A stretch of DNA of 64,000 bases from Meloidogyne chitwoodi (taxonomy: Eukaryota > Nematoda > Chromadorea > Rhabditida > Meloidogynidae), in the NCBI GenBank assembly GCA_015183035.1, contig JACZZP010000011.1, positions 1,860,001-1,924,000 of the forward strand, given 5' to 3'. Numbering within the stretch: position 1 is the stretch's first letter; each line of letters begins with the position of its first letter. Positions 1-64,000 of the stretch are shown here, in pieces. The position numbers were made by a program, and so were the translations under genes. Under the pieces are notes generated by a model, which did not search any database, was not told the DNA's origin, and worked only from the letters and a program-made list of their open reading frames with translations.

Positions 1-154
1 AAAATACTCTTCTTTCATTTAATCGCGCACATAAATCATTTTTAAGCTACATAGCGTGTGTAATTATTTTTTCAAATTTTTGTTTATTGTCTCTCCTCGC
101 GGAAATTTATTTGTTAATGAAAATAACTAATTTTAAAAATGTATTTTTTTAAAG

Positions 155-1007
155 CTTATGGAGATGGGATTTACTGAAAACGCAGCAAAGAAAGCTACTT
201 TTCTTACAAAAAATGAAGGACTTGAGACTGCAACAAATTGGATAATGCAGCATTTGGAAGATTCTGATTTAAATGAACCTCATCCTTCTTTTAAAACAAC
301 AACGAATAAATTAACTTCAGCATTTAGTGAAAGTATTATTCAAATTACAGGTCTTGGATTTACTAATTATCAAGCAAAATATGCTTTGGAACGAAGCAAT
401 TGGGATTCAAATATTGCAGCAGAATGGTTATTTAATCATTCTGATGAAATCCCTCCCGAACCAACAACTTGTATTCAAGGTTTATTTTTAAATAATTTTA
501 AGGATAAAACAGAGTTAAATTCTTTAAATTTTTTTTAATTTTTTATTATTGTTTAGTTTGTTTCATTAAATAGAAAATTTAATTTTTTTAAATTTTAGAT
601 TCTTCTCCACAAGTTGTAGCACCCAAAGAAATGCGTAAAGGTAAAGGAAAATACAATCTTTGTGCTTTCATTTCTCATATGGGATCTTCTCCACATTCTG
701 GACATTATGTTGCTCATGTTAAACGAGACAATGGAGTATGGTATATCTTCAATGATGAAAAGGTTTTTTTAATTAAATTAAATTTATTTTTATGAAAACT
801 TTTTTTAAGCAAATAAAATGATTTTATTTATTTAAAATTTATTTGAAAAATAATAAATTTTAGAGGGGCTATTTTTGGGGATTAAAAAAAGATTTTCTAA
901 TTTTTAAAAATTATTATTTTAAAAAATAATTTTTTTTTAAGGTCGCAATCTCTCAAAATCCACCTAAATCTCTTGGCTATCTTTACATGTATAAACGTGA
1001 CTCATGA
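155..1007 (+). CDS. USP5: Ubiquitin carboxyl-terminal hydrolase 5 (isopeptidase T) C-terminus, partial
   Basis: This is the 3' part of a deubiquitinase gene whose start lies left of the window. Three exons can be joined in frame: 155-479, 599-762 and 942-1007 (stop TGA). The first exon encodes two consecutive UBA domains (MGFTENAAKKATF..., then GLGFTNYQAKYALE...), an arrangement diagnostic of USP5/USP13. The second exon carries the catalytic histidine box (HMGSSPHSGHYVAHV), and the last ends with GYLYMYKRDS, the usual end of the USP fold. In this family the enzyme recycles unanchored polyubiquitin chains in the cytosol and nucleus. The catalytic Cys box and the ZnF-UBP domain would lie upstream and cannot be checked here. 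USP13 is the alternative name; one USP5/13-type gene is usual in invertebrates. Confidence 0.9.
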
Positions 1008-1240
1008 AATTAAATATTTAATAAAAATTTTTGAATGAATTATTATTGATTTTTTAGTTTTATTTTTTTAATTTTTGTTGTTGTTGACAAAGTATTGAGA
1101 TTTGGGTATAAAAAAATAAAATATATTTTTTTATTAAAATTTTTTTTATTAAAATAAGTTTTTTAAATTATTTCTTACTTATCAACTTTTTATGTTTTTT
1201 TAATATTCTTCAGTAAAAATTAATTTAATTTTTTTTAATT

Positions 1241-1348
1241 TTAAACTAAAAACTGATAAAGTGGAAGATCTTGTCGTGTTTTTCGAGCGTCTTTTTTAGA
1301 ACCAACTGATGCGATCTGTCCATTAGTGTAAAGAATCCACTTTTCGAG
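1241..1348 (-). pseudogene. Orphan exon resembling a TBP/TBP-like-factor core repeat
   Basis: On the minus strand an AG acceptor is followed by 35 codons and a stop. The exon reads LEKWILYTNGQIASVG and then SKKDARKTRQDLP. The pattern x-x-TNGxIxSVGSKxxxxAR resembles the stirrup region of TATA-binding protein and TBP-like factor repeats. No further TBP-like exons were seen nearby, so this is best read as a gene relic or chance similarity. Low confidence. Confidence 0.3.
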
Positions 1349-1488
1349 CTCTTTCAATTGACATCAAAACTATTTGAAATAGTTTAAAATAAAAAAAGTT
1401 ATTCTATCTATTCTGAAACGACCTTTACCGTTTTTAATTAGTGTTCTTCTCTTTTTTCAAAGTTTATTCATCGTCGAAAGGTCCGTTG

Positions 1489-1543
1489 ACGAAATGTATT
1501 GACGAATGGTCCGTTGACTAAAGTCTATTGACGAAAAGTAGTA
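1489..1543. repeat. Two-copy short tandem repeat
   Basis: Two adjacent imperfect copies of about 28 bp begin with GGTCCGTTGAC and contain TATTGACGAA. The related word GACGAAATGT also occurs in the inverted-repeat element near 43.9 kb. No coding potential is evident. Confidence 0.5.
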
Positions 1544-1584
1544 GAGCCAAAAGTTATAGAGCCTCTTTTACACGCTTTCTTTTA

Positions 1585-2345
1585 CACACTATTTTTATAA
1601 AAGCTAAATCCTTACGAATATTCGATTTTTTCGTGATGATGTTGTTTTAATTTTTCTTCTTTATTTATCTTAATTTGCTTTTATTATTTAGAAAATAGCT
1701 TATTAAAGGATTCGGAAGAGGTGGAAAGGCAAAATAGAAGAAATGATCGAATGAAAGGTTCGGGACAAATAGTAAAACATGGTTCTTTTTGATTCGGCTA
1801 CATATGAAAAACTTCACAAGGTTTTTATTTTTATTAAAACAGAGATTGACGAGTCTGATGAATAGTTCTCGTTTTAACAAGTTTAGTATTGTAATTTAAA
1901 TAGAGCAGTTTCATTAGGAATAGGGTTCAACCCTTGTGGACTGACATGTTTTATGAGCGTCAAATGCTGTTGGGGATGAGGACAGATTATCAATTGTTGG
2001 GGGCAATCCATACGGGAGACCTCTATGATTTTTGGAGTCAAAAAGCCGTCGGGTGATTGGGGAGGAACACTAATTAGAAACCGAATTCACTACAATATTG
2101 TCTTTTAATTTTTCTTTTTTCAGGAGATTGTTTCTGTCAAACTAATCACTTCAAGTGTTGTCTCTGAGCTGCTTAAGGTTTTTTCTATAATAAACTTGGA
2201 ATTCATTTAAAATGATTTTAAGGTTCGTGCGTCTCTGGCGCGTGCTGGACTTCGAGAATTGCATGACAAAAGATTGATGCAGACGCTCAGTTGGTGTATC
2301 CCGTGCTACCAAAGCAGAGGAAGCTTAGAAGTGTCTGGAACTCAG
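1585..2345 (+). pseudogene. Decayed unprocessed copy of ribosomal protein eS25 gene
   Basis: This is a degenerate copy of the intact eS25 gene at 57748-58307. It keeps part of the 5' flank (the TTCGATTTTTTCGTGATGATG stretch), exon 1 from the GGGGKAK region to KLHK, and both introns, so it arose by DNA duplication and not by retroposition. The first ~25 codons (Lys/Ala-rich N-terminus and start codon) are missing. Exon 1 has in-frame stops, intron 1 carries ~150 bp of unrelated sequence, and exon 3 has a ~16-bp deletion that breaks the frame before the shared ending TKAEEA and its 3' flank. Clearly non-functional. It lies 56 kb from its parent and in the opposite orientation. Confidence 0.85.
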
Positions 2346-2546
2346 TTTTTTAATTAATGCGTTAATTTTTTTGTTGATAAATATATAAATGCTTTTGGAG
2401 TTTTTTATGTAAATGTTTCAACCTTTTTCAATTTTTTTAAATTTCATCTTAATCTACAAAAAACGCTTTAAATCTTGTGATTGATTTTATTTTTACTCTA
2501 TAGTTTACATACATTTAGATCATTTAAAACACAGTGTATTCTCAAA

Positions 2547-4018
2547 ATGAGTACAGTTTACGTTAGTAATCTTTCTTCTCGTGCATCGGAGCATGATATT
2601 GAAGAAGTCTTTCGAGGGTTTGGACGAATTAGAAGCATTTCTCTCTATGTTGGATATTGCTTTGTTGTATGCTTTTACATAATTTTATCCTAATTTGAAA
2701 TTTAGAACTTTTTTGATCCTGAATCTGCCGAGAGCGCTATTAAACAAACAAATGGAAGTGACTTATGTGGACAACGTGTCATTGTAGATATTCCTTTTCG
2801 AGGTGGTGCTAGACTTGGTAGAAGGGGAGGATATTGCGGAAGAGGTGGATATTTTGGGTGAGAACATTTATTTAAATGGATAATATTTTTTACTTTAGTT
2901 CACGTGGTTTCAGTGCCAGTTGTGGTCCTTCGTCTCAAACTCATCCAGCGTTAAGCAATGAAGTTCGTAATGGAATAAAAAATTGTCTATTGGAAAATGG
3001 TTTTAAGAAATTTGAATTCATAAGTATTTTTTAATTTTAATTTTTACAATTTATTCTCTTTAGATAAATTAATCGTATCACATAAAGACTTTTATGGGCT
3101 TCCAGTTAAACAACAACAAAATATGGTTTTGGATAAAATACCACTTGATTTGAGGTTTTTTCTTGTACTTTTTGTAACTGAAAACAAATATAGAGATAAG
3201 ATTTCGCTTGAAACTCGACCTTTGGCTGATGTGCCGGAAAAAGAAGTAATCTTTTATTAACAATCTTTTGGATTTTTAAGATTATTTTCGTTTTAGATTC
3301 ACCCATTGAAATTAGATAGTAGTGCTGTTTTTGACGTAGCTAAAGTACCGTCCAACCCGCAACAAATGTTGGACAAGGGAATATGCCTCCTTAAAGAAGG
3401 AGATTGTGTGATGGGTGGCGAATGCGCCTGGTTGGCCGCGAATTTACAACTTAGTCGTTTTCTTCTTTATCACGATGTTATTGCTGACTCACACTTTCTT
3501 ACGCGTAAAATAGTGCATTTTTTGAAACAATTATCACCAAAAATTAATTCTCAATGGTTATTAGTCGAAAGGTAACAATTTTATAAAAATAATTAATCAT
3601 TAGTTTAAATATTTTAACATCTGTATGTTAAGTAATATTCGATTTTGTCGAATTTTTTGAAAAATATATTGGATTTACATATAAAAATGTGACAATAAAT
3701 TTTGAAATTTAGTGCACATAAGAATAGTTACTCGGATATGTTTGGTTTGGAAGATGTCGAAGATTTTTTAGTGGCCTCGGAATTGTTCTCCAATCTTATT
3801 TTTAAAATACACGAGAGCAGTCAATTCAGTCGAACTTCTTTGGAAGATTGGATTTTGAAGAGTAATACCCGTTTTAATCAATTGAAGAAGGTTATATTTA
3901 ATTTATATCAAAAAAGTATTTGTTTAAAATTTAGATTAAATTTTTGATCAATGGGAAAGAGCTAGATTTAGATGAGATATACGAAATTAAGGGTGGAAAA
4001 ATTGTGAAAAAAACTTGA
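2547..4018 (+). CDS. RRM protein fused to nematode PaREP1/HEPN-like core (family member A)
   Basis: Eight exons join without a frame break into 358 residues: 2547-2666, 2706-2857, 2899-3023, 3064-3154, 3194-3245, 3297-3571, 3713-3890 and 3935-4018. Residues 1-75 form an SR-protein-like RRM, with RNP2 VYVSNL and RNP1 GYCFVNFF split by intron 1, followed by a GRGGYFG-type glycine/arginine linker. The rest is the family core: a module with FYGLPVKQQQNMVLDKIP, then SLETRPL, then a helical region (~198-315) with KEGD, AWLAANLQL, ADSH and AHKNSY, and a short tail IKFLINGKELDLDEIY. The pattern GD...AxxAW...SH...HxNxY resembles archaeal PaREP1 (a HEPN-superfamily family); this is inference. An R-x4-H (RFLLYH) like the HEPN RNase motif is present here but not in the paralogues. 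An RNA-binding or RNA-cleaving role is plausible, not shown. Confidence 0.75.
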
Positions 4019-4115
4019 CTCTTATTAATTTGCCTTTGCTAATATCGAATATATCCATACGGTTTTCTTTTTTTTTTAAATTTATTTTCTATATAATTGA
4101 CTTTAAATATAATGA

Positions 4116-4180
4116 AAGAATGTCTGAAAATTACTTTTTGAAATAAAAATATTTTTAATTAAAAAAAGAAAGACATTCTT
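4116..4180. repeat. AAGAATGTCT/AGACATTCTT hairpin downstream of family member A
   Basis: Inverted repeat with arms AAGAATGTCT and AGACATTCTT around an AT-rich loop; a third AGACATTCT follows at about 4190. The same word pair lies about 100 bp downstream of family members F and G (48.44-48.52 kb and 54.41-54.48 kb), and one arm is near member E at 39.7 kb. Together with a shared TATACAAAAATAATGTTTTT stretch further on, this shows that the 3' flank was copied along with the genes. A role in 3'-end formation is possible but unproven. Confidence 0.55.
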
Positions 4181-4665
4181 GTTTTTATAGACATTCTTTT
4201 ATTCTCATTTCACTTACTTAAAATATTATATAGGCAATTATTTGACCATTGCTAACATAAGGAATTTTATTCGAATAGACTTATTATAAAAATTTCTTTA
4301 TAAAAAACAGACTCTCCAGATCAATTTTTTAGATCTCTTATTAAAAGTTTTTATTTACGTTCTCATTTTTTGTTTTATTTTTGTTGACTTATTTAATTTA
4401 TACAAAAATAATGTTTTTCTTTTAAAAAATGTTTTCAAATTTTTATGCTTATAAAAAATTATTTTATTGAAATTTATATAAATTTTTATTAACTTTGTTT
4501 GTTTTTCGATTTGGGGTAATCCTGCAGAATTGAGGTGACACTTGAAAATGTTTTTTATTTTTCAGTGGAAATTGGTATCTGGAGGTTATCGAAGGCGCTT
4601 ATTACGAAGCTGATATCAGTTTTTATTAAATCATTGATTTTATCTATGATTTTCATCAATCAGAC

Positions 4666-4767
4666 CAGGAATCCTGCCAAAAAAATCAATTCCCGATTTT
4701 CGTGAATCGGGAATTCCCGAAATTTTTTCATTCCCGATTTTCGGGAATCGGGAAAGCAGGATCCCTG
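4666..4767. mobile_element. Small palindromic element (MITE-like)
   Basis: About 100 bp with terminal inverted repeats CAGGAATCCTGC and GCAGGATCCCTG. The interior is three repeats of TTCCCGATTTTCG / CGGGAATCGGGAA in alternating orientation, so the single strand can fold almost completely. The CAGG termini suggest a hAT-type origin, but no clear target-site duplication is visible. Confidence 0.5.
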
Positions 4768-5960
4768 AAGTTGACCTATTCCACGGTTTTACGATTTTCA
4801 ATCGCCTTTAACTCATCTCTTAGTTATGTAAAACGTAAATGGTACAATTGGATTCAGCTCAACGAGACGAATCGAACAGTTAAATTTTATTCGCTTAAAA
4901 TATTTTTTTCAAAAAAATCAATTATTTGATGAAAAAGTGTTAGAATAGATGATTTTTTAATATTCTTCAGTAAAAATTAATTTAAAAATTTTTTTAATTT
5001 TTAGACTAAAAACTAGTTTTTGCGTTTTAGAGTTGATTTTTAATCCGATTTATTTAAAAAATAATAATTTTTAAATAATATTATTTTTTTGTATGTGATT
5101 TAATAAAAAAAGAGGAATTTTTAAAATTAAAAAAAAAATTGGCAAATAAATTAAATTAAAAAAAATTATTTTTTTTTAATTTAATAAAAAATCGATTGAC
5201 CATTTTAGCCTTCAATTTTATTATTTTTTTAAATAAATAAAATTTCTAAAAATTTTATTTATTTTTATTTAATGAATATTCTCCTTTTTATTTTATCAAT
5301 ATTTTTCTTCTCTTCTCTTATTTTTATTTTTTACATTTTTTAGTTATATTTTATTTAAAGTTTTTCTTTTTTTAATTTTTTTTTAATTTTTTTCTATTTT
5401 TTTTCTCATAAAAAAAATATTTTTTTTTCTTTTTTAAATTTAAATAATAAATAAAATAAAATAATTTATTAATAATAAAAAATATTTAAATTACTAAAAC
5501 ATCTTTTATGTCTCTCGTCAACGTGTTTCATACAACTCAAATATTTTATTTATTTTTATTACCAAATAAATTTTATTATTTAAAAAAGAATTAAAATAAA
5601 ATATTTTTATTTTATTTTTTAAACTTTTCTTTCTCTTCTCGTGATGTTTATATTTATTTTAAAAATTTTTTTGTCGGTAGACTAACAATAAAATTTAAAA
5701 AAATATTTACTTTGATAGATTAATAATTTTTTTTTAATTTTTTGAACAAAAGATTATTATTAATTAATAGAAAAAATTATTAAATTATTTTATTTTGATA
5801 GTTTTTGAATTTTTTTTTAATTTTTGGAAATTTTTTGAAAATTTTGAAATTTAGGTAAAATAGAATTAATATTATTTTTTTAATTTTTAAATAATTTTTT
5901 GATTTTTAAAAATAATTTTAATTATTTTTAAATCTTTTCAGTTATTTAAAAAAAATTAAA
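4768..5960. other. AT-rich intergenic stretch
   Basis: No convincing gene. Homopolymeric A/T tracts dominate. The word TTTTTTAATATTCTTCAGTAAAAATTAATTTA recurs, split here as TTAATATTCTTCAG and TAAAAATTAATTTA, at about 1200 and about 4955, so part of this spacer was copied from, or shares a source with, the spacer left of the eS25 pseudogene. Confidence 0.4.
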
Positions 5961-8900
5961 ATGTCAAAAAATAATAAAAATACAACAATTAGTCAATTAT
6001 CTCAACAAATATTAACAAATGAAGAAGAAGAACCTTCAACTTCTAAATTAGTAATTTTAATTATTTTTAAATAATTATTTAAATATTTATTTTTAAATTA
6101 TTTAAAGAAATTAATTACTTCAACTCAACAATGTTGTTATTGTTTAGTCTGTGGCCAAGAAAACGCTAAAATGCATTATGGAGTTTTTGCTTGTCTTGGA
6201 TGTAAAGTATAAAAATATAAATTTTAATTTATTGCAAATTTTTTAATTTAGACACCCCATTTATTCGCAAAAAAATTTTTTTTGTTAAATTTAATTTTGG
6301 GTGTAAAATATTTTCTTGCGAATAAATGGGGTACTTAAAAAATTAATTTTTTAAAGGGTTTCTTTCGCCGTGCATTAAAAAAATTAAATGAATATGAATG
6401 TTTTCATAATAATAATTGTATTATTGACAAAAGTAAGAGTCCTTTTTAATTTATTTAAAAAAAATTTTTTAAGATGAAAGAACTTCTTGTCGTTCCTGTC
6501 GTCTTCAAAAATGTTTGGATGTTGGAATGGACCCTGCTGGTATTTTTTTTAATTTTTGAGTGTTTTTTGTTTTTTAGTGTGTTTTTTCATTTTTTGATCT
6601 CTAGGTTGTGCACTATGAATTTTGGCGTTTTATTAAATTTTAAATTTTTTGTCGTTTTAAGGATTTTTAAAGGGTTTAAGTGACTTTCAGAAAATTGTAT
6701 TACTTTAGGTGAATGTCCCATTTATTCGCAAAACATAAAAAATAAGATTATTTAAACATTAGAAAATGATAAAAATTGATTTAAAAAATAAATATTTTTT
6801 TGCGAATAAATGGGATGTTCACAGTAGCAAGTTCAATTTTCCAAGTGTTTAGGAGCCAAAATTAAAGTGATATGTAATAAATTTAAATTTAAAAAGCTGT
6901 CCGTCCTGACCGAACAATAACAGCAAAACAACAATTAGAAAATAATAATCAAAGATTTTCACTTTCACCAATTCGCACACGTTTAAGTTCAATTAAAGAA
7001 AAAACTGTTGTAAATAATGAAAAAGATGGAGGAAAAAATTTGAATCAAAAATTGCCTGTTGATTTACGCACAATGCTAATGACTCTACAAAATATTGAAG
7101 CAAAAGTTGTTTTCTTCTTTCTCTCAAAAAGCTTTCTAAAAAAAATTAATTTTGTTAGCAATTTTTTATTGCTCATTTTTCGAAATTTTTAAAATAAAAA
7201 AAAAATAAAATTTATTAAAAGAAAAATTTTTTTTATTTTTTAGGTTGTTCATGGAGATACTGCACGTGATGCTGCTGATATTTATCCTTTACGTATTAAT
7301 ACCATTCGAGAAATTATTGAAGAACCAAATAAATTGATTGGTAGGCGAACCGAGGTGAGTTTTTGAGAAAAAACAAAAAAGGACATTTTGCCAAATGGAC
7401 AAAATGGTCAAAGACAAAATGGGCAAAAATATTAAATTTATTAAATTATGTTTCAATAAATATTTTAATAAAAAAGATGCGTTATGAACCCTATAGAATG
7501 GCCAAAAATGAAGAATTTTCTGTTATCGTCTACCGCCGTTTAATCGCAGCAGTGGATTGGGTAGAACTTTTATCTGACAGATTGGGAGGATTATCTATTG
7601 AAGATAGGTAAAATAAATAAAATATTTAAATAATTTAAATTTTTTTAGAATAGCTTTAGTAAAATCATGTTTTGGTCCTTTAACTTTATTTAAATGTTCT
7701 GCCCGTACTGCAGTGGTTACTAAAAATGAAGATATGCTTTGCCTTTGTAATTTTGCTTATGTTCCAAGGAATATTAGCAAAGCTTATATTGATGCATAGT
7801 TTGTTATTTTTTTTAATTAATTTTTAAAATTGAGATTTAAATTTTTTCGAAATGTCCAATTTTGAAAATGTCCAATTTTCGAAATGCCAATTTTCGAAAT
7901 GTCAACTTTCCAGAATTTTTATTATTTAAATTTTTTAAATATTAAATTCAAAATTAAAAAGATAATCTTTTTTTTAAGTCATCTGGATAATGGTTTAGTT
8001 GAACGTTTACTTAATGAACTTGTCAAACCATTTCGTACCATTCATTTGAGCGAAGAGGAAATTGTATTTTTTTAAATTTTTTTATTTTCTTTTTAATTTT
8101 TCTTTTTTGTTTATGTCTGCGTTTCTGCCATTCTTGTGCTCAATCCAAGTTTTTTTTAATTAAAAATTTTTTAATGTTTTTAAAAGTGGCAAGGGATCTA
8201 TCAGAAGGAGCATCAAACAAAATTTATTCTTTACGTGATCGTATATTTACAACTTTAAATCAAATTATTAAGGTTTTTATAAAAAAATTAGGTAATTGTC
8301 TAGTTTACATCAACAATTTTTTAAATACCTAACTATAGTTGGATAACAATTATTTCTAAAAAAAAGTACAGAAATGCCAATAAGCCAAAATACTTTTTTT
8401 TTGAAAATCAAAAAAGCATAAGGGGGAGTAAGCACATTTTGTGTGATTACCGGGGCTGCACCCCACATTTTATTTAAAAAATTGTGGACACTAGACAAAC
8501 ATCAAAAATAAATTATTTATTTTTTATTTTAAAGGAATATAGACAAAATTGTAATGTAAACACTGCATTTGGAAATTTACTTTTATATTTGCCAATAATC
8601 ACGGTTTATTTAAAAATTATTTTATTTTAATATTTTCAATTTAAAATTAAGGCTCTAGCAAATGCAATGAGTGAAAATCTTCGTTTTGCTCAAACATTTT
8701 CTTCGCTCGGTGGAAGTCCTCTTTTGACTAGTTTATTTGGATGTTTCCCTGTTGGGACTTTATTTACTTTGTCTTCTGATGAACAGAATAATGAACAAAA
8801 AGAAAAGGAAGATGAACTAAAAAAGAGCAGTAAAACAAAACAAAATCAGAGAAATGCGTACACTCAAACTGAGTGGACAAAATGGCGAGAGGTTTATTTT

Positions 8901-9311
8901 TTTAAATTGTCCAGACTCTAATGGAGAGGAGGGATGAAAACCTTAAAGTAAAAATGAGTAATTTGGTGGACTTATTGGTGGTTTATTAAAAATTTTGGTG
9001 TTTATTTCGATGAGGGCAGCCTGAATATCTCAGACTCTAAAGTGTTAAAATGTTCCAGACTCAAAGAACCTCAAGATAATTCAAATATTATTATTAAGGT
9101 TCAATATGCTCGTAAACGTCGTTGGTGCCCTCTTAACTCAACTGATGACCAAATAATAAATCAATTCTGTTTATTCCAACCTCCTTGTTCCTATGCTCTA
9201 ACAGAAATGTTTGATGACTGTGCAGTTGAAGCAGAAATACGTAACTACGAAAAAGATTTTGATTATGAAGAAGATGAATGTAAAACTCCTCAAAATTATT
9301 TTGAATATTAA
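5961..9311 (+). CDS. Nuclear hormone receptor
   Basis: A ligand-regulated-type transcription factor acting in the nucleus. Exon 1 (5961-6050) gives an acidic/Ser-rich leader. Exon 2 (from 6108) holds the first zinc finger (CLVCGQENAKMHYGVFACLGCK), and the next exons give GFFRRALKK (P-box region CLGCKGFFRR) and the second zinc finger ending SCRSCRLQKCLDVGMDPAAV, the standard end of the DBD. A long hinge (SPIRTRLSSIKEK) and a divergent ligand-binding domain follow (for example YRRLIAAVDWVELLSDRLGGLSIEDRIALVKSC, helix 3-5 signature, split across two exons), with later exons to 9311 (ending YFEY). Two introns contain CCCCATTTATTCGC MITEs. Exon edges in the 3' half (8.0-9.1 kb) are less certain. 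It belongs to the large divergent nematode NHR expansion; the exact orthologue was not identified. Confidence 0.85.
6253..6332. mobile_element. CCCCATTTATTCGCAA-family MITE in NHR intron
   Basis: Inverted arms ACCCCATTTATTCGCAA and TTGCGAATAAATGGGGT flank a short AT-rich centre. It lies wholly within the intron between the two zinc-finger exons. Other copies are at 6.7, 19.4, 20.2, 27.9, 29.1 and 44.3 kb, with one arm at 62.6 kb. Confidence 0.7.
6715..6829. mobile_element. CCCCATTTATTCGCAA-family MITE, diverged copy
   Basis: Arms GTCCCATTTATTCGCAAA and TTTGCGAATAAATGGGA around an AT-rich core, in the NHR intron after the DBD. Same family as the copy at 6253, with one base changed in each terminus. 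Confidence 0.65.
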
Positions 9312-9371
9312 AAAAAAAGATAATTAAATTGAACAAAAAATTTTATTTAAATTTTTTTAAATTTACTCAGA

Positions 9372-10801
9372 TTATTTTTCAACTCGAAAAATTCTCGGAT
9401 CATCCTCGACATCATCAATACTATAAACATCCTTAAATTCCTTCCAAACTCCGTCATGTAGGATTTTCAACTAAAATTTAAAAATAATTAAAATCTGTTA
9501 ACAATTTTAATTAAAATAAATAAAAAAAACATTAAAAATAACGAGATAACCTTCATCATATCCTCGTATCGACTTTCATTTTTTAACACCCACTTAATAA
9601 AATCTTCACGTTTAAAAACCTTTTTTTGGTCAATGTCGTATATTAAATTTGAAAAAATCTCTGCAGAACGTAGAGTGTCGTCAAAAACGGATTCTAATTC
9701 ATAAAAATCTTCTTCTTCATCCTTAGAATGCTCAAGAGCACTTAAATGTAAACATTTCTTAGATTATAATATATAAAATGTTACTGTTCTAAAAGCATCC
9801 AGCGAACACTAATTTTATTTACGAAGGTTTCATCGTTATCTTCAAAATTGCTGAGGAAGGAAATAACATTTTTTTTAAATAAACTGCAGTCAGCATCAAT
9901 TCCATGAGAAAGAAGGAACCAATTCAACTGCAGATTCCCACACATCCAAGCACAATATGAGGCTAAGGGTCCATTTTGTTTTTGTTCAATATAATAAACA
10001 CCAATATCTAAAATCGACTGGGGCGTGGCAGGCAAATCGAAGTCAATAATTACATTCTTCTTCAACTCTAAGCGGTGGATCTAAAACACAAAAATTATAT
10101 AAAAATCCGAAATGATCATTTATTAATAAAAAAAAGATACTGATTTATCATCAGAAAGTAAAAGAGGCTTGTTTTCCAAAACAAATTTATCCCTAAAATT
10201 TAGTTGTTTAATTAAATAAAGCATACAAAAATCAAACATTATATTATGTGGCAAATAGTAGTTCACAAAAAATCCATATCTATTAACTGGTAGTTTATTA
10301 AGTTTTTTGGAAACATAATCATAGTCGTATGATTCTAAAAATAAATTATATAAATTAAAATTATTAAATTTTACTTGGCTTTTCAGCTGCGGATGAACGA
10401 GAACCACTCTCTTTGGCATATGTCGGCCTCGTTTCCAATGAAATCTCGCCTCTATATTTAACTTAGTTACAAAAATTACATGAAACACAAACTTGACATC
10501 ATCCGGCAACTTAGCCATCACCAATTCCTGTTGTTTATGATAAGCCATGTGAAAAAATACTGGATCGGATACAATCACTTTCGCTCCTAAAATGAATTAT
10601 AAAAATTAAAATTATTAAATTCTTACTGGGTTTCTTGATTTCAACTGAATGAAAATCACCCAAACATTTACGTAAAATCTCACATTGATCATTAAATGTC
10701 TGGAAAATTAAATTTAAATGAATCAAATAGAAAAAAAAAACAAAATTAACCATATTTTTTTTCGAAGGACTAACTGCAGAAGACAATAATCTCCTCCGCA
10801 T
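9372..10801 (-). CDS. PaREP1/HEPN-like family member B with duplicated middle module
   Basis: Nine minus-strand exons join in frame to 342 residues: 10751-10801, 10627-10699, 10493-10586, 10375-10451, 10238-10334, 10141-10192, 9785-10080, 9551-9740 and 9372-9470. The N-terminus MRRRLLSSAVSPSKKNM matches members F and G (MRRSMFGMVRVCKRNM). The middle module occurs twice: residues ~42-98 (KVIVSDPVFFHMAYHKQQELV... then EISLETRP) and ~99-148 (DYVSKKLNKLPVNRYG... then DKFVLENKPLL), each split by a short intron at the same place and phase. The helical core (149-310) has IHRLELKK, TPQSILD, CAWMCGNLQLNWFLL and EIFSNLIYDI, but the SH and HxNxY positions are altered (CS, HALEHS). The tail is LKILHDGVWKEFKDVY. 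It is the only member with the duplicated module. Function unknown; RNA-related by family context. Confidence 0.75.
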
Positions 10802-11268
10802 TTAAATGTTCTATAAAAAAACTTGTAAAAACAAACTTTATGTTTAATTAAGTGAAAATAATATGACAAATAGACATATTAATTAAAATCAAATAGAAAA
10901 AATATTTATTTAAAAAATTGACTAACAAATTAAAAATTTAGTAATCAAGATGACAAAACAATAAATAAATTCTGTTTATCAAACAATAAAAAAATAGAGA
11001 ATATATTCTAGCATAAAATCTTTAATGTCAAGAGATCAAGAGCTGATTTGGACAGGCAGTTTTTGCCAAACATCAATTGAAAAATAAAATGAGCAAAAAA
11101 AGTTTGGAAATTAATGAAAATTATATTAAATGTCTTAAAAATAATCTCCAGTTAAAGTAATAATATAATTTTCCTTTTGAAAAAAAATTTTAAAGTAATT
11201 GCCATATATATAATTCTGTATAAATAAAATAAATGTAATGAAAGAATAAACGATTGCACAAAGAATTT
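10802..11268. other. Spacer between family members B and C
   Basis: AT-rich sequence upstream of member B and downstream of member C on the minus strand. It is the likely promoter of member B. No RNA gene or repeat was recognised. Confidence 0.4.
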
Positions 11269-14191
11269 CTACATATTTTCCTTATTGTATTGGTACCAAT
11301 CACACAACAGTTTCCATTCACCGTTTCTTTCTTGTTTTATCTAAAATTTAACATGTACTCGACAAAATAAATTAAAGAAAAAATAAAATAATAAATAAAA
11401 TTAGAACTGTTTAAAATAAATAACCTCCTTGTACATGTCATACGACAGACATTGGAGAAATTGTTCAGCATTAAACAGATTATTTTCATGAACGTGATAT
11501 AATATATTGCTACAAACTTCAGAAGCCATCAAAAAAAGATAAATATCCTTTAACTCCACATAAGTGTTTGAGTAAGAATTAGAATGAGCACTAAATTTAT
11601 AATGAAATTTTAGATAATATAAATATCTATAGAATACACAAATTTCTTTTTTACTGGAATGGCTACATGGTTTATGAATGGAGGGATTATATGCTTAATT
11701 GTTTGTAAGTTTTTTTTGATAATAGCCAACGAATGTTCAAAAATACTCTTAAGCATTGATGATGTTTTAAATAGAGCCATTAAGTTTTGAAAATTTTTAG
11801 GAAACTACCAAAAATCTATATTAAAAATAAAAATATATTACACTTGTAAATCCATCCAAACAGATCGGAGTTTAAGAGAAAGAAATGGATTGAGGCAGGT
11901 TCGAATATAAAAGATGGCCTGGTTTTGCATTTTGTGTGAACATGGCTCGAGTCCGTTATTATTCATTAGCCTTTTTAACATGAGAGATGAGCTCTTCCAG
12001 CAAAGATCAGACACGAGCCCACCTTTCTTCTGCTTATAGCGAAAAACTGCCTCGTTTAATAAAGATTGGGGACTTTCGTCCAAACTTTTCTCATTCGTCT
12101 TTGAAACATCAATTAATTTAACAGGTTGAATCTAAAAAAATAAAAGAAAAATGAGTATAAAGGTGACTCAAGTTTAAAAATGAAAATTCTGGTTCAAAGT
12201 AAAATTTTATGAAAATTTCTTATTTTAACAAAATTAAAGCGAAATGCTTGAGTAGCTCACTAATCTTTTGAAAATAAAACAAAAATTTTGAAAGATACTA
12301 TAAAACTTTCTCTATAAACAAAAGAATGAAATAACCTCTTCTACGTGATCGCAACCTGAATCAAGGCTACCTCTGAAACTTGTAATGTCAACATTTTCAT
12401 AACATTCTGAGAACATATGTCCATATTTTTTACCTTAATTTTCAAATTTCCAAACTAAAAAAATATTTCCATCCTTACAAGTGTAACACTGTACAACTCC
12501 TTTGCCACCTCCTCCATTACAGTTATGAGCATAATGCCCAGATTCTCCACAATTATAACCTGAAAGTTTAAAACATTTGAAAATCGGACATTGACATTTC
12601 CAATATAAAATCCCCATCTTCTAAAAATGTTACAAAGGCTTAAACATTATCCACCCGAATCAAGAAACTATTTAAAAAAATCATACATTTGCTGCCTCCT
12701 CCACTACCACGATCACGACGACCGTCTTTTCCTCCATCAGAGTCATGTGCGTGATTTCCTCCAGTGGTGTGAACATTAACGCCTTAGTTTAAAAGAAAAT
12801 ATTAAAATTAAAAAAAATAAACCTCCACTACGTGGATCATCTATGGCGGAAGAATTTTTATTGCTGGATGATGTTGAAACTTGAAGAGCTGGGCGTTTCC
12901 TAATAAATTGATCAAAATGAAGATGGGAATCAGTAAAAACAAACCAAATACGAATAAGTTCTTGCTTTGCATTACTAGAATTATAATTAAAATATAAATT
13001 AGCTAGTAAGTATATATAGAAAATAAATAACCTTTCTGCCTCACGAAGCTTAGGCTCTCTGTCACCAGTCATTAAACCAATAGTCTGATCGTCACATTTA
13101 GCCAAACCTTCTTTCAGCAAAAATTCGGCAATGTCACCTCTAGGGTGGAGCACACTTGCAATGAAGTTTTGATTTGCAGTACTCTCCAAAATAATCTTGA
13201 CATCTCTCTGAAGAAGGCGAATTTCAACATAATGTTTAGCTTCTTCTCCATATTCTTCAGGCTTTACTTCATTTCCAATAGTAAGTCTAGGCGCCTTAAT
13301 AAAAAATAATAATAAATTTATAACTTAACATTAACCTCAATTCCACTAAGTGAAATTGTTATGTACTCAAATGAAGGCAGTAAAAATGCTCTAAAAGTGC
13401 TTCCACTAATCACCTTTAATTATTAATTTTATCTGTAAAGTTCAGAAAACGAACCTCTTCAATAACAGCATCAACCGGGTTTCCTCCATATTTTGTAACT
13501 AAAGAACTGGGAGCACCAAGGATCCATTGAATATTTCTGACGTGTTTTGATGATTCGTCCCCAGAAAATTTTCCTTTCTTTCCATTTATTGCATTCTGTT
13601 GCAAGTTCAAGAGTTTTTTTGTGAATTCACTTAAAAAAGACAAAGAAAAACTTTAAATTCAAAAAATAAAACAAACTCATTCAGTCGTCGATTGCGAGTT
13701 TTCAGTAGTCCAAAAGAAACTCCGGACTCGCTGATGTTTTCAGCGTCTTAAATTCATTTTTAAAAATATTATAGCTGAAATGTTACTACTAAAAATGCTA
13801 CCAATGTAAATGTGTCCATATTCGCGTCCTGAAGTGGCAATATATTCTCGCACAAAAGTAACGGTTTTTCCGACTAACTTTAGGCGTATGAATTCCCTCG
13901 CCTCCCAGGCATACGGCTAAAATTTCAATAATAATTTTCCTTTAAATTTATTAACCTCATCCATAGTAGCCTCTGAATTTTGGGTTGGATGTTTGGCAAG
14001 TTTTGGTGCAATTACATTGTATAAATAAACGGTAATTTCAGTTGGCGGACTACCAGAATCTACTGAAAATTGGAATACAACAGAGTCGCCGCTCAATACC
14101 TACAAGAGAACATATTAAATACGTATCATTTATTAAAGTAGCGAACTTGTTTAACAAATCCCTTTTTAGTATTGCTTTGTTGAAGAGACAT
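11269..14191 (-). CDS. Chimera: Tudor-SN-type nuclease domains + CCHC zinc knuckles + PaREP1/HEPN-like core (family member C)
   Basis: Fourteen exons, all phases consistent, give 614 residues; the start is 14189-14191. Residues ~16-310 match the first two staphylococcal-nuclease repeats of Tudor-SN/SND1: FVKQVLSGD, PYAWEAREFIRLKLVGK, GREYGHIYIG, KHVRNIQW, LLPSFEYITISLSGIE and FLLKEGLAKC. The third and fourth SN repeats and the Tudor domain are absent. A Gly/Arg-rich linker leads to two CCHC knuckles, C-x2-C-x4-H-x4-C at 380-393 (CYNCGESGHYAHNC) and 404-417 (CYTCKKYGHMFSEC); each is split by an intron after the first base of a Cys codon. From ~450 comes the family core: SPQSLLNEA, KKGG, SDLCW, PCSH, AHSNSYSN, EVCSNILYHVHEN and the tail IKQERNGEWKLL. 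SN domains in this context bind or cleave RNA and CCHC knuckles bind RNA. An ORF at 11655-11804 inside one intron could be an extra exon. Confidence 0.75.
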
Positions 14192-15094
14192 AGAACTTTT
14201 CATTATTTTTTAACTATCAGCGTGTCTAATCTTTAATAAAAAATGAAAGATTTAAAATTAATTATAAGCAAACAAAAACAAAGCTGGATAAAATTATTCC
14301 AAATTAGTGTTAAAAATTCTGTTAAAATGGAAGTCATCACTTTAAACATAAACGCAAAAAGGGAAAATGAAAAGGTGAGAATGACATAATAAACGGTAAA
14401 AAGTTTGCCAATATGGAGAAAACGGACAAAATGCCAATAGGCAGAGAATGAACAAAAGATATGCAAAATTAGAGCTTTTTAGTGCTAACAAGGACATTCT
14501 ATCAAAACTAAGAAAAAATAAATGTATAAATTAGTACGGAAGATGAGAATCATATATTTATTTAAAATGTGTTGTCTTTATTTTAACGCATCAAAATAGT
14601 TATGTTTCTGTCGTCTCCTCATTTTGAAGCATATTCAAGTTCCATTAATTTTTTCAAAGTTCAGTCTTCTGATCAAAACCTCCAAATTCTTTTAAAATTA
14701 AAAAAATAATAAATAAACAGAATTTACTTAAGAGATGAAAAAATAATAAATTTTAACATGAAAGCATAGAACATTTTGTTTAAAATGAACGAAAATAAAT
14801 AAATATAATTATACATAAATATTATAGGCGTAAACTAATTTTGAGTTGTTGGCAAAAAATTAATAAATTTCTTTTTATAAAAAGACAAAAATCCCTTTAG
14901 CATTCTAAAAACTTTTTAAATTTTTATAGGAGACAGAATATCTACGCCTATAAAATTTATTTTAGTCTAGTGATATGACTTTAAAAAAAATTATTTTACA
15001 ATTAATCAGTTGAGGTGTTCTTAACAATTATTTAATAAATTAATTATTTTTACTCATTTTTAAAGAGTAAATACCCAAAAATATTTTTTCTTTA
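14192..15094. other. Intergenic stretch
   Basis: Space between the FKBP stop (15095) and the start of member C (14191). No credible coding exon, RNA gene or repeat family was found. The minus-strand side nearest 14191 should contain the promoter of member C. Confidence 0.4.
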
Positions 15095-17139
15095 TTACAA
15101 AGCAGAAAACATTCCCTTAAATTTTTTGCGTTGATGTTCAACAACTGCAAGCTTTTGTTGATTACAATTGAGAATTTGTTGGGCAGATGCTTTTTTAAAA
15201 TTTTTTAAATTTTATTAAAATTATTTTTAAAAAAACCTTTATTATCAGGTTCGATTTCTAATACTTTACGAAAATAATCAATTGCTTCATCATAATCCTG
15301 TCTTTGTTGATATGCCTAAAAATGTAAAAAAATTATTTTACAATTTATTGAAATTTAACCTGTGCTTTTCGATAAAGTGCTTTCACATTGTTTGGATTTT
15401 TATCCAAAACTTTATCACAAAAAGTAATTGCCTCCAATGTCTCTCCCATTTTAAGACTTGCTAATGCACTATTTAACTATTAAAATATAATTAAAATATT
15501 TAAAATAAAAAAACCAATCCAAAAAAGAACACTTGTTGAAAGTTTTCAGCCATTTCTTTTGCTACTTTTTCTTCTGATTTTGTTGATTTTGCATGTTCCA
15601 TTAAAGTAATTATTCCAGAATACTTTTTAAATTTTTTTATTAAATTAAATATTAAAAATATTTAAAAAACCTTATTTAAAGCAATTGAGTATTTTCCATC
15701 CTTAAGAAATTCGTTTCCAGAGTCTTTAAAGCTTTGAGCTCTTTCAAGTTTTTCTTCATCATTTAGCTCCCAATTTGCTCTATTCTGAAAAAAAAATAAT
15801 TTAATTAATTTTTAAAAAATTTAAAAGTACAAAATGTCAATTTTCCAAAATGTAAAAAAATTTCAAAAAATTTAAAAGAATTAAACCTTTTCATATCCTT
15901 TAAGAAAAATAGTAAAATAAACATCTTCCATCTTTTCTAACTCAAAATCTGTTGGAGGTTCCAATCCATATGCAAAACGTCCCTTTAAAGTAACTAAAGC
16001 TTTCTCGCCTTTATTCATTCGACGAATTGCACTAAAAAAATTTAAATTAAATTTTAAGCAATTTTATAGTTAAAAAAATATTAAAAAAGTAAAATACCGA
16101 TCAACACCTTCAGGAAGACCATATTTTAACCCTTCACCAAGAATAAATTCCAAATGTTGTTTTTGGTAAAAAATTCGTTCATTTTCACCTAAAAAGAATT
16201 ATAAAATATTAAATAATTATTTTTAATAAAATACCAATTCCAACTTTTCCACAAATATGAACTTTAAAAAAAATTGTTTAATTCAAAAAATGCAAAAAAA
16301 CCTCTGACAGTTCCATGCTCAGGTGGACAATCAAAATTACCTTTGCCTTCTTTGAGTATTGATTTTGTAATTAATCCATTACGATCAGGACTGAGGTCTT
16401 CCCCTTCAAAACTTAGTAGTTCAATCTAAAATTTAAAATAATTAAATTATTTTTGTTAAAAAAGATAAATAGAATTAAATTTTATTTAACAATTCTTATT
16501 TAAAAAATTCACAAAAAAAATTAAAAAAAAACTGAAAAATCAGACGAATTTAATTAAATCTAGACCAAAAGAAATTAGAATTTAGTGCAAAGATAACAAT
16601 TTTAAAATTAGAAAATTTTATTTAAATAAAACCTCAAAAATTAATGTTGAATTTGCTGGAATTTTTGGTGGTGATCCAGATGTTCCATATGCATAATCAG
16701 GTCGACATTCCAACCTTGCAATCTCTCCTAAATAAAAATAAAAAATTAAAAACAATATAAAAAAACCTTTACACATAGAGGCAAGGCAAAGGTCTAAGCC
16801 CTTAATTATCTGTTCAAAAAATTTTTTAAATTTTAAATAAACAAAACAAATTTTAATACATGTCCACGCCCAAGTGAACAGCAAAAAGGTTGATGTCTAG
16901 CCCTACTATCATCAAATTTTTTTTCAGTTTCTTTAATTATTCCAGTATAATGAATAAAAATTATATCGCCTTTTCTTGGGTGTTTGTCTGGTTCAATTCC
17001 TGGTCTTAAAAAAATAAAATTAAATTAATTAAAATAATTTTGTTGTTTACTTTATTATAGTCTTTAAAACACCACCATTCTTATTTTGTGTCAAGTCAAT
17101 CGCTAAATTTTGAACTTCCATAATTTGTTCCTGAACCAT
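15095..17139 (-). CDS. fkb-6: FKBP4/5-type immunophilin (two FKBP domains plus TPR)
   Basis: A peptidyl-prolyl isomerase / Hsp90 co-chaperone of the FKBP52 class, cytosolic. The start at 17137-17139 gives [18 protein letters not shown], followed by the first FKBP domain ([55 protein letters not shown]). A second, more divergent FKBP domain follows ([40 protein letters not shown]). The C-terminal half contains TPR helices ([66 protein letters not shown] split by introns) and ends [12 protein letters not shown]. Many introns of ~50 bp. In C. elegans the equivalent gene is fkb-6; the symbol rests on domain architecture. Exon edges in 16.2-16.9 kb are approximate. Confidence 0.88.
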
Positions 17140-17887
17140 TTAAATAGAAATTAAAGCACAAATCTTAATTATTAAATTAAAAAAAACATTAAAAATAAAA
17201 AAATAACGAGAAAGTTGTCAGAAAAATGGTTAGGACGTGTTAAATAATTATTTTCATTTCACAAATGAAATATTATTGCCATAGTGACAAAATACTCCTT
17301 CTTCAATTAATTTGATAACTTTTCCAGTTTTTTATTATTATCCTCATTTAAATTTACACAACATTATTTTTATTGCAAAATGTTTTATTTAATAAATTTT
17401 TTTCTCTAACATCTACTTTTTTGTTATCTTATTTTGTTATCTCATTGTCGTCTCGCTCTCTTATATTTCTCTTATATTTCGCTTATTCTTTTGCCTATTT
17501 TTACATTAGCATTTTCTTCCCGATAAATTTATTCCTTGAGAGACTTAACTTTATAAAATGTGTTTTTTTAATCCTCAATTTATCTAAGTGCCTCAAATTT
17601 TGAAATTTTAAAATAAAATAGTTTCATATGTATTTTTAGATTATTTTTTTTTCCTAAATCATTTTTCTTTTTATAAACTAATTTACAATTTAAATTAAAA
17701 ATTATTATTTAATACTCTAATGTTTTCCAATTCTCTTATCAAACAAAAATTGATATACAATAAATTTATAGATTGGCCCTATTTCCTATTCCTTAAACGA
17801 AAAATATTAATTTTAATTTTATTAGTCACACTCTTCCTTAACCTTAATATTTTAGGGGAAAATGTCTTTCATTAAAACTATTTTAAA
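17140..17887. other. Divergent intergenic region between fkb-6-like and SMS genes
   Basis: Both flanking genes read away from this stretch, so it should hold both promoters. Pyrimidine-rich tracts occur around 17390-17520 (CTCTCTTATATTTC). No gene recognised. Confidence 0.4.
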
Positions 17888-19951
17888 ATGAGAAACCAAT
17901 CAAATGCTACTGTTGAGAATTCTCAACAGGAAAACAGAAATTCTACATCAGGACATTCATGTAGATCTGAAGAATCTGAAGAAAGTTTGCCTGATTCATT
18001 AGGTTTTTTTAAATTAATTTTTTAAAATTTTTACCTTTTTTAGAAGAGGCTAGAGCACCTTTATTAAGACGACTTCCTCAACCCATTCAAGAAGATGAAA
18101 TCCTTCAAGATGTTGATGTAGATGATGTTGACGAAGAAGAAAATGTTCATAGCGATAAAAGACCCTTAAAAAATAAACGAAAAATACCAAAGGAACGGCG
18201 AAAGACAGGGGTATATTTTTAAATTAATATTTTTTAATTTTTGTTGTTTTTGAGTGATCCTGATATAATAAATAATTTTAAAAAATATTTATTCTTTTTA
18301 GAAAATGTTTTTTGATAGAAAAATGAAGCAAAATTAACTGTAAAAAAATATTTTAAATAAAATTTGAAATGATGAATCAGTGGAAAAATAGAAGAAAAAA
18401 GAGGGTGAATAATGAAAGTGAAATAAGCAGTTTAAGTGAATAAAAAAAACAAAAAAAATTTAAAATAAATGAAAAGGCTTGGGTTAATAGAAAAAATATT
18501 TATTTTGTAATTTTTGAGAGAATTTCAAAACATTTTTCAATTTTGTTTTTTCAGTACGCCTTTCTTCTACTTGTATTTGCTGGTTTCCTCAACGATTTTG
18601 TTCTTTCTTACATTCACGAATTAATTCCTGAATCACCTCCTCTTCCAGATTTTGCTTTTTCAATTTTGCCCTATTGGCCTTGGGCATTGATTGTTTCTGA
18701 ATTTTTAATGATTTCTTCTTTTTCTGCAATGCTTGCTGTTGCAATTGCACATAAATACAGATGGGCAGTTCTTCGGTTTATTTTTTTTTAATAAAAGAAC
18801 TTTTAATAAATTTTATTTTTTTCAGTCGAATATTTACAATTGGATTTTTACTTTATCTTGGACGTTGCGCTACTATGGTTTTTTTAATTTTATTTTTTAT
18901 TTATTTAAAACTTGTAAAAAACAATTTTTTTTTAATTCAATTTTTCTACTTTTTGACATTTTTTTAGTGAAAATATTTACAAATTTAATTAATTAATTTT
19001 TTTTAAAGTTTGTTACTCAAGTGCCAGTTGCTGATCCTAATTATTATTGTTCACCAAAATTAAAACCTGAAGAACGAACGGTTAATTTATTTTTTTTGAA
19101 TTTATTTATTTTTTTAAATTAAATTAAAGTTTTGGAATATTTTGGTCAGAGCATTGTCTGTATTAATTGGTTTAGGATTAAAAATTAATGGAAGACATAC
19201 ACTTTGTGGTGATTATATTTATAGTGGACATACTATTGTACATGTTTTGTGTTATCTTTTTATTAAAGAATGTAAGAACTTTTATTTTTTTTGTAATTTT
19301 TTTATTTATTTAGACAGTCCTCGTCGTTGGATTCCTTTGCATTTATTGGCATTTGTTTTTTCTTCTGTTGGCGTTTTGTCATTAAGCTTTTCTAGAGGGC
19401 ATTATAGGTTTTTTTAAATTTTTAAAATTTTAGAAATTATCAAGTTTAGGTAACCACCCCATTTATTCGCAAGAAAAACACCAAAAATGCTCTAAACAAT
19501 TAAATATTTTCTTGCGAATAAATGGGGCGTCTATCTAAAAAATTCAAAAATTTATTTTTTTTTCAGTATTGATATAATAATTGCTTATTGGATTACTACA
19601 CGTGTTTTTTGGTATTACCATACTCTTGCTGATTTTCCTGATTTTCGAGTATTTTTTAAAATTAAATTTTTTAAAATTTAATTTTAAATTAAATAGTATG
19701 CTTTTCACGGGAGAAATAAATTAGTCAACGTTATTTGGTTTCCTTTATTTATTTTTATGGAAGAATCTGTTCAAAGACCATTGCCAAAAAAGTTTTTTTT
19801 TTTAATTTTTAGTAAAGGAAAAAATTAAAAAAAAAATTTTTTTTAAAGATATGAAGTACCTTTTAAACTTCCCAATGGTTTAATTAAATTTTGGCAACAA
19901 CAACAAAGACGTGGACGTTCAAATTCTGAAGAAAGATTTTTACCAGTTTGA
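17888..19951 (+). CDS. sms: Sphingomyelin synthase (phosphatidylcholine:ceramide cholinephosphotransferase)
   Basis: A multi-pass Golgi/plasma-membrane enzyme that transfers phosphocholine from phosphatidylcholine to ceramide. An acidic, Ser-rich cytosolic leader (MRNQSNATVENSQQ...) is followed by a basic stretch (KNKRKIPKERRK) and membrane segments beginning YAFLLLVFAGFLNDFVLSYI. The catalytic PAP2_C motifs are present: CGDYIYSGHT and GHYSIDIIIAYW, giving the His-His-Asp triad of the family, plus TTRVFWYYHTLADFP and SPRRWIPLHLLAF. The last exons read YAFHGRNKLVNVIWFPLF and EVPFKLPNGLIKFWQQQQRRGRSNSEERF, typical of SMS C-termini (written with introns removed). One intron carries a CCCCATTTATTCGC MITE. 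Nematodes have several SMS paralogues; which one this is cannot be said. Confidence 0.9.
19444..19538. mobile_element. CCCCATTTATTCGCAA-family MITE in SMS intron
   Basis: Long arms: TTTAGGTAACCACCCC + ATTTATTCGCAAGAAA on the left and TTTCTTGCGAATAAATGGGG + CGTCTATCTAAA on the right. It shows that the terminal inverted repeat of this family extends out to TTTAGGTAGAC/GTCTACCTAAA. Confidence 0.75.
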
Positions 19952-20231
19952 AAAAAAATTTTTTTTGCATTTTTTTAAATAGGAAATAACAGGTTTTTTT
20001 AATTATAAAAAGAAGACATTTAGATATTATATTTTTAAATAAATATTTTTTGAGCAGATAAGTGGGGTTTTTTAAAAAAACGCATCCCCCCAAAATATAT
20101 TTTTTATTCAGTCAATATATTTTATTAATTGCTCATTAATGGCCTAGTACTTTAAAATTAAATAAAAATAATACTTTAAAACCTATAAAAAACTATGTTT
20201 TTCAAATAATGATTATATCAATTTTTCAAAT

Positions 20232-20321
20232 AACACCCCATTTATTCGCAAAAAAAAAATAAATTAAGAAAAAATTAATTGAAGAAATTTAAAAAATTTG
20301 CGGCGAATAAATGGGGTGTTT
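20232..20321. mobile_element. CCCCATTTATTCGCAA-family MITE, intergenic
   Basis: Arms ACACCCCATTTATTCGCAAA and GCGAATAAATGGGGTGTT around AT-rich sequence, in the 3' intergenic region between the convergent SMS gene and the secreted Cys-rich gene. Confidence 0.7.
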
Positions 20322-20527
20322 AACCCAAAAGTATATAAATTTTTCTAATTAATTAGAATATTAAAATTTTTTAAATTAATTAATGACAAAATAATTAAAC
20401 AAAAACCCGATGTTTTTTTAATAAAAATAATTTAGTTTTATTACTACAATTTTTTAAATTGTATTTTTAAAATGAAAAATACTCTAATAAAATAAATTAA
20501 TTTTTTGATTTTTTAAATAAATAAAAT

Positions 20528-21462
20528 TTAAGGAAATCCGCAATGTACTTCAAAAGACATTTCCATTAATTTACACTTTCCTCCTCTCCAAAAATACCAT
20601 TCACGAGGAGAATTTCCTCCAACAGATAATTGTTTGGGTAAATCTTCCATTGATGTGTCGTAAGAAAAATATCTTATACATTCACGATTCCAACTTGGCA
20701 CCTTTTAAAGGAATTTATTATATTTAATATTTTAAGGGGAATTAATCAATGAAATAATTAAAATAAATTGAAATTAATTATAATTTTTACGATTAAACTC
20801 TGTTATAATTTTGTTTTGTTTCGGAATTTTGATTTTTAAATTGTTCAAATTTTTATTTCAAAGATTTTGGAAAAATGTTCAGTTTTGAGGTTTTTTGTAA
20901 ACCTATTTTTAGTTTCGAAACATCCGTGACTGTGAAATTTCTCAATGATCAACCCGTACATGTCACTTTATAACCGAAATATCATTTTTTGATTCTATTT
21001 TAGGGAAAAATCTGTGCTGAACATTTGGAACATTCATCCATTAATTTTTTTAATTTTAAATTCTCTCAAAAAAAACCTTTGATATTACAGAATCCCTGTC
21101 AGCACCACGACATTCAATATTACAAGAAGTTCGGCCTTCAATCTCTCCTTTTTTTAAATTTGTTAATTTTTGAAGAAAATAAAACCTGTTAAAAGTTGAA
21201 TACTCTCCTCATGACATTTTGCCAATTTTGGGGTTCCTTCTTTCCCTACAGTTAAATAACATTGACCAGAATGTTTTCCATCTTTGCTAGGATTGCAATA
21301 AAGTATACGACGTTCTTTAAAAATTTTTTTAATTTTTAAAAAATTTACAAAACTCTTACTCCATTCAATTAACATATTTTTAAAAATATTATTTTGATCA
21401 TCAGCATTTGTTACAGCAAAAATAAAATAAAAAAGAAAAGAAATTTTTAATATTGAATACAT
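20528..21462 (-). CDS. Small secreted cysteine-rich protein, unrecognised
   Basis: The minus-strand start gives a clear signal peptide (MYSILKISFLFYFIFAVTNA) followed by a short acidic/neutral stretch. After a GTAAG donor the next exon reads RILYCNPSKDGKHSGQCYL..., then ESIQLLT, GEIEGRTSCNIECRGADRDS and finally VPSWNRECIRYFSY... to KLMEMSFEVHCGFP with a TAA at 20528-20530. The mature protein has eight Cys in a C-C-C / C-C / C-C-C arrangement over four exons, without a transmembrane segment. I do not recognise the family. A secreted Cys-rich nematode protein could be a cuticular, defence or effector-like product; nothing here decides between these. Confidence 0.65.
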
Positions 21463-21560
21463 TTAAAGAAATATAAAATAAATAAATAAATGCTAACTGA
21501 AAATATAATAAAGGAAAAAATAAAAGAGATAAATATATAAATTAATTAATCATTTTTATA

Positions 21561-22109
21561 TTATTTAGAAGAAACTAGAATTTTAAAAGCATATTTATTT
21601 TGGTCAGTTTCTAAAGAAGTTGTCATATATAAATAACGGTGCGCTTGATGTCGTATCGACCAAAATCTAAATTCAAGACTTCCGGAAATAGCACGAGGCA
21701 ACCTAACTTCAAGACGAATAATCCAACTTTTAAGCCTCGCCACGAAGGCAAAGCAATTCCAAAATTTACCAAGTCGCCACTTTCTAAAGGGCTGGAACAT
21801 TTAGTACCTTAAACTTGGGTAATTAAACCAATGATGCAAACAAAAGTTGATACTATAAGCAGAGAAAAAAAATAAATTTCAGGCGAGAAATAAAAGACAT
21901 GTAATTTTATAACTGTGATACTATAAACTCTAACATTCATACACACTCTCTTTTTCTTTTACGTTTCTCTCATTACTTTAGCTTTAGTAATAATGTCCAA
22001 TTGGAGAAAATAAACGAAACACCTAAACTTTATAAATATCAAAACGTCCATTCCTTGCAAATTGATTATTTTGTTCTGCCATAGCTTGTTTCTCTTTTTG
22101 CAGAGCCAT
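21561..22109 (-). other. Possible small minus-strand gene, unresolved
   Basis: Two blocks have coding character on the minus strand. One is a short start exon (MALQKEKQAMAEQNN, then QFARNGRFDIYK before a GT) at 22029-22109. The other is a 79-residue open frame at 21561-21800 (ending SLETDQNKYAFKILVSSK). I could not join them with a consistent splice and frame, and neither matches a family I know. Either an intron boundary was missed or this is a gene relic upstream of, and divergent from, WDR11. Confidence 0.3.
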
Positions 22110-22190
22110 TCTCTATTTTTTGACTAACTTTGCTTTAATTCTATTTTTCACTTATTTTCTAATTTATTTTATTTTTAATTAAATAAAGAA

Positions 22191-25100
22191 ATGCCTCCAA
22201 CAACATTAACTAGTTCACTTCATCCAAGTAATAAGGATGCAATTGCATGGTTTATTTTTTTCTTTTTGTAATTTTAAATAATTTTTTAAAATATTCTAGG
22301 AATGAAAAAGGACTAATAGCCTTTGGTTGCCATTCAACTTTAGTTCTTTTTGATGCATGTAGTCTATCAGTTTTTCAAACACTTGAACAACATAATACAG
22401 CTATTAATTTGGTATAAAAATATTTAATTAAATTTTTTTGTTGGAATTTCCTGCCAAAAAAAGTATTTTTAGAATTATTTCTGTACGTTTTTCTTTAGAG
22501 AGGTTTTGTTGGTTTAACTGGTTAAGTTTGAGGATTTGTTTACTGACCTAACCGGTTCGAACCATATTAGCAAATCTTTTCCTTAAATTATTTTCAGAAC
22601 ATTATTTTATCTATTTCTTGGTCCTTTAAATTTTAAATAAAAAATTTATTTTCTTTTTTTCTTAAAAGGTTTGTTGGAAGCCTCCCATTGATCTTCTTTT
22701 TCAAACAAAATCAAATGAAAATAATGACAATATTCGTTATTGTAGTGATATTAATTTTGGATGTGCTTCTTCTGATATTAGCGGGAATATATTTGTTTGG
22801 GATGTTCAAAAAGGAATTGTTGTTGCTTCTTTACGTCATTTAACTACACATGTTAACGGTTTTTTAATTATTAAAAAAGTCCTTAAGTTTATTTATTTTT
22901 AGATCTCAAATGGGTAAATTGGCCAAATTCTAACTACAATCTTTTGTTAAGTATACATTCAAATTCAATACTAATTCTTTGGGATATTGACAAAAAAGAA
23001 CGAATTTGGGAACATAAATTCAATGTTAGCATTTATAAAATTAGTATGGACCCTTTTGATCATTCAAAAGCTGCAAGTTTGTTTTTTATTTTTAAATTAA
23101 TTTTATTTTTGTCAAATTAAAATAAAGCTTATGAGTTTGGGAGACCCGTCAGTGTACAATTATTTTTTTAAAAAGTTTTTCAATTTTTTTTTGTAAATTT
23201 TTCTTTGGAAAATCCCTTATCTAAAGTTTTAAATATTAAAAAATATTTTTATTTTTTCAAAAATTATTTTTTTCTTTAAATTTTCCAATTTCCAAGAATT
23301 CCAATATTTTTTTTTAATTTTTTAAAAACCAAATTTTCAAAAAAAAATTATTTTAATTTAATTAAAAAAAAGTATTTTTAAAGTAAGCTCAATTGGTACT
23401 AGTCTAATCCTTTTGGAAAAACTTTCATCTCTTCATTGGTCAGATTCTAAAATTACTTCAATGACACTTGAACCAAGAACAATTATTTCTTCAACAAATA
23501 ATTTAAAATTAAATAATTCTTTAATTATTCAATTAAAATATCATTTGGCTTATCCTCAACTTTTGTTTGTTTTATTTCCTACTGAAATTTGTTTAGTTGA
23601 AACACAACATTGTCAAGTTATTTATTCTGCTATAATTGATACTGGTTCTCCTATTGTTCAGGTTTTTCTTTTTAATTTTACTTTTTTTTCTGATTTTTTA
23701 CGTAAGATTGGGTTATTTTTTTTATTTTTCAAATTCCCTTTTATGTCCCTTATTTTCGGATATTTCCATGTCCTTCAAAATTTTGGGAATTAATTTTTTG
23801 ATGAAAATTTAGGCAAAATTATCCGATATTTTTTTAATTATTATTATTAATTTATTTTGAATTAATAAAATAAACAATTACAATTTTTTGAAATTTTTTT
23901 TATCCATATAAGAATTAATTAATTATAAAAAGAGTTGCAGATACATAATTTGTGGACTTTTACTTAAGCAAAACATAAAAATACCCAACTTTTTGTACTT
24001 AAATTAATTTTTATTATCTTTAAAAAATTAATTTTTATTTTTTTTTTCTAAAAAAAAAGATTCTTCCCTGTGTCGAAAGAGACGCTTTCTTTTTAATTCA
24101 CCAAAATGGAACAAGTTCTTTTCGAATCGCAAATTTTCAATTTTCTGATGAAAAAATAACTTCAACATTGGATTATGAACGTAAATGTTCAACAGATTCA
24201 ATGCAAAGGCAATCAATTAGATTAAGAGTTATGGGGGCTTCTTCATGTCCAGTAACTAGTTGTTCTTTTGTTTTGTTAATAAATTCAGGAAAATTGTTGT
24301 TTTATCAATTGGTATTTTTTTTAAATTTTTTTTTATAAATATATTTGTTTGGATAAAATATCCAAATTAGAAAAATTTTTAATTTTTTTTAAATTTTGGG
24401 ATAAAATGTCACCTTTTTTTTTAATTCTAAATTTTAATTTTTTCAAAAATTAAAATATTTTAGGAAGATGCAAAACAGGAAATTGAGCCTTATCGTCTTG
24501 CTACAATAACAGATTTTGTTGAATTAAATGAGGACTGTCAGATGCGTATTTCTTGTAAAAGTGAACAATTAAGGTTTTCTTTTAATTTTTTAAAAAATTG
24601 GGATCAACAGTCTCACATTTCTAATTTTTTAGATTAACCCAATATGGAATTTATTCACCTTTAAGTACCACAATTACAGTTGTTAGAATGCGTCCAGTAG
24701 ATATTTCATCAAATAATTGTGATGAGCCTAGTCTAATTTATTCAACAACAAAAATTGGTCAATTAGCAGCAGTTGGAAGCAGTACAGGAATTATTCATTT
24801 AATTGAAATTTGTGGAGAAAAAATTTGTAAAAGTCGTGATTTACAGATACACAGCTGTCCTGTTAAGTATAAAAATTTTAAATAATTTTTTTTTTAATAA
24901 TTAAAAAAAATTTTTAAGATGTTTGGAATGGGCAGGTCCAAATGCTATTGTTTCTGCTGCATATATAGCTTCCCTAAGTTCTTCAAATACTGTGAGAAAT
25001 GATATGTTAGTTTGTTTTAAAATTATTTAAATATTTTTAATAAATATTAGTTATTTTTTAAAATATTTTTTTTTAAAGAGTATTTTTTCAAATATTTGAG

Positions 25101-28100
25101 AGGGAGATTTAGATGATTTAGGGGCTTTAAGTAATTTTTATTTTTATATTGGGGATCAAAAATGTCAGTTTTTAGGGCGAGGAGGGAGTCAAACATCATC
25201 GTTAATATTTTTAATTAATTAATTTTTTTTTTAAGATTTATAACGGATATTCGTACTGGGTGGAAAAGACGTCTTAGACCAGAACAAGAAGAATCGCCTA
25301 TTGAGGTTTTCTTTTTAATTTTTAAAAAAAATTAAAATTCTCTAGACAATTCGTGTCTCACATTATAACAGTTATTTGGCAATTTCTTTTCGTCAAAATC
25401 CTCTTGAAATTTGGGATTTGGGTACTCTACGTCTTTTAAGGAGAATGAATAAACGTTGTCCAATAATTTTGGATTTGTGTTGGAGTGGAAAACATCATCA
25501 ATCTAAAATTGTTAATGAAAACAAAACTAAAATATTTAGAGAAAATTTGGTTGTTTTGGATAATGATAATCATTTGTAAGGTTTTTTAATTTTTTGGTCA
25601 CCCTATTTTGAGTCTCTCAGAAATTTTGTTCTATAAAAGTGGTTTTTTGTTCAAATATTAAATTTTGAGGAATATAAAAAAAAGATGTTATAAGTGGGTA
25701 TAGTGTTCAATAGAGAACAAAGCCTCATCCTTTATAATTCTTACTTAATTTTTAATTAATTTTTAAGACTCAAATAGTCCTTAATTTTAATATTTAATTT
25801 TAATTTATTTTTTTTTTAAATTTAAATTTAATTTAAAATATTTATTTAAAGATATCACGTTGTAGTAAAAGGACTTCATGTTCGCGACGGAAAAGAGGTT
25901 AGTACACAATGGAAAAGTGGTGCAGCATTTCTTCGTTGTATGGTTTGGAAAGATGATGTTTTGGCATTTGGTGATAGTGCTGGACGTATTGGGGTTTGGA
26001 TATTGGGTGATAAATCACAATGTAGACAATCAGGATTGGGAAATTCTACTAGAGGACCAGTCTTAAAAATTGTTTTTTCAAAATTGGCGGGAGATTATAC
26101 TTTGGCTGTACGGTTTTTTTTAAATTAAATAATTAATATGAATATTAGAGTTTCTTTGAAATTTTTGATTTTTTATATTTTATTTTAAAAACTGTCCGAA
26201 TTTTCCATTTTTTAATAATTATTTTATAAATATTTGATTTTTTTGTCAAATTTGTCTCAAAAATCCCTCTTTTATTTGGATTATTTTGAGATTTTTTCTA
26301 AGTTTTTCTTATTTTTTTTTAAATTTATTTTTTTAAATAATTAAATAATTAAAAAGGCTCAACACCCAACTTCACTAGTTGTTTGGGATACAGAAAGATT
26401 ACATATTGTATTTGTTTTACAGAGACCTGGATTAAGTATTATTGACATTGATATGTGTGGATTAACTCCTGGTTTATTTTTTAATTTTTAAATATTTTTA
26501 TTTATTTTTTTAAGTTTATATTACCTCTGATGGAATGTTTCGTTATGCTATTTCGGATACTGGAAAAGGTTCAAATGTTTCTTTGAGTGAACAAGGTTTT
26601 TTTTTAATTATTTTGATTATTTTAATTTAAAAAATTCTATTTATTATTTTTTGTTTTTTAAAAAATTCCCCAAGGGCTGTGGATTTATCAATCCAAATTT
26701 TTTTTGTTATAATTTACCCTTTTTTCGATTCCCAAAAATATTTAAAAATTAATCAAATATTTTTTAAATTTATATTTTCCTTTTTTTTAGATTCCCCTCT
26801 TCTTATTCAATTTTCTTCAAATTCCGAAATGCTACAAAATTTAATTTATTGTATTACAAATTTTCAAAAATTGCAAGAATATTTAAATATTGATTTGGAT
26901 TATTACAATTTATTTTTAAAAAAATTAGAAAATATTGGAAATAATAAACTTATAAAATTTGCTTTTATATGCAATTTTATTGGATTTACATCTCTAACCA
27001 ACTTTATTAAAGTTGTAAATAATGCTGCAATTAGAGAAAGAGAAAAAGTTGGAAATTTAGTTTTAAAAGATGTTAGAGAAGCAGAAAGAGAAAAAGTTGA
27101 ACTAAAAGAGGAAAATGCTTATAAAAAAGTTGGAAATGTAGAAAAAGTTGGAGATCAAGTTTTAAAAGACAGAGAAGCAGAAAGAGAAAATATTAGTGAA
27201 AAAGATGATAAAGAAAAAGAAAAAGTTGTTTTAATTGAAAATGAACTTTTATCAACTAATTTGCTTCATTTTTGGTCTAAAAATTATTTTCAGGTTTTTT
27301 TTTAATTTTAATTTATTTTTTAATTTTACATTTTTATAAAATAGAAAAGAATGGAATTAATTGTTCGTTTACTTCTTTCAACGTGTAAAAATGATCAACA
27401 TTTGGAACAAGCAATTGAAAAATGTATAATTATGAAAAAGGTTTATAAGTTAATTATTTTTTTTTATTTAATTTCAAAATTTTAATTATTTAAAAAATTA
27501 AATTTAGAATGAACCAGCAATTTATTATTTGTTAAACAACGAAAAAACAATTAATTCAAAAAATTCAAAAGACGAAATAAGGTTTAATGCTTTTCGTGCT
27601 TGCTTACTTTCTGCTAATTTTAATAGTGAAAATTCAAAATGTTTGGTTAAAATGACTGCAACTAATTTAATTGCTTCAAATTTTATATCAGGTTTTTTTA
27701 ATTAATCAATTAAATTATTCTTTTTTAAATTTAAATTTTAGAAGGTATTCAATTACTTTCTTTAATTGATCAAGGACTTGATGCTTGTAAATATTTAATT
27801 TCACAAGGATTGTGGCAGACTGCTTTAATTTATTCTAAAGTATTTTTTTAAATTTAATTTTTTGAACACTTTCCGTTTATTCGCAAGAAAATATTTTAAC
27901 TAAAAAAAGTTTGCGAATAAATGGGGTGTCTACCTAAACTAAATTTCCGAATTTTTTTTATTAAATTTAAATTAATTTTTAAAGATTTACCCAAATTGTG
28001 ATTTTGTTGAAATTTATACAAAATATGCTGAACATTTAATTTCTAGTTCATCTCATAATAATGTAAGAAGAAAAAAAAATATTTTTAAAAAATAATTTTT

Positions 28101-28253
28101 AATTTTTAGAGTTTTGCATTAATGATATTAGCAAATTTGGGCAATTGGGAAAAATGTAAAAAACTTATTGAAAGTGATCAGATTTGTTTAAATAGACAAT
28201 TGCTTAATTTAATTATTGACACCGCAAATGATGTAGAGGAGAGATTTAATTAA
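22191..28253 (+). CDS. WDR11: WD repeat-containing protein 11
   Basis: A large beta-propeller trafficking protein, Golgi/endosomal in other animals. The start at 22191 gives MPPTTLTSSLHPSNKDAIAW and then NEKGLIAFGCHSTLVLFDA, the characteristic WDR11 N-terminus. WD-like units follow: SSDISGNIFVWDVQKG, LLLSIHSNSILILWDID, FDPFDHSKAA, SSTGIIHLIEI, CLEWAGPNAIVSA, FRQNPLEIWDLGTLRLLRRM and FLRCMVWKDDVLAFGDSAGR. The C-terminal alpha-solenoid starts around 27.3 kb (KRMELIVRLLLSTCKND), includes EGIQLLSLIDQGLDACKYL and GLWQTALIYSKIYPN, and ends NDVEERFN. A highly charged, internally repetitive block (EREKVGNLVLKD..., EAEREKVELKEEN..., KVGDQVLKDREAERE) at about 27030-27240 is an insertion relative to the family. 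Introns harbour a tRNA-like relic (22.5 kb) and a MITE (27.87 kb). Confidence 0.9.
22503..22571 (+). repeat. tRNA-like relic in WDR11 intron
   Basis: Contains A-box-like TGGTTTAACTGG and a perfect B-box GGTTCGAACC at tRNA spacing, but the acceptor stem does not pair. Not a functional tRNA as read. Confidence 0.5.
27866..27937. mobile_element. CCCCATTTATTCGCAA-family MITE in WDR11 intron
   Basis: Short copy: left arm TCCGTTTATTCGCAAGAAAA (diverged), right arm TTTGCGAATAAATGGGGTGT followed by CTACCTAAA, the outer terminus seen in other copies. Confidence 0.65.
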
Positions 28254-28866
28254 TATTTTTTAATTATTTTTAATGCTTAAGCGGTGATTTATAATCTATT
28301 AAAAGCGAAAAGCAAGTAGTGTCTTGTTGGTGTAGTGGGTAAAGCATTCGACTAGGCTTGACTATCTTGCGGGTTCGAACCTTTTCATTGGTCAAACTTT
28401 TATTTTACCTTCTAAACCAGTGTTTTAGCATTTTAAATTAAAAATTTTTTGTGAATTTATAGGGCCAAATTAGAAAATTTTTTAAGAAAAATTTTCTATT
28501 AAATACCTTTAATTTGTAATATTAATTATTTCGAATTTTATTTTTTTTTAATTTTTGACTATATTTATATATTTCCTTTTAATAATAATAAATTATATAA
28601 ATAAATAAATTGAGAAATATTTTTAATTATTTATAAATAAAAAATTTTAAAAAATAAAAAACTTTCTGGATTGATTAATTAAAAAATATTTTTCTCCTTT
28701 TTTTATTTTCTCCTCCTCTTCGGATTATTTTATTTCCATTAAGGAGATTACATTTTTTTAATAATTTAAAAAAAGTCTTTCTCTTTTTAAATCTCATCTC
28801 TGCGTGAAAATATTAAAAAAAAACAATTAATTAATATTTTTTTTTAATAAAATTTATTTTCTCTCT
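28254..28866. other. Intergenic stretch with a tRNA-like relic
   Basis: AT-rich spacer between WDR11 and the MGC protein gene. Besides the relic at 28321-28393 nothing was recognised. Confidence 0.4.
28321..28393 (+). repeat. tRNA-like relic
   Basis: A-box-like TGGTGTAGTGGG and B-box GGGTTCGAACC in correct order and distance, but the ends (GTCTTGT... / ...ATTGGTC) do not form an acceptor stem. Probably a tRNA pseudogene or tRNA-derived repeat. Confidence 0.5.
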
Positions 28867-31357
28867 ATGATGGGCTGCGCATTTAGCAGCACACAAATTT
28901 TTTTAGTTGATTCAAAAAAAAATGAAAAGAAAATTGTTAAAAATAATTATAGTAGTGCTAACAATAATTTTGCTCGTTCACTTTTTCTTCATGCAAAACA
29001 AGGCAATTTTTTAAAAAAAATAAGAAAAATTTGTTTGATTTATCCACAAATTTGTACACAATTCCATTACCAATTAATTAAAAAAAATAATATTAATCGA
29101 TAAAAAATTCTTTTAGGTAAACACCCCATTTATTCGCAAAATATAAAAAATAAAATTATTTTAAAAAATGGGTTGGGGTCACTTCAGTACCGCCATCTCA
29201 GTACCAAATGTTTTTATACTGAAATAATTGTTTTTCTTCATTTTAATATTCTTATGTATGAATCATCAAGGAAATTTAGAAATTTTGAAAAAAGCTGGGA
29301 CTGAAATGGCGGTACTGAAATGGCCCGTTTTGAAAAAACAGAAAATGATAAAAATGAAATTGAAAAATAAAAATATTTTTTGGCAAATAAATGGTATTTT
29401 TATCCATAAAGAATTCAAACTTGATTTTATTTTTTTCTTAAATTCCTCGGTCATTAATAGGGATGTGCAAAACATGCACGAACAAATTGTTATCTGACCA
29501 TAACTGACCACTGTCTCTCCGAATTTAACTTTATCACTCGTTTGTAAGAGACGTAGAAAAGTAGTGGTTAGTAGAGAAAAATTTTTAAAATGAAAAGGAA
29601 TCGTACAAAAGGAATTTTAAATATTTTCTCTGCTGACCACTACTTTTCTTCCACTCTTACAAACGAGAGATTAAGTAAACCTTCGGAGAGACAGTGGTCA
29701 GTTATGGTCAGATAACAATTTGTTCGTGCATGTTTTGCACATCCCTAGTCATTAAATTTAAAAAATAAATAATTAAAATTAAAAAAAAGGTTTTAATAAT
29801 CGTTCTTCCGTAACAACAACGACATTAATAGGTAGTGGAGGAGCAGCTCTTTTACTTGCTACAAAATGTGGAAAAGATGTAATTTTAGTTGGACAATTAA
29901 AATCAAATGGTTCTCGTCGTAGACCTAGCAGTGAAGCCAAATTTATTGAACAAAGAAGAAAATTGTCTAGTCAATGTCAAAAAAAAGTTTCAAAAGAAGA
30001 AAATAATCAATTAAATTTGTTATTAAATCGGAGGTTAATTTAAAATTTAATGATTTTTTAAAATTTAAAGATTTTTTATAAATATTGTTTTAACAGGAAA
30101 TAAATTTTGATTTTGTCTCTCCTCATTTTACATACTATTTTTTTCTGTCTAACAAAACCTAAAATTTAAAATATTAAAAAATCTCTCAAATTTTTAGAAA
30201 TTCCAAAACAAAAAAATTTTTAAAAAATAAAAAAAAATATTTTTCAAAAGATCAAATCGTTTGGCAGACTCAAATGGTACTAGTATGGAAGCCCCAATTT
30301 CTGGCCCTATTGATTTTCAAAAAAGACTGGAAAGTTTAAAAATTAAAAGAAATGATGAGATTAATGATGAATTAATTAATAATAAAATAATAGATGATTG
30401 TGAAAATGAATTTTCTACAAAAATAAAAAAGAATATATCTCCAAAGGAACAGAGAAAACAAATTGCAGGTGTGTAAAGAGGGTCGTTTCGGCGCAGTTTT
30501 GCTACGGCGCAGGTCTTTATAAAAATGCCAAATAAATACTTGAGTCTATCAAATTTTGTTTAAAAATTCTATTTAAGTGTTATCTATTCTACTAAAATTA
30601 AAAAAAATGTTTGGTTACAAAATTATTAAATTATTACTGTAAATGTCAAAATTTTTGATTTTTTTTTAAGTTTTTTGACCATAACTTTTTTTATATTGAA
30701 TCAAAAATTTTGAAAATTTTAGAAAAGTTGAGAATTACTATAGTGAATATTTGTTCAAAATTTCATAATTTTAGACTCATGGCATTATGTAAAATTTTTA
30801 ATCTGCGCCGTAAAGCCTTCGCGCCGTAATGACCCCAAATTTTGTTTAAAATAATTTTATTTTTTTTTAATTTAAGAAGAAAAAGAAGTAATAATGCATA
30901 GAGCAGAAAAAGAGTCAATTATTACAGACGAGTATTTTTTAATTTTATTTAAAAAATTAAAAAATAAATTTAAGAGGATTAGATCAATGGGATGCTTTAA
31001 GCAATACAACGGCAAGTGCTGATTGTTGTAGTCAAATTGGTGGGAGAATTAGTTTACAACAAAAACAATTGCATGATGGTGATGTGAGTGAAGCTAGCTT
31101 TGTTTTAGTCAAAAGAAAATTAAAAGTAAGGAAAAAAATTTTTGAAAATTTTTTTGAAATTTTTTTTGAAAATTTTTTTTTGAAATTTTTGAAAATTTTT
31201 TTAAATTTTTTTGGTTGCTTGGGAGCATCATCAAATACTCCAAATACGCAAACAAAGCTTTATGAAAAAAGAAACTAATTGTGATAATAAACCTCAACAA
31301 TTAGTAAGTAATAATTGGATACCAGAAATTACTCAATTAATTGATGAAAATGAATAA
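28867..31357 (+). CDS. MGC-type, possibly N-terminally lipidated protein, unrecognised
   Basis: The open frame at 28867 begins MMGCAFSS; starting at the second Met gives MGC, a classic context for N-myristoylation plus palmitoylation. Later exons join as coding sequence: NNRSSVTTTTLIGSGGAALLLATKCGKDVILVGQ (about 29790), ISGPIDFQKRLESLKIKRNDE (30253 on), EEKEVIMHRAEKESIITDE, GLDQWDALSNTTASADCCSQ, ISLQQKQLHDGDVSEASFVLVKRKLK, and a terminal exon ending EITQLIDENE at 31357. ISGPIDFQ weakly recalls the start of a CRIB motif but the conserved HVG part is missing. Function unknown; peripheral membrane attachment is an inference from MGC. Intron 1 (about 0.75 kb) is packed with nested MITEs, and another intron with one more. 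The donor of exon 1 is ambiguous. Confidence 0.5.
29114..29402. mobile_element. CCCCATTTATTCGCAA-family MITE split by a second element
   Basis: The left arm TAGGTAAACACCCCATTTATTCGCAAA and right arm TTTTGGCAAATAAATGGTATTTTTATCC (each read in parts under 20 bases) are separated by an unrelated inverted-repeat element at 29176-29326. This is a nested insertion. Confidence 0.6.
29176..29326. mobile_element. Inverted-repeat element nested in an older MITE
   Basis: Left arm CACTTCAGTACCGCCATCTC, right arm (as printed) CTGAAATGGCGGTACTGAAA; reverse-complementing the right arm gives TTTCAGTACCGCCATTTCAG. About 150 bp with no coding potential. Confidence 0.6.
29458..29747. mobile_element. 290-bp hAT-type MITE with 8-bp target duplication
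   Basis: Terminal inverted repeats start TAGGGATGTGCAAAACATGC and run for more than 60 bp with few mismatches. Perfect 8-bp direct duplications GTCATTAA flank the element (29450-29457 and 29748-29755). 8-bp duplication plus TAGGG termini is typical of hAT non-autonomous elements. It lies in intron 1 of the MGC gene. Confidence 0.8.
30478..30836. mobile_element. MITE with CGGCGC-rich ends in an intron
   Basis: Left end GGGTCGTTTCGGCGCAGTTT and further TACGGCGCAG. The right end, reverse-complemented, reads GGGGTCATTACGGCGCGAAG and further TTACGGCGCAG. GC-rich termini around an AT-rich 300-bp centre, inside an intron of the MGC gene. Confidence 0.6.
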
Positions 31358-32102
31358 AATTTTTTAAAGTAAATATTTCAAAAAAAACTCCTCTTGTGAG
31401 GAAGAGTACTTTGTCTCCCCGTTATTTTCCAAAATGAAAAACTTCACAGTTCCCGTAAAAACGGGGGGAAGTACTAGGAAAGGTTATAAGATAATTTAAG
31501 TTGCGGGACGGGAGTCTTTTTAGTAGAACAAGGAACGGGGAAAGGTCCAAAGACGGGAAGTCACATGGGGAATTTTCCCCCGCTCCGTGGATCTTGTCCT
31601 GGAAACGGGGAATTTATGTCAATTTACCCTAAGGGCATAAAACATTCGGGCATTGAATTGCGGGGAAATTTGAGCTCGGGAACGGGAAATTATAAAAGAA
31701 ATACTTCCTCTTTTTTTTCAAAGTTTAGAGACTAAATTTGGTTACAAAAAAAATTAATGAATTATTTAAAATTAAAAATAATTTTATATTTTAATTAAAT
31801 AATTTATTAGACAGGTGAAGAAAAAAAATAAAATAAAAAAAATTTTTTTTTGACATTAAAATTCTAAAAATAAAAAATTTTTTTCAAAAAATATTAAATT
31901 AAGACCTCCAAACTTTTTAAAAAAATAAAAAAAAATAATTTGGTTTATATCCAATTAATTATTTATTAAAAGAAAAAGGGGCGTGGCCAATAAAAATAAA
32001 ATAAATTGGCTATAAAATTCTTTTATTTTTCATCTTTATTTAAAAAAAAATATTTTTATTTTGTTTAATTAAAAAAATAAAATTTTTCTGCACAAAATTA
32101 AA
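31358..32102. other. Intergenic stretch with a G-rich island (31.40-31.69 kb)
   Basis: About 290 bp with repeated ACGGGG, CGGGAA and CCCCG words, conspicuous against the AT-rich surroundings. No open frame of note and no clear terminal repeats. The remainder is A/T homopolymer-rich. Confidence 0.4.
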
Positions 32103-32684
32103 ATGTACAACTACAATTATTTTATTTTCTTTTTTATTTTATTTTTAAATATTGAAAAGAATACAGCTAAAAATAAATTTTATTTTTATGATTCTTCTGA
32201 TGAGTAAGATTTTTATTTTAACTTTTTAATACAGTAAAAAGGAGAGTTTACTGATGCATTTTTAGATGTTTTGAAATTTTTTGTTTAGTTGACATTTTGA
32301 AATATTTTTTTTAAAATTAATATTTTATTTTATTAGATATCCTAATTTTCCGTTAAATCGACTTCCAAATTTTGATAAATTTAAAGAATCAATTGAATTC
32401 GATAATGAAGGTATTTTTTGTTTTTTTTAATTGATATATTTTGATATTTACTAGAAAAGCGTAGCAATGGACTTTCTTTGTCTAACACACCATTGCTTGT
32501 CCGTTTATCTAAAAATAATGTTTTAAAAAGTGTAGGGCCATTACGCCTCTTTAGTTCTAGTCAAACACCTAAATCAGCTACATATAGACTTATTAGAGTT
32601 TCAAATAATCAAAAAAATCAAAGAAAGGCTGTTACGCCTAATTCTAATGTTGCAAATCCTTTGCTACGCCAACTTTGGACTTAA
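32103..32684 (+). CDS. Small secreted protein, unrecognised
   Basis: Three exons (32103-32203, from ~32339, and from ~32455 to 32684) join in frame. The first begins MYNYNYFIFFFILFLNIEKN, a hydrophobic signal-peptide-like leader. The remainder is polar, Asn/Ser/Arg-rich and has no cysteines (YPNFPLNRLPNFDKF, GPLRLFSSSQTPKS, SNVANPLLRQLWT). Several basic residues flank short hydrophobic stretches, so a peptide precursor is possible, but no repeated peptide or amidation site is visible. Family not recognised. Confidence 0.5.
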
Positions 32685-32989
32685 GAAATAAAAGAGAAAA
32701 ATTGAAAAATTAATTAAAATTGATATAATAAAAATTGTTATTTTTTAACTAAAAATGTAAATTTTTGTAAATTTTTTTCTTGAACTTAAAAGAACTCGAA
32801 AAATTTTAATAAAATTTTATTTCAAAATACTGTACGATTGCTATTCAAAAGGCTACAAAAAGTATACGGATAAAAGGTTCGCGATAAAATGACTGCTCGC
32901 TCTTCAAAAAAGAGTATGATAAACAAGAGACGGTTAGAGCAAAAATAAAAGAGAAATAGTAAATAGCAGACACCGTTAAACGATCAATA

Positions 32990-35858
32990 TCACGGCGGAT
33001 TTTCCGGGACATTAGTGAAACTCTTACTGTCTAGCAAAGAGAAAAAATGCGATGAATTTTTCTCATCATTCTCTCTCATTTTTTACTCTTTTTCTTTTTC
33101 CCGCTCTCTTAATTTCCACGCTCTTTCCATTCAAAATCCGATGTAATCGACTTTGAAAGCCCATATCTCGACTAATTATCTCAACTTTAGAAAAATTATC
33201 TCCAATATTGTAGAGAAGGCTTTAATTAATATTTTGGTCAAAAAATTAGAACCGAATCAACTCAAAATAAAATTTGGCAACTCAAAAACTTTTTTATTGT
33301 TCCAAAATAAGAGAAAATGCCCCAAACGCGTAGAAATCAGCGATGTTATCGAGCAATGGGAAAGAAAAGTAGTCAAGAAAAAAGTAGCAGAAAAAAAGCT
33401 GCTGTTAAAAAAGCAGAAAACGCAGTTCAAACAAGAGAAAGTAATCGTAAAACTCAAGGTTTTTTATTTTTAAAATTTTAATTTTTTATTTTAATTAGCC
33501 CAATCTGGATCCACTGAACTTTTCCCCCAATCAAACACTAAAGAAGCAGAAACACAAACAATTGTAAATGCAAAATCAGTGGGCACTCAGACAAAAGTGA
33601 GGGGGAAAAATGTTGCCATTCAAACTATTGAGAAAACAACTCTGAAGCAAGTAAAATCGGTGGGCACTCAGACAATCTCAAATAATCGAAGCAAAGCAAC
33701 ACAAACTTATCCTTTTTTTCAAAATGATGCATCCACTCAGACTAGTGATAATTGTAAGATAAATATATTATTTTTAATAAAATGAAATTAAGCTAAAAAT
33801 ACAGAGAAGAGACAATTACAGACACTAGAAAATTTATCACCAAGGCATGTCAATAGGATTACAAAAAAAATGGGGAAGGAAATAAGATCGAGTCGATCAA
33901 GTATAACCATTTAAATTATTTTTATTTTAAATTTAAGCTACTCCGGAGGGCCTAGCTTCAAGCCAGTTTATGAGACGACTAGAAAAAAATATATCTCCTA
34001 CAGCTTGGCGAATTTCACCCGAAAAGGATTTGGCAGCAATATTAGCATCGGGTCTTACTTTTAAACAACGCTATAAACTCAAAAACTTTTTTCGCATGAT
34101 TGGATTTGATACTTTTGCATCAACACCTAAAATAAGTGAATTAAAAAAAGAATGGACAAATATTGGCCGCTGGGAGTGGAACAACGATGCTTATATTTGT
34201 TTAAACGTGGAAGAAGTTCTGTCGACAAGATTAAGTACTTTATCTAAATTCGGTTTTTTTAACATTTTTCTAGGTAATTTTCATTTTTTAGGTCACCTGA
34301 AAATGCATGAAAAATTCGCTGGAAATATTATTTTAACTATTATGGGTGATAAAGGTGGAAAAGAATGGCCTGCAAAATCAACTAAATTTACTGTTGCTAT
34401 TGGTAATATGGATAAACCTAATAGCCCCTTTAACAACACTTTACTGGCTATATATAACGGTGATGATAATAGAGAAAATTTGAGCACAAAACTCGGTTCA
34501 GTTTTACTTCAATTGGAGGCCATGCAAAATATTTCTTTTAATAATAATGGAAAAGAAGTAACATTTGATATTAAATGGTTGGATTATATCTAATTAAAAT
34601 TTTACCTTTAAAGTTTAGGTTTATATGCTCTGATCTTAAATTTATTAGCGCTTTTTATTCACATCGTGGGGCGACGTCAAATAACCCGTGTACTAAATGT
34701 TCAATTCCAAAGGAACAACTTGGACCTTTTTGTGGTGAGACAAGAACACTAGAAGGATTATTTTACGACGCAGAAAAAAATATCAATTCCATCTTTGGCC
34801 GTCCACTACTCTCAATACCTCCGGCGCAAATAATTCCCCCTAGTTTTCATTTACTTCAGGGAATTTCTCAACGTGTAATTGATGCTTTTAATGATTATTG
34901 TGTTCATAGCGGCAGATCAATTCAACAAATATTGATTGAAGCACATGCAAAAATGGATCCACGAAAAAAACATTTACTGGTTTTTAATTAAAAAATTTCT
35001 CATTATAAATTTACAGGTGCCGCATTGTACCGTCTTATTACTGGTCCTTCGAAGGAGAAGCTCAAACAAATTTTACCTTCTACACAATCTTCTACTATTC
35101 TCAAACGAATGCTCGATACACTAAGTCAAATATATGGATTTGCGAATGCTTCGTTCCTTGATAAAAACAACATTTGTAGTTTTAAGAAAGCAACAACAAC
35201 ATTATACAATGACATTCAGGTTTATCTTAAACATGACTATTTCTTTATTTCAAAAACTTAAGGAACTTCTCGGCCGATTTGAAACACTTAATTTTAGAGG
35301 AAATCTTGCTGGGGGTAATTTAAAAATTTTCAAGCCAACTCCGAAACTTCACATGCTTTGTGCTCATGCAGTTGAATTTGCAGAAGAAAATGGTTGGTGG
35401 AGTTGGATTTCAGAGCAAGGAATGGAACACTTACATGCATTGTTTAATCGTCTTGTAAGTCTAAATTTGTCTAAATGAGTCATCAAGTTTAGGCCATTCA
35501 ATATTGCAACACTGGAGACAAAAACAAGACAGCAGAAAAATTAGCTAAACACCAGGCACTCTTTAATGCTCTTAACGATAGAGGAATAATGAAACAAATT
35601 TATTGAGAATTATTTTCTTTATTTTAAATCCAATTTTATTTTTTTTGTTGATTTAACAATTAATAATTAATAAAAATCCAATCTTTCATTAAAAATTCCC
35701 TTAAAATACTCAAAAAGTCACTTCAGTGCAGTAATTATTTTGTTGAGTGCCTTTCGCACTCAAACGTCGTAATTAAAAAGGAACGGCTTACTGCCTGCTG
35801 TCTTTCATTTTTAACCACTCTATTTTTCAGAGGCAAATGTCCCGGAAAATCCGCCGTG
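32990..35858. mobile_element. DNA transposon with 23-bp perfect terminal inverted repeats
   Basis: Left end CACGGCGGATTTTCCGGGAC(ATT) at 32990-33012 is the exact reverse complement of the right end at 35836-35858. The outside flanks are TCAATAT and TCAATAG, a possible imperfect 7-bp target duplication. The 2.87-kb interior encodes one multi-exon protein on the plus strand. Confidence 0.8.
33317..35606 (+). CDS. Transposon-encoded protein with TQT-motif array and PKLHMLCAHAVEFAEE C-terminus
   Basis: This is the only gene inside the TIR element. It has a basic N-terminus (MPQTRRNQRCYRAMGKKSSQ) and then a linker with repeated TQT-type motifs: AETQT, SVGTQT, VAIQT, SVGTQT, KATQT and STQT. Next come helical segments (FKQRYKLKNFFRMIGFDTFA; NIGRWEWNNDAYICLNVEEV), a GDKGGK...KFTVAIGN block followed by PNSPFNNTLLAIYNGDDN, a NPCTKCSIP zinc-ribbon-like pair, and a C-terminal part with KLHMLCAHAVEFAEENGWW and SEQGMEHLHALFN. 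I recall similar C-termini in multicopy nematode and cnidarian proteins but cannot name the superfamily. The junction near 35.0 kb (after KKHLL) seems one base out of phase, so this copy may be frameshifted. Confidence 0.6.
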
Positions 35859-35966
35859 TCAATAGGATTTCGATCTGTAGGGTTTGCGTTGTTTATTTAC
35901 ATGTTTTTTTGTTTTCTTTTTAATTTATTTTTAGATTTATTTAGTGACTAACACATATTTTTATAA

Positions 35967-38027
35967 ATGGCGTCTTTTGTAAAATCAACAAAAAATGCCG
36001 ATAAATTAGTTTTTGAAGGATTTATTTATGTAAAATACAAAAATGGTACTGCAAATAAGAGATATTGGAGATGTGAATATTGGAGAAGTTGCAAATGCTA
36101 TGGATTTGCTGTAACTGATGCAAATAATGAGGTAACAGTTACAAAGCAGCATAATCATGGCCCTTCACCTAATCGGATTGAATTGGCAAGAATTAAGGAT
36201 AGGATTACTCAGGCTGCTATTAATTCAACTTTATCTCCTAGAGAAATTGTTAATGAGCAATTGGCTGGAATCAGCGAACAAGCTAAAGTATTTTTTAAGT
36301 TTTAAAAACGAATAGTATTGAGGCCACTTTTTTATTTCAAAAGTGTGCTTGTGTTGTTGAAGGGACGTCTTTAGGTATTTAATTTCGTTTGTTGACTCTT
36401 GGGAATTTTATGCTATCCAATCTCTGATATGACTTTTGAGGTTGTTCTTGACCGTTATAATGTTCGGACTTTATCGTTACTTCACCTGTTCCCATAAATG
36501 CGTGGCCGATCTTCATTTAAAGTCATAAATTGGTTGAATCAATTTAAGGCTTAAATTCTCTTGAATTCTATACCAAACTCTTGACACCTTTTAAGCCTTT
36601 TGAATCTGGGACTTTAATTATTTAACAAAATAAATATATATTTAAAGGCAACACTTCCAAAATTTGTAAATCTTCAAAAAACAGTTGGACGTAAACGTTA
36701 TGCTGATGGACATAGAATGCCTTTGCCCCATTCTCTTTCAGAAATTGAGATTCCAGAACAATTGTGTCGAACAAAAACTGGACTTCAAGAAGATTTTATT
36801 TTGGCAGACACTGGACCTAATGATCCTAACAGAATAATTCTTTTGGGTTCTAGAACAGATGTTGCTAGATTAGCAAGTTGTGATGTTTGGTTTTTTGATG
36901 GAACTTTTAAAAATGGAAATGCTCAACAACCTTTGTATCATCTTTGGGTATTATTTTTTAAATAATTCTATGATTATATTCATTAATGATTGTTCATGGT
37001 CGTTTTGGTCGAACATTTATTCTTCCCTTCATTTATGCATTAATTCCATCAAAAACTTGTGATTCATATATCAAATCTTTAGAACTTTTGTTTGTTAAAG
37101 TTGAAGAAATAAATCCTGGTTTTCGTCCGCAAACAATAATTATTGACTTTGAAAAGATTGAAGAACAAGCTTTAAGAGCTGCTTTCCCTTTTGCAATAAT
37201 TCAAGGATGTTTTTTTCATTTTAAGGTTTTTCTTTTAAATTTTTAGAAATTTTATTTAATTTGAAGGAATCAATATGGAAAAAGATTCAAGAACTTGGTT
37301 GGGAATTAAAATATAAAGAAGAAGATGGATTTCATAATTATTTGAAAATGTTTGTTTGTTTAACTTTTGTTGATCCAGGTTTATTTTTACTTTTATTTAA
37401 CTAAAAAATTTCCACATTTTAAGTATATATTCGTGCATATTTTCGACAATTGGCTCAAATATTTCTTGAAGTATTTAGCAATGGAGATTCAGAAAGTTCA
37501 CATTTTGCTTTTATTGATTATATGGAAAGAAATTGGGTTGGACGAGATTTAATGCCACCGAGATATCCTTCAACTATTTGGAACAATAAAGATATTACAT
37601 TGGAACAAATGCCTAAAACTTCAAATTCTATTGAATCTTGGCATAATACTTTTGCTGGAATATTTCATAGGCATTCTTCAAATCCTTATAATCTTGTTAG
37701 GGCACTTTTGGATAAACAGGTTTCTTTTTAATTTTATAGGGTTAATGTTTTTGGGGAATTTGACGAGAGAATTGTTGTCTAGATAAAATGTAAATTTGAC
37801 ATTTTTAACAAAACACTTCTTACATGATTTAGATTGAATTTTTTAAATTAAAGGCTCGTGTTGATACAATTGCTATTCGTATCTCATCTGGTGCTGCAGT
37901 TCAAATGTTTAGTCGACCTGAATATAGACGTGATAATCAAAATCTTTTGAACGTTTTGAGAGGTGTTGGTGGCCCTAAAGATCCTATTGAATTTTTAACT
38001 GCTTGTTCTCATTTTATTAATTTTTAA
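35967..38027 (+). pseudogene. FLYWCH zinc-finger / MULE transposase gene, most complete copy
   Basis: Exon 1 encodes a FLYWCH-type zinc finger (KLVFEGFIYVKYKNG, RYWRCEYWRSCKCYG, HNHG). Following exons give a Mutator-like (MULE) transposase core: FFDGTFKNG (first Asp), IVHGRFGRTFILPFIYAL, QTIIIDFEKIEEQALRAA (second Asp), GCFFHFK (C/H) and SIESWHNTFAGIFHRH. The end is TACSHFINF. The intron after QQPLYHLW has a GT donor, but its 3' end reads AATG where the two minus-strand copies have AAAG, so the acceptor AG appears lost; hence pseudogene. Two 5'-truncated copies lie at 50.1-51.4 and 56.1-57.4 kb. FLYWCH-MULE proteins are partly domesticated in animals; which applies here is unknown. Confidence 0.75.
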
Positions 38028-38215
38028 ATTTTTTTAAAATTCAGTTTAATTTACTGGTCGTTTTTATTTAATAAATATTTCTTTTAATTAATTTTATTTC
38101 AATATGTTTATTTTTCATTTTTATTTATTATTTTCACTTATATGTTAATAATTTCGAGTAATTTAATTTTAGTCTTGTTTTTGTCAAAGGTTTTTTAACC
38201 ACAAACTTATTGAAT

Positions 38216-39525
38216 ATGCGTCAATTTTTGCTCGCAATAAATGCTTCGAAAGGATTTACCGTTAGTTTTATTTTTTAGTTGTAAAATTCACGAAAATTTA
38301 TTGTAATGTGTCTTATTTTTAAGATTTTTTGTCGACATCGAATGCTAGGATGTTATGCTCGTTGCCAGAAACCAAATACTCGAAATCAGATTTCTTTGGG
38401 AAATTGTTTAAAAAATAGTGGTTTTGACAAATTTGCTATTATGGTGCCAAGTATGAATTTTATTGTTTATTTCTATAATTTATTTTAGAATCAAAAGTGA
38501 TTATCCATGACAAACAATTTATTGGAATGCCTATCGACAAACAAAAAATGCTTGTTATGGACTCTTTTCCTAAAAATATCAGGTTTTGTGATTTTAAGAT
38601 TTGTGCTTAATTTAACTAACTTTTAGAAGTAAAGTTGATTTGGATACAAGGCCAATTCCATTTCCTGGTGATGAACAATCGGTAATTTTTATTTTAATAG
38701 AATAAATTTAATTAATTTCTTCTAGATTTGCCGTTTAGAACTTAAGAAATGCATTCCTTTGGTAAAACAAAACGTGAATACGACTCCTCAAGCAATCATA
38801 GACGAAGCCTCTTACCATTTTGAAAGAGGTGATGGATTACTGGCTTCAGACGCAGCATGGTTATGTTCGTCGCTTCAGTTGCGTTTGTTCCTTCTTGCTT
38901 ATGACGTAGAGGCTGATAGCCATTCGCTTAAACGTGAAGTAGTGGCGTTTTTGAAGAATTTGTCTTCCGATCTTCCTTCTAAATTTCTTATTTTAGAAAA
39001 GTAACAATTATATAAAAATAATCATTAATTTAGTATATTTATATAATTTGATGTTGTCGATATTTATTGAACAATATCAGAGATATTATTATCTATAAGT
39101 GTTAATAGGTTTTAAAATTTTATATTTTAGTTGTCATGAAAATTCGTATCTAGATGTCCAAAATTTGGTGTACATTGAGGAATTTTTAAAGGCGGCTTTG
39201 GAGTTTTGCAATTTGATTTGTGAAATAAATGACAGCAAATCATTCAATCCCCTCGATTTGGAGAAATGGGCAGTTGATTCTAACACTAAATTCCATAAAA
39301 TGCAACAGGTTTATTTCTTAAAATTATTTATAAACTTGTTAATTTAATGATTATAATATTTTAATATTAAAAAAATTTATATTAAAAACGTTTGTTTAAA
39401 TTTAGCTGAAATTTAAAATAAATGGGAGTTGGTGGAAACTCAATGAATTATATAAAAAAGAGAAAGGTAGTGGCATTTTGAAGAAAATTGATTTCGAAAA
39501 TATTCCGACAAAAATTTCCTTATAA
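38216..39525 (+). CDS. PaREP1/HEPN-like family member E
   Basis: Seven exons with consistent phases give 297 residues: 38216-38260, 38324-38450, 38489-38582, 38627-38681, 38726-39000, 39131-39308 and 39406-39525. It shows the family pattern in order: MRQFLLAIN leader, RNQISLGNCLKNSGFDKF, the module KVIIHDKQFIGMPIDKQKML, VDLDTRPIPF, then the helical core (107-258) with CRLELKK, TPQAIIDEASYHFERGDG, AAWLCSSLQLRLFLL, EADSHSLKREVVAFLKNL and CHENSYLD, and the tail LKFKINGSWWKLNELY. SH and HxNxY are both kept, as in member A; exons of 94, 275 and 178 nt match A, B and/or F exactly. It lies between the MULE copy and UTP6 in a segment whose flanks match the 48-51 kb copy closely, while the gene itself is strongly diverged. 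Function unknown, inferred RNA-related. Confidence 0.75.
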
Positions 39526-40052
39526 ATTTGTTTTTGTTCGGCGGGTTTATCCATAAAGGTATTTTATTTACATTATCTGATTCAAATTTTTTTTAATTGA
39601 CTTTTATTCTATAAATGCCTTTTAATGTGTCGTCTGTCTTTTTAAAATGTTTAAAAAGTATTTTCTTTACTAAATTGACTTGACTTAAATATTTATTTTA
39701 AAAGAATGTCTCATAATTTTTTATGATATTTTACAAATATCGACATTATTTTATATCAATTATATATTCTTTCACTCTATTGCTTATTATAAAAGATTAT
39801 TATAAATATAAGCACTTTTTAGACCTTACCAATCTCAATTTTTCTTTTGTTATTGTTTATTTTTTAATGTATACAAAAATAATGTTTTTGTTGGAAATAT
39901 CTCAAATTTTTATAATTAAAAAAAAATTTTTTGATAAATATATATAAATTTAAATAAATTTTTATTAACTTTGTTTTTATTCTAAACATGTTTTTTATTT
40001 AAACAAAATATTTTTTACAATTTATTAAATAAATATTTTTGATTTTTTAGGA
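39526..40052. other. Spacer between member E and UTP6-FCF2
   Basis: AT-rich. Its right half (about 39.85-40.05 kb) is almost identical to the segments upstream of the UTP6 exon-1 copies at 48.0-48.1 and 54.0-54.1 kb, marking the duplicated segment. It presumably contains the UTP6 promoter. Confidence 0.5.
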
Positions 40053-42510
40053 ATGTCAGAGTTTGTAGAAAAATCATTAGAAGAATTGCTTCCAGTCTTT
40101 GAACAGCTTAAATTGGTTCAAATATTTTCTCCAGAGGAAGTCTGTGAATTTATAAAGGATTGTCGAAATTTTGAATACAAACTTTGTAAACAGGTTTTTT
40201 CTTTTTGGTTATTTTAGATGAACAGACTTATCTCATTAGGTATTAAATCCAATTTTAGTCGTCCTATTTTATTTTTCAGAATGCTTTGGATTAATTCATT
40301 CTAATTTTTAGACAAAAATAGCAAAGGATTTTTTGGCTTATTCTGCTTATTTAGAAGAAAAATTGGCTTTAATTGTTCAAAGAAGAAAAGAATTAAATTA
40401 TTTACATCGTTATGATGAAATTGATCGACCATTAAAAAATAAATGTTCTCATCTTTATCGAATATGTGCTTCTAGATTTAAGGTTTTTAGACTTTAAATA
40501 TGTTTAAGAACTGTAAATAAATTTAAGAAAATTATTTGGACCTAAAATTGCTTAAATAATTTATTTAAATTGAATAATTCATGATATTTAATTTTTTAGA
40601 AAATGGAATATCATAACAAGGAAATTGCTTTTTTACAAAATGCTCGAATGTTTAAGTTATGCAGTCAGGCATATACTCGTTTACTTCAAGTATTCTTTTA
40701 ATTTTTTTATTTTTATTTAACACACATATTTATAGATTTATTCTCATTTACCTAAAAATCATGTACGTGCAGCTCGCTTTGAATTTTTTGATAATAATAG
40801 TGCAGAAAATGCTCGGACATTGGTACTAATGGGTCTAAGAAAATTTCCACAATTTATTCAACTTTGGATGACACATTTTGAAATTGAATTACGTTATGTG
40901 GCACAGTTTTGTTCTTTTTTAATTTCAACTTTATTTTTTTTAATTCAGAATTCTTCAAAGACGAGAATTTTTAATAAAAAATAATGACAGAAGTAGTCAC
41001 CACTTAAAAGACAAAAATAATGGAGAAAATCCTAAAAAAGCTTCCCTTGATTTTGATAATATTGAAGATGATGAATTATTAAAATTAGGTCTTGCAAGAG
41101 TTGTTTTTGAAATGGCTTTGAAAACAATAAAAGAAAGGACACAAAAAGCAGGTTTAATCTTTTTTGATATTAAAAATTTTTTTGAACCGAACAAAATGTT
41201 TGGATAATTTAAAAAAATTATTTTCCTCTAGTCGGTATCGAACCTTCGCCCTTTTCCTTTGAAAACTAAACACGTTCCACTACACCAAAGTTATATTTTG
41301 AAAAAAATTTTATTTTAGTTTTAATACGTCAATTCATTCAAATAGCTGAAGATTGTGGGGAATTTACAAAAGAATTGGTTTCAAGTATGCGTGAATATAT
41401 GACAATTTATGGGCTTGAATTTGAAGAAGAAATTGATCAAATTGAGGTTTTATTTTTTTAATTTTTTATTATTTATTTTTAAAGGTTCCAAATGGTGATT
41501 TATTTGAAATTGATATAAAAGGAGTTAATGAAGAGGAAAAGACAAAAATAGAAAAATTAAATAATGACTTTAATGAAGAAAAAGAACCTAAAAGAAAGAG
41601 TGTTTTGGATGGTTTTAATCCAGATGATCCAGAAATTAAAAAGGTTTTTTTAATACAAATAAAAGGCTATTTTTAATATTTTTTAGTTGCTTGAAAAGGC
41701 TACTCTCACAAAAGTATGTTTTAAAGAAAATTATTAGTTTTATTCAACTGAATAAAATACATAATTTTTTATAAAGTAATAATTCCGTAACTAAAAAAAG
41801 TATATTTAAATATAAGTGACTAAAAATTTCTCCTAAGCAGAGTTGGGTGTGGCTCAGTCGGTTGTGCTTTGGTTTTGCACCCTTTCATCGTTGGTTCTAT
41901 TCCATCGACCATCCACGCATTTGACCTCAACATAATCATAATAAATATCAATTTTTAAACTTTATTACTTAACAAAAAATTCATTTTAATTTTTTAAATT
42001 TAGGATTATGACCAAAAGCCTTTGGAAGAAGTAATAAAACGATCAAAGAGGCAAGAGAAAAAATATTTAAAATCCCAATCTGCCAAAAATGCAGGGGAAA
42101 GTTGGTTTGGTTTGCCTGCCTCAGAATTGGATGATGATAAACGTAGAGATTTGGAATTGATACAAATGAGACATGTTCTAGATCCAAAACAGCATTATAA
42201 AAAGAAGGATAGAGATGTTTTGCCCAAATATTTTGAGGTTTTTCTTAATAATTTAAGGGATTAAATTATAAAAATTTCTTAGATAGGTGAAATTGTAGAA
42301 TCAAAAGCAGATTTTTACTCTTCCCGATTAAATAAAAAACAAAGAAAATCAACATTAGCAGAAGAATTAATGAATGATCATGAAACTATTGCTCGTAATA
42401 AAAAACATTATACAAAAATTATTCAAAAAAGAGAAGCAACAAAAGGTGTTGGAGTATTTAGAAAATTTGGACATTTGCCTAAACATAAAAAGAAGAAAAG
42501 AAAATTTTAA
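40053..42510 (+). CDS. UTP6 N-terminal half fused to an FCF2/DNTTIP2 domain
   Basis: Both halves belong to nucleolar pre-rRNA processing. Exon 1 encodes MSEFVEKSLEELLPVFEQLK and then FIKDCRNFEYKLCKQ, the UTP6 N-terminus. Later exons give HAT-like segments (AYLEEKLALIVQRRKELNYL, RMFKLCSQAYTRLLQ, VLMGLRKFPQFIQLWMTHFE, GLARVVFEMALKTIKERTQ, IAEDCGEFTKELVSSMREYM). The C-terminal HAT repeats of UTP6 are missing. From about 41.5 kb the protein is acidic/basic linker (VLDGFNPDDPEIKKLLEKATLTK) and then a full Fcf2 domain: ESWFGLPASELDDDKRRDLE, RHVLDPKQHYKKKDRDVLPK, GEIVESKADFYSSRL, LAEELMNDHET, ending HKKKKRKF. Splices at 41640-42004 keep frame 0 throughout, so the two halves form one reading frame. 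The joining intron contains a tRNA-like relic. Two adjacent genes mis-joined here is the alternative. Confidence 0.75.
41224..41292 (-). repeat. tRNA-like relic in UTP6-FCF2 intron
   Basis: The minus strand reads TTTGGTGTAGTGGAACGTG... (A box) and GAAGGTTCGATACCGAC (B box). The acceptor stem does not close; non-functional as read. Confidence 0.5.
41842..41914 (+). repeat. tRNA-like relic in the UTP6/FCF2 joining intron
   Basis: Reads GGTGTGGCTCAGTCGGTTGT (A-box region) and GTTGGTTCTATTCCATC (B-box region) at tRNA spacing, with GGATGG-like 3' end only partly complementary to the 5' end. It sits in the intron separating the UTP6-derived and FCF2-derived exons. Confidence 0.5.
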
Positions 42511-42930
42511 TGAGTTTTTTTGAGGTTTTTATTTTTTTAATATATTTTTGTTAAAAAAAGAGAAATAATTACAAAATTTAATTTTGAAATAATTGCTTTT
42601 AAAAAATTTTGTAATAATAATAAAAAGAGAAAAGGGATTGATGATATGTTGGTAATAAAGAAGGTAGTAGATAAATATATTATTTTTTGTTTTTTTTTTT
42701 ACCTTTTTTTCTTTTATCCTTTAAAAAGCAGTTGTAAAAACAAAAAATAGGCTTTCAACGTTAAAAAAATTTCTCGTCGTCTTCTACTCCATTTTTTTTT
42801 TGAATATTAAAAAACAATAGAAATATTTACGAATCAATTGTCCAATAAATTAAAAAAAATTTCAATTTATTTATTTTTTAAAATTCAGAGATGCCTTAAA
42901 AATTAAAATTTAATTTTTAAAATTAAAAAA
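42511..42930. other. Intergenic stretch
   Basis: AT-rich spacer between the UTP6-FCF2 gene and the secreted Cys-rich gene. Nothing else recognised. Confidence 0.4.
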
Positions 42931-45149
42931 ATGTTTATTTTCCCTTCAATTATTGTCATTATTCTCTTTAATTATTTAATATTAGCTGAAAAAATAAATA
43001 ATAAAAATTCAATATTTTTATTAGAACAAATAATTAGATATAAAAGGCAACAAATTACATATCCTCCAATTTATAATATTTGTGGTATTTTTCCAAACTT
43101 TATTTACTCTTTATTGCGTAAGAGATTTATTTATTTTTTTTTTAATTTTATAATTAAAAAAATTTTTAATTTTTTTAATTTCAAAATATAGTAATTGGAA
43201 TATTTATTTTCTTTTTTCAACTAAAATAATTTATTTTTTGCCTCAAAAACATGAAATTTCACATTCAAACATTAAATAATCTTTAAAAAAAAAATTTTTT
43301 TAATGTTGACCTTGTAACTCTTTTAAAAGTTTAATCTATTTTTATTAGAGTTTTCTATATATAAAAATATCCCTCGCTTAAGAATAAATTAAAAAAAGCA
43401 TCAATTATCTCTTAAAATATTTCTACTATTTTTAACGTTCTCTCTACGTATTTTTTGTGTTAAATATTGAAATTTCAATATTTCTTTTTCATAATTATTA
43501 ACCCTCTTAGCTTGTAAAATTTGTCGAAATGGTGGACGTTCTTTAAATATTCAATGTACATCTCCTATCCAATGCGTTGCTTACTACACAAATGGCCCAA
43601 CAGAATGTATTGATAGTCAATGTTGCACTACTTCTAGTAATTCTTTAGAAAATGTCCAACCATCAATACAATTTGATCAACAAAATAATCGAAAAGAAAA
43701 TAATTATTTAATTGAAGGACAATCTGAGGGTTTTTTGATTAAAAGGATTTTTTAAAAGTTTTAATTTTTAGGTTATTGTTCAAATACTGTACGTTCCAAA
43801 ATACCATGCAGGTAATTTAGTTTTGAAATATTTTGTTGCTTTTTATGTCGTGTCCAGACATTTCGTCGACAGAAATTGCAAGACATTTCGTCCCAACGGC
43901 AAAAAATCGTGGGCTCGGGTAAACAAAATGTAGTTTTTTTGTCGTAGTGGCGAAATGTCGTGCAATTTTGTTAGACGAAATGTAACACCCGTTGATGTTT
44001 TTGTTTTTTTGTTCGGGTCGTTTCATCACCCCCAAACAATAATCTCCATTTCAGTGCCGCCGGCCAATGTCATCCTGGAGAATTATGTCTTAACGGCATC
44101 TGCTGCCCAAAAAATGAAAATAACCATCTTGGTATTAATTTATAGCTTATAAATTTTTTTATTTAAAAAAGAGGCTTGTGGTGGACAAATTGCAATAACT
44201 CATTGTGAATCTGGAACTTGTACAAATGGTTTGATTTGCACAGCCTCTCAATATTGTTGTCAATGTAAAGTTGGTCGATCAGGGGGATATTGTAATATGG
44301 TAAGGAAACTAAAGTTTAGTTACCAACCCATTTAATTGCAAGAAATATTAGCCTAAAATGACCTCAAGATAAAATATTTTCTTGCGATTAAGTGGAGTAT
44401 ATATCTTAAAAATTGTTCCATGAAAACTTCCAACAAATATGGGAGCAGTTCAACTGAGTCCGGCACAACTGAGTCCCGGCTCAACTGAGTAACCGTTTTA
44501 AAGTTTAACTCAAGTTTTTTCCTATATACGAATTATAAAAATATACAAATGATAGCTCATTTGAAAGAGCTCTTCGAGCTGAGTCGAATGAGATAAAAAT
44601 AAATGAATTTGGTTGACTGTGAACTGAGCGTACTCAGTTGTGCCAGGACTCGGTTGAGCCGGGACTCAGTTGTGCGGACTCAGTTGAGGTGTACCCACAA
44701 ATATTATTTTTAAATAAATTTCAAAAAAGTAAAAAGGTTCTTATTTTTAGGGAGCATGTCCACCTGGTTATCAATGTCAAACAAATGGATATTGTTGCGC
44801 ATCTTGCCCAGATAATACAATGCCTTTTGGTGTTTGTACGGCAGGAGACTCAACAAGTTATAACCTGCAATACACAAATGGTCAGAGACAACTCGGTTGT
44901 TCACCAGGTAAGGGGTAAACAAATGAAAAATATTCAAAAGGGTAAAACAATGAAAAATACAAAAGGGTAAAACAATGAAAATACTCAAAAGGGTAAACCA
45001 ATGAAAAATACTTAAAAGGGTAAACTAATGAAAAATATTCAATTTTTGTTAACATCTAAAAATGTTAACAAAAAATGTTTCTATTTCTATAAAATATTTC
45101 AATTTTAGGTTACAATTGTCTGGCAGGTGATCTTTGTTGTAAACAATAA
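42931..45149 (+). CDS. Secreted cysteine-rich multi-repeat protein
   Basis: Exon 1 (42931-43117) starts with a signal peptide (MFIFPSIIVIILFNYLILAE). After a ~400-bp intron come Cys-rich exons that join in frame: PCKICRNGGRSLNIQC, CVAYYTNGPTECIDSQCC, CHPGELCLNGICCPKNE, EACGGQIAITHCESGTC, CTASQYCCQCKVGRSGGYC, GACPPGYQCQTNGYCC and YNCLAGDLCCKQ-stop. The recurring C-x4-5-C-x4-5-CC pattern is that of nematode extracellular CC/chitin-binding-like Cys repeats found in cuticle, pharynx and stress-induced proteins. The exact family was not identified. Introns carry three different inverted-repeat elements (43.86, 44.32 and 44.44 kb), which makes this gene unusually element-rich. Confidence 0.75.
43858..43983. 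mobile_element. Inverted-repeat element with ACATTTCGTC words
   Basis: The left arm AGACATTTCGTCGACAGAAA continues TTGCAAGACATTTCG; the right arm is CGAAATGTCGTGCAA followed by TTTTGTTAGACGAAATGT. Imperfect palindrome in an intron; no clear target duplication. Confidence 0.5.
44318..44405. mobile_element. CCCCATTTATTCGCAA-family MITE, diverged
   Basis: The left end GTTTAGTTACCAACCCATTT continues AATTGCAAGAAA; the right end is TTTCTTGCGATTAAGTGGAG followed by TATATATCTTAAA. Located in an intron of the Cys-rich gene. Confidence 0.6.
44441..44696. mobile_element. 256-bp palindromic MITE with 8-bp target duplication
   Basis: Flanked by perfect ACAAATAT duplications (44433-44440 and 44697-44704). 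Ends GGGAGCAGTTCAACTGAGTC and, reverse-complemented, GGGTACACCTCAACTGAGTC. The internal words CACAACTGAGTC and CGGCTCAACTGAGT are repeated in both arms. The 8-bp duplication points to hAT-type mobilisation. Confidence 0.75.
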
Positions 45150-45183
45150 ACAAAACAAAATGATAAATATTTTTTCACTTCTT

Positions 45184-47515
45184 CTATTCAACATCTTCAA
45201 TAGCTGAAGGTTTTATATGCATCACATTACTTTTATATTCCATTGTTGATTTTAATCCTTTTCGATTAACCCGGTTAATATCTGCAGGATTTAATGTTAT
45301 CAATTCTGGTTGAATCTAAATAAAAAAATTAAATTCTGTTAAAACTTTGATTTTTAAAAAATAAATTTCTAGCTTCAAGAGCTCAAAATATAATTTAATT
45401 TTTTTTTTAAATCTCTAAAATTTTCTAAATTCATTTTTTGAAAATTTTCTTTAAAAATTAATTTCCATAAAATCTAACCTTGTCAAGTAACATTCGTATT
45501 TCCCTCTCTTTTCTTTGCTGTTTTGATTCAAATGGATTTGCAAGTAATGAATCAAAATTTGCCTGTCCCGCTCCTGGTATTAAAAGACTTTCAAATCCAC
45601 AGGTATGTCCTACACCCAAAACATCTTCATATGGACAAAATTGTAAATTTGTAATTGTTCCTTCACATTTATGAACTAAATATGGTGTACAAGAAGATTG
45701 GTTCAAATGAGGGTTTTTTAGTACCTTAAAAAAGATTTTTTAATTAATAAAAAATCAGAGGAAAGACCCAGACTAATTTAATAAAAAATAAAATAAGAAT
45801 AAACCTGTAAATGTTTTCCAAAATTAACAGCCAAAAAATTTCTTTGACTAAATGCTACATGTGTATAATTCAATAAAGGAGAAGAATAAACAGCAATTTC
45901 ATTAAAATTATTTCTCAAGTCCCAAATACGTAATTTATTATCTAATCCACTTGTTGCCATATAATGTCCAGTCTGATCTATATCAATCCCAAGAATTGGA
46001 CCTTTATGTGCAAACATTTCAATTAAAGGTTTTTGACTATTTGGTGACCACATTGTTACTACACCACGTGAATTTCCACCAACAATTATTGCATTTGATT
46101 GATTTTGGGTTAAAACATCTAAGACACCACATTTACTAGGAAATGAGGCAATCTAAAAAATAATTATAATATTTTAATAACAATTAAAAAATAAACCTGT
46201 TTGCCAACAGAAACATCAAGCCAGGTAAGAAATGAGTTACCACTCTAAAATTAAAAATAATAATAAATATTTTATAAAAAGTCTCTATTTTATTACTTAA
46301 AAATCATTTGAAACGTAATAGGTTAAGTTAAAAACGAAAACTCTCAAACGGAATCGAACCAAGCTCTACTGAGGGGGAAAACCAGAAGGTTTCCACTACA
46401 CCACAACTACTCAACAAGAATTTTAATATTTAATTATTAAGTGGATAATAAAATATTTATTTAAAGCTCCAAAGCCTAAATTTAATTTGAGAATTTCCAG
46501 AATAAATTTAAAAAAAAATACCGATCCAACAAGCAAAAAATGCCTAGGCAAAAATTGAAGTCTTCTAATATCAAACATTGACTTTATACAATGCAATTCT
46601 GTCCCATTTTTGTCATAAATTCGTAGCCAACGTTTTTGTCCTACTGCAAACATTGTTTCTGTGTGAAGCCATCTATTTTATTTTAATAAATTATTAAAAA
46701 ATAAATTATAAACTGTATATCCTTGACAGATTCCATTACATTAATTTCAGTCATCAAGTCTTTAGTCATCCAATCAAAAGCAGCAATATGTCCTTTACGA
46801 CCACCAAGTAACATAAAGCGTCCATTTAATGTGTAGTCAATATTATAAGGCCCAAAACGAAGATCAAGAGAAAAATGCTTTAAAAAAATTTTTATAATTG
46901 CGAATTCAAAATTAAAAAAAAATTTCCCAATTTTATTTTGAGGTATTATTTCTCTAAGAAAACCTCACAATTAACATCAAAAATATAAATTTTATAAAAA
47001 AATACTTTAGTAGCACTAGCAATGTCAACAGCATCACAAATTTCTGTTTGTTTTGTTAAGCATGTAGGGACACCCTCATCAGCTTCAATAAAACTTTAAG
47101 AAACAAATAAAAATAATTTAAAAATTAAAAAACCCTTCTTGTTGAGTAGCAAGAAGTTCAGCACGTGCAGCCCTCTCAACTCGTTCAAAAAATCGGCCCT
47201 TCTTTTTAATTAACCTCTTCTGGGCAATTATTGTTTTTGCCTTCTCCTAAAAATAAAAAATAATAAGAAAACCTCAAAAAGTTAAAAAATCTTCTCATTT
47301 TAATCACTCACAGGAATTAAAAGTTCAGCCCCAGTGTCATATTCTTTCAACTTTTCTTTTGGAATATCCAATTTTGAAGGAAATTTGTCAGCTTTTCCTC
47401 TAACCAAATCATTAGGAAGAGACTTTCTTCTCTTAAGAATATTTTTTTTCTTTCCATTAGAAAAACGTTTTAAATTATTTTCTTTAAAGTTTTGTTGCTT
47501 CTTAATTTCATTCAT
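45184..47515 (-). CDS. WDR46: WDR46/UTP7 (BING4), SSU-processome WD-repeat protein
   Basis: A nucleolar scaffold of the small-subunit processome. The minus-strand start at 47513-47515 gives [20 protein letters not shown] with a basic N-terminus, then [30 protein letters not shown] (split by an intron), DVIDAVDIA-type strand [91 protein letters not shown] and the diagnostic BING4 C-terminal region [40 protein letters not shown], ending [10 protein letters not shown]. All exons appear intact. An intron contains a tRNA-like relic (46.34 kb). The 3' part of the gene from about 45509 is the left edge of a 5.9-kb tandem duplication. The DV... strand wording above is approximate; other motifs are read directly. 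Confidence 0.88.
46340..46411 (-). repeat. tRNA-like relic in WDR46 intron
   Basis: The minus strand reads GTTGTGGTGTAGTGGAAACC (A box) and CTTGGTTCGATTCCG (B box). It recalls tRNA-Glu/Gly-type 5' halves, but the T and acceptor stems do not close. Duplicated at 52312-52382. Confidence 0.5.
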
Positions 47516-47852
47516 TTTTAATCAATATTTATTATGTCAAAGAAAAATTTTAAAAATATTTAAACGAGAAAAATAAAATTAAAATAATCGAACCAACGAA
47601 ATACAAAAAAATCAATGCTCAAAAGTTTGAAATATTTATTAAGAAAGTCAGATGGAGATCAGTGAAACAAAAATAAACTATGAAAAAGAAAGAATAATTG
47701 AAGTAAACGAATATGAGTCTTTTCATCATTCGCGCTATTTAAAAAGAGATTTCTTCTACAAACATAAAAAAATGACTAAAATACAAAAGTTAAAATAATT
47801 CCATACCAACTTTCAAGGTCTGAATAAATAAAATAACCAAAAGAATGAAAAC
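47516..47852. other. WDR46 upstream region with duplication breakpoint
   Basis: Minus-strand promoter region of WDR46. Similarity to UTP6 intron 1 (GTTTTC...TTTTGGTTATTTTA) stops near 47.835 kb, which marks the breakpoint of the inverted duplication. Confidence 0.45.
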
Positions 47853-47993
47853 CTGTTTACAAAGTTTGTATTCAAAATTACGACAATCCTTTATAAATTC
47901 ACAGACTTCCTCTGAAGAAAATAATTGAACCAATTTAAGCTGTTCAAAGACGGGAAGCAATTCTTCTAATGATTTTTCTACAAACTCTGCCAT
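47853..47993 (-). pseudogene. UTP6 exon 1 fragment
   Basis: A 141-bp exon encoding MAEFVEKSLEELLPVFEQLK through FEYKLCKQ with an intact GT donor, nearly identical to exon 1 of the gene at 40053. No further UTP6 exons follow; read-through ends at a stop within 20 codons. A fragment carried along by the inverted duplication. It could still supply a promoter and 5' leader for something downstream. Confidence 0.8.
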
Positions 47994-48604
47994 TCCTAAA
48001 AAATCAAAAATATTTATTTAATAAATTGTAAAAAATATTTTGTTTAAATAAAAAACATTTTTAGAATAAAAACAAAGTTAATAAACATTTATTTAAATTT
48101 ATATATATTTATCAAATTTATTTTTTATAAAAATTTGAAAACATTTTTAAAAAAGCTTTATTTTTGCTTTTAAAATCTCAACAATAATAAAAAAAATGGA
48201 GAATATAATGTTGGTAAAACTCTTTAAAGTCTAGAGATCTATTATTTTGGAGGCGGTTTACCAAAAAATAGCAAAGAAAAAAACAAAGTATAGAAATTAT
48301 ATGAATTAAGTCTTGAACTTTAAATACATTAAAGTAATAATATTATTTCCTCTTTGGAACAAAAAAATTTCTGAGCAATGGTCTTATATAATATAAAATT
48401 TTTGTCTAGGCAAGAGTGAAAGAACAAATATAGAAGCAACAAAAAAAAAAGAATGTCTAAATTTTTTTAAATAGAAATATTTTTATTATTAAAAATTATA
48501 ATTCTTAGACATTCTTAATAAATTTAAAAGTCAATTGGTTTGAGTCATTTTGTTTTAGAAATAATTTTTTATTTAAATAATACTTTTCTGAATCCACAAT
48601 GAGC
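47994..48604. other. 3' flank of member F
   Basis: AT-rich. Contains the AGAATGTCT/AGACATTCT hairpin pair at about 48.44-48.52 kb and the stretch shared with the flanks of members A and E (AATGTTTTCAAATTTTTATA). No gene recognised. Confidence 0.45.
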
Positions 48605-49959
48605 TTATTTATTCTTAAGTCCTCGAATTAAGCGTTCTGCTTCCTCTACATCCTTAAGTAACTCTCTTCTCTCAATCCATTGACCCTCGTGTAGAACTTT
48701 TAACTAAAATTTAAACATAAATTTGAAAATTAATTAAAATCTAAAAATGATAGTTTATAAAAAATATTAAAAAATAACCTTCCTTGCATAACCACGTTCC
48801 ATAAATTTGATCAAATCTTCAACACGGAACAGCTTGCTATTGTGCAGTTTTACAATACTATTGGAAAAAGTCACCGCATCTTCAATCCAGCCTTTCGCAA
48901 AAATCAGAGCATGGTCATTGTTATATCCGTTCGAGTGCCCACTTTAAAATTGTAAAGAATATAAAATTTTAAATAATAACGATTGCATAAATGTTTGAAA
49001 ATAAATAGTCAAAATTGAAATATTTTAAGGTAAAATTTTACGTTTCCAATGAACTCCAAGTAGTTCTTATATCCTTAGACAACTTTTCATCTTTGAGAAT
49101 TTCATTAGCAATGAGAATAATCGAAGCAACAATATTAGAATTTATACTATGTGAATTATTTCTTAGGCCATAAAAAAAGAGGAAGTTAGCAAGAACTAAA
49201 CTCGCTGCATGCCATGAAGCATTGCTGGACATGGATCCTTTTCTTTTAGCCAAAAAAACCAAAGCTTGATCGAGGTGCATCTGTGGCGTGATTTTCAAAC
49301 GTGAACCAAATTTGATATTTTGAATATCTTTTATCTCTAAACAACGGATCTAAAAGAAAATTATTTAAGAAAAATGTTTAAAATGTAAAGCGTTCAATAA
49401 TTTTCAAAAAATTACTTTACACATACAAAAAATTTTTTTGAAAAAAACTATGATTCATTGAGATCATACTGAATTAGACCCAAGTAAAAAAATACAAAAG
49501 ACCATTTTTAGTATTTCGAAAGTAATAAAAAAAATTACTGAGGTGTCCTCTTCATCCATAATTGGTAAAGTCTCCAAAACAATGTTGTTTCTAAATTTTA
49601 ATTTTTCAATTAATCACAAAAATTAAAAAACAAACTTTATAATTTCTGGCGAATTTTCCAATATAAATTCTTGCTGCCGATGAATTGGCATACAGTTAAA
49701 CACTGGGTCTGCTACTTCAACTTTGGTTTCTAAAATGAATCATAAAAATTAAAGTTATTAAATTTCTACTTTGCTCCTTAATTGAAACATCTTTAAACAC
49801 ATTAAAACACTTCTTTAAAAATTGGTGTCGTAAATTTATCGTCTGGAAAATTAAAATAAAAAAGTTAAAATTGAATTTTGTGAAATCAATTTATTGAAAA
49901 AATAAAATAACCATGTTTCTCTTACAAACTCTAACCATGCCAAACATTGAACGCCGCAT
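48605..49959 (-). CDS. PaREP1/HEPN-like family member F
   Basis: Seven minus-strand exons join to 278 residues: 49912-49959, 49770-49842, 49636-49729, 49539-49590, 49042-49349, 48779-48941 and 48605-48703. Order: MRRSMFGMVRVCKRNM leader, LRHQFLKKCFNVFKDV, the module KVEVADPVFNCMPIHRQQEF, NNIVLETLPIM, the core (~90-246) with IRCLEIKD, TPQMHLDQALVFLAKRKG, ASWHAASLVLANFLFFYGL, NNSHSINSNIV and GHSNGYNN, and the tail LKVLHEGQWIERRELL. SH and H-x-N-x-Y are conserved. Exons of 73, 94, 52 and 99 nt equal those of member B. Member G, 5.97 kb away, is its near-identical tandem copy. Function unknown. Confidence 0.78.
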
Positions 49960-50137
49960 ATCTAATTTGCTGTTGAAACAAATGTAAACAAAAATTATTA
50001 CACTAAAATAAAATTAAGTGAAATTATTAATGAAAATAATAAATAAAAATGAAAAATAAACATATTAAAATCAAATTAATTAAAATTAAATATTTATTTA
50101 AAAAAATCGACCAGTAAATTAAACTGAATAAAAAAAT

Positions 50138-51412
50138 TTAAAAATTAATAAAATGAGAAAAAGCAGTTAAAAATTCAATAGGATCTTTAGGTCCTCCAAC
50201 ACATCTCAAAACGTTCAAAAGATTTTGATTGTCAAGTCTATATTTGGGTCTACTAAACATTTGAACTGCAGCACCAGAATATATACGAATAGCAATTGTA
50301 TCAACACGAGCCTTTAATTTAAAGAAATTAAATAAAATTCAATCTCCAAATCATGTAAGAAGTACTTTGTCACAGACAAAATCAAATTTACATTTTATCT
50401 AGACAACAATTCTCTCGTCAAACTTTCCCCAAAAACTATTAACCCTATAATATTAAAAAGAAACCTGTTTATCCAAAAGTGCCCTAACAAGATTGTAAGG
50501 ATTCGAAGAATGCCTATGAAATATTCCAGCAAAAGTATTATGCCAAGATTCAATAGAATTTGAAGTTTTAGGCATTTGTTCCAATGTAATATCTTTATTG
50601 TTCCAAATAGTTGAAGGATATCTTGGAGGCATTAAATCTCGTCCACCCCAATTTCTTTCCATATAATCAATAAAAGCAAAATGTGAACTTTCTGAGTCTC
50701 CATTGCTAAATACTTCAAGAAATATTTGAGCCAATTGTCGAAAATATGCACAAATATATACTGAAAATGTGGAAATTTTAGATAAATAAAAGTAAAAATA
50801 AACCTGGATCAACAAAAGTTAAACAAACAAACATTTTCAAATAATTATGAAATCCATCTTCTTCTTTATATTTTAATTCCCAACCAAGTTCTTGAATCTT
50901 TTTCCAAATTGATTCCTATAAATATTAATAGAGTTTCTTAAAAGAAAAACCTTAAAATGAAAAAAACATCCTTGAATTATTGCAAAAGGGAAAGCAGCTC
51001 TTAAAGCTTGTTCTTCAATCTTTTCAAAGTCAATAATTATTGTTTGTGGACGAAAACCAGGATTTATTTCTTCAACTTTAACAAACAAAAGTTCCAAAGA
51101 TTTGATATATGAATCACAAGTTTTTGATGGAATTAATGCATAAATGAAGGGAAGAATGAATGTTCGACCAAAACGGCCATGAACAATCTTTAATGAATAT
51201 AATCAAAGAATTATTTTAAATTAAAAAAGAAATACCCAAAGATGATACAAAGGTTGTTGAGCATTATTCTCATTTTTAAAAGTTCCGTCAAAAAACTAAA
51301 CAACACAACTTGCTAATCTAGCAACATCTTTTCTAGAGCCCAAAAGAATTATTCTATCATTAGGCCAGTATCTTCCAAAATAAAATCTTCTTAAAGTCCA
51401 GTTTTTGTTCGA
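50138..51412 (-). pseudogene. 5'-truncated MULE transposase copy (unit 1)
   Basis: Nearly identical to the gene at 35967-38027 but lacks the FLYWCH exon and begins at the EQL/RTKTGLQEDF region, directly joined to a WDR46 exon. The Trp codon in the DVWFFDGTF motif is changed to TAG, so the first catalytic block is preceded by a stop. The intron acceptor AAAG, lost in the plus-strand copy, is present here. Ends at TAA 50138-50140. Confidence 0.8.
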
Positions 51413-53485
51413 CGTAATTGTTCTTTTCTCTGCTGTTTTGTTCAAATGGATTTGCACGTAATGAATCAAAATTTGCCTGTCCCGCTCCTGGTATTAAAAG
51501 ACTTTCAAATCCACAGGTATGTCCTACACCCAAAACATCTTCATATGGACAAAATTGTAAATTTGTAATTGTTCCTTATCATTTATGAACTAAATATGGT
51601 GTACAAGAAGATTGGCTCAAATGAGGGTTTTTTAGTACCTTAAAAAAGATTTTTTAATTAATAAAAAATCAGAGGAAAGACCCAGACTAATTTAATAAAA
51701 AATAAAATAATAATAAACCTGTAAATGTTTTCCAAAATTAACGGCCAAAAAATTTCTTTGACTAAATGCTACATGTGTATAATTCAATAAAGGAGAAGAA
51801 TAAACAGCAATTTCATTAAAATTATTTCTCAAGTCCCAAATACGTAATTTATTATCTAATCCACTTGTTGCCATATAATGTCCAGTCTGATCTATATCAA
51901 TCCCAAGAATTGGACCTTTATGTGCAAACATTTCAATTAAAGGTTTTTGACTATTTGGTGACCACATTGTTACTACACCACGTGAATTTCCACCAACAAT
52001 TATTGCATTTGATTGATTTTGGGTTAAAACATCTAAGACACCACATTTACTTGGAAATGAGGCAATCTAAAAAATAAATATAATATTTTTATAAAAATTA
52101 AAAAAAACCTGTTTGCCAACAGAAACATCAAGCCAAGTAAGAAATGAGTTACCACTCTAAATTAAAAAAAATAATTTAATAATTGAAAGGTATTTTTTAA
52201 AATAAAAAAATAGTTTTTTATTTAAAATAATATATATTTTAAAAATAAAGCCTCTATTTTATTGCTTAAAAATTTTTGAAAGGTAATTGGTTAAGTTAAA
52301 AAAGAAAACTCTCGAACGGAATCGAACAAAGCGCTACAAACGGGAAAAACCAGAAGGTTTCCACTACACCACAACTACTCACCATGGACAGTAATATTTA
52401 TTTATTAGGTGGATAATAAAATTTTTATTTAAAAGCTCGCCTAATTAATTTGAGAATTTCCACCCGAAATAAATTAAAAAAAAATACCGATCCAACAAGC
52501 AAAAAATGCCTAGGCAAAAATTGAAGTCTTCTAATATCAAACATTGACTTTATACAATGCAATTCTGTCCCATTTTTGTCATAAATTCGTAGCCAACGTT
52601 TTTGTCCTACTGCAAACATTGTTTCTGTGTGAAGCCATCTATTTTATTTTAATAAATTATTAAAAAATAAATTATAAACTGTATATCCTTGACAGATTCC
52701 ATTACATTAATTTCAGTCATCAAGTCTTTAGTCATCCAATCAAAAGCAGCAATATGTCCTTTACGACCACCAAGTAACATAAAGCGTCCATTTAATGTGT
52801 AGTCAATATTATAAGGCCCAAAACGAAGATCAAGAGAAAAATGCTTTAAAAAATTTTTTATAATTGCGAATTCAAAATTAAAAAAAAATTTCCCAATTTT
52901 ATTTTATGGTATTCTTTTCTAAGAAAACCTCACAATTAACATTAAAAATGTATATTTTATAAAAAAAATACTTTAGTAGCACTAGCAATGTCAACAGCAT
53001 CACAAATTTCTGTTTGTTTTGTTAAGCATGTAGGGACACCCTCATCAGCTTCAATAAAACTTTAAGAAACAATTAAATAAAAATAATTTAAAAATTAAAA
53101 AACCCTTCTTGTTGTGTATCAAGAAGTTCAGCACGTGCAGCCCTCTCAACTCGTTCAAAAAATCGGCCCTTCTTTTTAATTAACCTCTTCTGGGCAATTA
53201 TTGTTTTTGCCTTCTCCTAAAAATAGAAAAATAATAAGAAAACCTCAAAAAGTTAAAAAATCTTCTCATTTTAATCACTCGCCGGAATTAAAAGTTCAGC
53301 CCCAGTGTCATATTCTTTCAACTTTTCTTTTGAAATATCCAATTTTGATGGAAATTTGTCAGCTTTTCCTCTAACCAAATCATTAGGAAGAGACTTTCTT
53401 CTCTGAAGAATTTTTTTTTCTTTTCATTAGAAAAACGTTTTAAATTATTTTCTTTGAAGTTTTGTTGCTTCTTAATTTCATTCAT
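51413..53485 (-). pseudogene. WDR46 pseudogene (unit 2), chimeric with MULE exon
   Basis: A copy of WDR46 lacking its last exon. Exon 1 has a one-base deletion in the A-rich stretch after RFSN, breaking the frame, and the HKCEGTITN segment reads HK-stop. The 3' end is joined at QQRKE to the MULE sequence EQLxRTKTGL. Confidence 0.8.
52312..52382 (-). repeat. tRNA-like relic, unit 2 copy
   Basis: Duplicate of the relic at 46340-46411 with several substitutions (for example the B box is preceded by a changed stem); it sits in the equivalent WDR46 intron. Confidence 0.45.
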
Positions 53486-53815
53486 TTTTAATCAATATTT
53501 ATTAAATAAAAAAAAATTTTTTTTGATTTAAACGAGAAAAATTAAATAAATAAAAGAATCAACAAATTAATAAAAATATTAACAAAAAAGTTTGAAACAT
53601 TTATTAAAAAATCCAGATGGAGATCAGTGAAATAAAAAGAAATTAAGAAAAAGAAAGAATACGTAAACGAATATAAGTCTTTTAATTATTCGCAATATTT
53701 AAAAAAGAGATTTCTTTCACGAACATAAAGAAAAATATGACTAAAATACAAAAGTAAAATAATTAAATAACAACTTTCAAGGTCTGAATAAATAAAATAA
53801 CCAAAAAAGGAAAAC
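53486..53815. other. Spacer in unit 2 between WDR46 pseudogene and UTP6 exon copy
   Basis: Corresponds to 47516-47852 with scattered substitutions and small indels. Nothing else recognised. Confidence 0.4.
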
Positions 53816-53956
53816 CTGTTTACAAAGTTTGTATTCAAAATTACGACAATCCTTTATAAATTCACAGACTTCCTCTTGAGAAAATAATTGAACCAATTTA
53901 AGCTGTTCAAAGACTGGAAGCAATTCTTCTAATGATTTTTCTACAAACTCTGCCAT
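53816..53956 (-). pseudogene. UTP6 exon 1 fragment, unit 2 copy
   Basis: 141 bp with open frame starting MAEFVEKSLEELLPVFEQLK and ending FEYKLCKQ, near-identical to 47853-47993, again without further UTP6 exons. Confidence 0.8.
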
Positions 53957-54565
53957 TCTAAAAAATTGAAAAATATTTATTTAATAAATTGTAAAAAATA
54001 TTTTGTTTAAATAAAAAACATTTTTAGAATAAAAACAAAGTTAATAAACATTTATTTAAATTTATATATATTTATCAAATTTATTTTTTATAAAAATTTG
54101 AAAACATTTTTAAAAAAGCTTTATTTTTGCTTTTAAAATCTCAACAAATAAAAAAAATGGAGAATATAATGTTGGTAAAACTCTTTAAAGTCTAGAGATC
54201 TATTATTTTGGAGGCGGTTTACCAAAAAATAGCAAAGAAAAAAACAAAGTATAGAAATTATATGAATTAAGTCTTGAACTTTAAATACATTAAAGTAATA
54301 ATATTATTTCCTCTTTGGAACAAAAAAATTTCTGAGCAATGGTCTTATATAATATAAAATTTTTGTCTAGGCAAGAGTGAAAGAACAAATATAGAAGCAA
54401 CAAAAAAAAAAGAATGTCTAAATTTTTTTAAATAGAAATATTTTTATTATTAAAAATTATAATTCTTAGACATTCTTAATAAATTTAAAAGTCAATTGGT
54501 TTGAGTCATTTTGTTTTAGAAATAATTTTTTATTTAAATAATACTTTTCTGAATCCACAATGAGC
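53957..54565. other. 3' flank of member G
   Basis: Copy of 47994-48604, including the AGAATGTCT/AGACATTCT pair at about 54.41-54.48 kb. Almost no divergence from unit 1 in this stretch. Confidence 0.45.
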
Positions 54566-55930
54566 TTATTTATTCTTAAGTCCTCGAATTAAGCGTTCTG
54601 CTTCCTCTACATCCTTAAGTAACTCTCTTCTCTCAATCCATTGACCCTCGTGTAGAACTTTTAACTAAAATTTAAACATAAATTTGAAAATTAATTAAAA
54701 TCTAAAAATGATAGTTTATAAAAAATATTAAAAAATAACCTTCCTTGCATAACCACGTTCCATAAATTTGATCAAATCTTCAACACGGAACAGCTTGCTA
54801 TTGTGCAGTTTTACAATACTATTGGAAAAAGTAACCGCATCTTTAATCCAGCCTTTTGCAAAAAACAAACCATGGTCATTATTATATCCATTCGAGTGAC
54901 CACTTTAAAATTGTAAAGAATATAAAATTTTAAATAAAAATGATTGCATAAATGCTTGAAAATATAGTCAAAATTGAAATATTTTAAGGTAAAATTTTAC
55001 GCTTCCAATGCAATCCAAGTAGTTCTTATATCCTCAGACAACTTTTCATCTTTGAGAATTTCATTAGCAATAATACAGATCGAAGCAACAATATTAGAAT
55101 TTATACTATGTGAATTATTTCTTAGGCCATAAAAAAAGAGGAAGTTAGCAAGAACTAAACTCGCTGCATGCCATGAAGCATTGCTGGACATGGATCCTTT
55201 TCTTTTAGCCAAAAAAACCAAAGCTTGATCGAGGTGCATCTGTGGCGTAATTTTCAAATGTGAACCAAATTTGATATTTTGAATATCTTTTATCTCTAAA
55301 CAACGGATCTAAAAGAAAATTATTTAAGAAAAATGTTTAAAATATAAAGCGTTCAATAGTTTTCAAAAAATTATTTTACACATACAAAAAATTTTTTTGA
55401 AAAAAACTATGATTCATTGAGATCATACTGAATTAGACCCAAGTAAAAAAATTTACAAAAGACCATTTTTTAGTATTTCGAAAAGTAATAAAAAAATAAA
55501 AAAAATTACTGAAGTGTCCTCTTCATGCATAATTGGTAAAGTCTCCAAAACTACTTTTTTTCTAAATTTTAATTTTTCAATTAATCACAAAAATTAAAAA
55601 ACAAACTTTATAATTTCTGGCGAATTTTCCAATATAAATTCTTGCTGCCGATAAATTGGCATACAGTTAAACACTGGGTCTGCTACTTCAACTTTGGTTT
55701 CTAAAATGAATCATAAAAATTAAAGTTATTAAATTTCTACTTTGCTCCTTAATTGAAACATCTTTAAACACATTAAAACACTTCTTTAAAAATTGGTGTC
55801 GTAAATTTATCGTCTGGAAAATTAAAATAAAAAAGTTAAAATTGAATTTTGTGAAATCAATTTATTGAAAAAATAAAATAACCATGTTTCTCTTACAAAC
55901 TCTAACCATGCCAAACATTGAACGCCGCAT
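54566..55930 (-). CDS. PaREP1/HEPN-like family member G (tandem copy of F)
   Basis: Same seven-exon structure as member F with an intact reading frame, 278 residues. Differences cluster: in the fourth exon KNNIVLETLPIMDEED becomes KKVVLETLPIMHEED-like, and in the core IILIANEIL becomes ICIIANEIL and WSSLET becomes WIALEA. The intervening introns are almost unchanged. The SH and H-x-N-x-Y positions are kept. An intact frame beside decayed WDR46 and MULE copies in the same unit suggests that this gene is the part of the unit under constraint. Confidence 0.75.
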
Positions 55931-56108
55931 ATCTAATTTGCTGTTGAAACAAATGTAAACAAAAATTATTACACTAAAATAAAATTAAGTGAAATTATTA
56001 ATGAAAATAATAAATAAAAATGAAAAATAAACATATTAAAATCAAATTAATTAAAATTAAATATTTATTTAAAAAAATCGACCAGTAAATTAAACTGAAT
56101 AAAAAAAT

Positions 56109-57352
56109 TTAAAAATTAATAAAATGAGAAAAAGCAGTTAAAAATTCAATAGGATCTTTAGGTCCTCCAACACATCTCAAAACGTTCAAAAGATTTTGAT
56201 TGTCAAGTCTATATTTGGGTCTACTAAACATTTGAACTGCAGCACCAGAATATATACGAATAGCAATTGTATCAACACGAGCCTTTAATTTAAAGAAATT
56301 AAATAAAATTCAATCTCCAAATCATGTAAGAAGTACTTTGTCACAGACAAAATCAGATTAACATTTTATCAAGACAACAATTCTCTCGTCAAAATGTTCC
56401 CAAAAACTAGTAACCCTATAATATTAAAAAGAAACCTGTTTATCCAAAAGTGCCCTAACAAGATTGTAAGGATTTGAAGAATGCCTATGAAATATTCCAG
56501 CAAAAGTATTATGCCAAGATTCAATAGAATTTGAAGTTTTAGGCATTTGTTCCAATGTAATATCTTTATTGTTCCAAATAGTTGAAGGATATCGTGGAGG
56601 CATTAAATCTCGTCCAACCCAATTTCTTTCCATATAATCAATAAAAGCAAAATGTGAACTTTCTGAGTCTCCATTGCTAAATACTTCAAGAAATATTTGA
56701 GCCAATTGACGAAAATATGCACGAATATATACTGAAAATGTGGAAATTTTTAGATAAATAAAAGTAAAAATAAACCTGGATCAACAAAAGTTAAACAAAC
56801 AAACATTTTCAAATAATTATGAAATCCATCTTCTTCTTTATATTTTAATTCCCAACCAAGTTCTTGAATCTTTTTCCATATTGATTCCTATAAATATTAA
56901 TAGAGAGTTTCTAAAAATTAAAAAACTTTAAAATGAAAAAAACATCCTTGAATTATTGCAAAAGGGAAAGCAGCTCTTAAAGCTTGTTCTTCAATCTTTT
57001 CAAAGTCAATAATTATTGTTTGTGGACGAAAACCAGGATTTATTTCTTCAACTTTAACAAACAAAAGTTCCAAAGATTTGATATATGAATCACAAGTTTT
57101 TGATGGAATTAATGCATAAATGAAGGGAAGGATAAATGTTCGACCAAAACGACCATGAATAATCTTTAATTAATATAATCAAAGAATTATTTAAAAAAGA
57201 AAATACCCAAAGATGATACAAAGGTTGTTGAGCATTTCCATTTTTAAAAGTTCCGCATCCTAACCTAGCAACATCTGTTCTAGAGCCCAAAAGAATTATT
57301 CTATCATTAGGTCCAGTATCTTCAAAATAAAATCTTCTTAAAGTCCAGTTTT
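56109..57352 (-). pseudogene. 5'-truncated MULE transposase copy (unit 2)
   Basis: As the unit-1 copy, but a ~27-bp deletion removes the segment encoding CDVWFFD, leaving RLGCGTFKNG; the first catalytic Asp of DGTF is therefore lost. Ends at TAA 56109-56111. Confidence 0.8.
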
Positions 57353-57367
57353 TGTTCGACGTAATTG

Positions 57368-57553
57368 TTCTTTTCTTTACTGTTTTGATTCAAATGGATT
57401 TGCACGTAATGAATCAAAATTTGCCTGTCCCGCTCCTGGTATCAAAAGACTTTCAAATCCATAGGTATGTCCTACACTCAAAACATCTTCATATGGACAA
57501 AGTTGTAAATTTGTAATTGTTCCTTAACATTTATGAACTAAATATGGTGTACA
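57368..57553 (-). pseudogene. WDR46 3'-exon fragment (start of a third unit)
   Basis: About 190 bp matching the WDR46 exon with [11 protein letters not shown]... and the VHKC region (here TGT followed by TAA). It is joined to MULE sequence exactly as at 51.42 kb and ends abruptly at 57.55 kb. Confidence 0.8.
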
Positions 57554-57747
57554 ACGTTTTAAATGATCTAAAACTGTAAAGTATAAAGTAAAAATAAATC
57601 ACAAAATTCCAAGCGTTTTTGAAGGTTAAGATGAAATTTAAAAAATAACAAAGATTGAAACATTTACGTAAAAAACCTCAAAAACATTTATATATTTATC
57701 AACAAATAAATGAATCATTAATTAACAAAATTGTGTTCCAGACACTT

Positions 57748-58307
57748 CTAAGCTTCCTCTGCTTTGGTAGCGCGGGTATAAACCAACTGAGCGCCGTGCT
57801 TCACTACAACTTTTATCAATCCTTTGTCATGCAATTCTCGAAGTCCAGCACGCGCAAGGGACGCACGAACCTTAAAATCATTTTAAACGAATTACAAGTT
57901 TATTATAGAAACCTTAAGCCGCTCAGAGACAACGCTTGGAGTGATCAGTTTGACAGAAACAATCTCCTACAAAAAAGAAATATTAAAAGACAATATCGTA
58001 GTGATTTCGGTTTCTAGTAAAACTGCTCACTATTTAAAATTCCAATCTCGATTTTCAAATAATACATTAAAATAAGCAGTGTAACCAAACTTGTCAATCT
58101 CAGTTTTAATAAAATAAAAACCTTATGAAGCTTTTCATACGTAGCCGAATCAAAAAGAACCATGTTTTGCAATTTGTCCCGAACCTTTCCTTTTGACCAC
58201 TTCTTCTTCTTTGCCTTTCCACCTCCTCCGGATGTGGCATCCTTCTTCTTTGCGGGAGCTGCTTTCCCTCCTTTAGCATCAGGTTTCTTAGATGTTTTTG
58301 GTGGCAT
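57748..58307 (-). CDS. rps-25: Small ribosomal subunit protein eS25
   Basis: A structural protein of the 40S subunit. Three exons: 58122-58307, 57913-57966 and 57748-57870, all phase 0, giving 120 residues, the usual length. The Lys/Ala-rich N-terminus ([20 protein letters not shown]) is followed by the winged-helix core: [63 protein letters not shown] and [17 protein letters not shown] decayed duplicate lies at 1585-2345. Confidence 0.95.
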
Positions 58308-58690
58308 ACTTTAATTCTTCTAAATAATAAACAAATTAAGATAAATAAATCTAAATAATATAAACAAATTAATACAAATAAAAAAGTATTACAACAACAT
58401 CATCACGAAAAAATCGAATTTTCACAAAGATTAACATTTATAAAAATAGTGTGTAAAAGTAAGAGTGGAAAAGATAAAAATTTTAAGACATAACGCCAAA
58501 TACAACTAAACCTACAAAAGCTTTAAAAATTGCTTTTGGACATGCCGGGTAGTCGCGAACGTTTTGCCGCAAATAGTCTCTCGTTTCCTTTTTATCCATA
58601 ATTTGATTATTATAATACTATTTCTTAATTATTTTCCCAGATAACTATACACTTGTTATTTGTCTATTTTTTTCTATTTTTAAGAGAAAA
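58308..58690. other. Divergent promoter region, rps-25 / BORCS6
   Basis: Both genes are transcribed away from this segment. About 140 bp next to rps-25 (to about 58.46 kb) has a recognisable copy in front of the eS25 pseudogene at 1.56-1.69 kb. Confidence 0.5.
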
Positions 58691-59117
58691 ATGACAGACA
58701 TTGCAAAACAACAGGAAGGAGACTTCAATTTAGCTCCAGATTCATCAATTCTTAACGATTTAGAAGCTCATGCTAAATCAATTGCTTCAAATTTGGATAT
58801 GGCTTTAAGAGATCTTCGCGGTTCTTTACACGGAATGAGTGATTTAACAAGTGAATCAATGCAAGTATTTAACAATATAGTCACTTCAACTTGTGATCAA
58901 GTCGATTCAGCAATTCGTTCAACTTATACAATGTTAGCAAAAGCAGAAGAATTTAGTGAAGCAATGGGAGGGATGCAAAATATTTTTCAACAAATGTTTT
59001 TTTTTTAATTTTATTTATTTTAATATAATTTCTTTTTTTAGAAAAGATGTTAAACAACTTTTATATGATTTTGAATTAAAATTGACAGAAAATACTTCAA
59101 ATACACAACAAAAATAA
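58691..59117 (+). CDS. BORCS6: BORC complex subunit 6 (BORCS6-like)
   Basis: Two exons: one from 58691 to a GT near 59000, and a second from about 59042 to 59117. The protein is short and helical: NDLEAHAKSIASNLDMALRD, LRGSLHGMSDLTSESMQVFN, VDSAIRSTYTMLAKAEEF and a C-terminal DVKQLLYDFELKL. This order matches the conserved C-terminal domain of BORCS6 (C17orf59), a subunit of the lysosome-positioning complex BORC on the cytosolic face of lysosomes. It is shorter than vertebrate BORCS6, which has a long disordered N-terminus; nematode forms are expected to lack it. Confidence 0.8.
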
Positions 59118-59456
59118 ATTTTGATTTTATTTAAGAACAAAAAATAGAGGTTTTTAATTTATTTTATATAAATTTATTGAAAAAAGAGTTATTAATTATT
59201 TACACAAATAAATAAAGTTTTTTTTGCACGACAAAATTAAAGTTTTTAAATTGCAAATATAAAAAAAAAGTAAAAAATGGATTACCAGAAAATTCCCCTT
59301 TCCCCCAATTTTGAATACATCCCCAAAAAAATAAAGGTTTGGAAATAGATATCTCTTTAAAATTTCTTTATGGTTTTAATCTATTGATTTGGGTTAGACC
59401 CAGGAGAATATTCAAAAATTATCTAGAAAATCAGGCTTTTTTAGCCTTTCTAAAAT
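59118..59456. other. Convergent 3' intergenic stretch
   Basis: Between the stops of BORCS6 (+) and the innexin (-). AT-rich, no feature recognised. Confidence 0.4.
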
Positions 59457-61888
59457 TTAAAACCTATTAGTTGCTTCACTTTCAGCTAAACTACTAATAC
59501 TTTCATGTCTTTGTCCCATTTTAGGTAAAGTATGTTCTTCTTGCAATTCTTCTACATCTTTATTTAATTGTGGTGTCATTCTTTCCAATGCTAATAAATG
59601 TCTTTTCCATATTGGCTCTGATTTTTTTAATGCTCTAAAAAATATAAAAATGAATTTAGAGAAATAAATTTTATTAAAATAAACTTTAAAAAAACTCAAA
59701 TGCTTTAATTCTATTATTTTACAAAAATCCGCAAGTTTTGTCCGCAAATTTTATTTTTTTGAAATTTCCATTTTTTCCAACTTTTAAATTTAAAAAAGAC
59801 TTACTCTCTTTGTTTTTCAATATAATAATGACTAGTCCACATTTTATAAATTAATTGTGTTGACATTTGCTTAAAAAATAAATTTAAAAAAAAATTTTTT
59901 AATTTTTTAAAAAATAACCACGTCAGCATGCTGGGCAATTAATCTAAGAATAAATAATCCATCCGTTTTTAAATATTTGACAATAAATTTGGCTACACAT
60001 TTTTGAATTTCTTTAATAAAATTAATTTTTTCAAATTTATTTCAACATTTTTCTAATTTCAAAAAATAAACAAACGTTTTGGCTGCAATTTATCATCTTT
60101 ATCATTTTCAAATAAAGGTTCCCCAGCCATTTCCAAATGATTAAAAATAAAGTGTTCGGCTGAGGCAGTGCTCAAATATCCATAAAACCTTTTTTAAAAA
60201 ATTAAAAAAATATTTTAAAAAAATCAAACCATGCACTAATATTAGCTAAAGTAACAAATGCCAAAACTGTATACCATCCCCAAAGAAGCATAAAAGCTTT
60301 TTCCATAAAAACGTTTAGTATCAAAACACATTGGACTGTGTGATTTACAGATTGGCCCATTTCTCTAACCTTTGAAAAATTAAATAATTTTTTTTTAATT
60401 TTTAGGGTCTTAAAAATTAAATTAAAATGATCTTTTCTTAATTTTTAAAATCTTAAAATATGTTTAAAATTAAATAAACCCAATTTTCTCACATCAAAAT
60501 CACACCAAGTAACTCTTGGAAATACACCCGACTCTTTCCAAAAAGTTGAATTCCAATGTAACAAATTACGCCAAAATTCGTATCCAAAATTATCATTCGA
60601 TCCAAATAGATAACTTTAAAAAAAATTTAAAAAATTTAAAAAAAATAACCGATTAAGAAAATTTAATTGTCCTGTCACATTGATGAAGAATAAACATTTA
60701 GTAATAAAATATACTAGTGTTACATAATAAGCAGAATATTTCATATTTAAAAGACGCAAAAATCTGTGCGGGCGAATTCTTCGCTAAAAATTTAAAAAAA
60801 ATAGAAAATTCATAAAAAATCACAGGCCATTTAATTGGGGATTGTTTAGGTCAATAAGAATGAGACAAACATAGGAATTGTAACCTAAAAAACATCAACC
60901 ATTTACTGAAAATTCTTTTCCGTGACAAACTTAAATTTCTGCATTGTTGGCGCTTTTAGTCTTATTTTCTCGCATTTCCCAGTCAGATTTCCCGTTTCTT
61001 TAAATCACCCAGGAATAAAAAAAACCAAAAAATAAAATTAAAAAAAGAATACCGAATCCAAACGTCTGTGAAACTTAAGAACTTTTTGCAAGTGATTACA
61101 AAGAGAATTGATATTATCAGTTCTAATTGCTGGATCGCTATTTGCTTCACTTGTGGCTATTCGTAAAATTTCTCCAACCTTCATTCCTAAAATTTTTTAA
61201 ATTAAAAATGACAAAAACAAATTAAAATAATTTAATCAACAAATTTAAAATTAAAGGAAAGCGAGGTATTCGAACCTAGGCGAAAAACTATTAAATCAAT
61301 AACACTACCAACTTAACCACACATACTACCAGCAGTTTTTAAATAAAATCAGTAAAGAAATTTCATAAAACCCCAAGATATTCTCAATAAAAAAAACCTG
61401 ATTGAGCATGAAAATACTTCCATACTAAAGCAGGAATTTTAAAACAAGCAGCTTGAAAAATTAAAAAGAACGGAATCCATTGATAATAGCTAATTCGACG
61501 TTCTCTTCTTTCTTCTGAACTTATATTTACAATTGTTTGTTCTGCTTTATCCAAAGCAACAAAATAAGTATCTGCCGTATAACAATAATTTTCAGTATAC
61601 TAAAATTGTTTAAAAAATTAAAATTTTTTAAATAAACCATACATCAGTCCAACTAGATGAAAATCCAACAGGAGTCATACATTCTATTGGTCTTCCACCA
61701 AATTGTTTATAACTTAGTAAAATAGCAAGTCCAATTAGAAAATTAAAAGTAAAATAAGAATGTAAATTAGCTATTATATCCTGTACAGGTGGACGATTAC
61801 TAAAACAAAATAAAGAAATTAAATAAAAAATATATAAATTAAAAAATAACCTGAATGGGACAGTGCTTAAAACGCGTAGAATTGACAT
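59457..61888 (-). CDS. inx: Innexin (invertebrate gap-junction channel subunit)
   Basis: A four-transmembrane gap-junction protein at the plasma membrane. The start at 61888 gives MSILRVLSTVPFR; then DIIANLHSYFTFNFLIGLAI (TM1), FGGRPIECMTPVGFSSSWTD, ENYCYTADTYF (first extracellular loop Cys), RISYYQWIPFFLIFQAACF with the innexin signature YYQWIPF (TM2), LLNMKYSAYYVTLVYFITK (TM3 region), FWKESGVFPRVTWCDFDVR (second loop Cys), HTVQCVLILNVFMEKAF and YTVLAFVTLANISAW (TM4), ADVVMSTQLIYKMW, and a polar tail ending SISSLAESEATNRF. About nine exons. One intron has a tRNA-like relic (61.26 kb). Similar to UNC-7/UNC-9-type nematode innexins; exact orthology not determined. Confidence 0.92.
61256..61324 (-). 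repeat. tRNA-like relic in innexin intron
   Basis: The minus strand reads GTGTGGTTAAGTTGGTAGTG (A box) and CCTAGGTTCGAATACC (B box). The terminal stem does not pair. Confidence 0.5.
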
Positions 61889-62706
61889 AGGCTTTATAGA
61901 AAATTTTAAAGAAATTAAATTTTAAAAAATTGAAGAAAACAAATGAAGCAAAAATTGAAATAGAATTTTAAATATAAATACCAACAAAAGAAAAAACAGA
62001 TTTTAAGGGGGAAGCGCGAACGCTGTCCCCCACACTCAAAAATTTAGCTATGAGCCTACCACAATTTTGCGGCCGCTCTGCAGGTCAACCTCGCCCTCAA
62101 GTGCAATGGGGAAGTCTATAAACTAAAAATTTATCGGCTGACAAAATTATTATTAACTGACAAAGGAATAAATAAATTATTAAAATAAATAAATAAACTA
62201 AAATCAAATGAAATTAAAGTATAAAATTAATATAAATGATTATCTAGAAAAGAAATTTAAATTCTAACACTTTGGTAAAATACGTTTCAGTGCTACCATT
62301 TTGTTTTAGTTGTTTCAATACCCTTAACTAATTATATGATATTCTATGTTATTTTGAGTCTAGTTAATTATATCTTGAATTTCTCTCGAATAATTAACCA
62401 AGATTTCTATTGGTACCGAAAATTTCCTACTGCTAAAATTTAGAAGAATTTTTTATTTATTTAATAAAAGTGTTTTTGTAATAAAAATTTAGGAAATTTT
62501 CAAAACGATTTAGGAAGTCAAAAAAAACACATTAAAAAGTAGGTACTCTTGTTTTGTTATCTTTTATAAAACACCCCATTTATTCGCAAGAAAATATTCT
62601 ACTGTATTTAAAATACACTTTTTTTAATTTTCTCCTCTTATGGATATTTTTTTTACGGGAAACTTGGTTATAATTAGTGTTTTTTGTTATTTTTTTTACA
62701 GTTTAG
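61889..62706. other. Divergent intergenic region with a MITE arm
   Basis: Promoter space for the innexin (-) and the EGF-like gene (+). A GC-richer patch with GCGGCCGC lies near 62.08 kb. A single CCCCATTTATTCGCAAGAAA arm lies at about 62.57 kb without its partner. Confidence 0.4.
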
Positions 62707-64000
62707 ATGAATAATACAAAAATAAATCCTGAAAATATTGATGATTTTCATGAAAAAAACAGACAGAAGTTTCAAAAAATTAGAGATGAAAAAGAAGAAA
62801 AACTAGAAAAATTACTTCACGGTTTCAGATATATACAATAGTATATTTTTTTTTATATAGGAAGAGCGGAACAAAGGCTCATTGCCTCTATTTTAAAAGA
62901 ACAACTTGAAGAAGATAAAATGAGAGAAGAGGAAAATATGGTATTTTGTTTTTTTTACTTAATTATTTTAATTTTTTTAATATTAAAAATTATATATTTA
63001 ATGATTATATATTGTTTAGATAGATGAATGTTCTCAAAATTTTGTTGATGAAAGCCCTGGATCATCTCATGGATCAGTGTTAGCGTGACCGGCCTTTTCC
63101 CGGTCACCAAAATGACCTGACCTGACTAAAAAGTTCGGTCAGGTCAGGTCAGGTCATTTTTGGTCATGACCGAAACCCGGTCACGAAAACACTGTCATGG
63201 ATGTATTTGTAGACCTGCATTAGTCAATGAATGTGTTTTAAAAAAAAGTAATTGTCATAGTGATGCTGACGATTTAGCACAAGGGTATAAATTAATGAAT
63301 ATTTTTTTATGAATTTTGTGAAGATTTACTCGCCAATATCGTCCTAATTATCTTGATCAATCACCTATAATACACCCAGACCGTTATTGTGTTCCTCGAC
63401 CAACACCACCACCAGATGAATGTCAATTAACATCGGGAAATAAAAGATGTAAAGCTAAATTAAATGAAGTTTGTCGTATTGTTGAAGGTCAACCAAAATG
63501 TGCACGTCTTGAGCTTAATTCTTGTGATCGAAACGCAAAGTGTTTGGATGAAGAGGTTTATTTCCTTATTTTCAAGATTATATTAAAAATTAGGATTCTA
63601 CATCACAAATGAAAATTCAACAGGTAAAAAATAAAAATTATTTTTTATTTTGATTGTTTTTTAGTTGGAAGAGCAAATACGTATACTTCAAGAACAATTA
63701 AATAAACAACAACAAACAGTAGCTACTACTTCATCTTCTTCTATTAATAATAATATAACAATAATTGGTTCAGGTTCGGTATTTAAAATATTTTTCAAAT
63801 TCCGCCTATAAGAGAAAAATAGGTGGTTTTTTTGAATTTTTTGAATAACTTTATAAATTTTGATTTTTTTGTGGGTAAATGTATATACATTCGATAGCAT
63901 TTTTAAAGGGCTATCGAATGCATATAAAAGTTTTTTTAAAAAGATTTAAAAAAGTCGAAAAAATGTCAAAAAACGTGTTTTTTTTCAAGAGAAAAAGGGG
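62707..64000 (+). pseudogene. EGF-like extracellular protein gene, interrupted by a MITE, partial
   Basis: Exons join as a charged coiled-coil-like N-terminus (NRQKFQKIRDEKEEKLEKLL; AEQRLIASILKEQLEEDKM), then IDECSQNFVDESPGSSHG, and after the inserted element CICRPALVNECVLKKSNC, SDADDLAQGFTRQYRPNYLD, DRYCVPRPTPPPDECQLTSG and KCARLELNSCDRNAKC. This resembles nematode EGF-module matrix or fibrous-organelle proteins (MUA-3/MUP-4, fibrillin-like), but in GFTxQxRPNYLDQSP both expected Cys are Arg and Tyr. The 120-bp MITE at 63075 introduces an in-frame TGA and no clean splice removes it, so this allele looks broken. A later exon LEEQIRILQEQLNKQQQ and the 3' end run out of the window. Confidence 0.55.
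63075..63194. mobile_element. 120-bp hAT-type MITE inside a coding exon
   Basis: Termini CAGTGTTAGCGTGACCGG and (reverse complement of the right end) CAGTGTTTTCGTGACCGG match at 16 of 18 bases. Perfect 8-bp target duplications TCATGGAT flank it (63067-63074 and 63195-63202). Its centre repeats GGTCA pentamers in inverted orientation. Conceptual removal of element and one duplication restores an open frame through SSHG-CICR. Confidence 0.85.

What the first reader, a model, noticed from the sequence alone, without database searches (positions are those of the whole stretch)
2547..55930. Six-member nematode gene family with a PaREP1/HEPN-like core tied to RNA-binding modules
Members A (2.5 kb), B (9.4 kb), C (11.3 kb), E (38.2 kb), F (48.6 kb) and G (54.6 kb) share an ordered set of blocks: K-x-h-x...F-x2-(M/L)(P/A)...Q(Q/K)...P; LE/LD-x-x-P; (S/T)PQ-x3-(L/I); G-x(3-6)-(S/A)-x2-(A/C)W-x5-LxL; (A/N/P)-x-SH; (A/C/G)H-x-N-x-Y; a Trp/Gly tail. 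The GD/AW/SH/HxNxY series is what I know from archaeal PaREP1, a HEPN-superfamily group. A has an RRM; C has SN nuclease repeats and CCHC knuckles. That combination suggests RNA recognition plus HEPN-type action, possibly antiviral or transposon control. The fold assignment and function are inference; the homology among the six is directly visible.
Basis: partly seen in the sequence, partly recalled or inferred. Interest (0 to 1): 0.9.

Follow-up and report, generated by a model that had tools for sequence, protein, structure and literature searches.

The report
Archaeal-type HEPN fused to RNA binders
A genome that is likely a root-knot nematode's carries at least 15 related genes whose shared core shows sequence kinship to a microbial RNA-toxin-type domain (HEPN, PaREP1 type) and is predicted to have its fold; in two of the six window genes the core is predicted to be spliced to RNA-binding parts, so these proteins would likely serve to recognise particular RNAs such as those of viruses or transposons.

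The parts
2547..4018 (+). Gene A, 358 aa, 8 exons: RRM + Gly-rich linker + PaREP1/HEPN-like core
   Evidence: splice model open, GT-AG introns; Pfam RRM_1 E 1.6e-15, residues 4-64
2547..2857 (+). A: RRM-encoding exons 1-2 (SR-factor-like RRM; nearest non-family copies at C9:632.5 kb and on C23)
   Evidence: SR-factor likeness is recalled
3297..3890 (+). A: HEPN-domain exons (exon, 141-nt intron, exon)
   Evidence: AF2 model, HEPN-type structural matches, hhalign with PaREP1
9372..10801 (-). Gene B, 284 aa, 7 exons, core only; lacks H-x-N-x-Y and SH
   Evidence: no Pfam domain at E<=0.1
11269..14203 (-). Gene C, 603 aa, 15 exons: Tudor-SN-derived SN region + Gly-rich + two CCHC knuckles + C-terminal part of core
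   Evidence: Pfam SNase 5.1e-21 (2 stretches), zf-CCHC 2.6e-7 (2 stretches) on an earlier model 15 residues longer; final model
12838..14187 (-). C: stretch copied from the 5' half of a Tudor-SN gene (79% DNA identity, introns included); homology stops inside an exon
   Evidence: blastn against L197; the C2 copy goes on to further SN and Tudor-like exons (read by eye)
11425..12131 (-). C: HEPN-domain exons
   Evidence: alignment A2
38216..39525 (+). Gene E, 297 aa, 7 exons, core only
   Evidence: no Pfam domain at E<=1
48605..49959 (-). Gene F, 278 aa, 7 exons, core only
   Evidence: no Pfam domain at E<=1
54566..55930 (-). Gene G, 278 aa, 7 exons, near-copy of F (15 residues differ)
   Evidence: F/G dN/dS 0.36 from 16 N and 11 S changes; full-length G not scanned on its own

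Best explanation
The six genes are paralogues of a family of at least 15 whose shared core is profile-related to microbial PaREP1 proteins and is predicted to fold as a HEPN helical bundle, and they likely act as RNA-recognition proteins of a defence or RNA-surveillance system. Shown here: homology among members, shared intron phases of the gene models, profile homology to PaREP1, RRM sequence in A, SN and CCHC sequence in C. Predicted: the splice models that join these parts, and the HEPN fold. Inferred: the HEPN core binds RNA, probably as a dimer as HEPN proteins commonly do (recalled), and because the R of Rx4-6H is absent from every member it more likely holds than cuts RNA; the RRM, or the SN region with zinc knuckles, supplies target recognition or recruits other RNA-silencing factors; lineage-specific multiplication would widen the range of RNAs recognised. 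Untested: any target, partner, tissue, or antiviral or anti-transposon effect.
Confidence: 0.5

Rival explanations
1. Active RNases: the core would still be a catalytic HEPN endoribonuclease using the conserved H-x-N-x-Y histidine with another basic residue, and the RRM or CCHC parts would aim it at target RNAs for cleavage.
For: H, N and Y each kept in 13 of 15 members and W in 15 of 15; K or R at W+8 in 9 of 15; PMC3710099 notes that PaREP1/8 lacks R but keeps H and other basic residues.
Against: R of Rx4-6H absent in 15 of 15; the lysine of the S-E-K motif is absent in 15 of 15 and B and the C3:1574-kb member lack the H.
Confidence: 0.25
2. House-keeping role, for instance in mitochondria: core-only members start with acid-free, basic N-termini that resemble mitochondrial targeting sequences and would act in organelle RNA metabolism.
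For: First 18 residues of B, E and F have 5, 2 and 5 basic and no acidic residues; five paralogue N-termini looked at also have no acidic residue.
Against: Helical moments are mixed (0.17-0.49 in five tested); no predictor was run; paralogue first exons are not splice-checked; the criterion is weak, since C's Tudor-SN-derived start is also acid-free over 18 residues; A starts directly with its RRM.
Confidence: 0.12
3. Helical-bundle convergence: the core is not a HEPN domain and the PaREP1 similarity is chance.
For: Foldseek alone finds nothing at E<=0.001; 14 of 15 members have no listed Pfam PaREP1 hit up to E 10, though HMMER's filters drop most weak ones.
Against: Profile-profile score 74.2 against at most 18.8 in 200 shuffles; W and H-x-N-x-Y fall in register; HEPN-type chains lead the structural list.
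Confidence: 0.03

Closest known systems
Caenorhabditis PaREP1/8-type HEPN expansions (Anantharaman et al. 2013, PMC3710099; abstract and passages seen)
   Same: eukaryotic, PaREP1-type HEPN core, lineage-specific multiplication, R of Rx4-6H not conserved, fusion to an RNA-related domain
   Different: there the reported partner is an inactive LAF-1/Vasa-like ATPase; here RRM, or Tudor-SN half plus CCHC knuckles. Sequences could not be compared directly: no nematode collection here
Archaeal/bacterial PaREP1 family (PF05942)
   Same: profile-level homology; W, SH and H-x-N-x-Y landmarks in most members
   Different: A-S-E-K-x-W-G-A-A motif degraded; introns; added N-terminal and C-terminal parts; RNA-binding fusions in some
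Tudor-SN (TSN)
   Same: C carries a 79% DNA-identical copy of the 5' half of the C2 TSN gene
   Different: the later SN and Tudor-like parts are replaced by Gly-rich, CCHC and HEPN-like exons

Membership tests
HEPN superfamily | all-helical up-down HEPN bundle | tested here: met
   predicted model; HEPN-type chains are ranks 1-7; a prediction, not a solved structure
HEPN superfamily | Rx4-6H endoRNase motif (in the majority of HEPN domains) | tested here: not met
   R absent 15/15, H present 13/15; PMC3710099 says PaREP1/8 lacks conserved R too
PaREP1/8 branch of HEPN | profile homology to PaREP1 proteins | tested here: met
   hhalign with shuffle and reversal controls; local HMM, 9 of 15 below E 0.01
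PaREP1/8 branch of HEPN | Pfam PF05942 curated score reached by a single member | tested here: not met
   best 21.8 bits against cut-off 24.4; 1 of 15 members hit at all
PaREP1/8 branch of HEPN | A-S-E-K-x-W-G-A-A motif | tested here: not met
   W 15/15, K before it 0/15, small residues after it; my PaREP1 set was chosen by this motif, so its constancy there is by selection
PaREP1/8 branch of HEPN | L-H-x-N-F-Y-E region | tested here: met
   H-x-N-x-Y with H, N and Y each in 13/15, aligned in register; B lacks it
Caenorhabditis PaREP1/8 expansion | orthology or common origin with this family | not testable with these tools
   no nematode sequence collection on hand
Tudor-SN | four SN domains plus Tudor domain | tested here: not met
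   C has two SNase stretches and no Tudor match

The most novel reading that the evidence does not exclude
A nematode lineage turned an archaeal toxin domain into a gene repertoire in which one HEPN core is recombined with interchangeable RNA-recognition modules (RRM, zinc knuckles, Tudor-SN half), forming an innate RNA-sensing or RNA-silencing arm against viruses and transposons.
Probability: 0.3. Interest if true: 0.85.

Novelty: new variant of a known kind. Interest (0 to 1): 0.58.

Why it matters
It gives a concrete gene set, with boundaries and motif states, to test a 2013 proposal that nematodes reuse a prokaryotic conflict domain as RNA receptors. If the genome is a root-knot nematode, the domain is not restricted to Caenorhabditis, so the transfer may be older than that genus, and joining to RRM, CCHC and Tudor-SN pieces points to RNA as the target.

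Tried and rejected
Pfam PF05942 against the whole genome: no match at E<=0.001. Protein-database searches with two family alignments gave nothing (at E<=0.1, at E<=10); PDB sequence searches gave only weak rows (1, 2). Rfam at gathering scores: 0 matches in the window. The N-terminal module of the core (A from 3066) was modelled with the HEPN part; its confidence was too low to read (blocks 28-70), while most HEPN blocks again scored 89-96. A tree of the 15 HEPN regions separates C10 from C3 members but does not resolve whether the RRM or the CCHC fusions arose once each. F/G changes gave no sign of positive selection. That A is really two genes is less likely because a second RRM lies upstream of another paralogue, but no transcript decides it. 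Species: size and contig number recall Meloidogyne chitwoodi (my memory); one paper search did not confirm it, so nematode and species are inferred. Literature, listings only unless said: PaREP1 with HEPN 2 papers, both seen as passages (outline and abstract of PMC3710099); HEPN with Meloidogyne 1 unrelated; HEPN with nematode and RRM 3; others (15 of 24 listed; 11 of 12; 2; 1) showed no title or abstract about RRM or CCHC fusions. The term RRM does not occur in the main text of PMC3710099.

Rows dropped: one search found 118 open frames of 60-400 aa with the A-S/T-E-K-x-W-G-A-A motif; a separate pass without that length limit kept 95 that also had a downstream H-x-N/S/C motif and enough length, so the 95 are not a strict part of the 118.

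Full report
What was checked. I read the open frames, linked them by GT-AG introns that keep frame and ended with six models that start with ATG, end with a stop and have no stop inside. The last five introns of A, B, E, F and G have the same phases (1,2,0,2,0); C, which has only the later part of the core, shares the last three (0,2,0). With the matches found in one search with E (B 1.9e-12, A 2.2e-12, G 1.7e-4, F 2.0e-4, C 4.4e-4) this makes chance resemblance untenable.

Family size. Six queries against the window's own genome (47.48 Mb in 30 contigs) together return 15 loci, and the last two queries added none: ten on C3 (1.566, 1.575, 1.587, 1.863 A, 1.870 B, 1.872 C, 1.899 E, 1.909 F, 1.915 G, 1.947 Mb) and five on C10 (1.420, 1.426, 1.436, 1.542, 1.545 Mb) (both HEPN exons of all 15 collected). 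The tool says that such counts are lower bounds. F and G lie in two copies of one tandem duplication (95.4% identity over 5,200 and 97.8% over 758 aligned bases); their coding change is constrained (dN/dS 0.36; 16 non-synonymous, 11 synonymous; 15 residues differ).

PaREP1 kinship. Of A, B, E and F none has a Pfam domain at E<=1 apart from the RRM of A (B in part there, in full at E<=0.1; G's full length was not scanned). Of 15 HEPN regions scanned, one (C10:1.426 Mb) hits PF05942 PaREP1 at E 1.9e-4, 21.8 bits against a cut-off of 24.4, over residues 23-118 and profile positions 9-110 of 115; with 15 tries that is about 0.003. To go further I collected microbial PaREP1-like open frames by a motif pattern and built a profile of 95. 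It scores 9 of 15 members below E 0.01 with the search space set to 24,736; 14 of 15 are listed, B is not. Profile against profile, hhalign gives probability 97.8, score 74.2 and 108 aligned columns; 200 column shuffles of the family alignment reach at most 18.8 and the reversed alignment 14.0. W and H-x-N-x-Y fall in register with W and L-H-x-N-F-Y-E of PaREP1. The E-value there is for a single comparison, and the microbial set was chosen with motifs, so its own constancy at those motifs is partly selection.

Active-site state. Across 15 members W is kept in 15, H, N and Y of H-x-N-x-Y in 13 each, the SH histidine in 10, and a basic residue at W+8 in 9. No member has R at the positions of Rx4-6H; 20 of 95 microbial rows do. 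B lost H-x-N-x-Y outright and the C3:1.575-Mb member lost the H. PMC3710099 says of PaREP1/8 that R is not conserved while H is, and proposes that the Caenorhabditis versions may be RNA receptors rather than RNases (passages). I follow that reading as the likelier one; it is inference.

RNA-binding modules. A starts with an RRM (Pfam 1.6e-15), in the model spliced in frame to the core. The paralogue at C3:1.575 Mb has a similar RRM upstream (Pfam 1.3e-15 for its joined exons), which makes an artefact of my gene model less likely. C begins with a copy of the 5' half of a Tudor-SN gene: 79% DNA identity, introns included, to C2:886 kb; the match ends at window 12838, inside an exon that runs on into other sequence, while the C2 gene continues with further SN and Tudor-like exons (read by eye). 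Pfam finds two SNase stretches (5.1e-21) and two zinc knuckles (2.6e-7) in C (that model was 15 residues longer than the final one). The C3:1.947-Mb paralogue has several knuckle-like pieces right upstream of its HEPN exon (read by eye; one pattern match in an uninterrupted frame). Pfam found no module in B, E and F, G is a near-copy of F, and the other seven outside members show none in the 1.0-1.5 kb read by eye upstream. No transcript supports any model.

What is known. PaREP1/8-type HEPN domains, thought to be of crenarchaeal origin, were reported in Caenorhabditis with expansions in C. elegans and C. remanei, some fused to an inactive LAF-1/Vasa-like ATPase, and it was suggested that they may defend the germline (PMC3710099, passages). 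PMC2701414 (one passage) describes PaREP1 in Thermoproteales, with fusions of HEPN and RHH domains. My searches found no report of the domain in root-knot nematodes or of RRM, CCHC or Tudor-SN fusions (mostly listings, and the library holds open-licence papers only). The species is not given; a Meloidogyne genome is my inference from size, contig number and base composition.

Verdict. It is a new variant of a known kind: same sort of core as the Caenorhabditis case, different partners. The function is still a proposal.

Noticed in passing
window 45500-51400 and 51400-57400: Tandem duplication of about 6 kb carrying a WD40 exon, a UTP6-like piece, the HEPN gene (F or G) and a possible transposase remnant (no Pfam hit); parts recur inverted around E (36.9-40.2 kb).
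   Followed up: partly
N-termini of B (10801), E (38216), F (49959), G (55930) and five outside paralogues: First residues are basic and free of acidic residues (MRRRLLSS.., MCRLFST.. in paralogues), resembling mitochondrial targeting sequences (recalled pattern; no predictor run).
   Followed up: partly
L077-L196 (genome contigs): PaREP1-like open frames occur in Dehalococcoidia/SAR202/Chloroflexota records as well as archaea, some in tandem within one locus (L121, L142, L153), although PMC3710099 lists the family for archaea.
   Followed up: no
window 33937-34593 +: Open frame with Pfam DUF1280 (E 5.8e-26).
   Followed up: no
window 137-538 +: Open frame with two UBA-type stretches.
   Followed up: no
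window about 17140-15100 -: Gene that reads like an FKBP plus TPR protein (read by eye, not searched).
   Followed up: no
C10:1.426 and 1.436 Mb (L018, L012), upstream of the HEPN exon: Both paralogues share a near-identical upstream open frame (MESAITGISSCAALNLVSGHSKGRRPPKRHFD..) of unknown nature.
   Followed up: no
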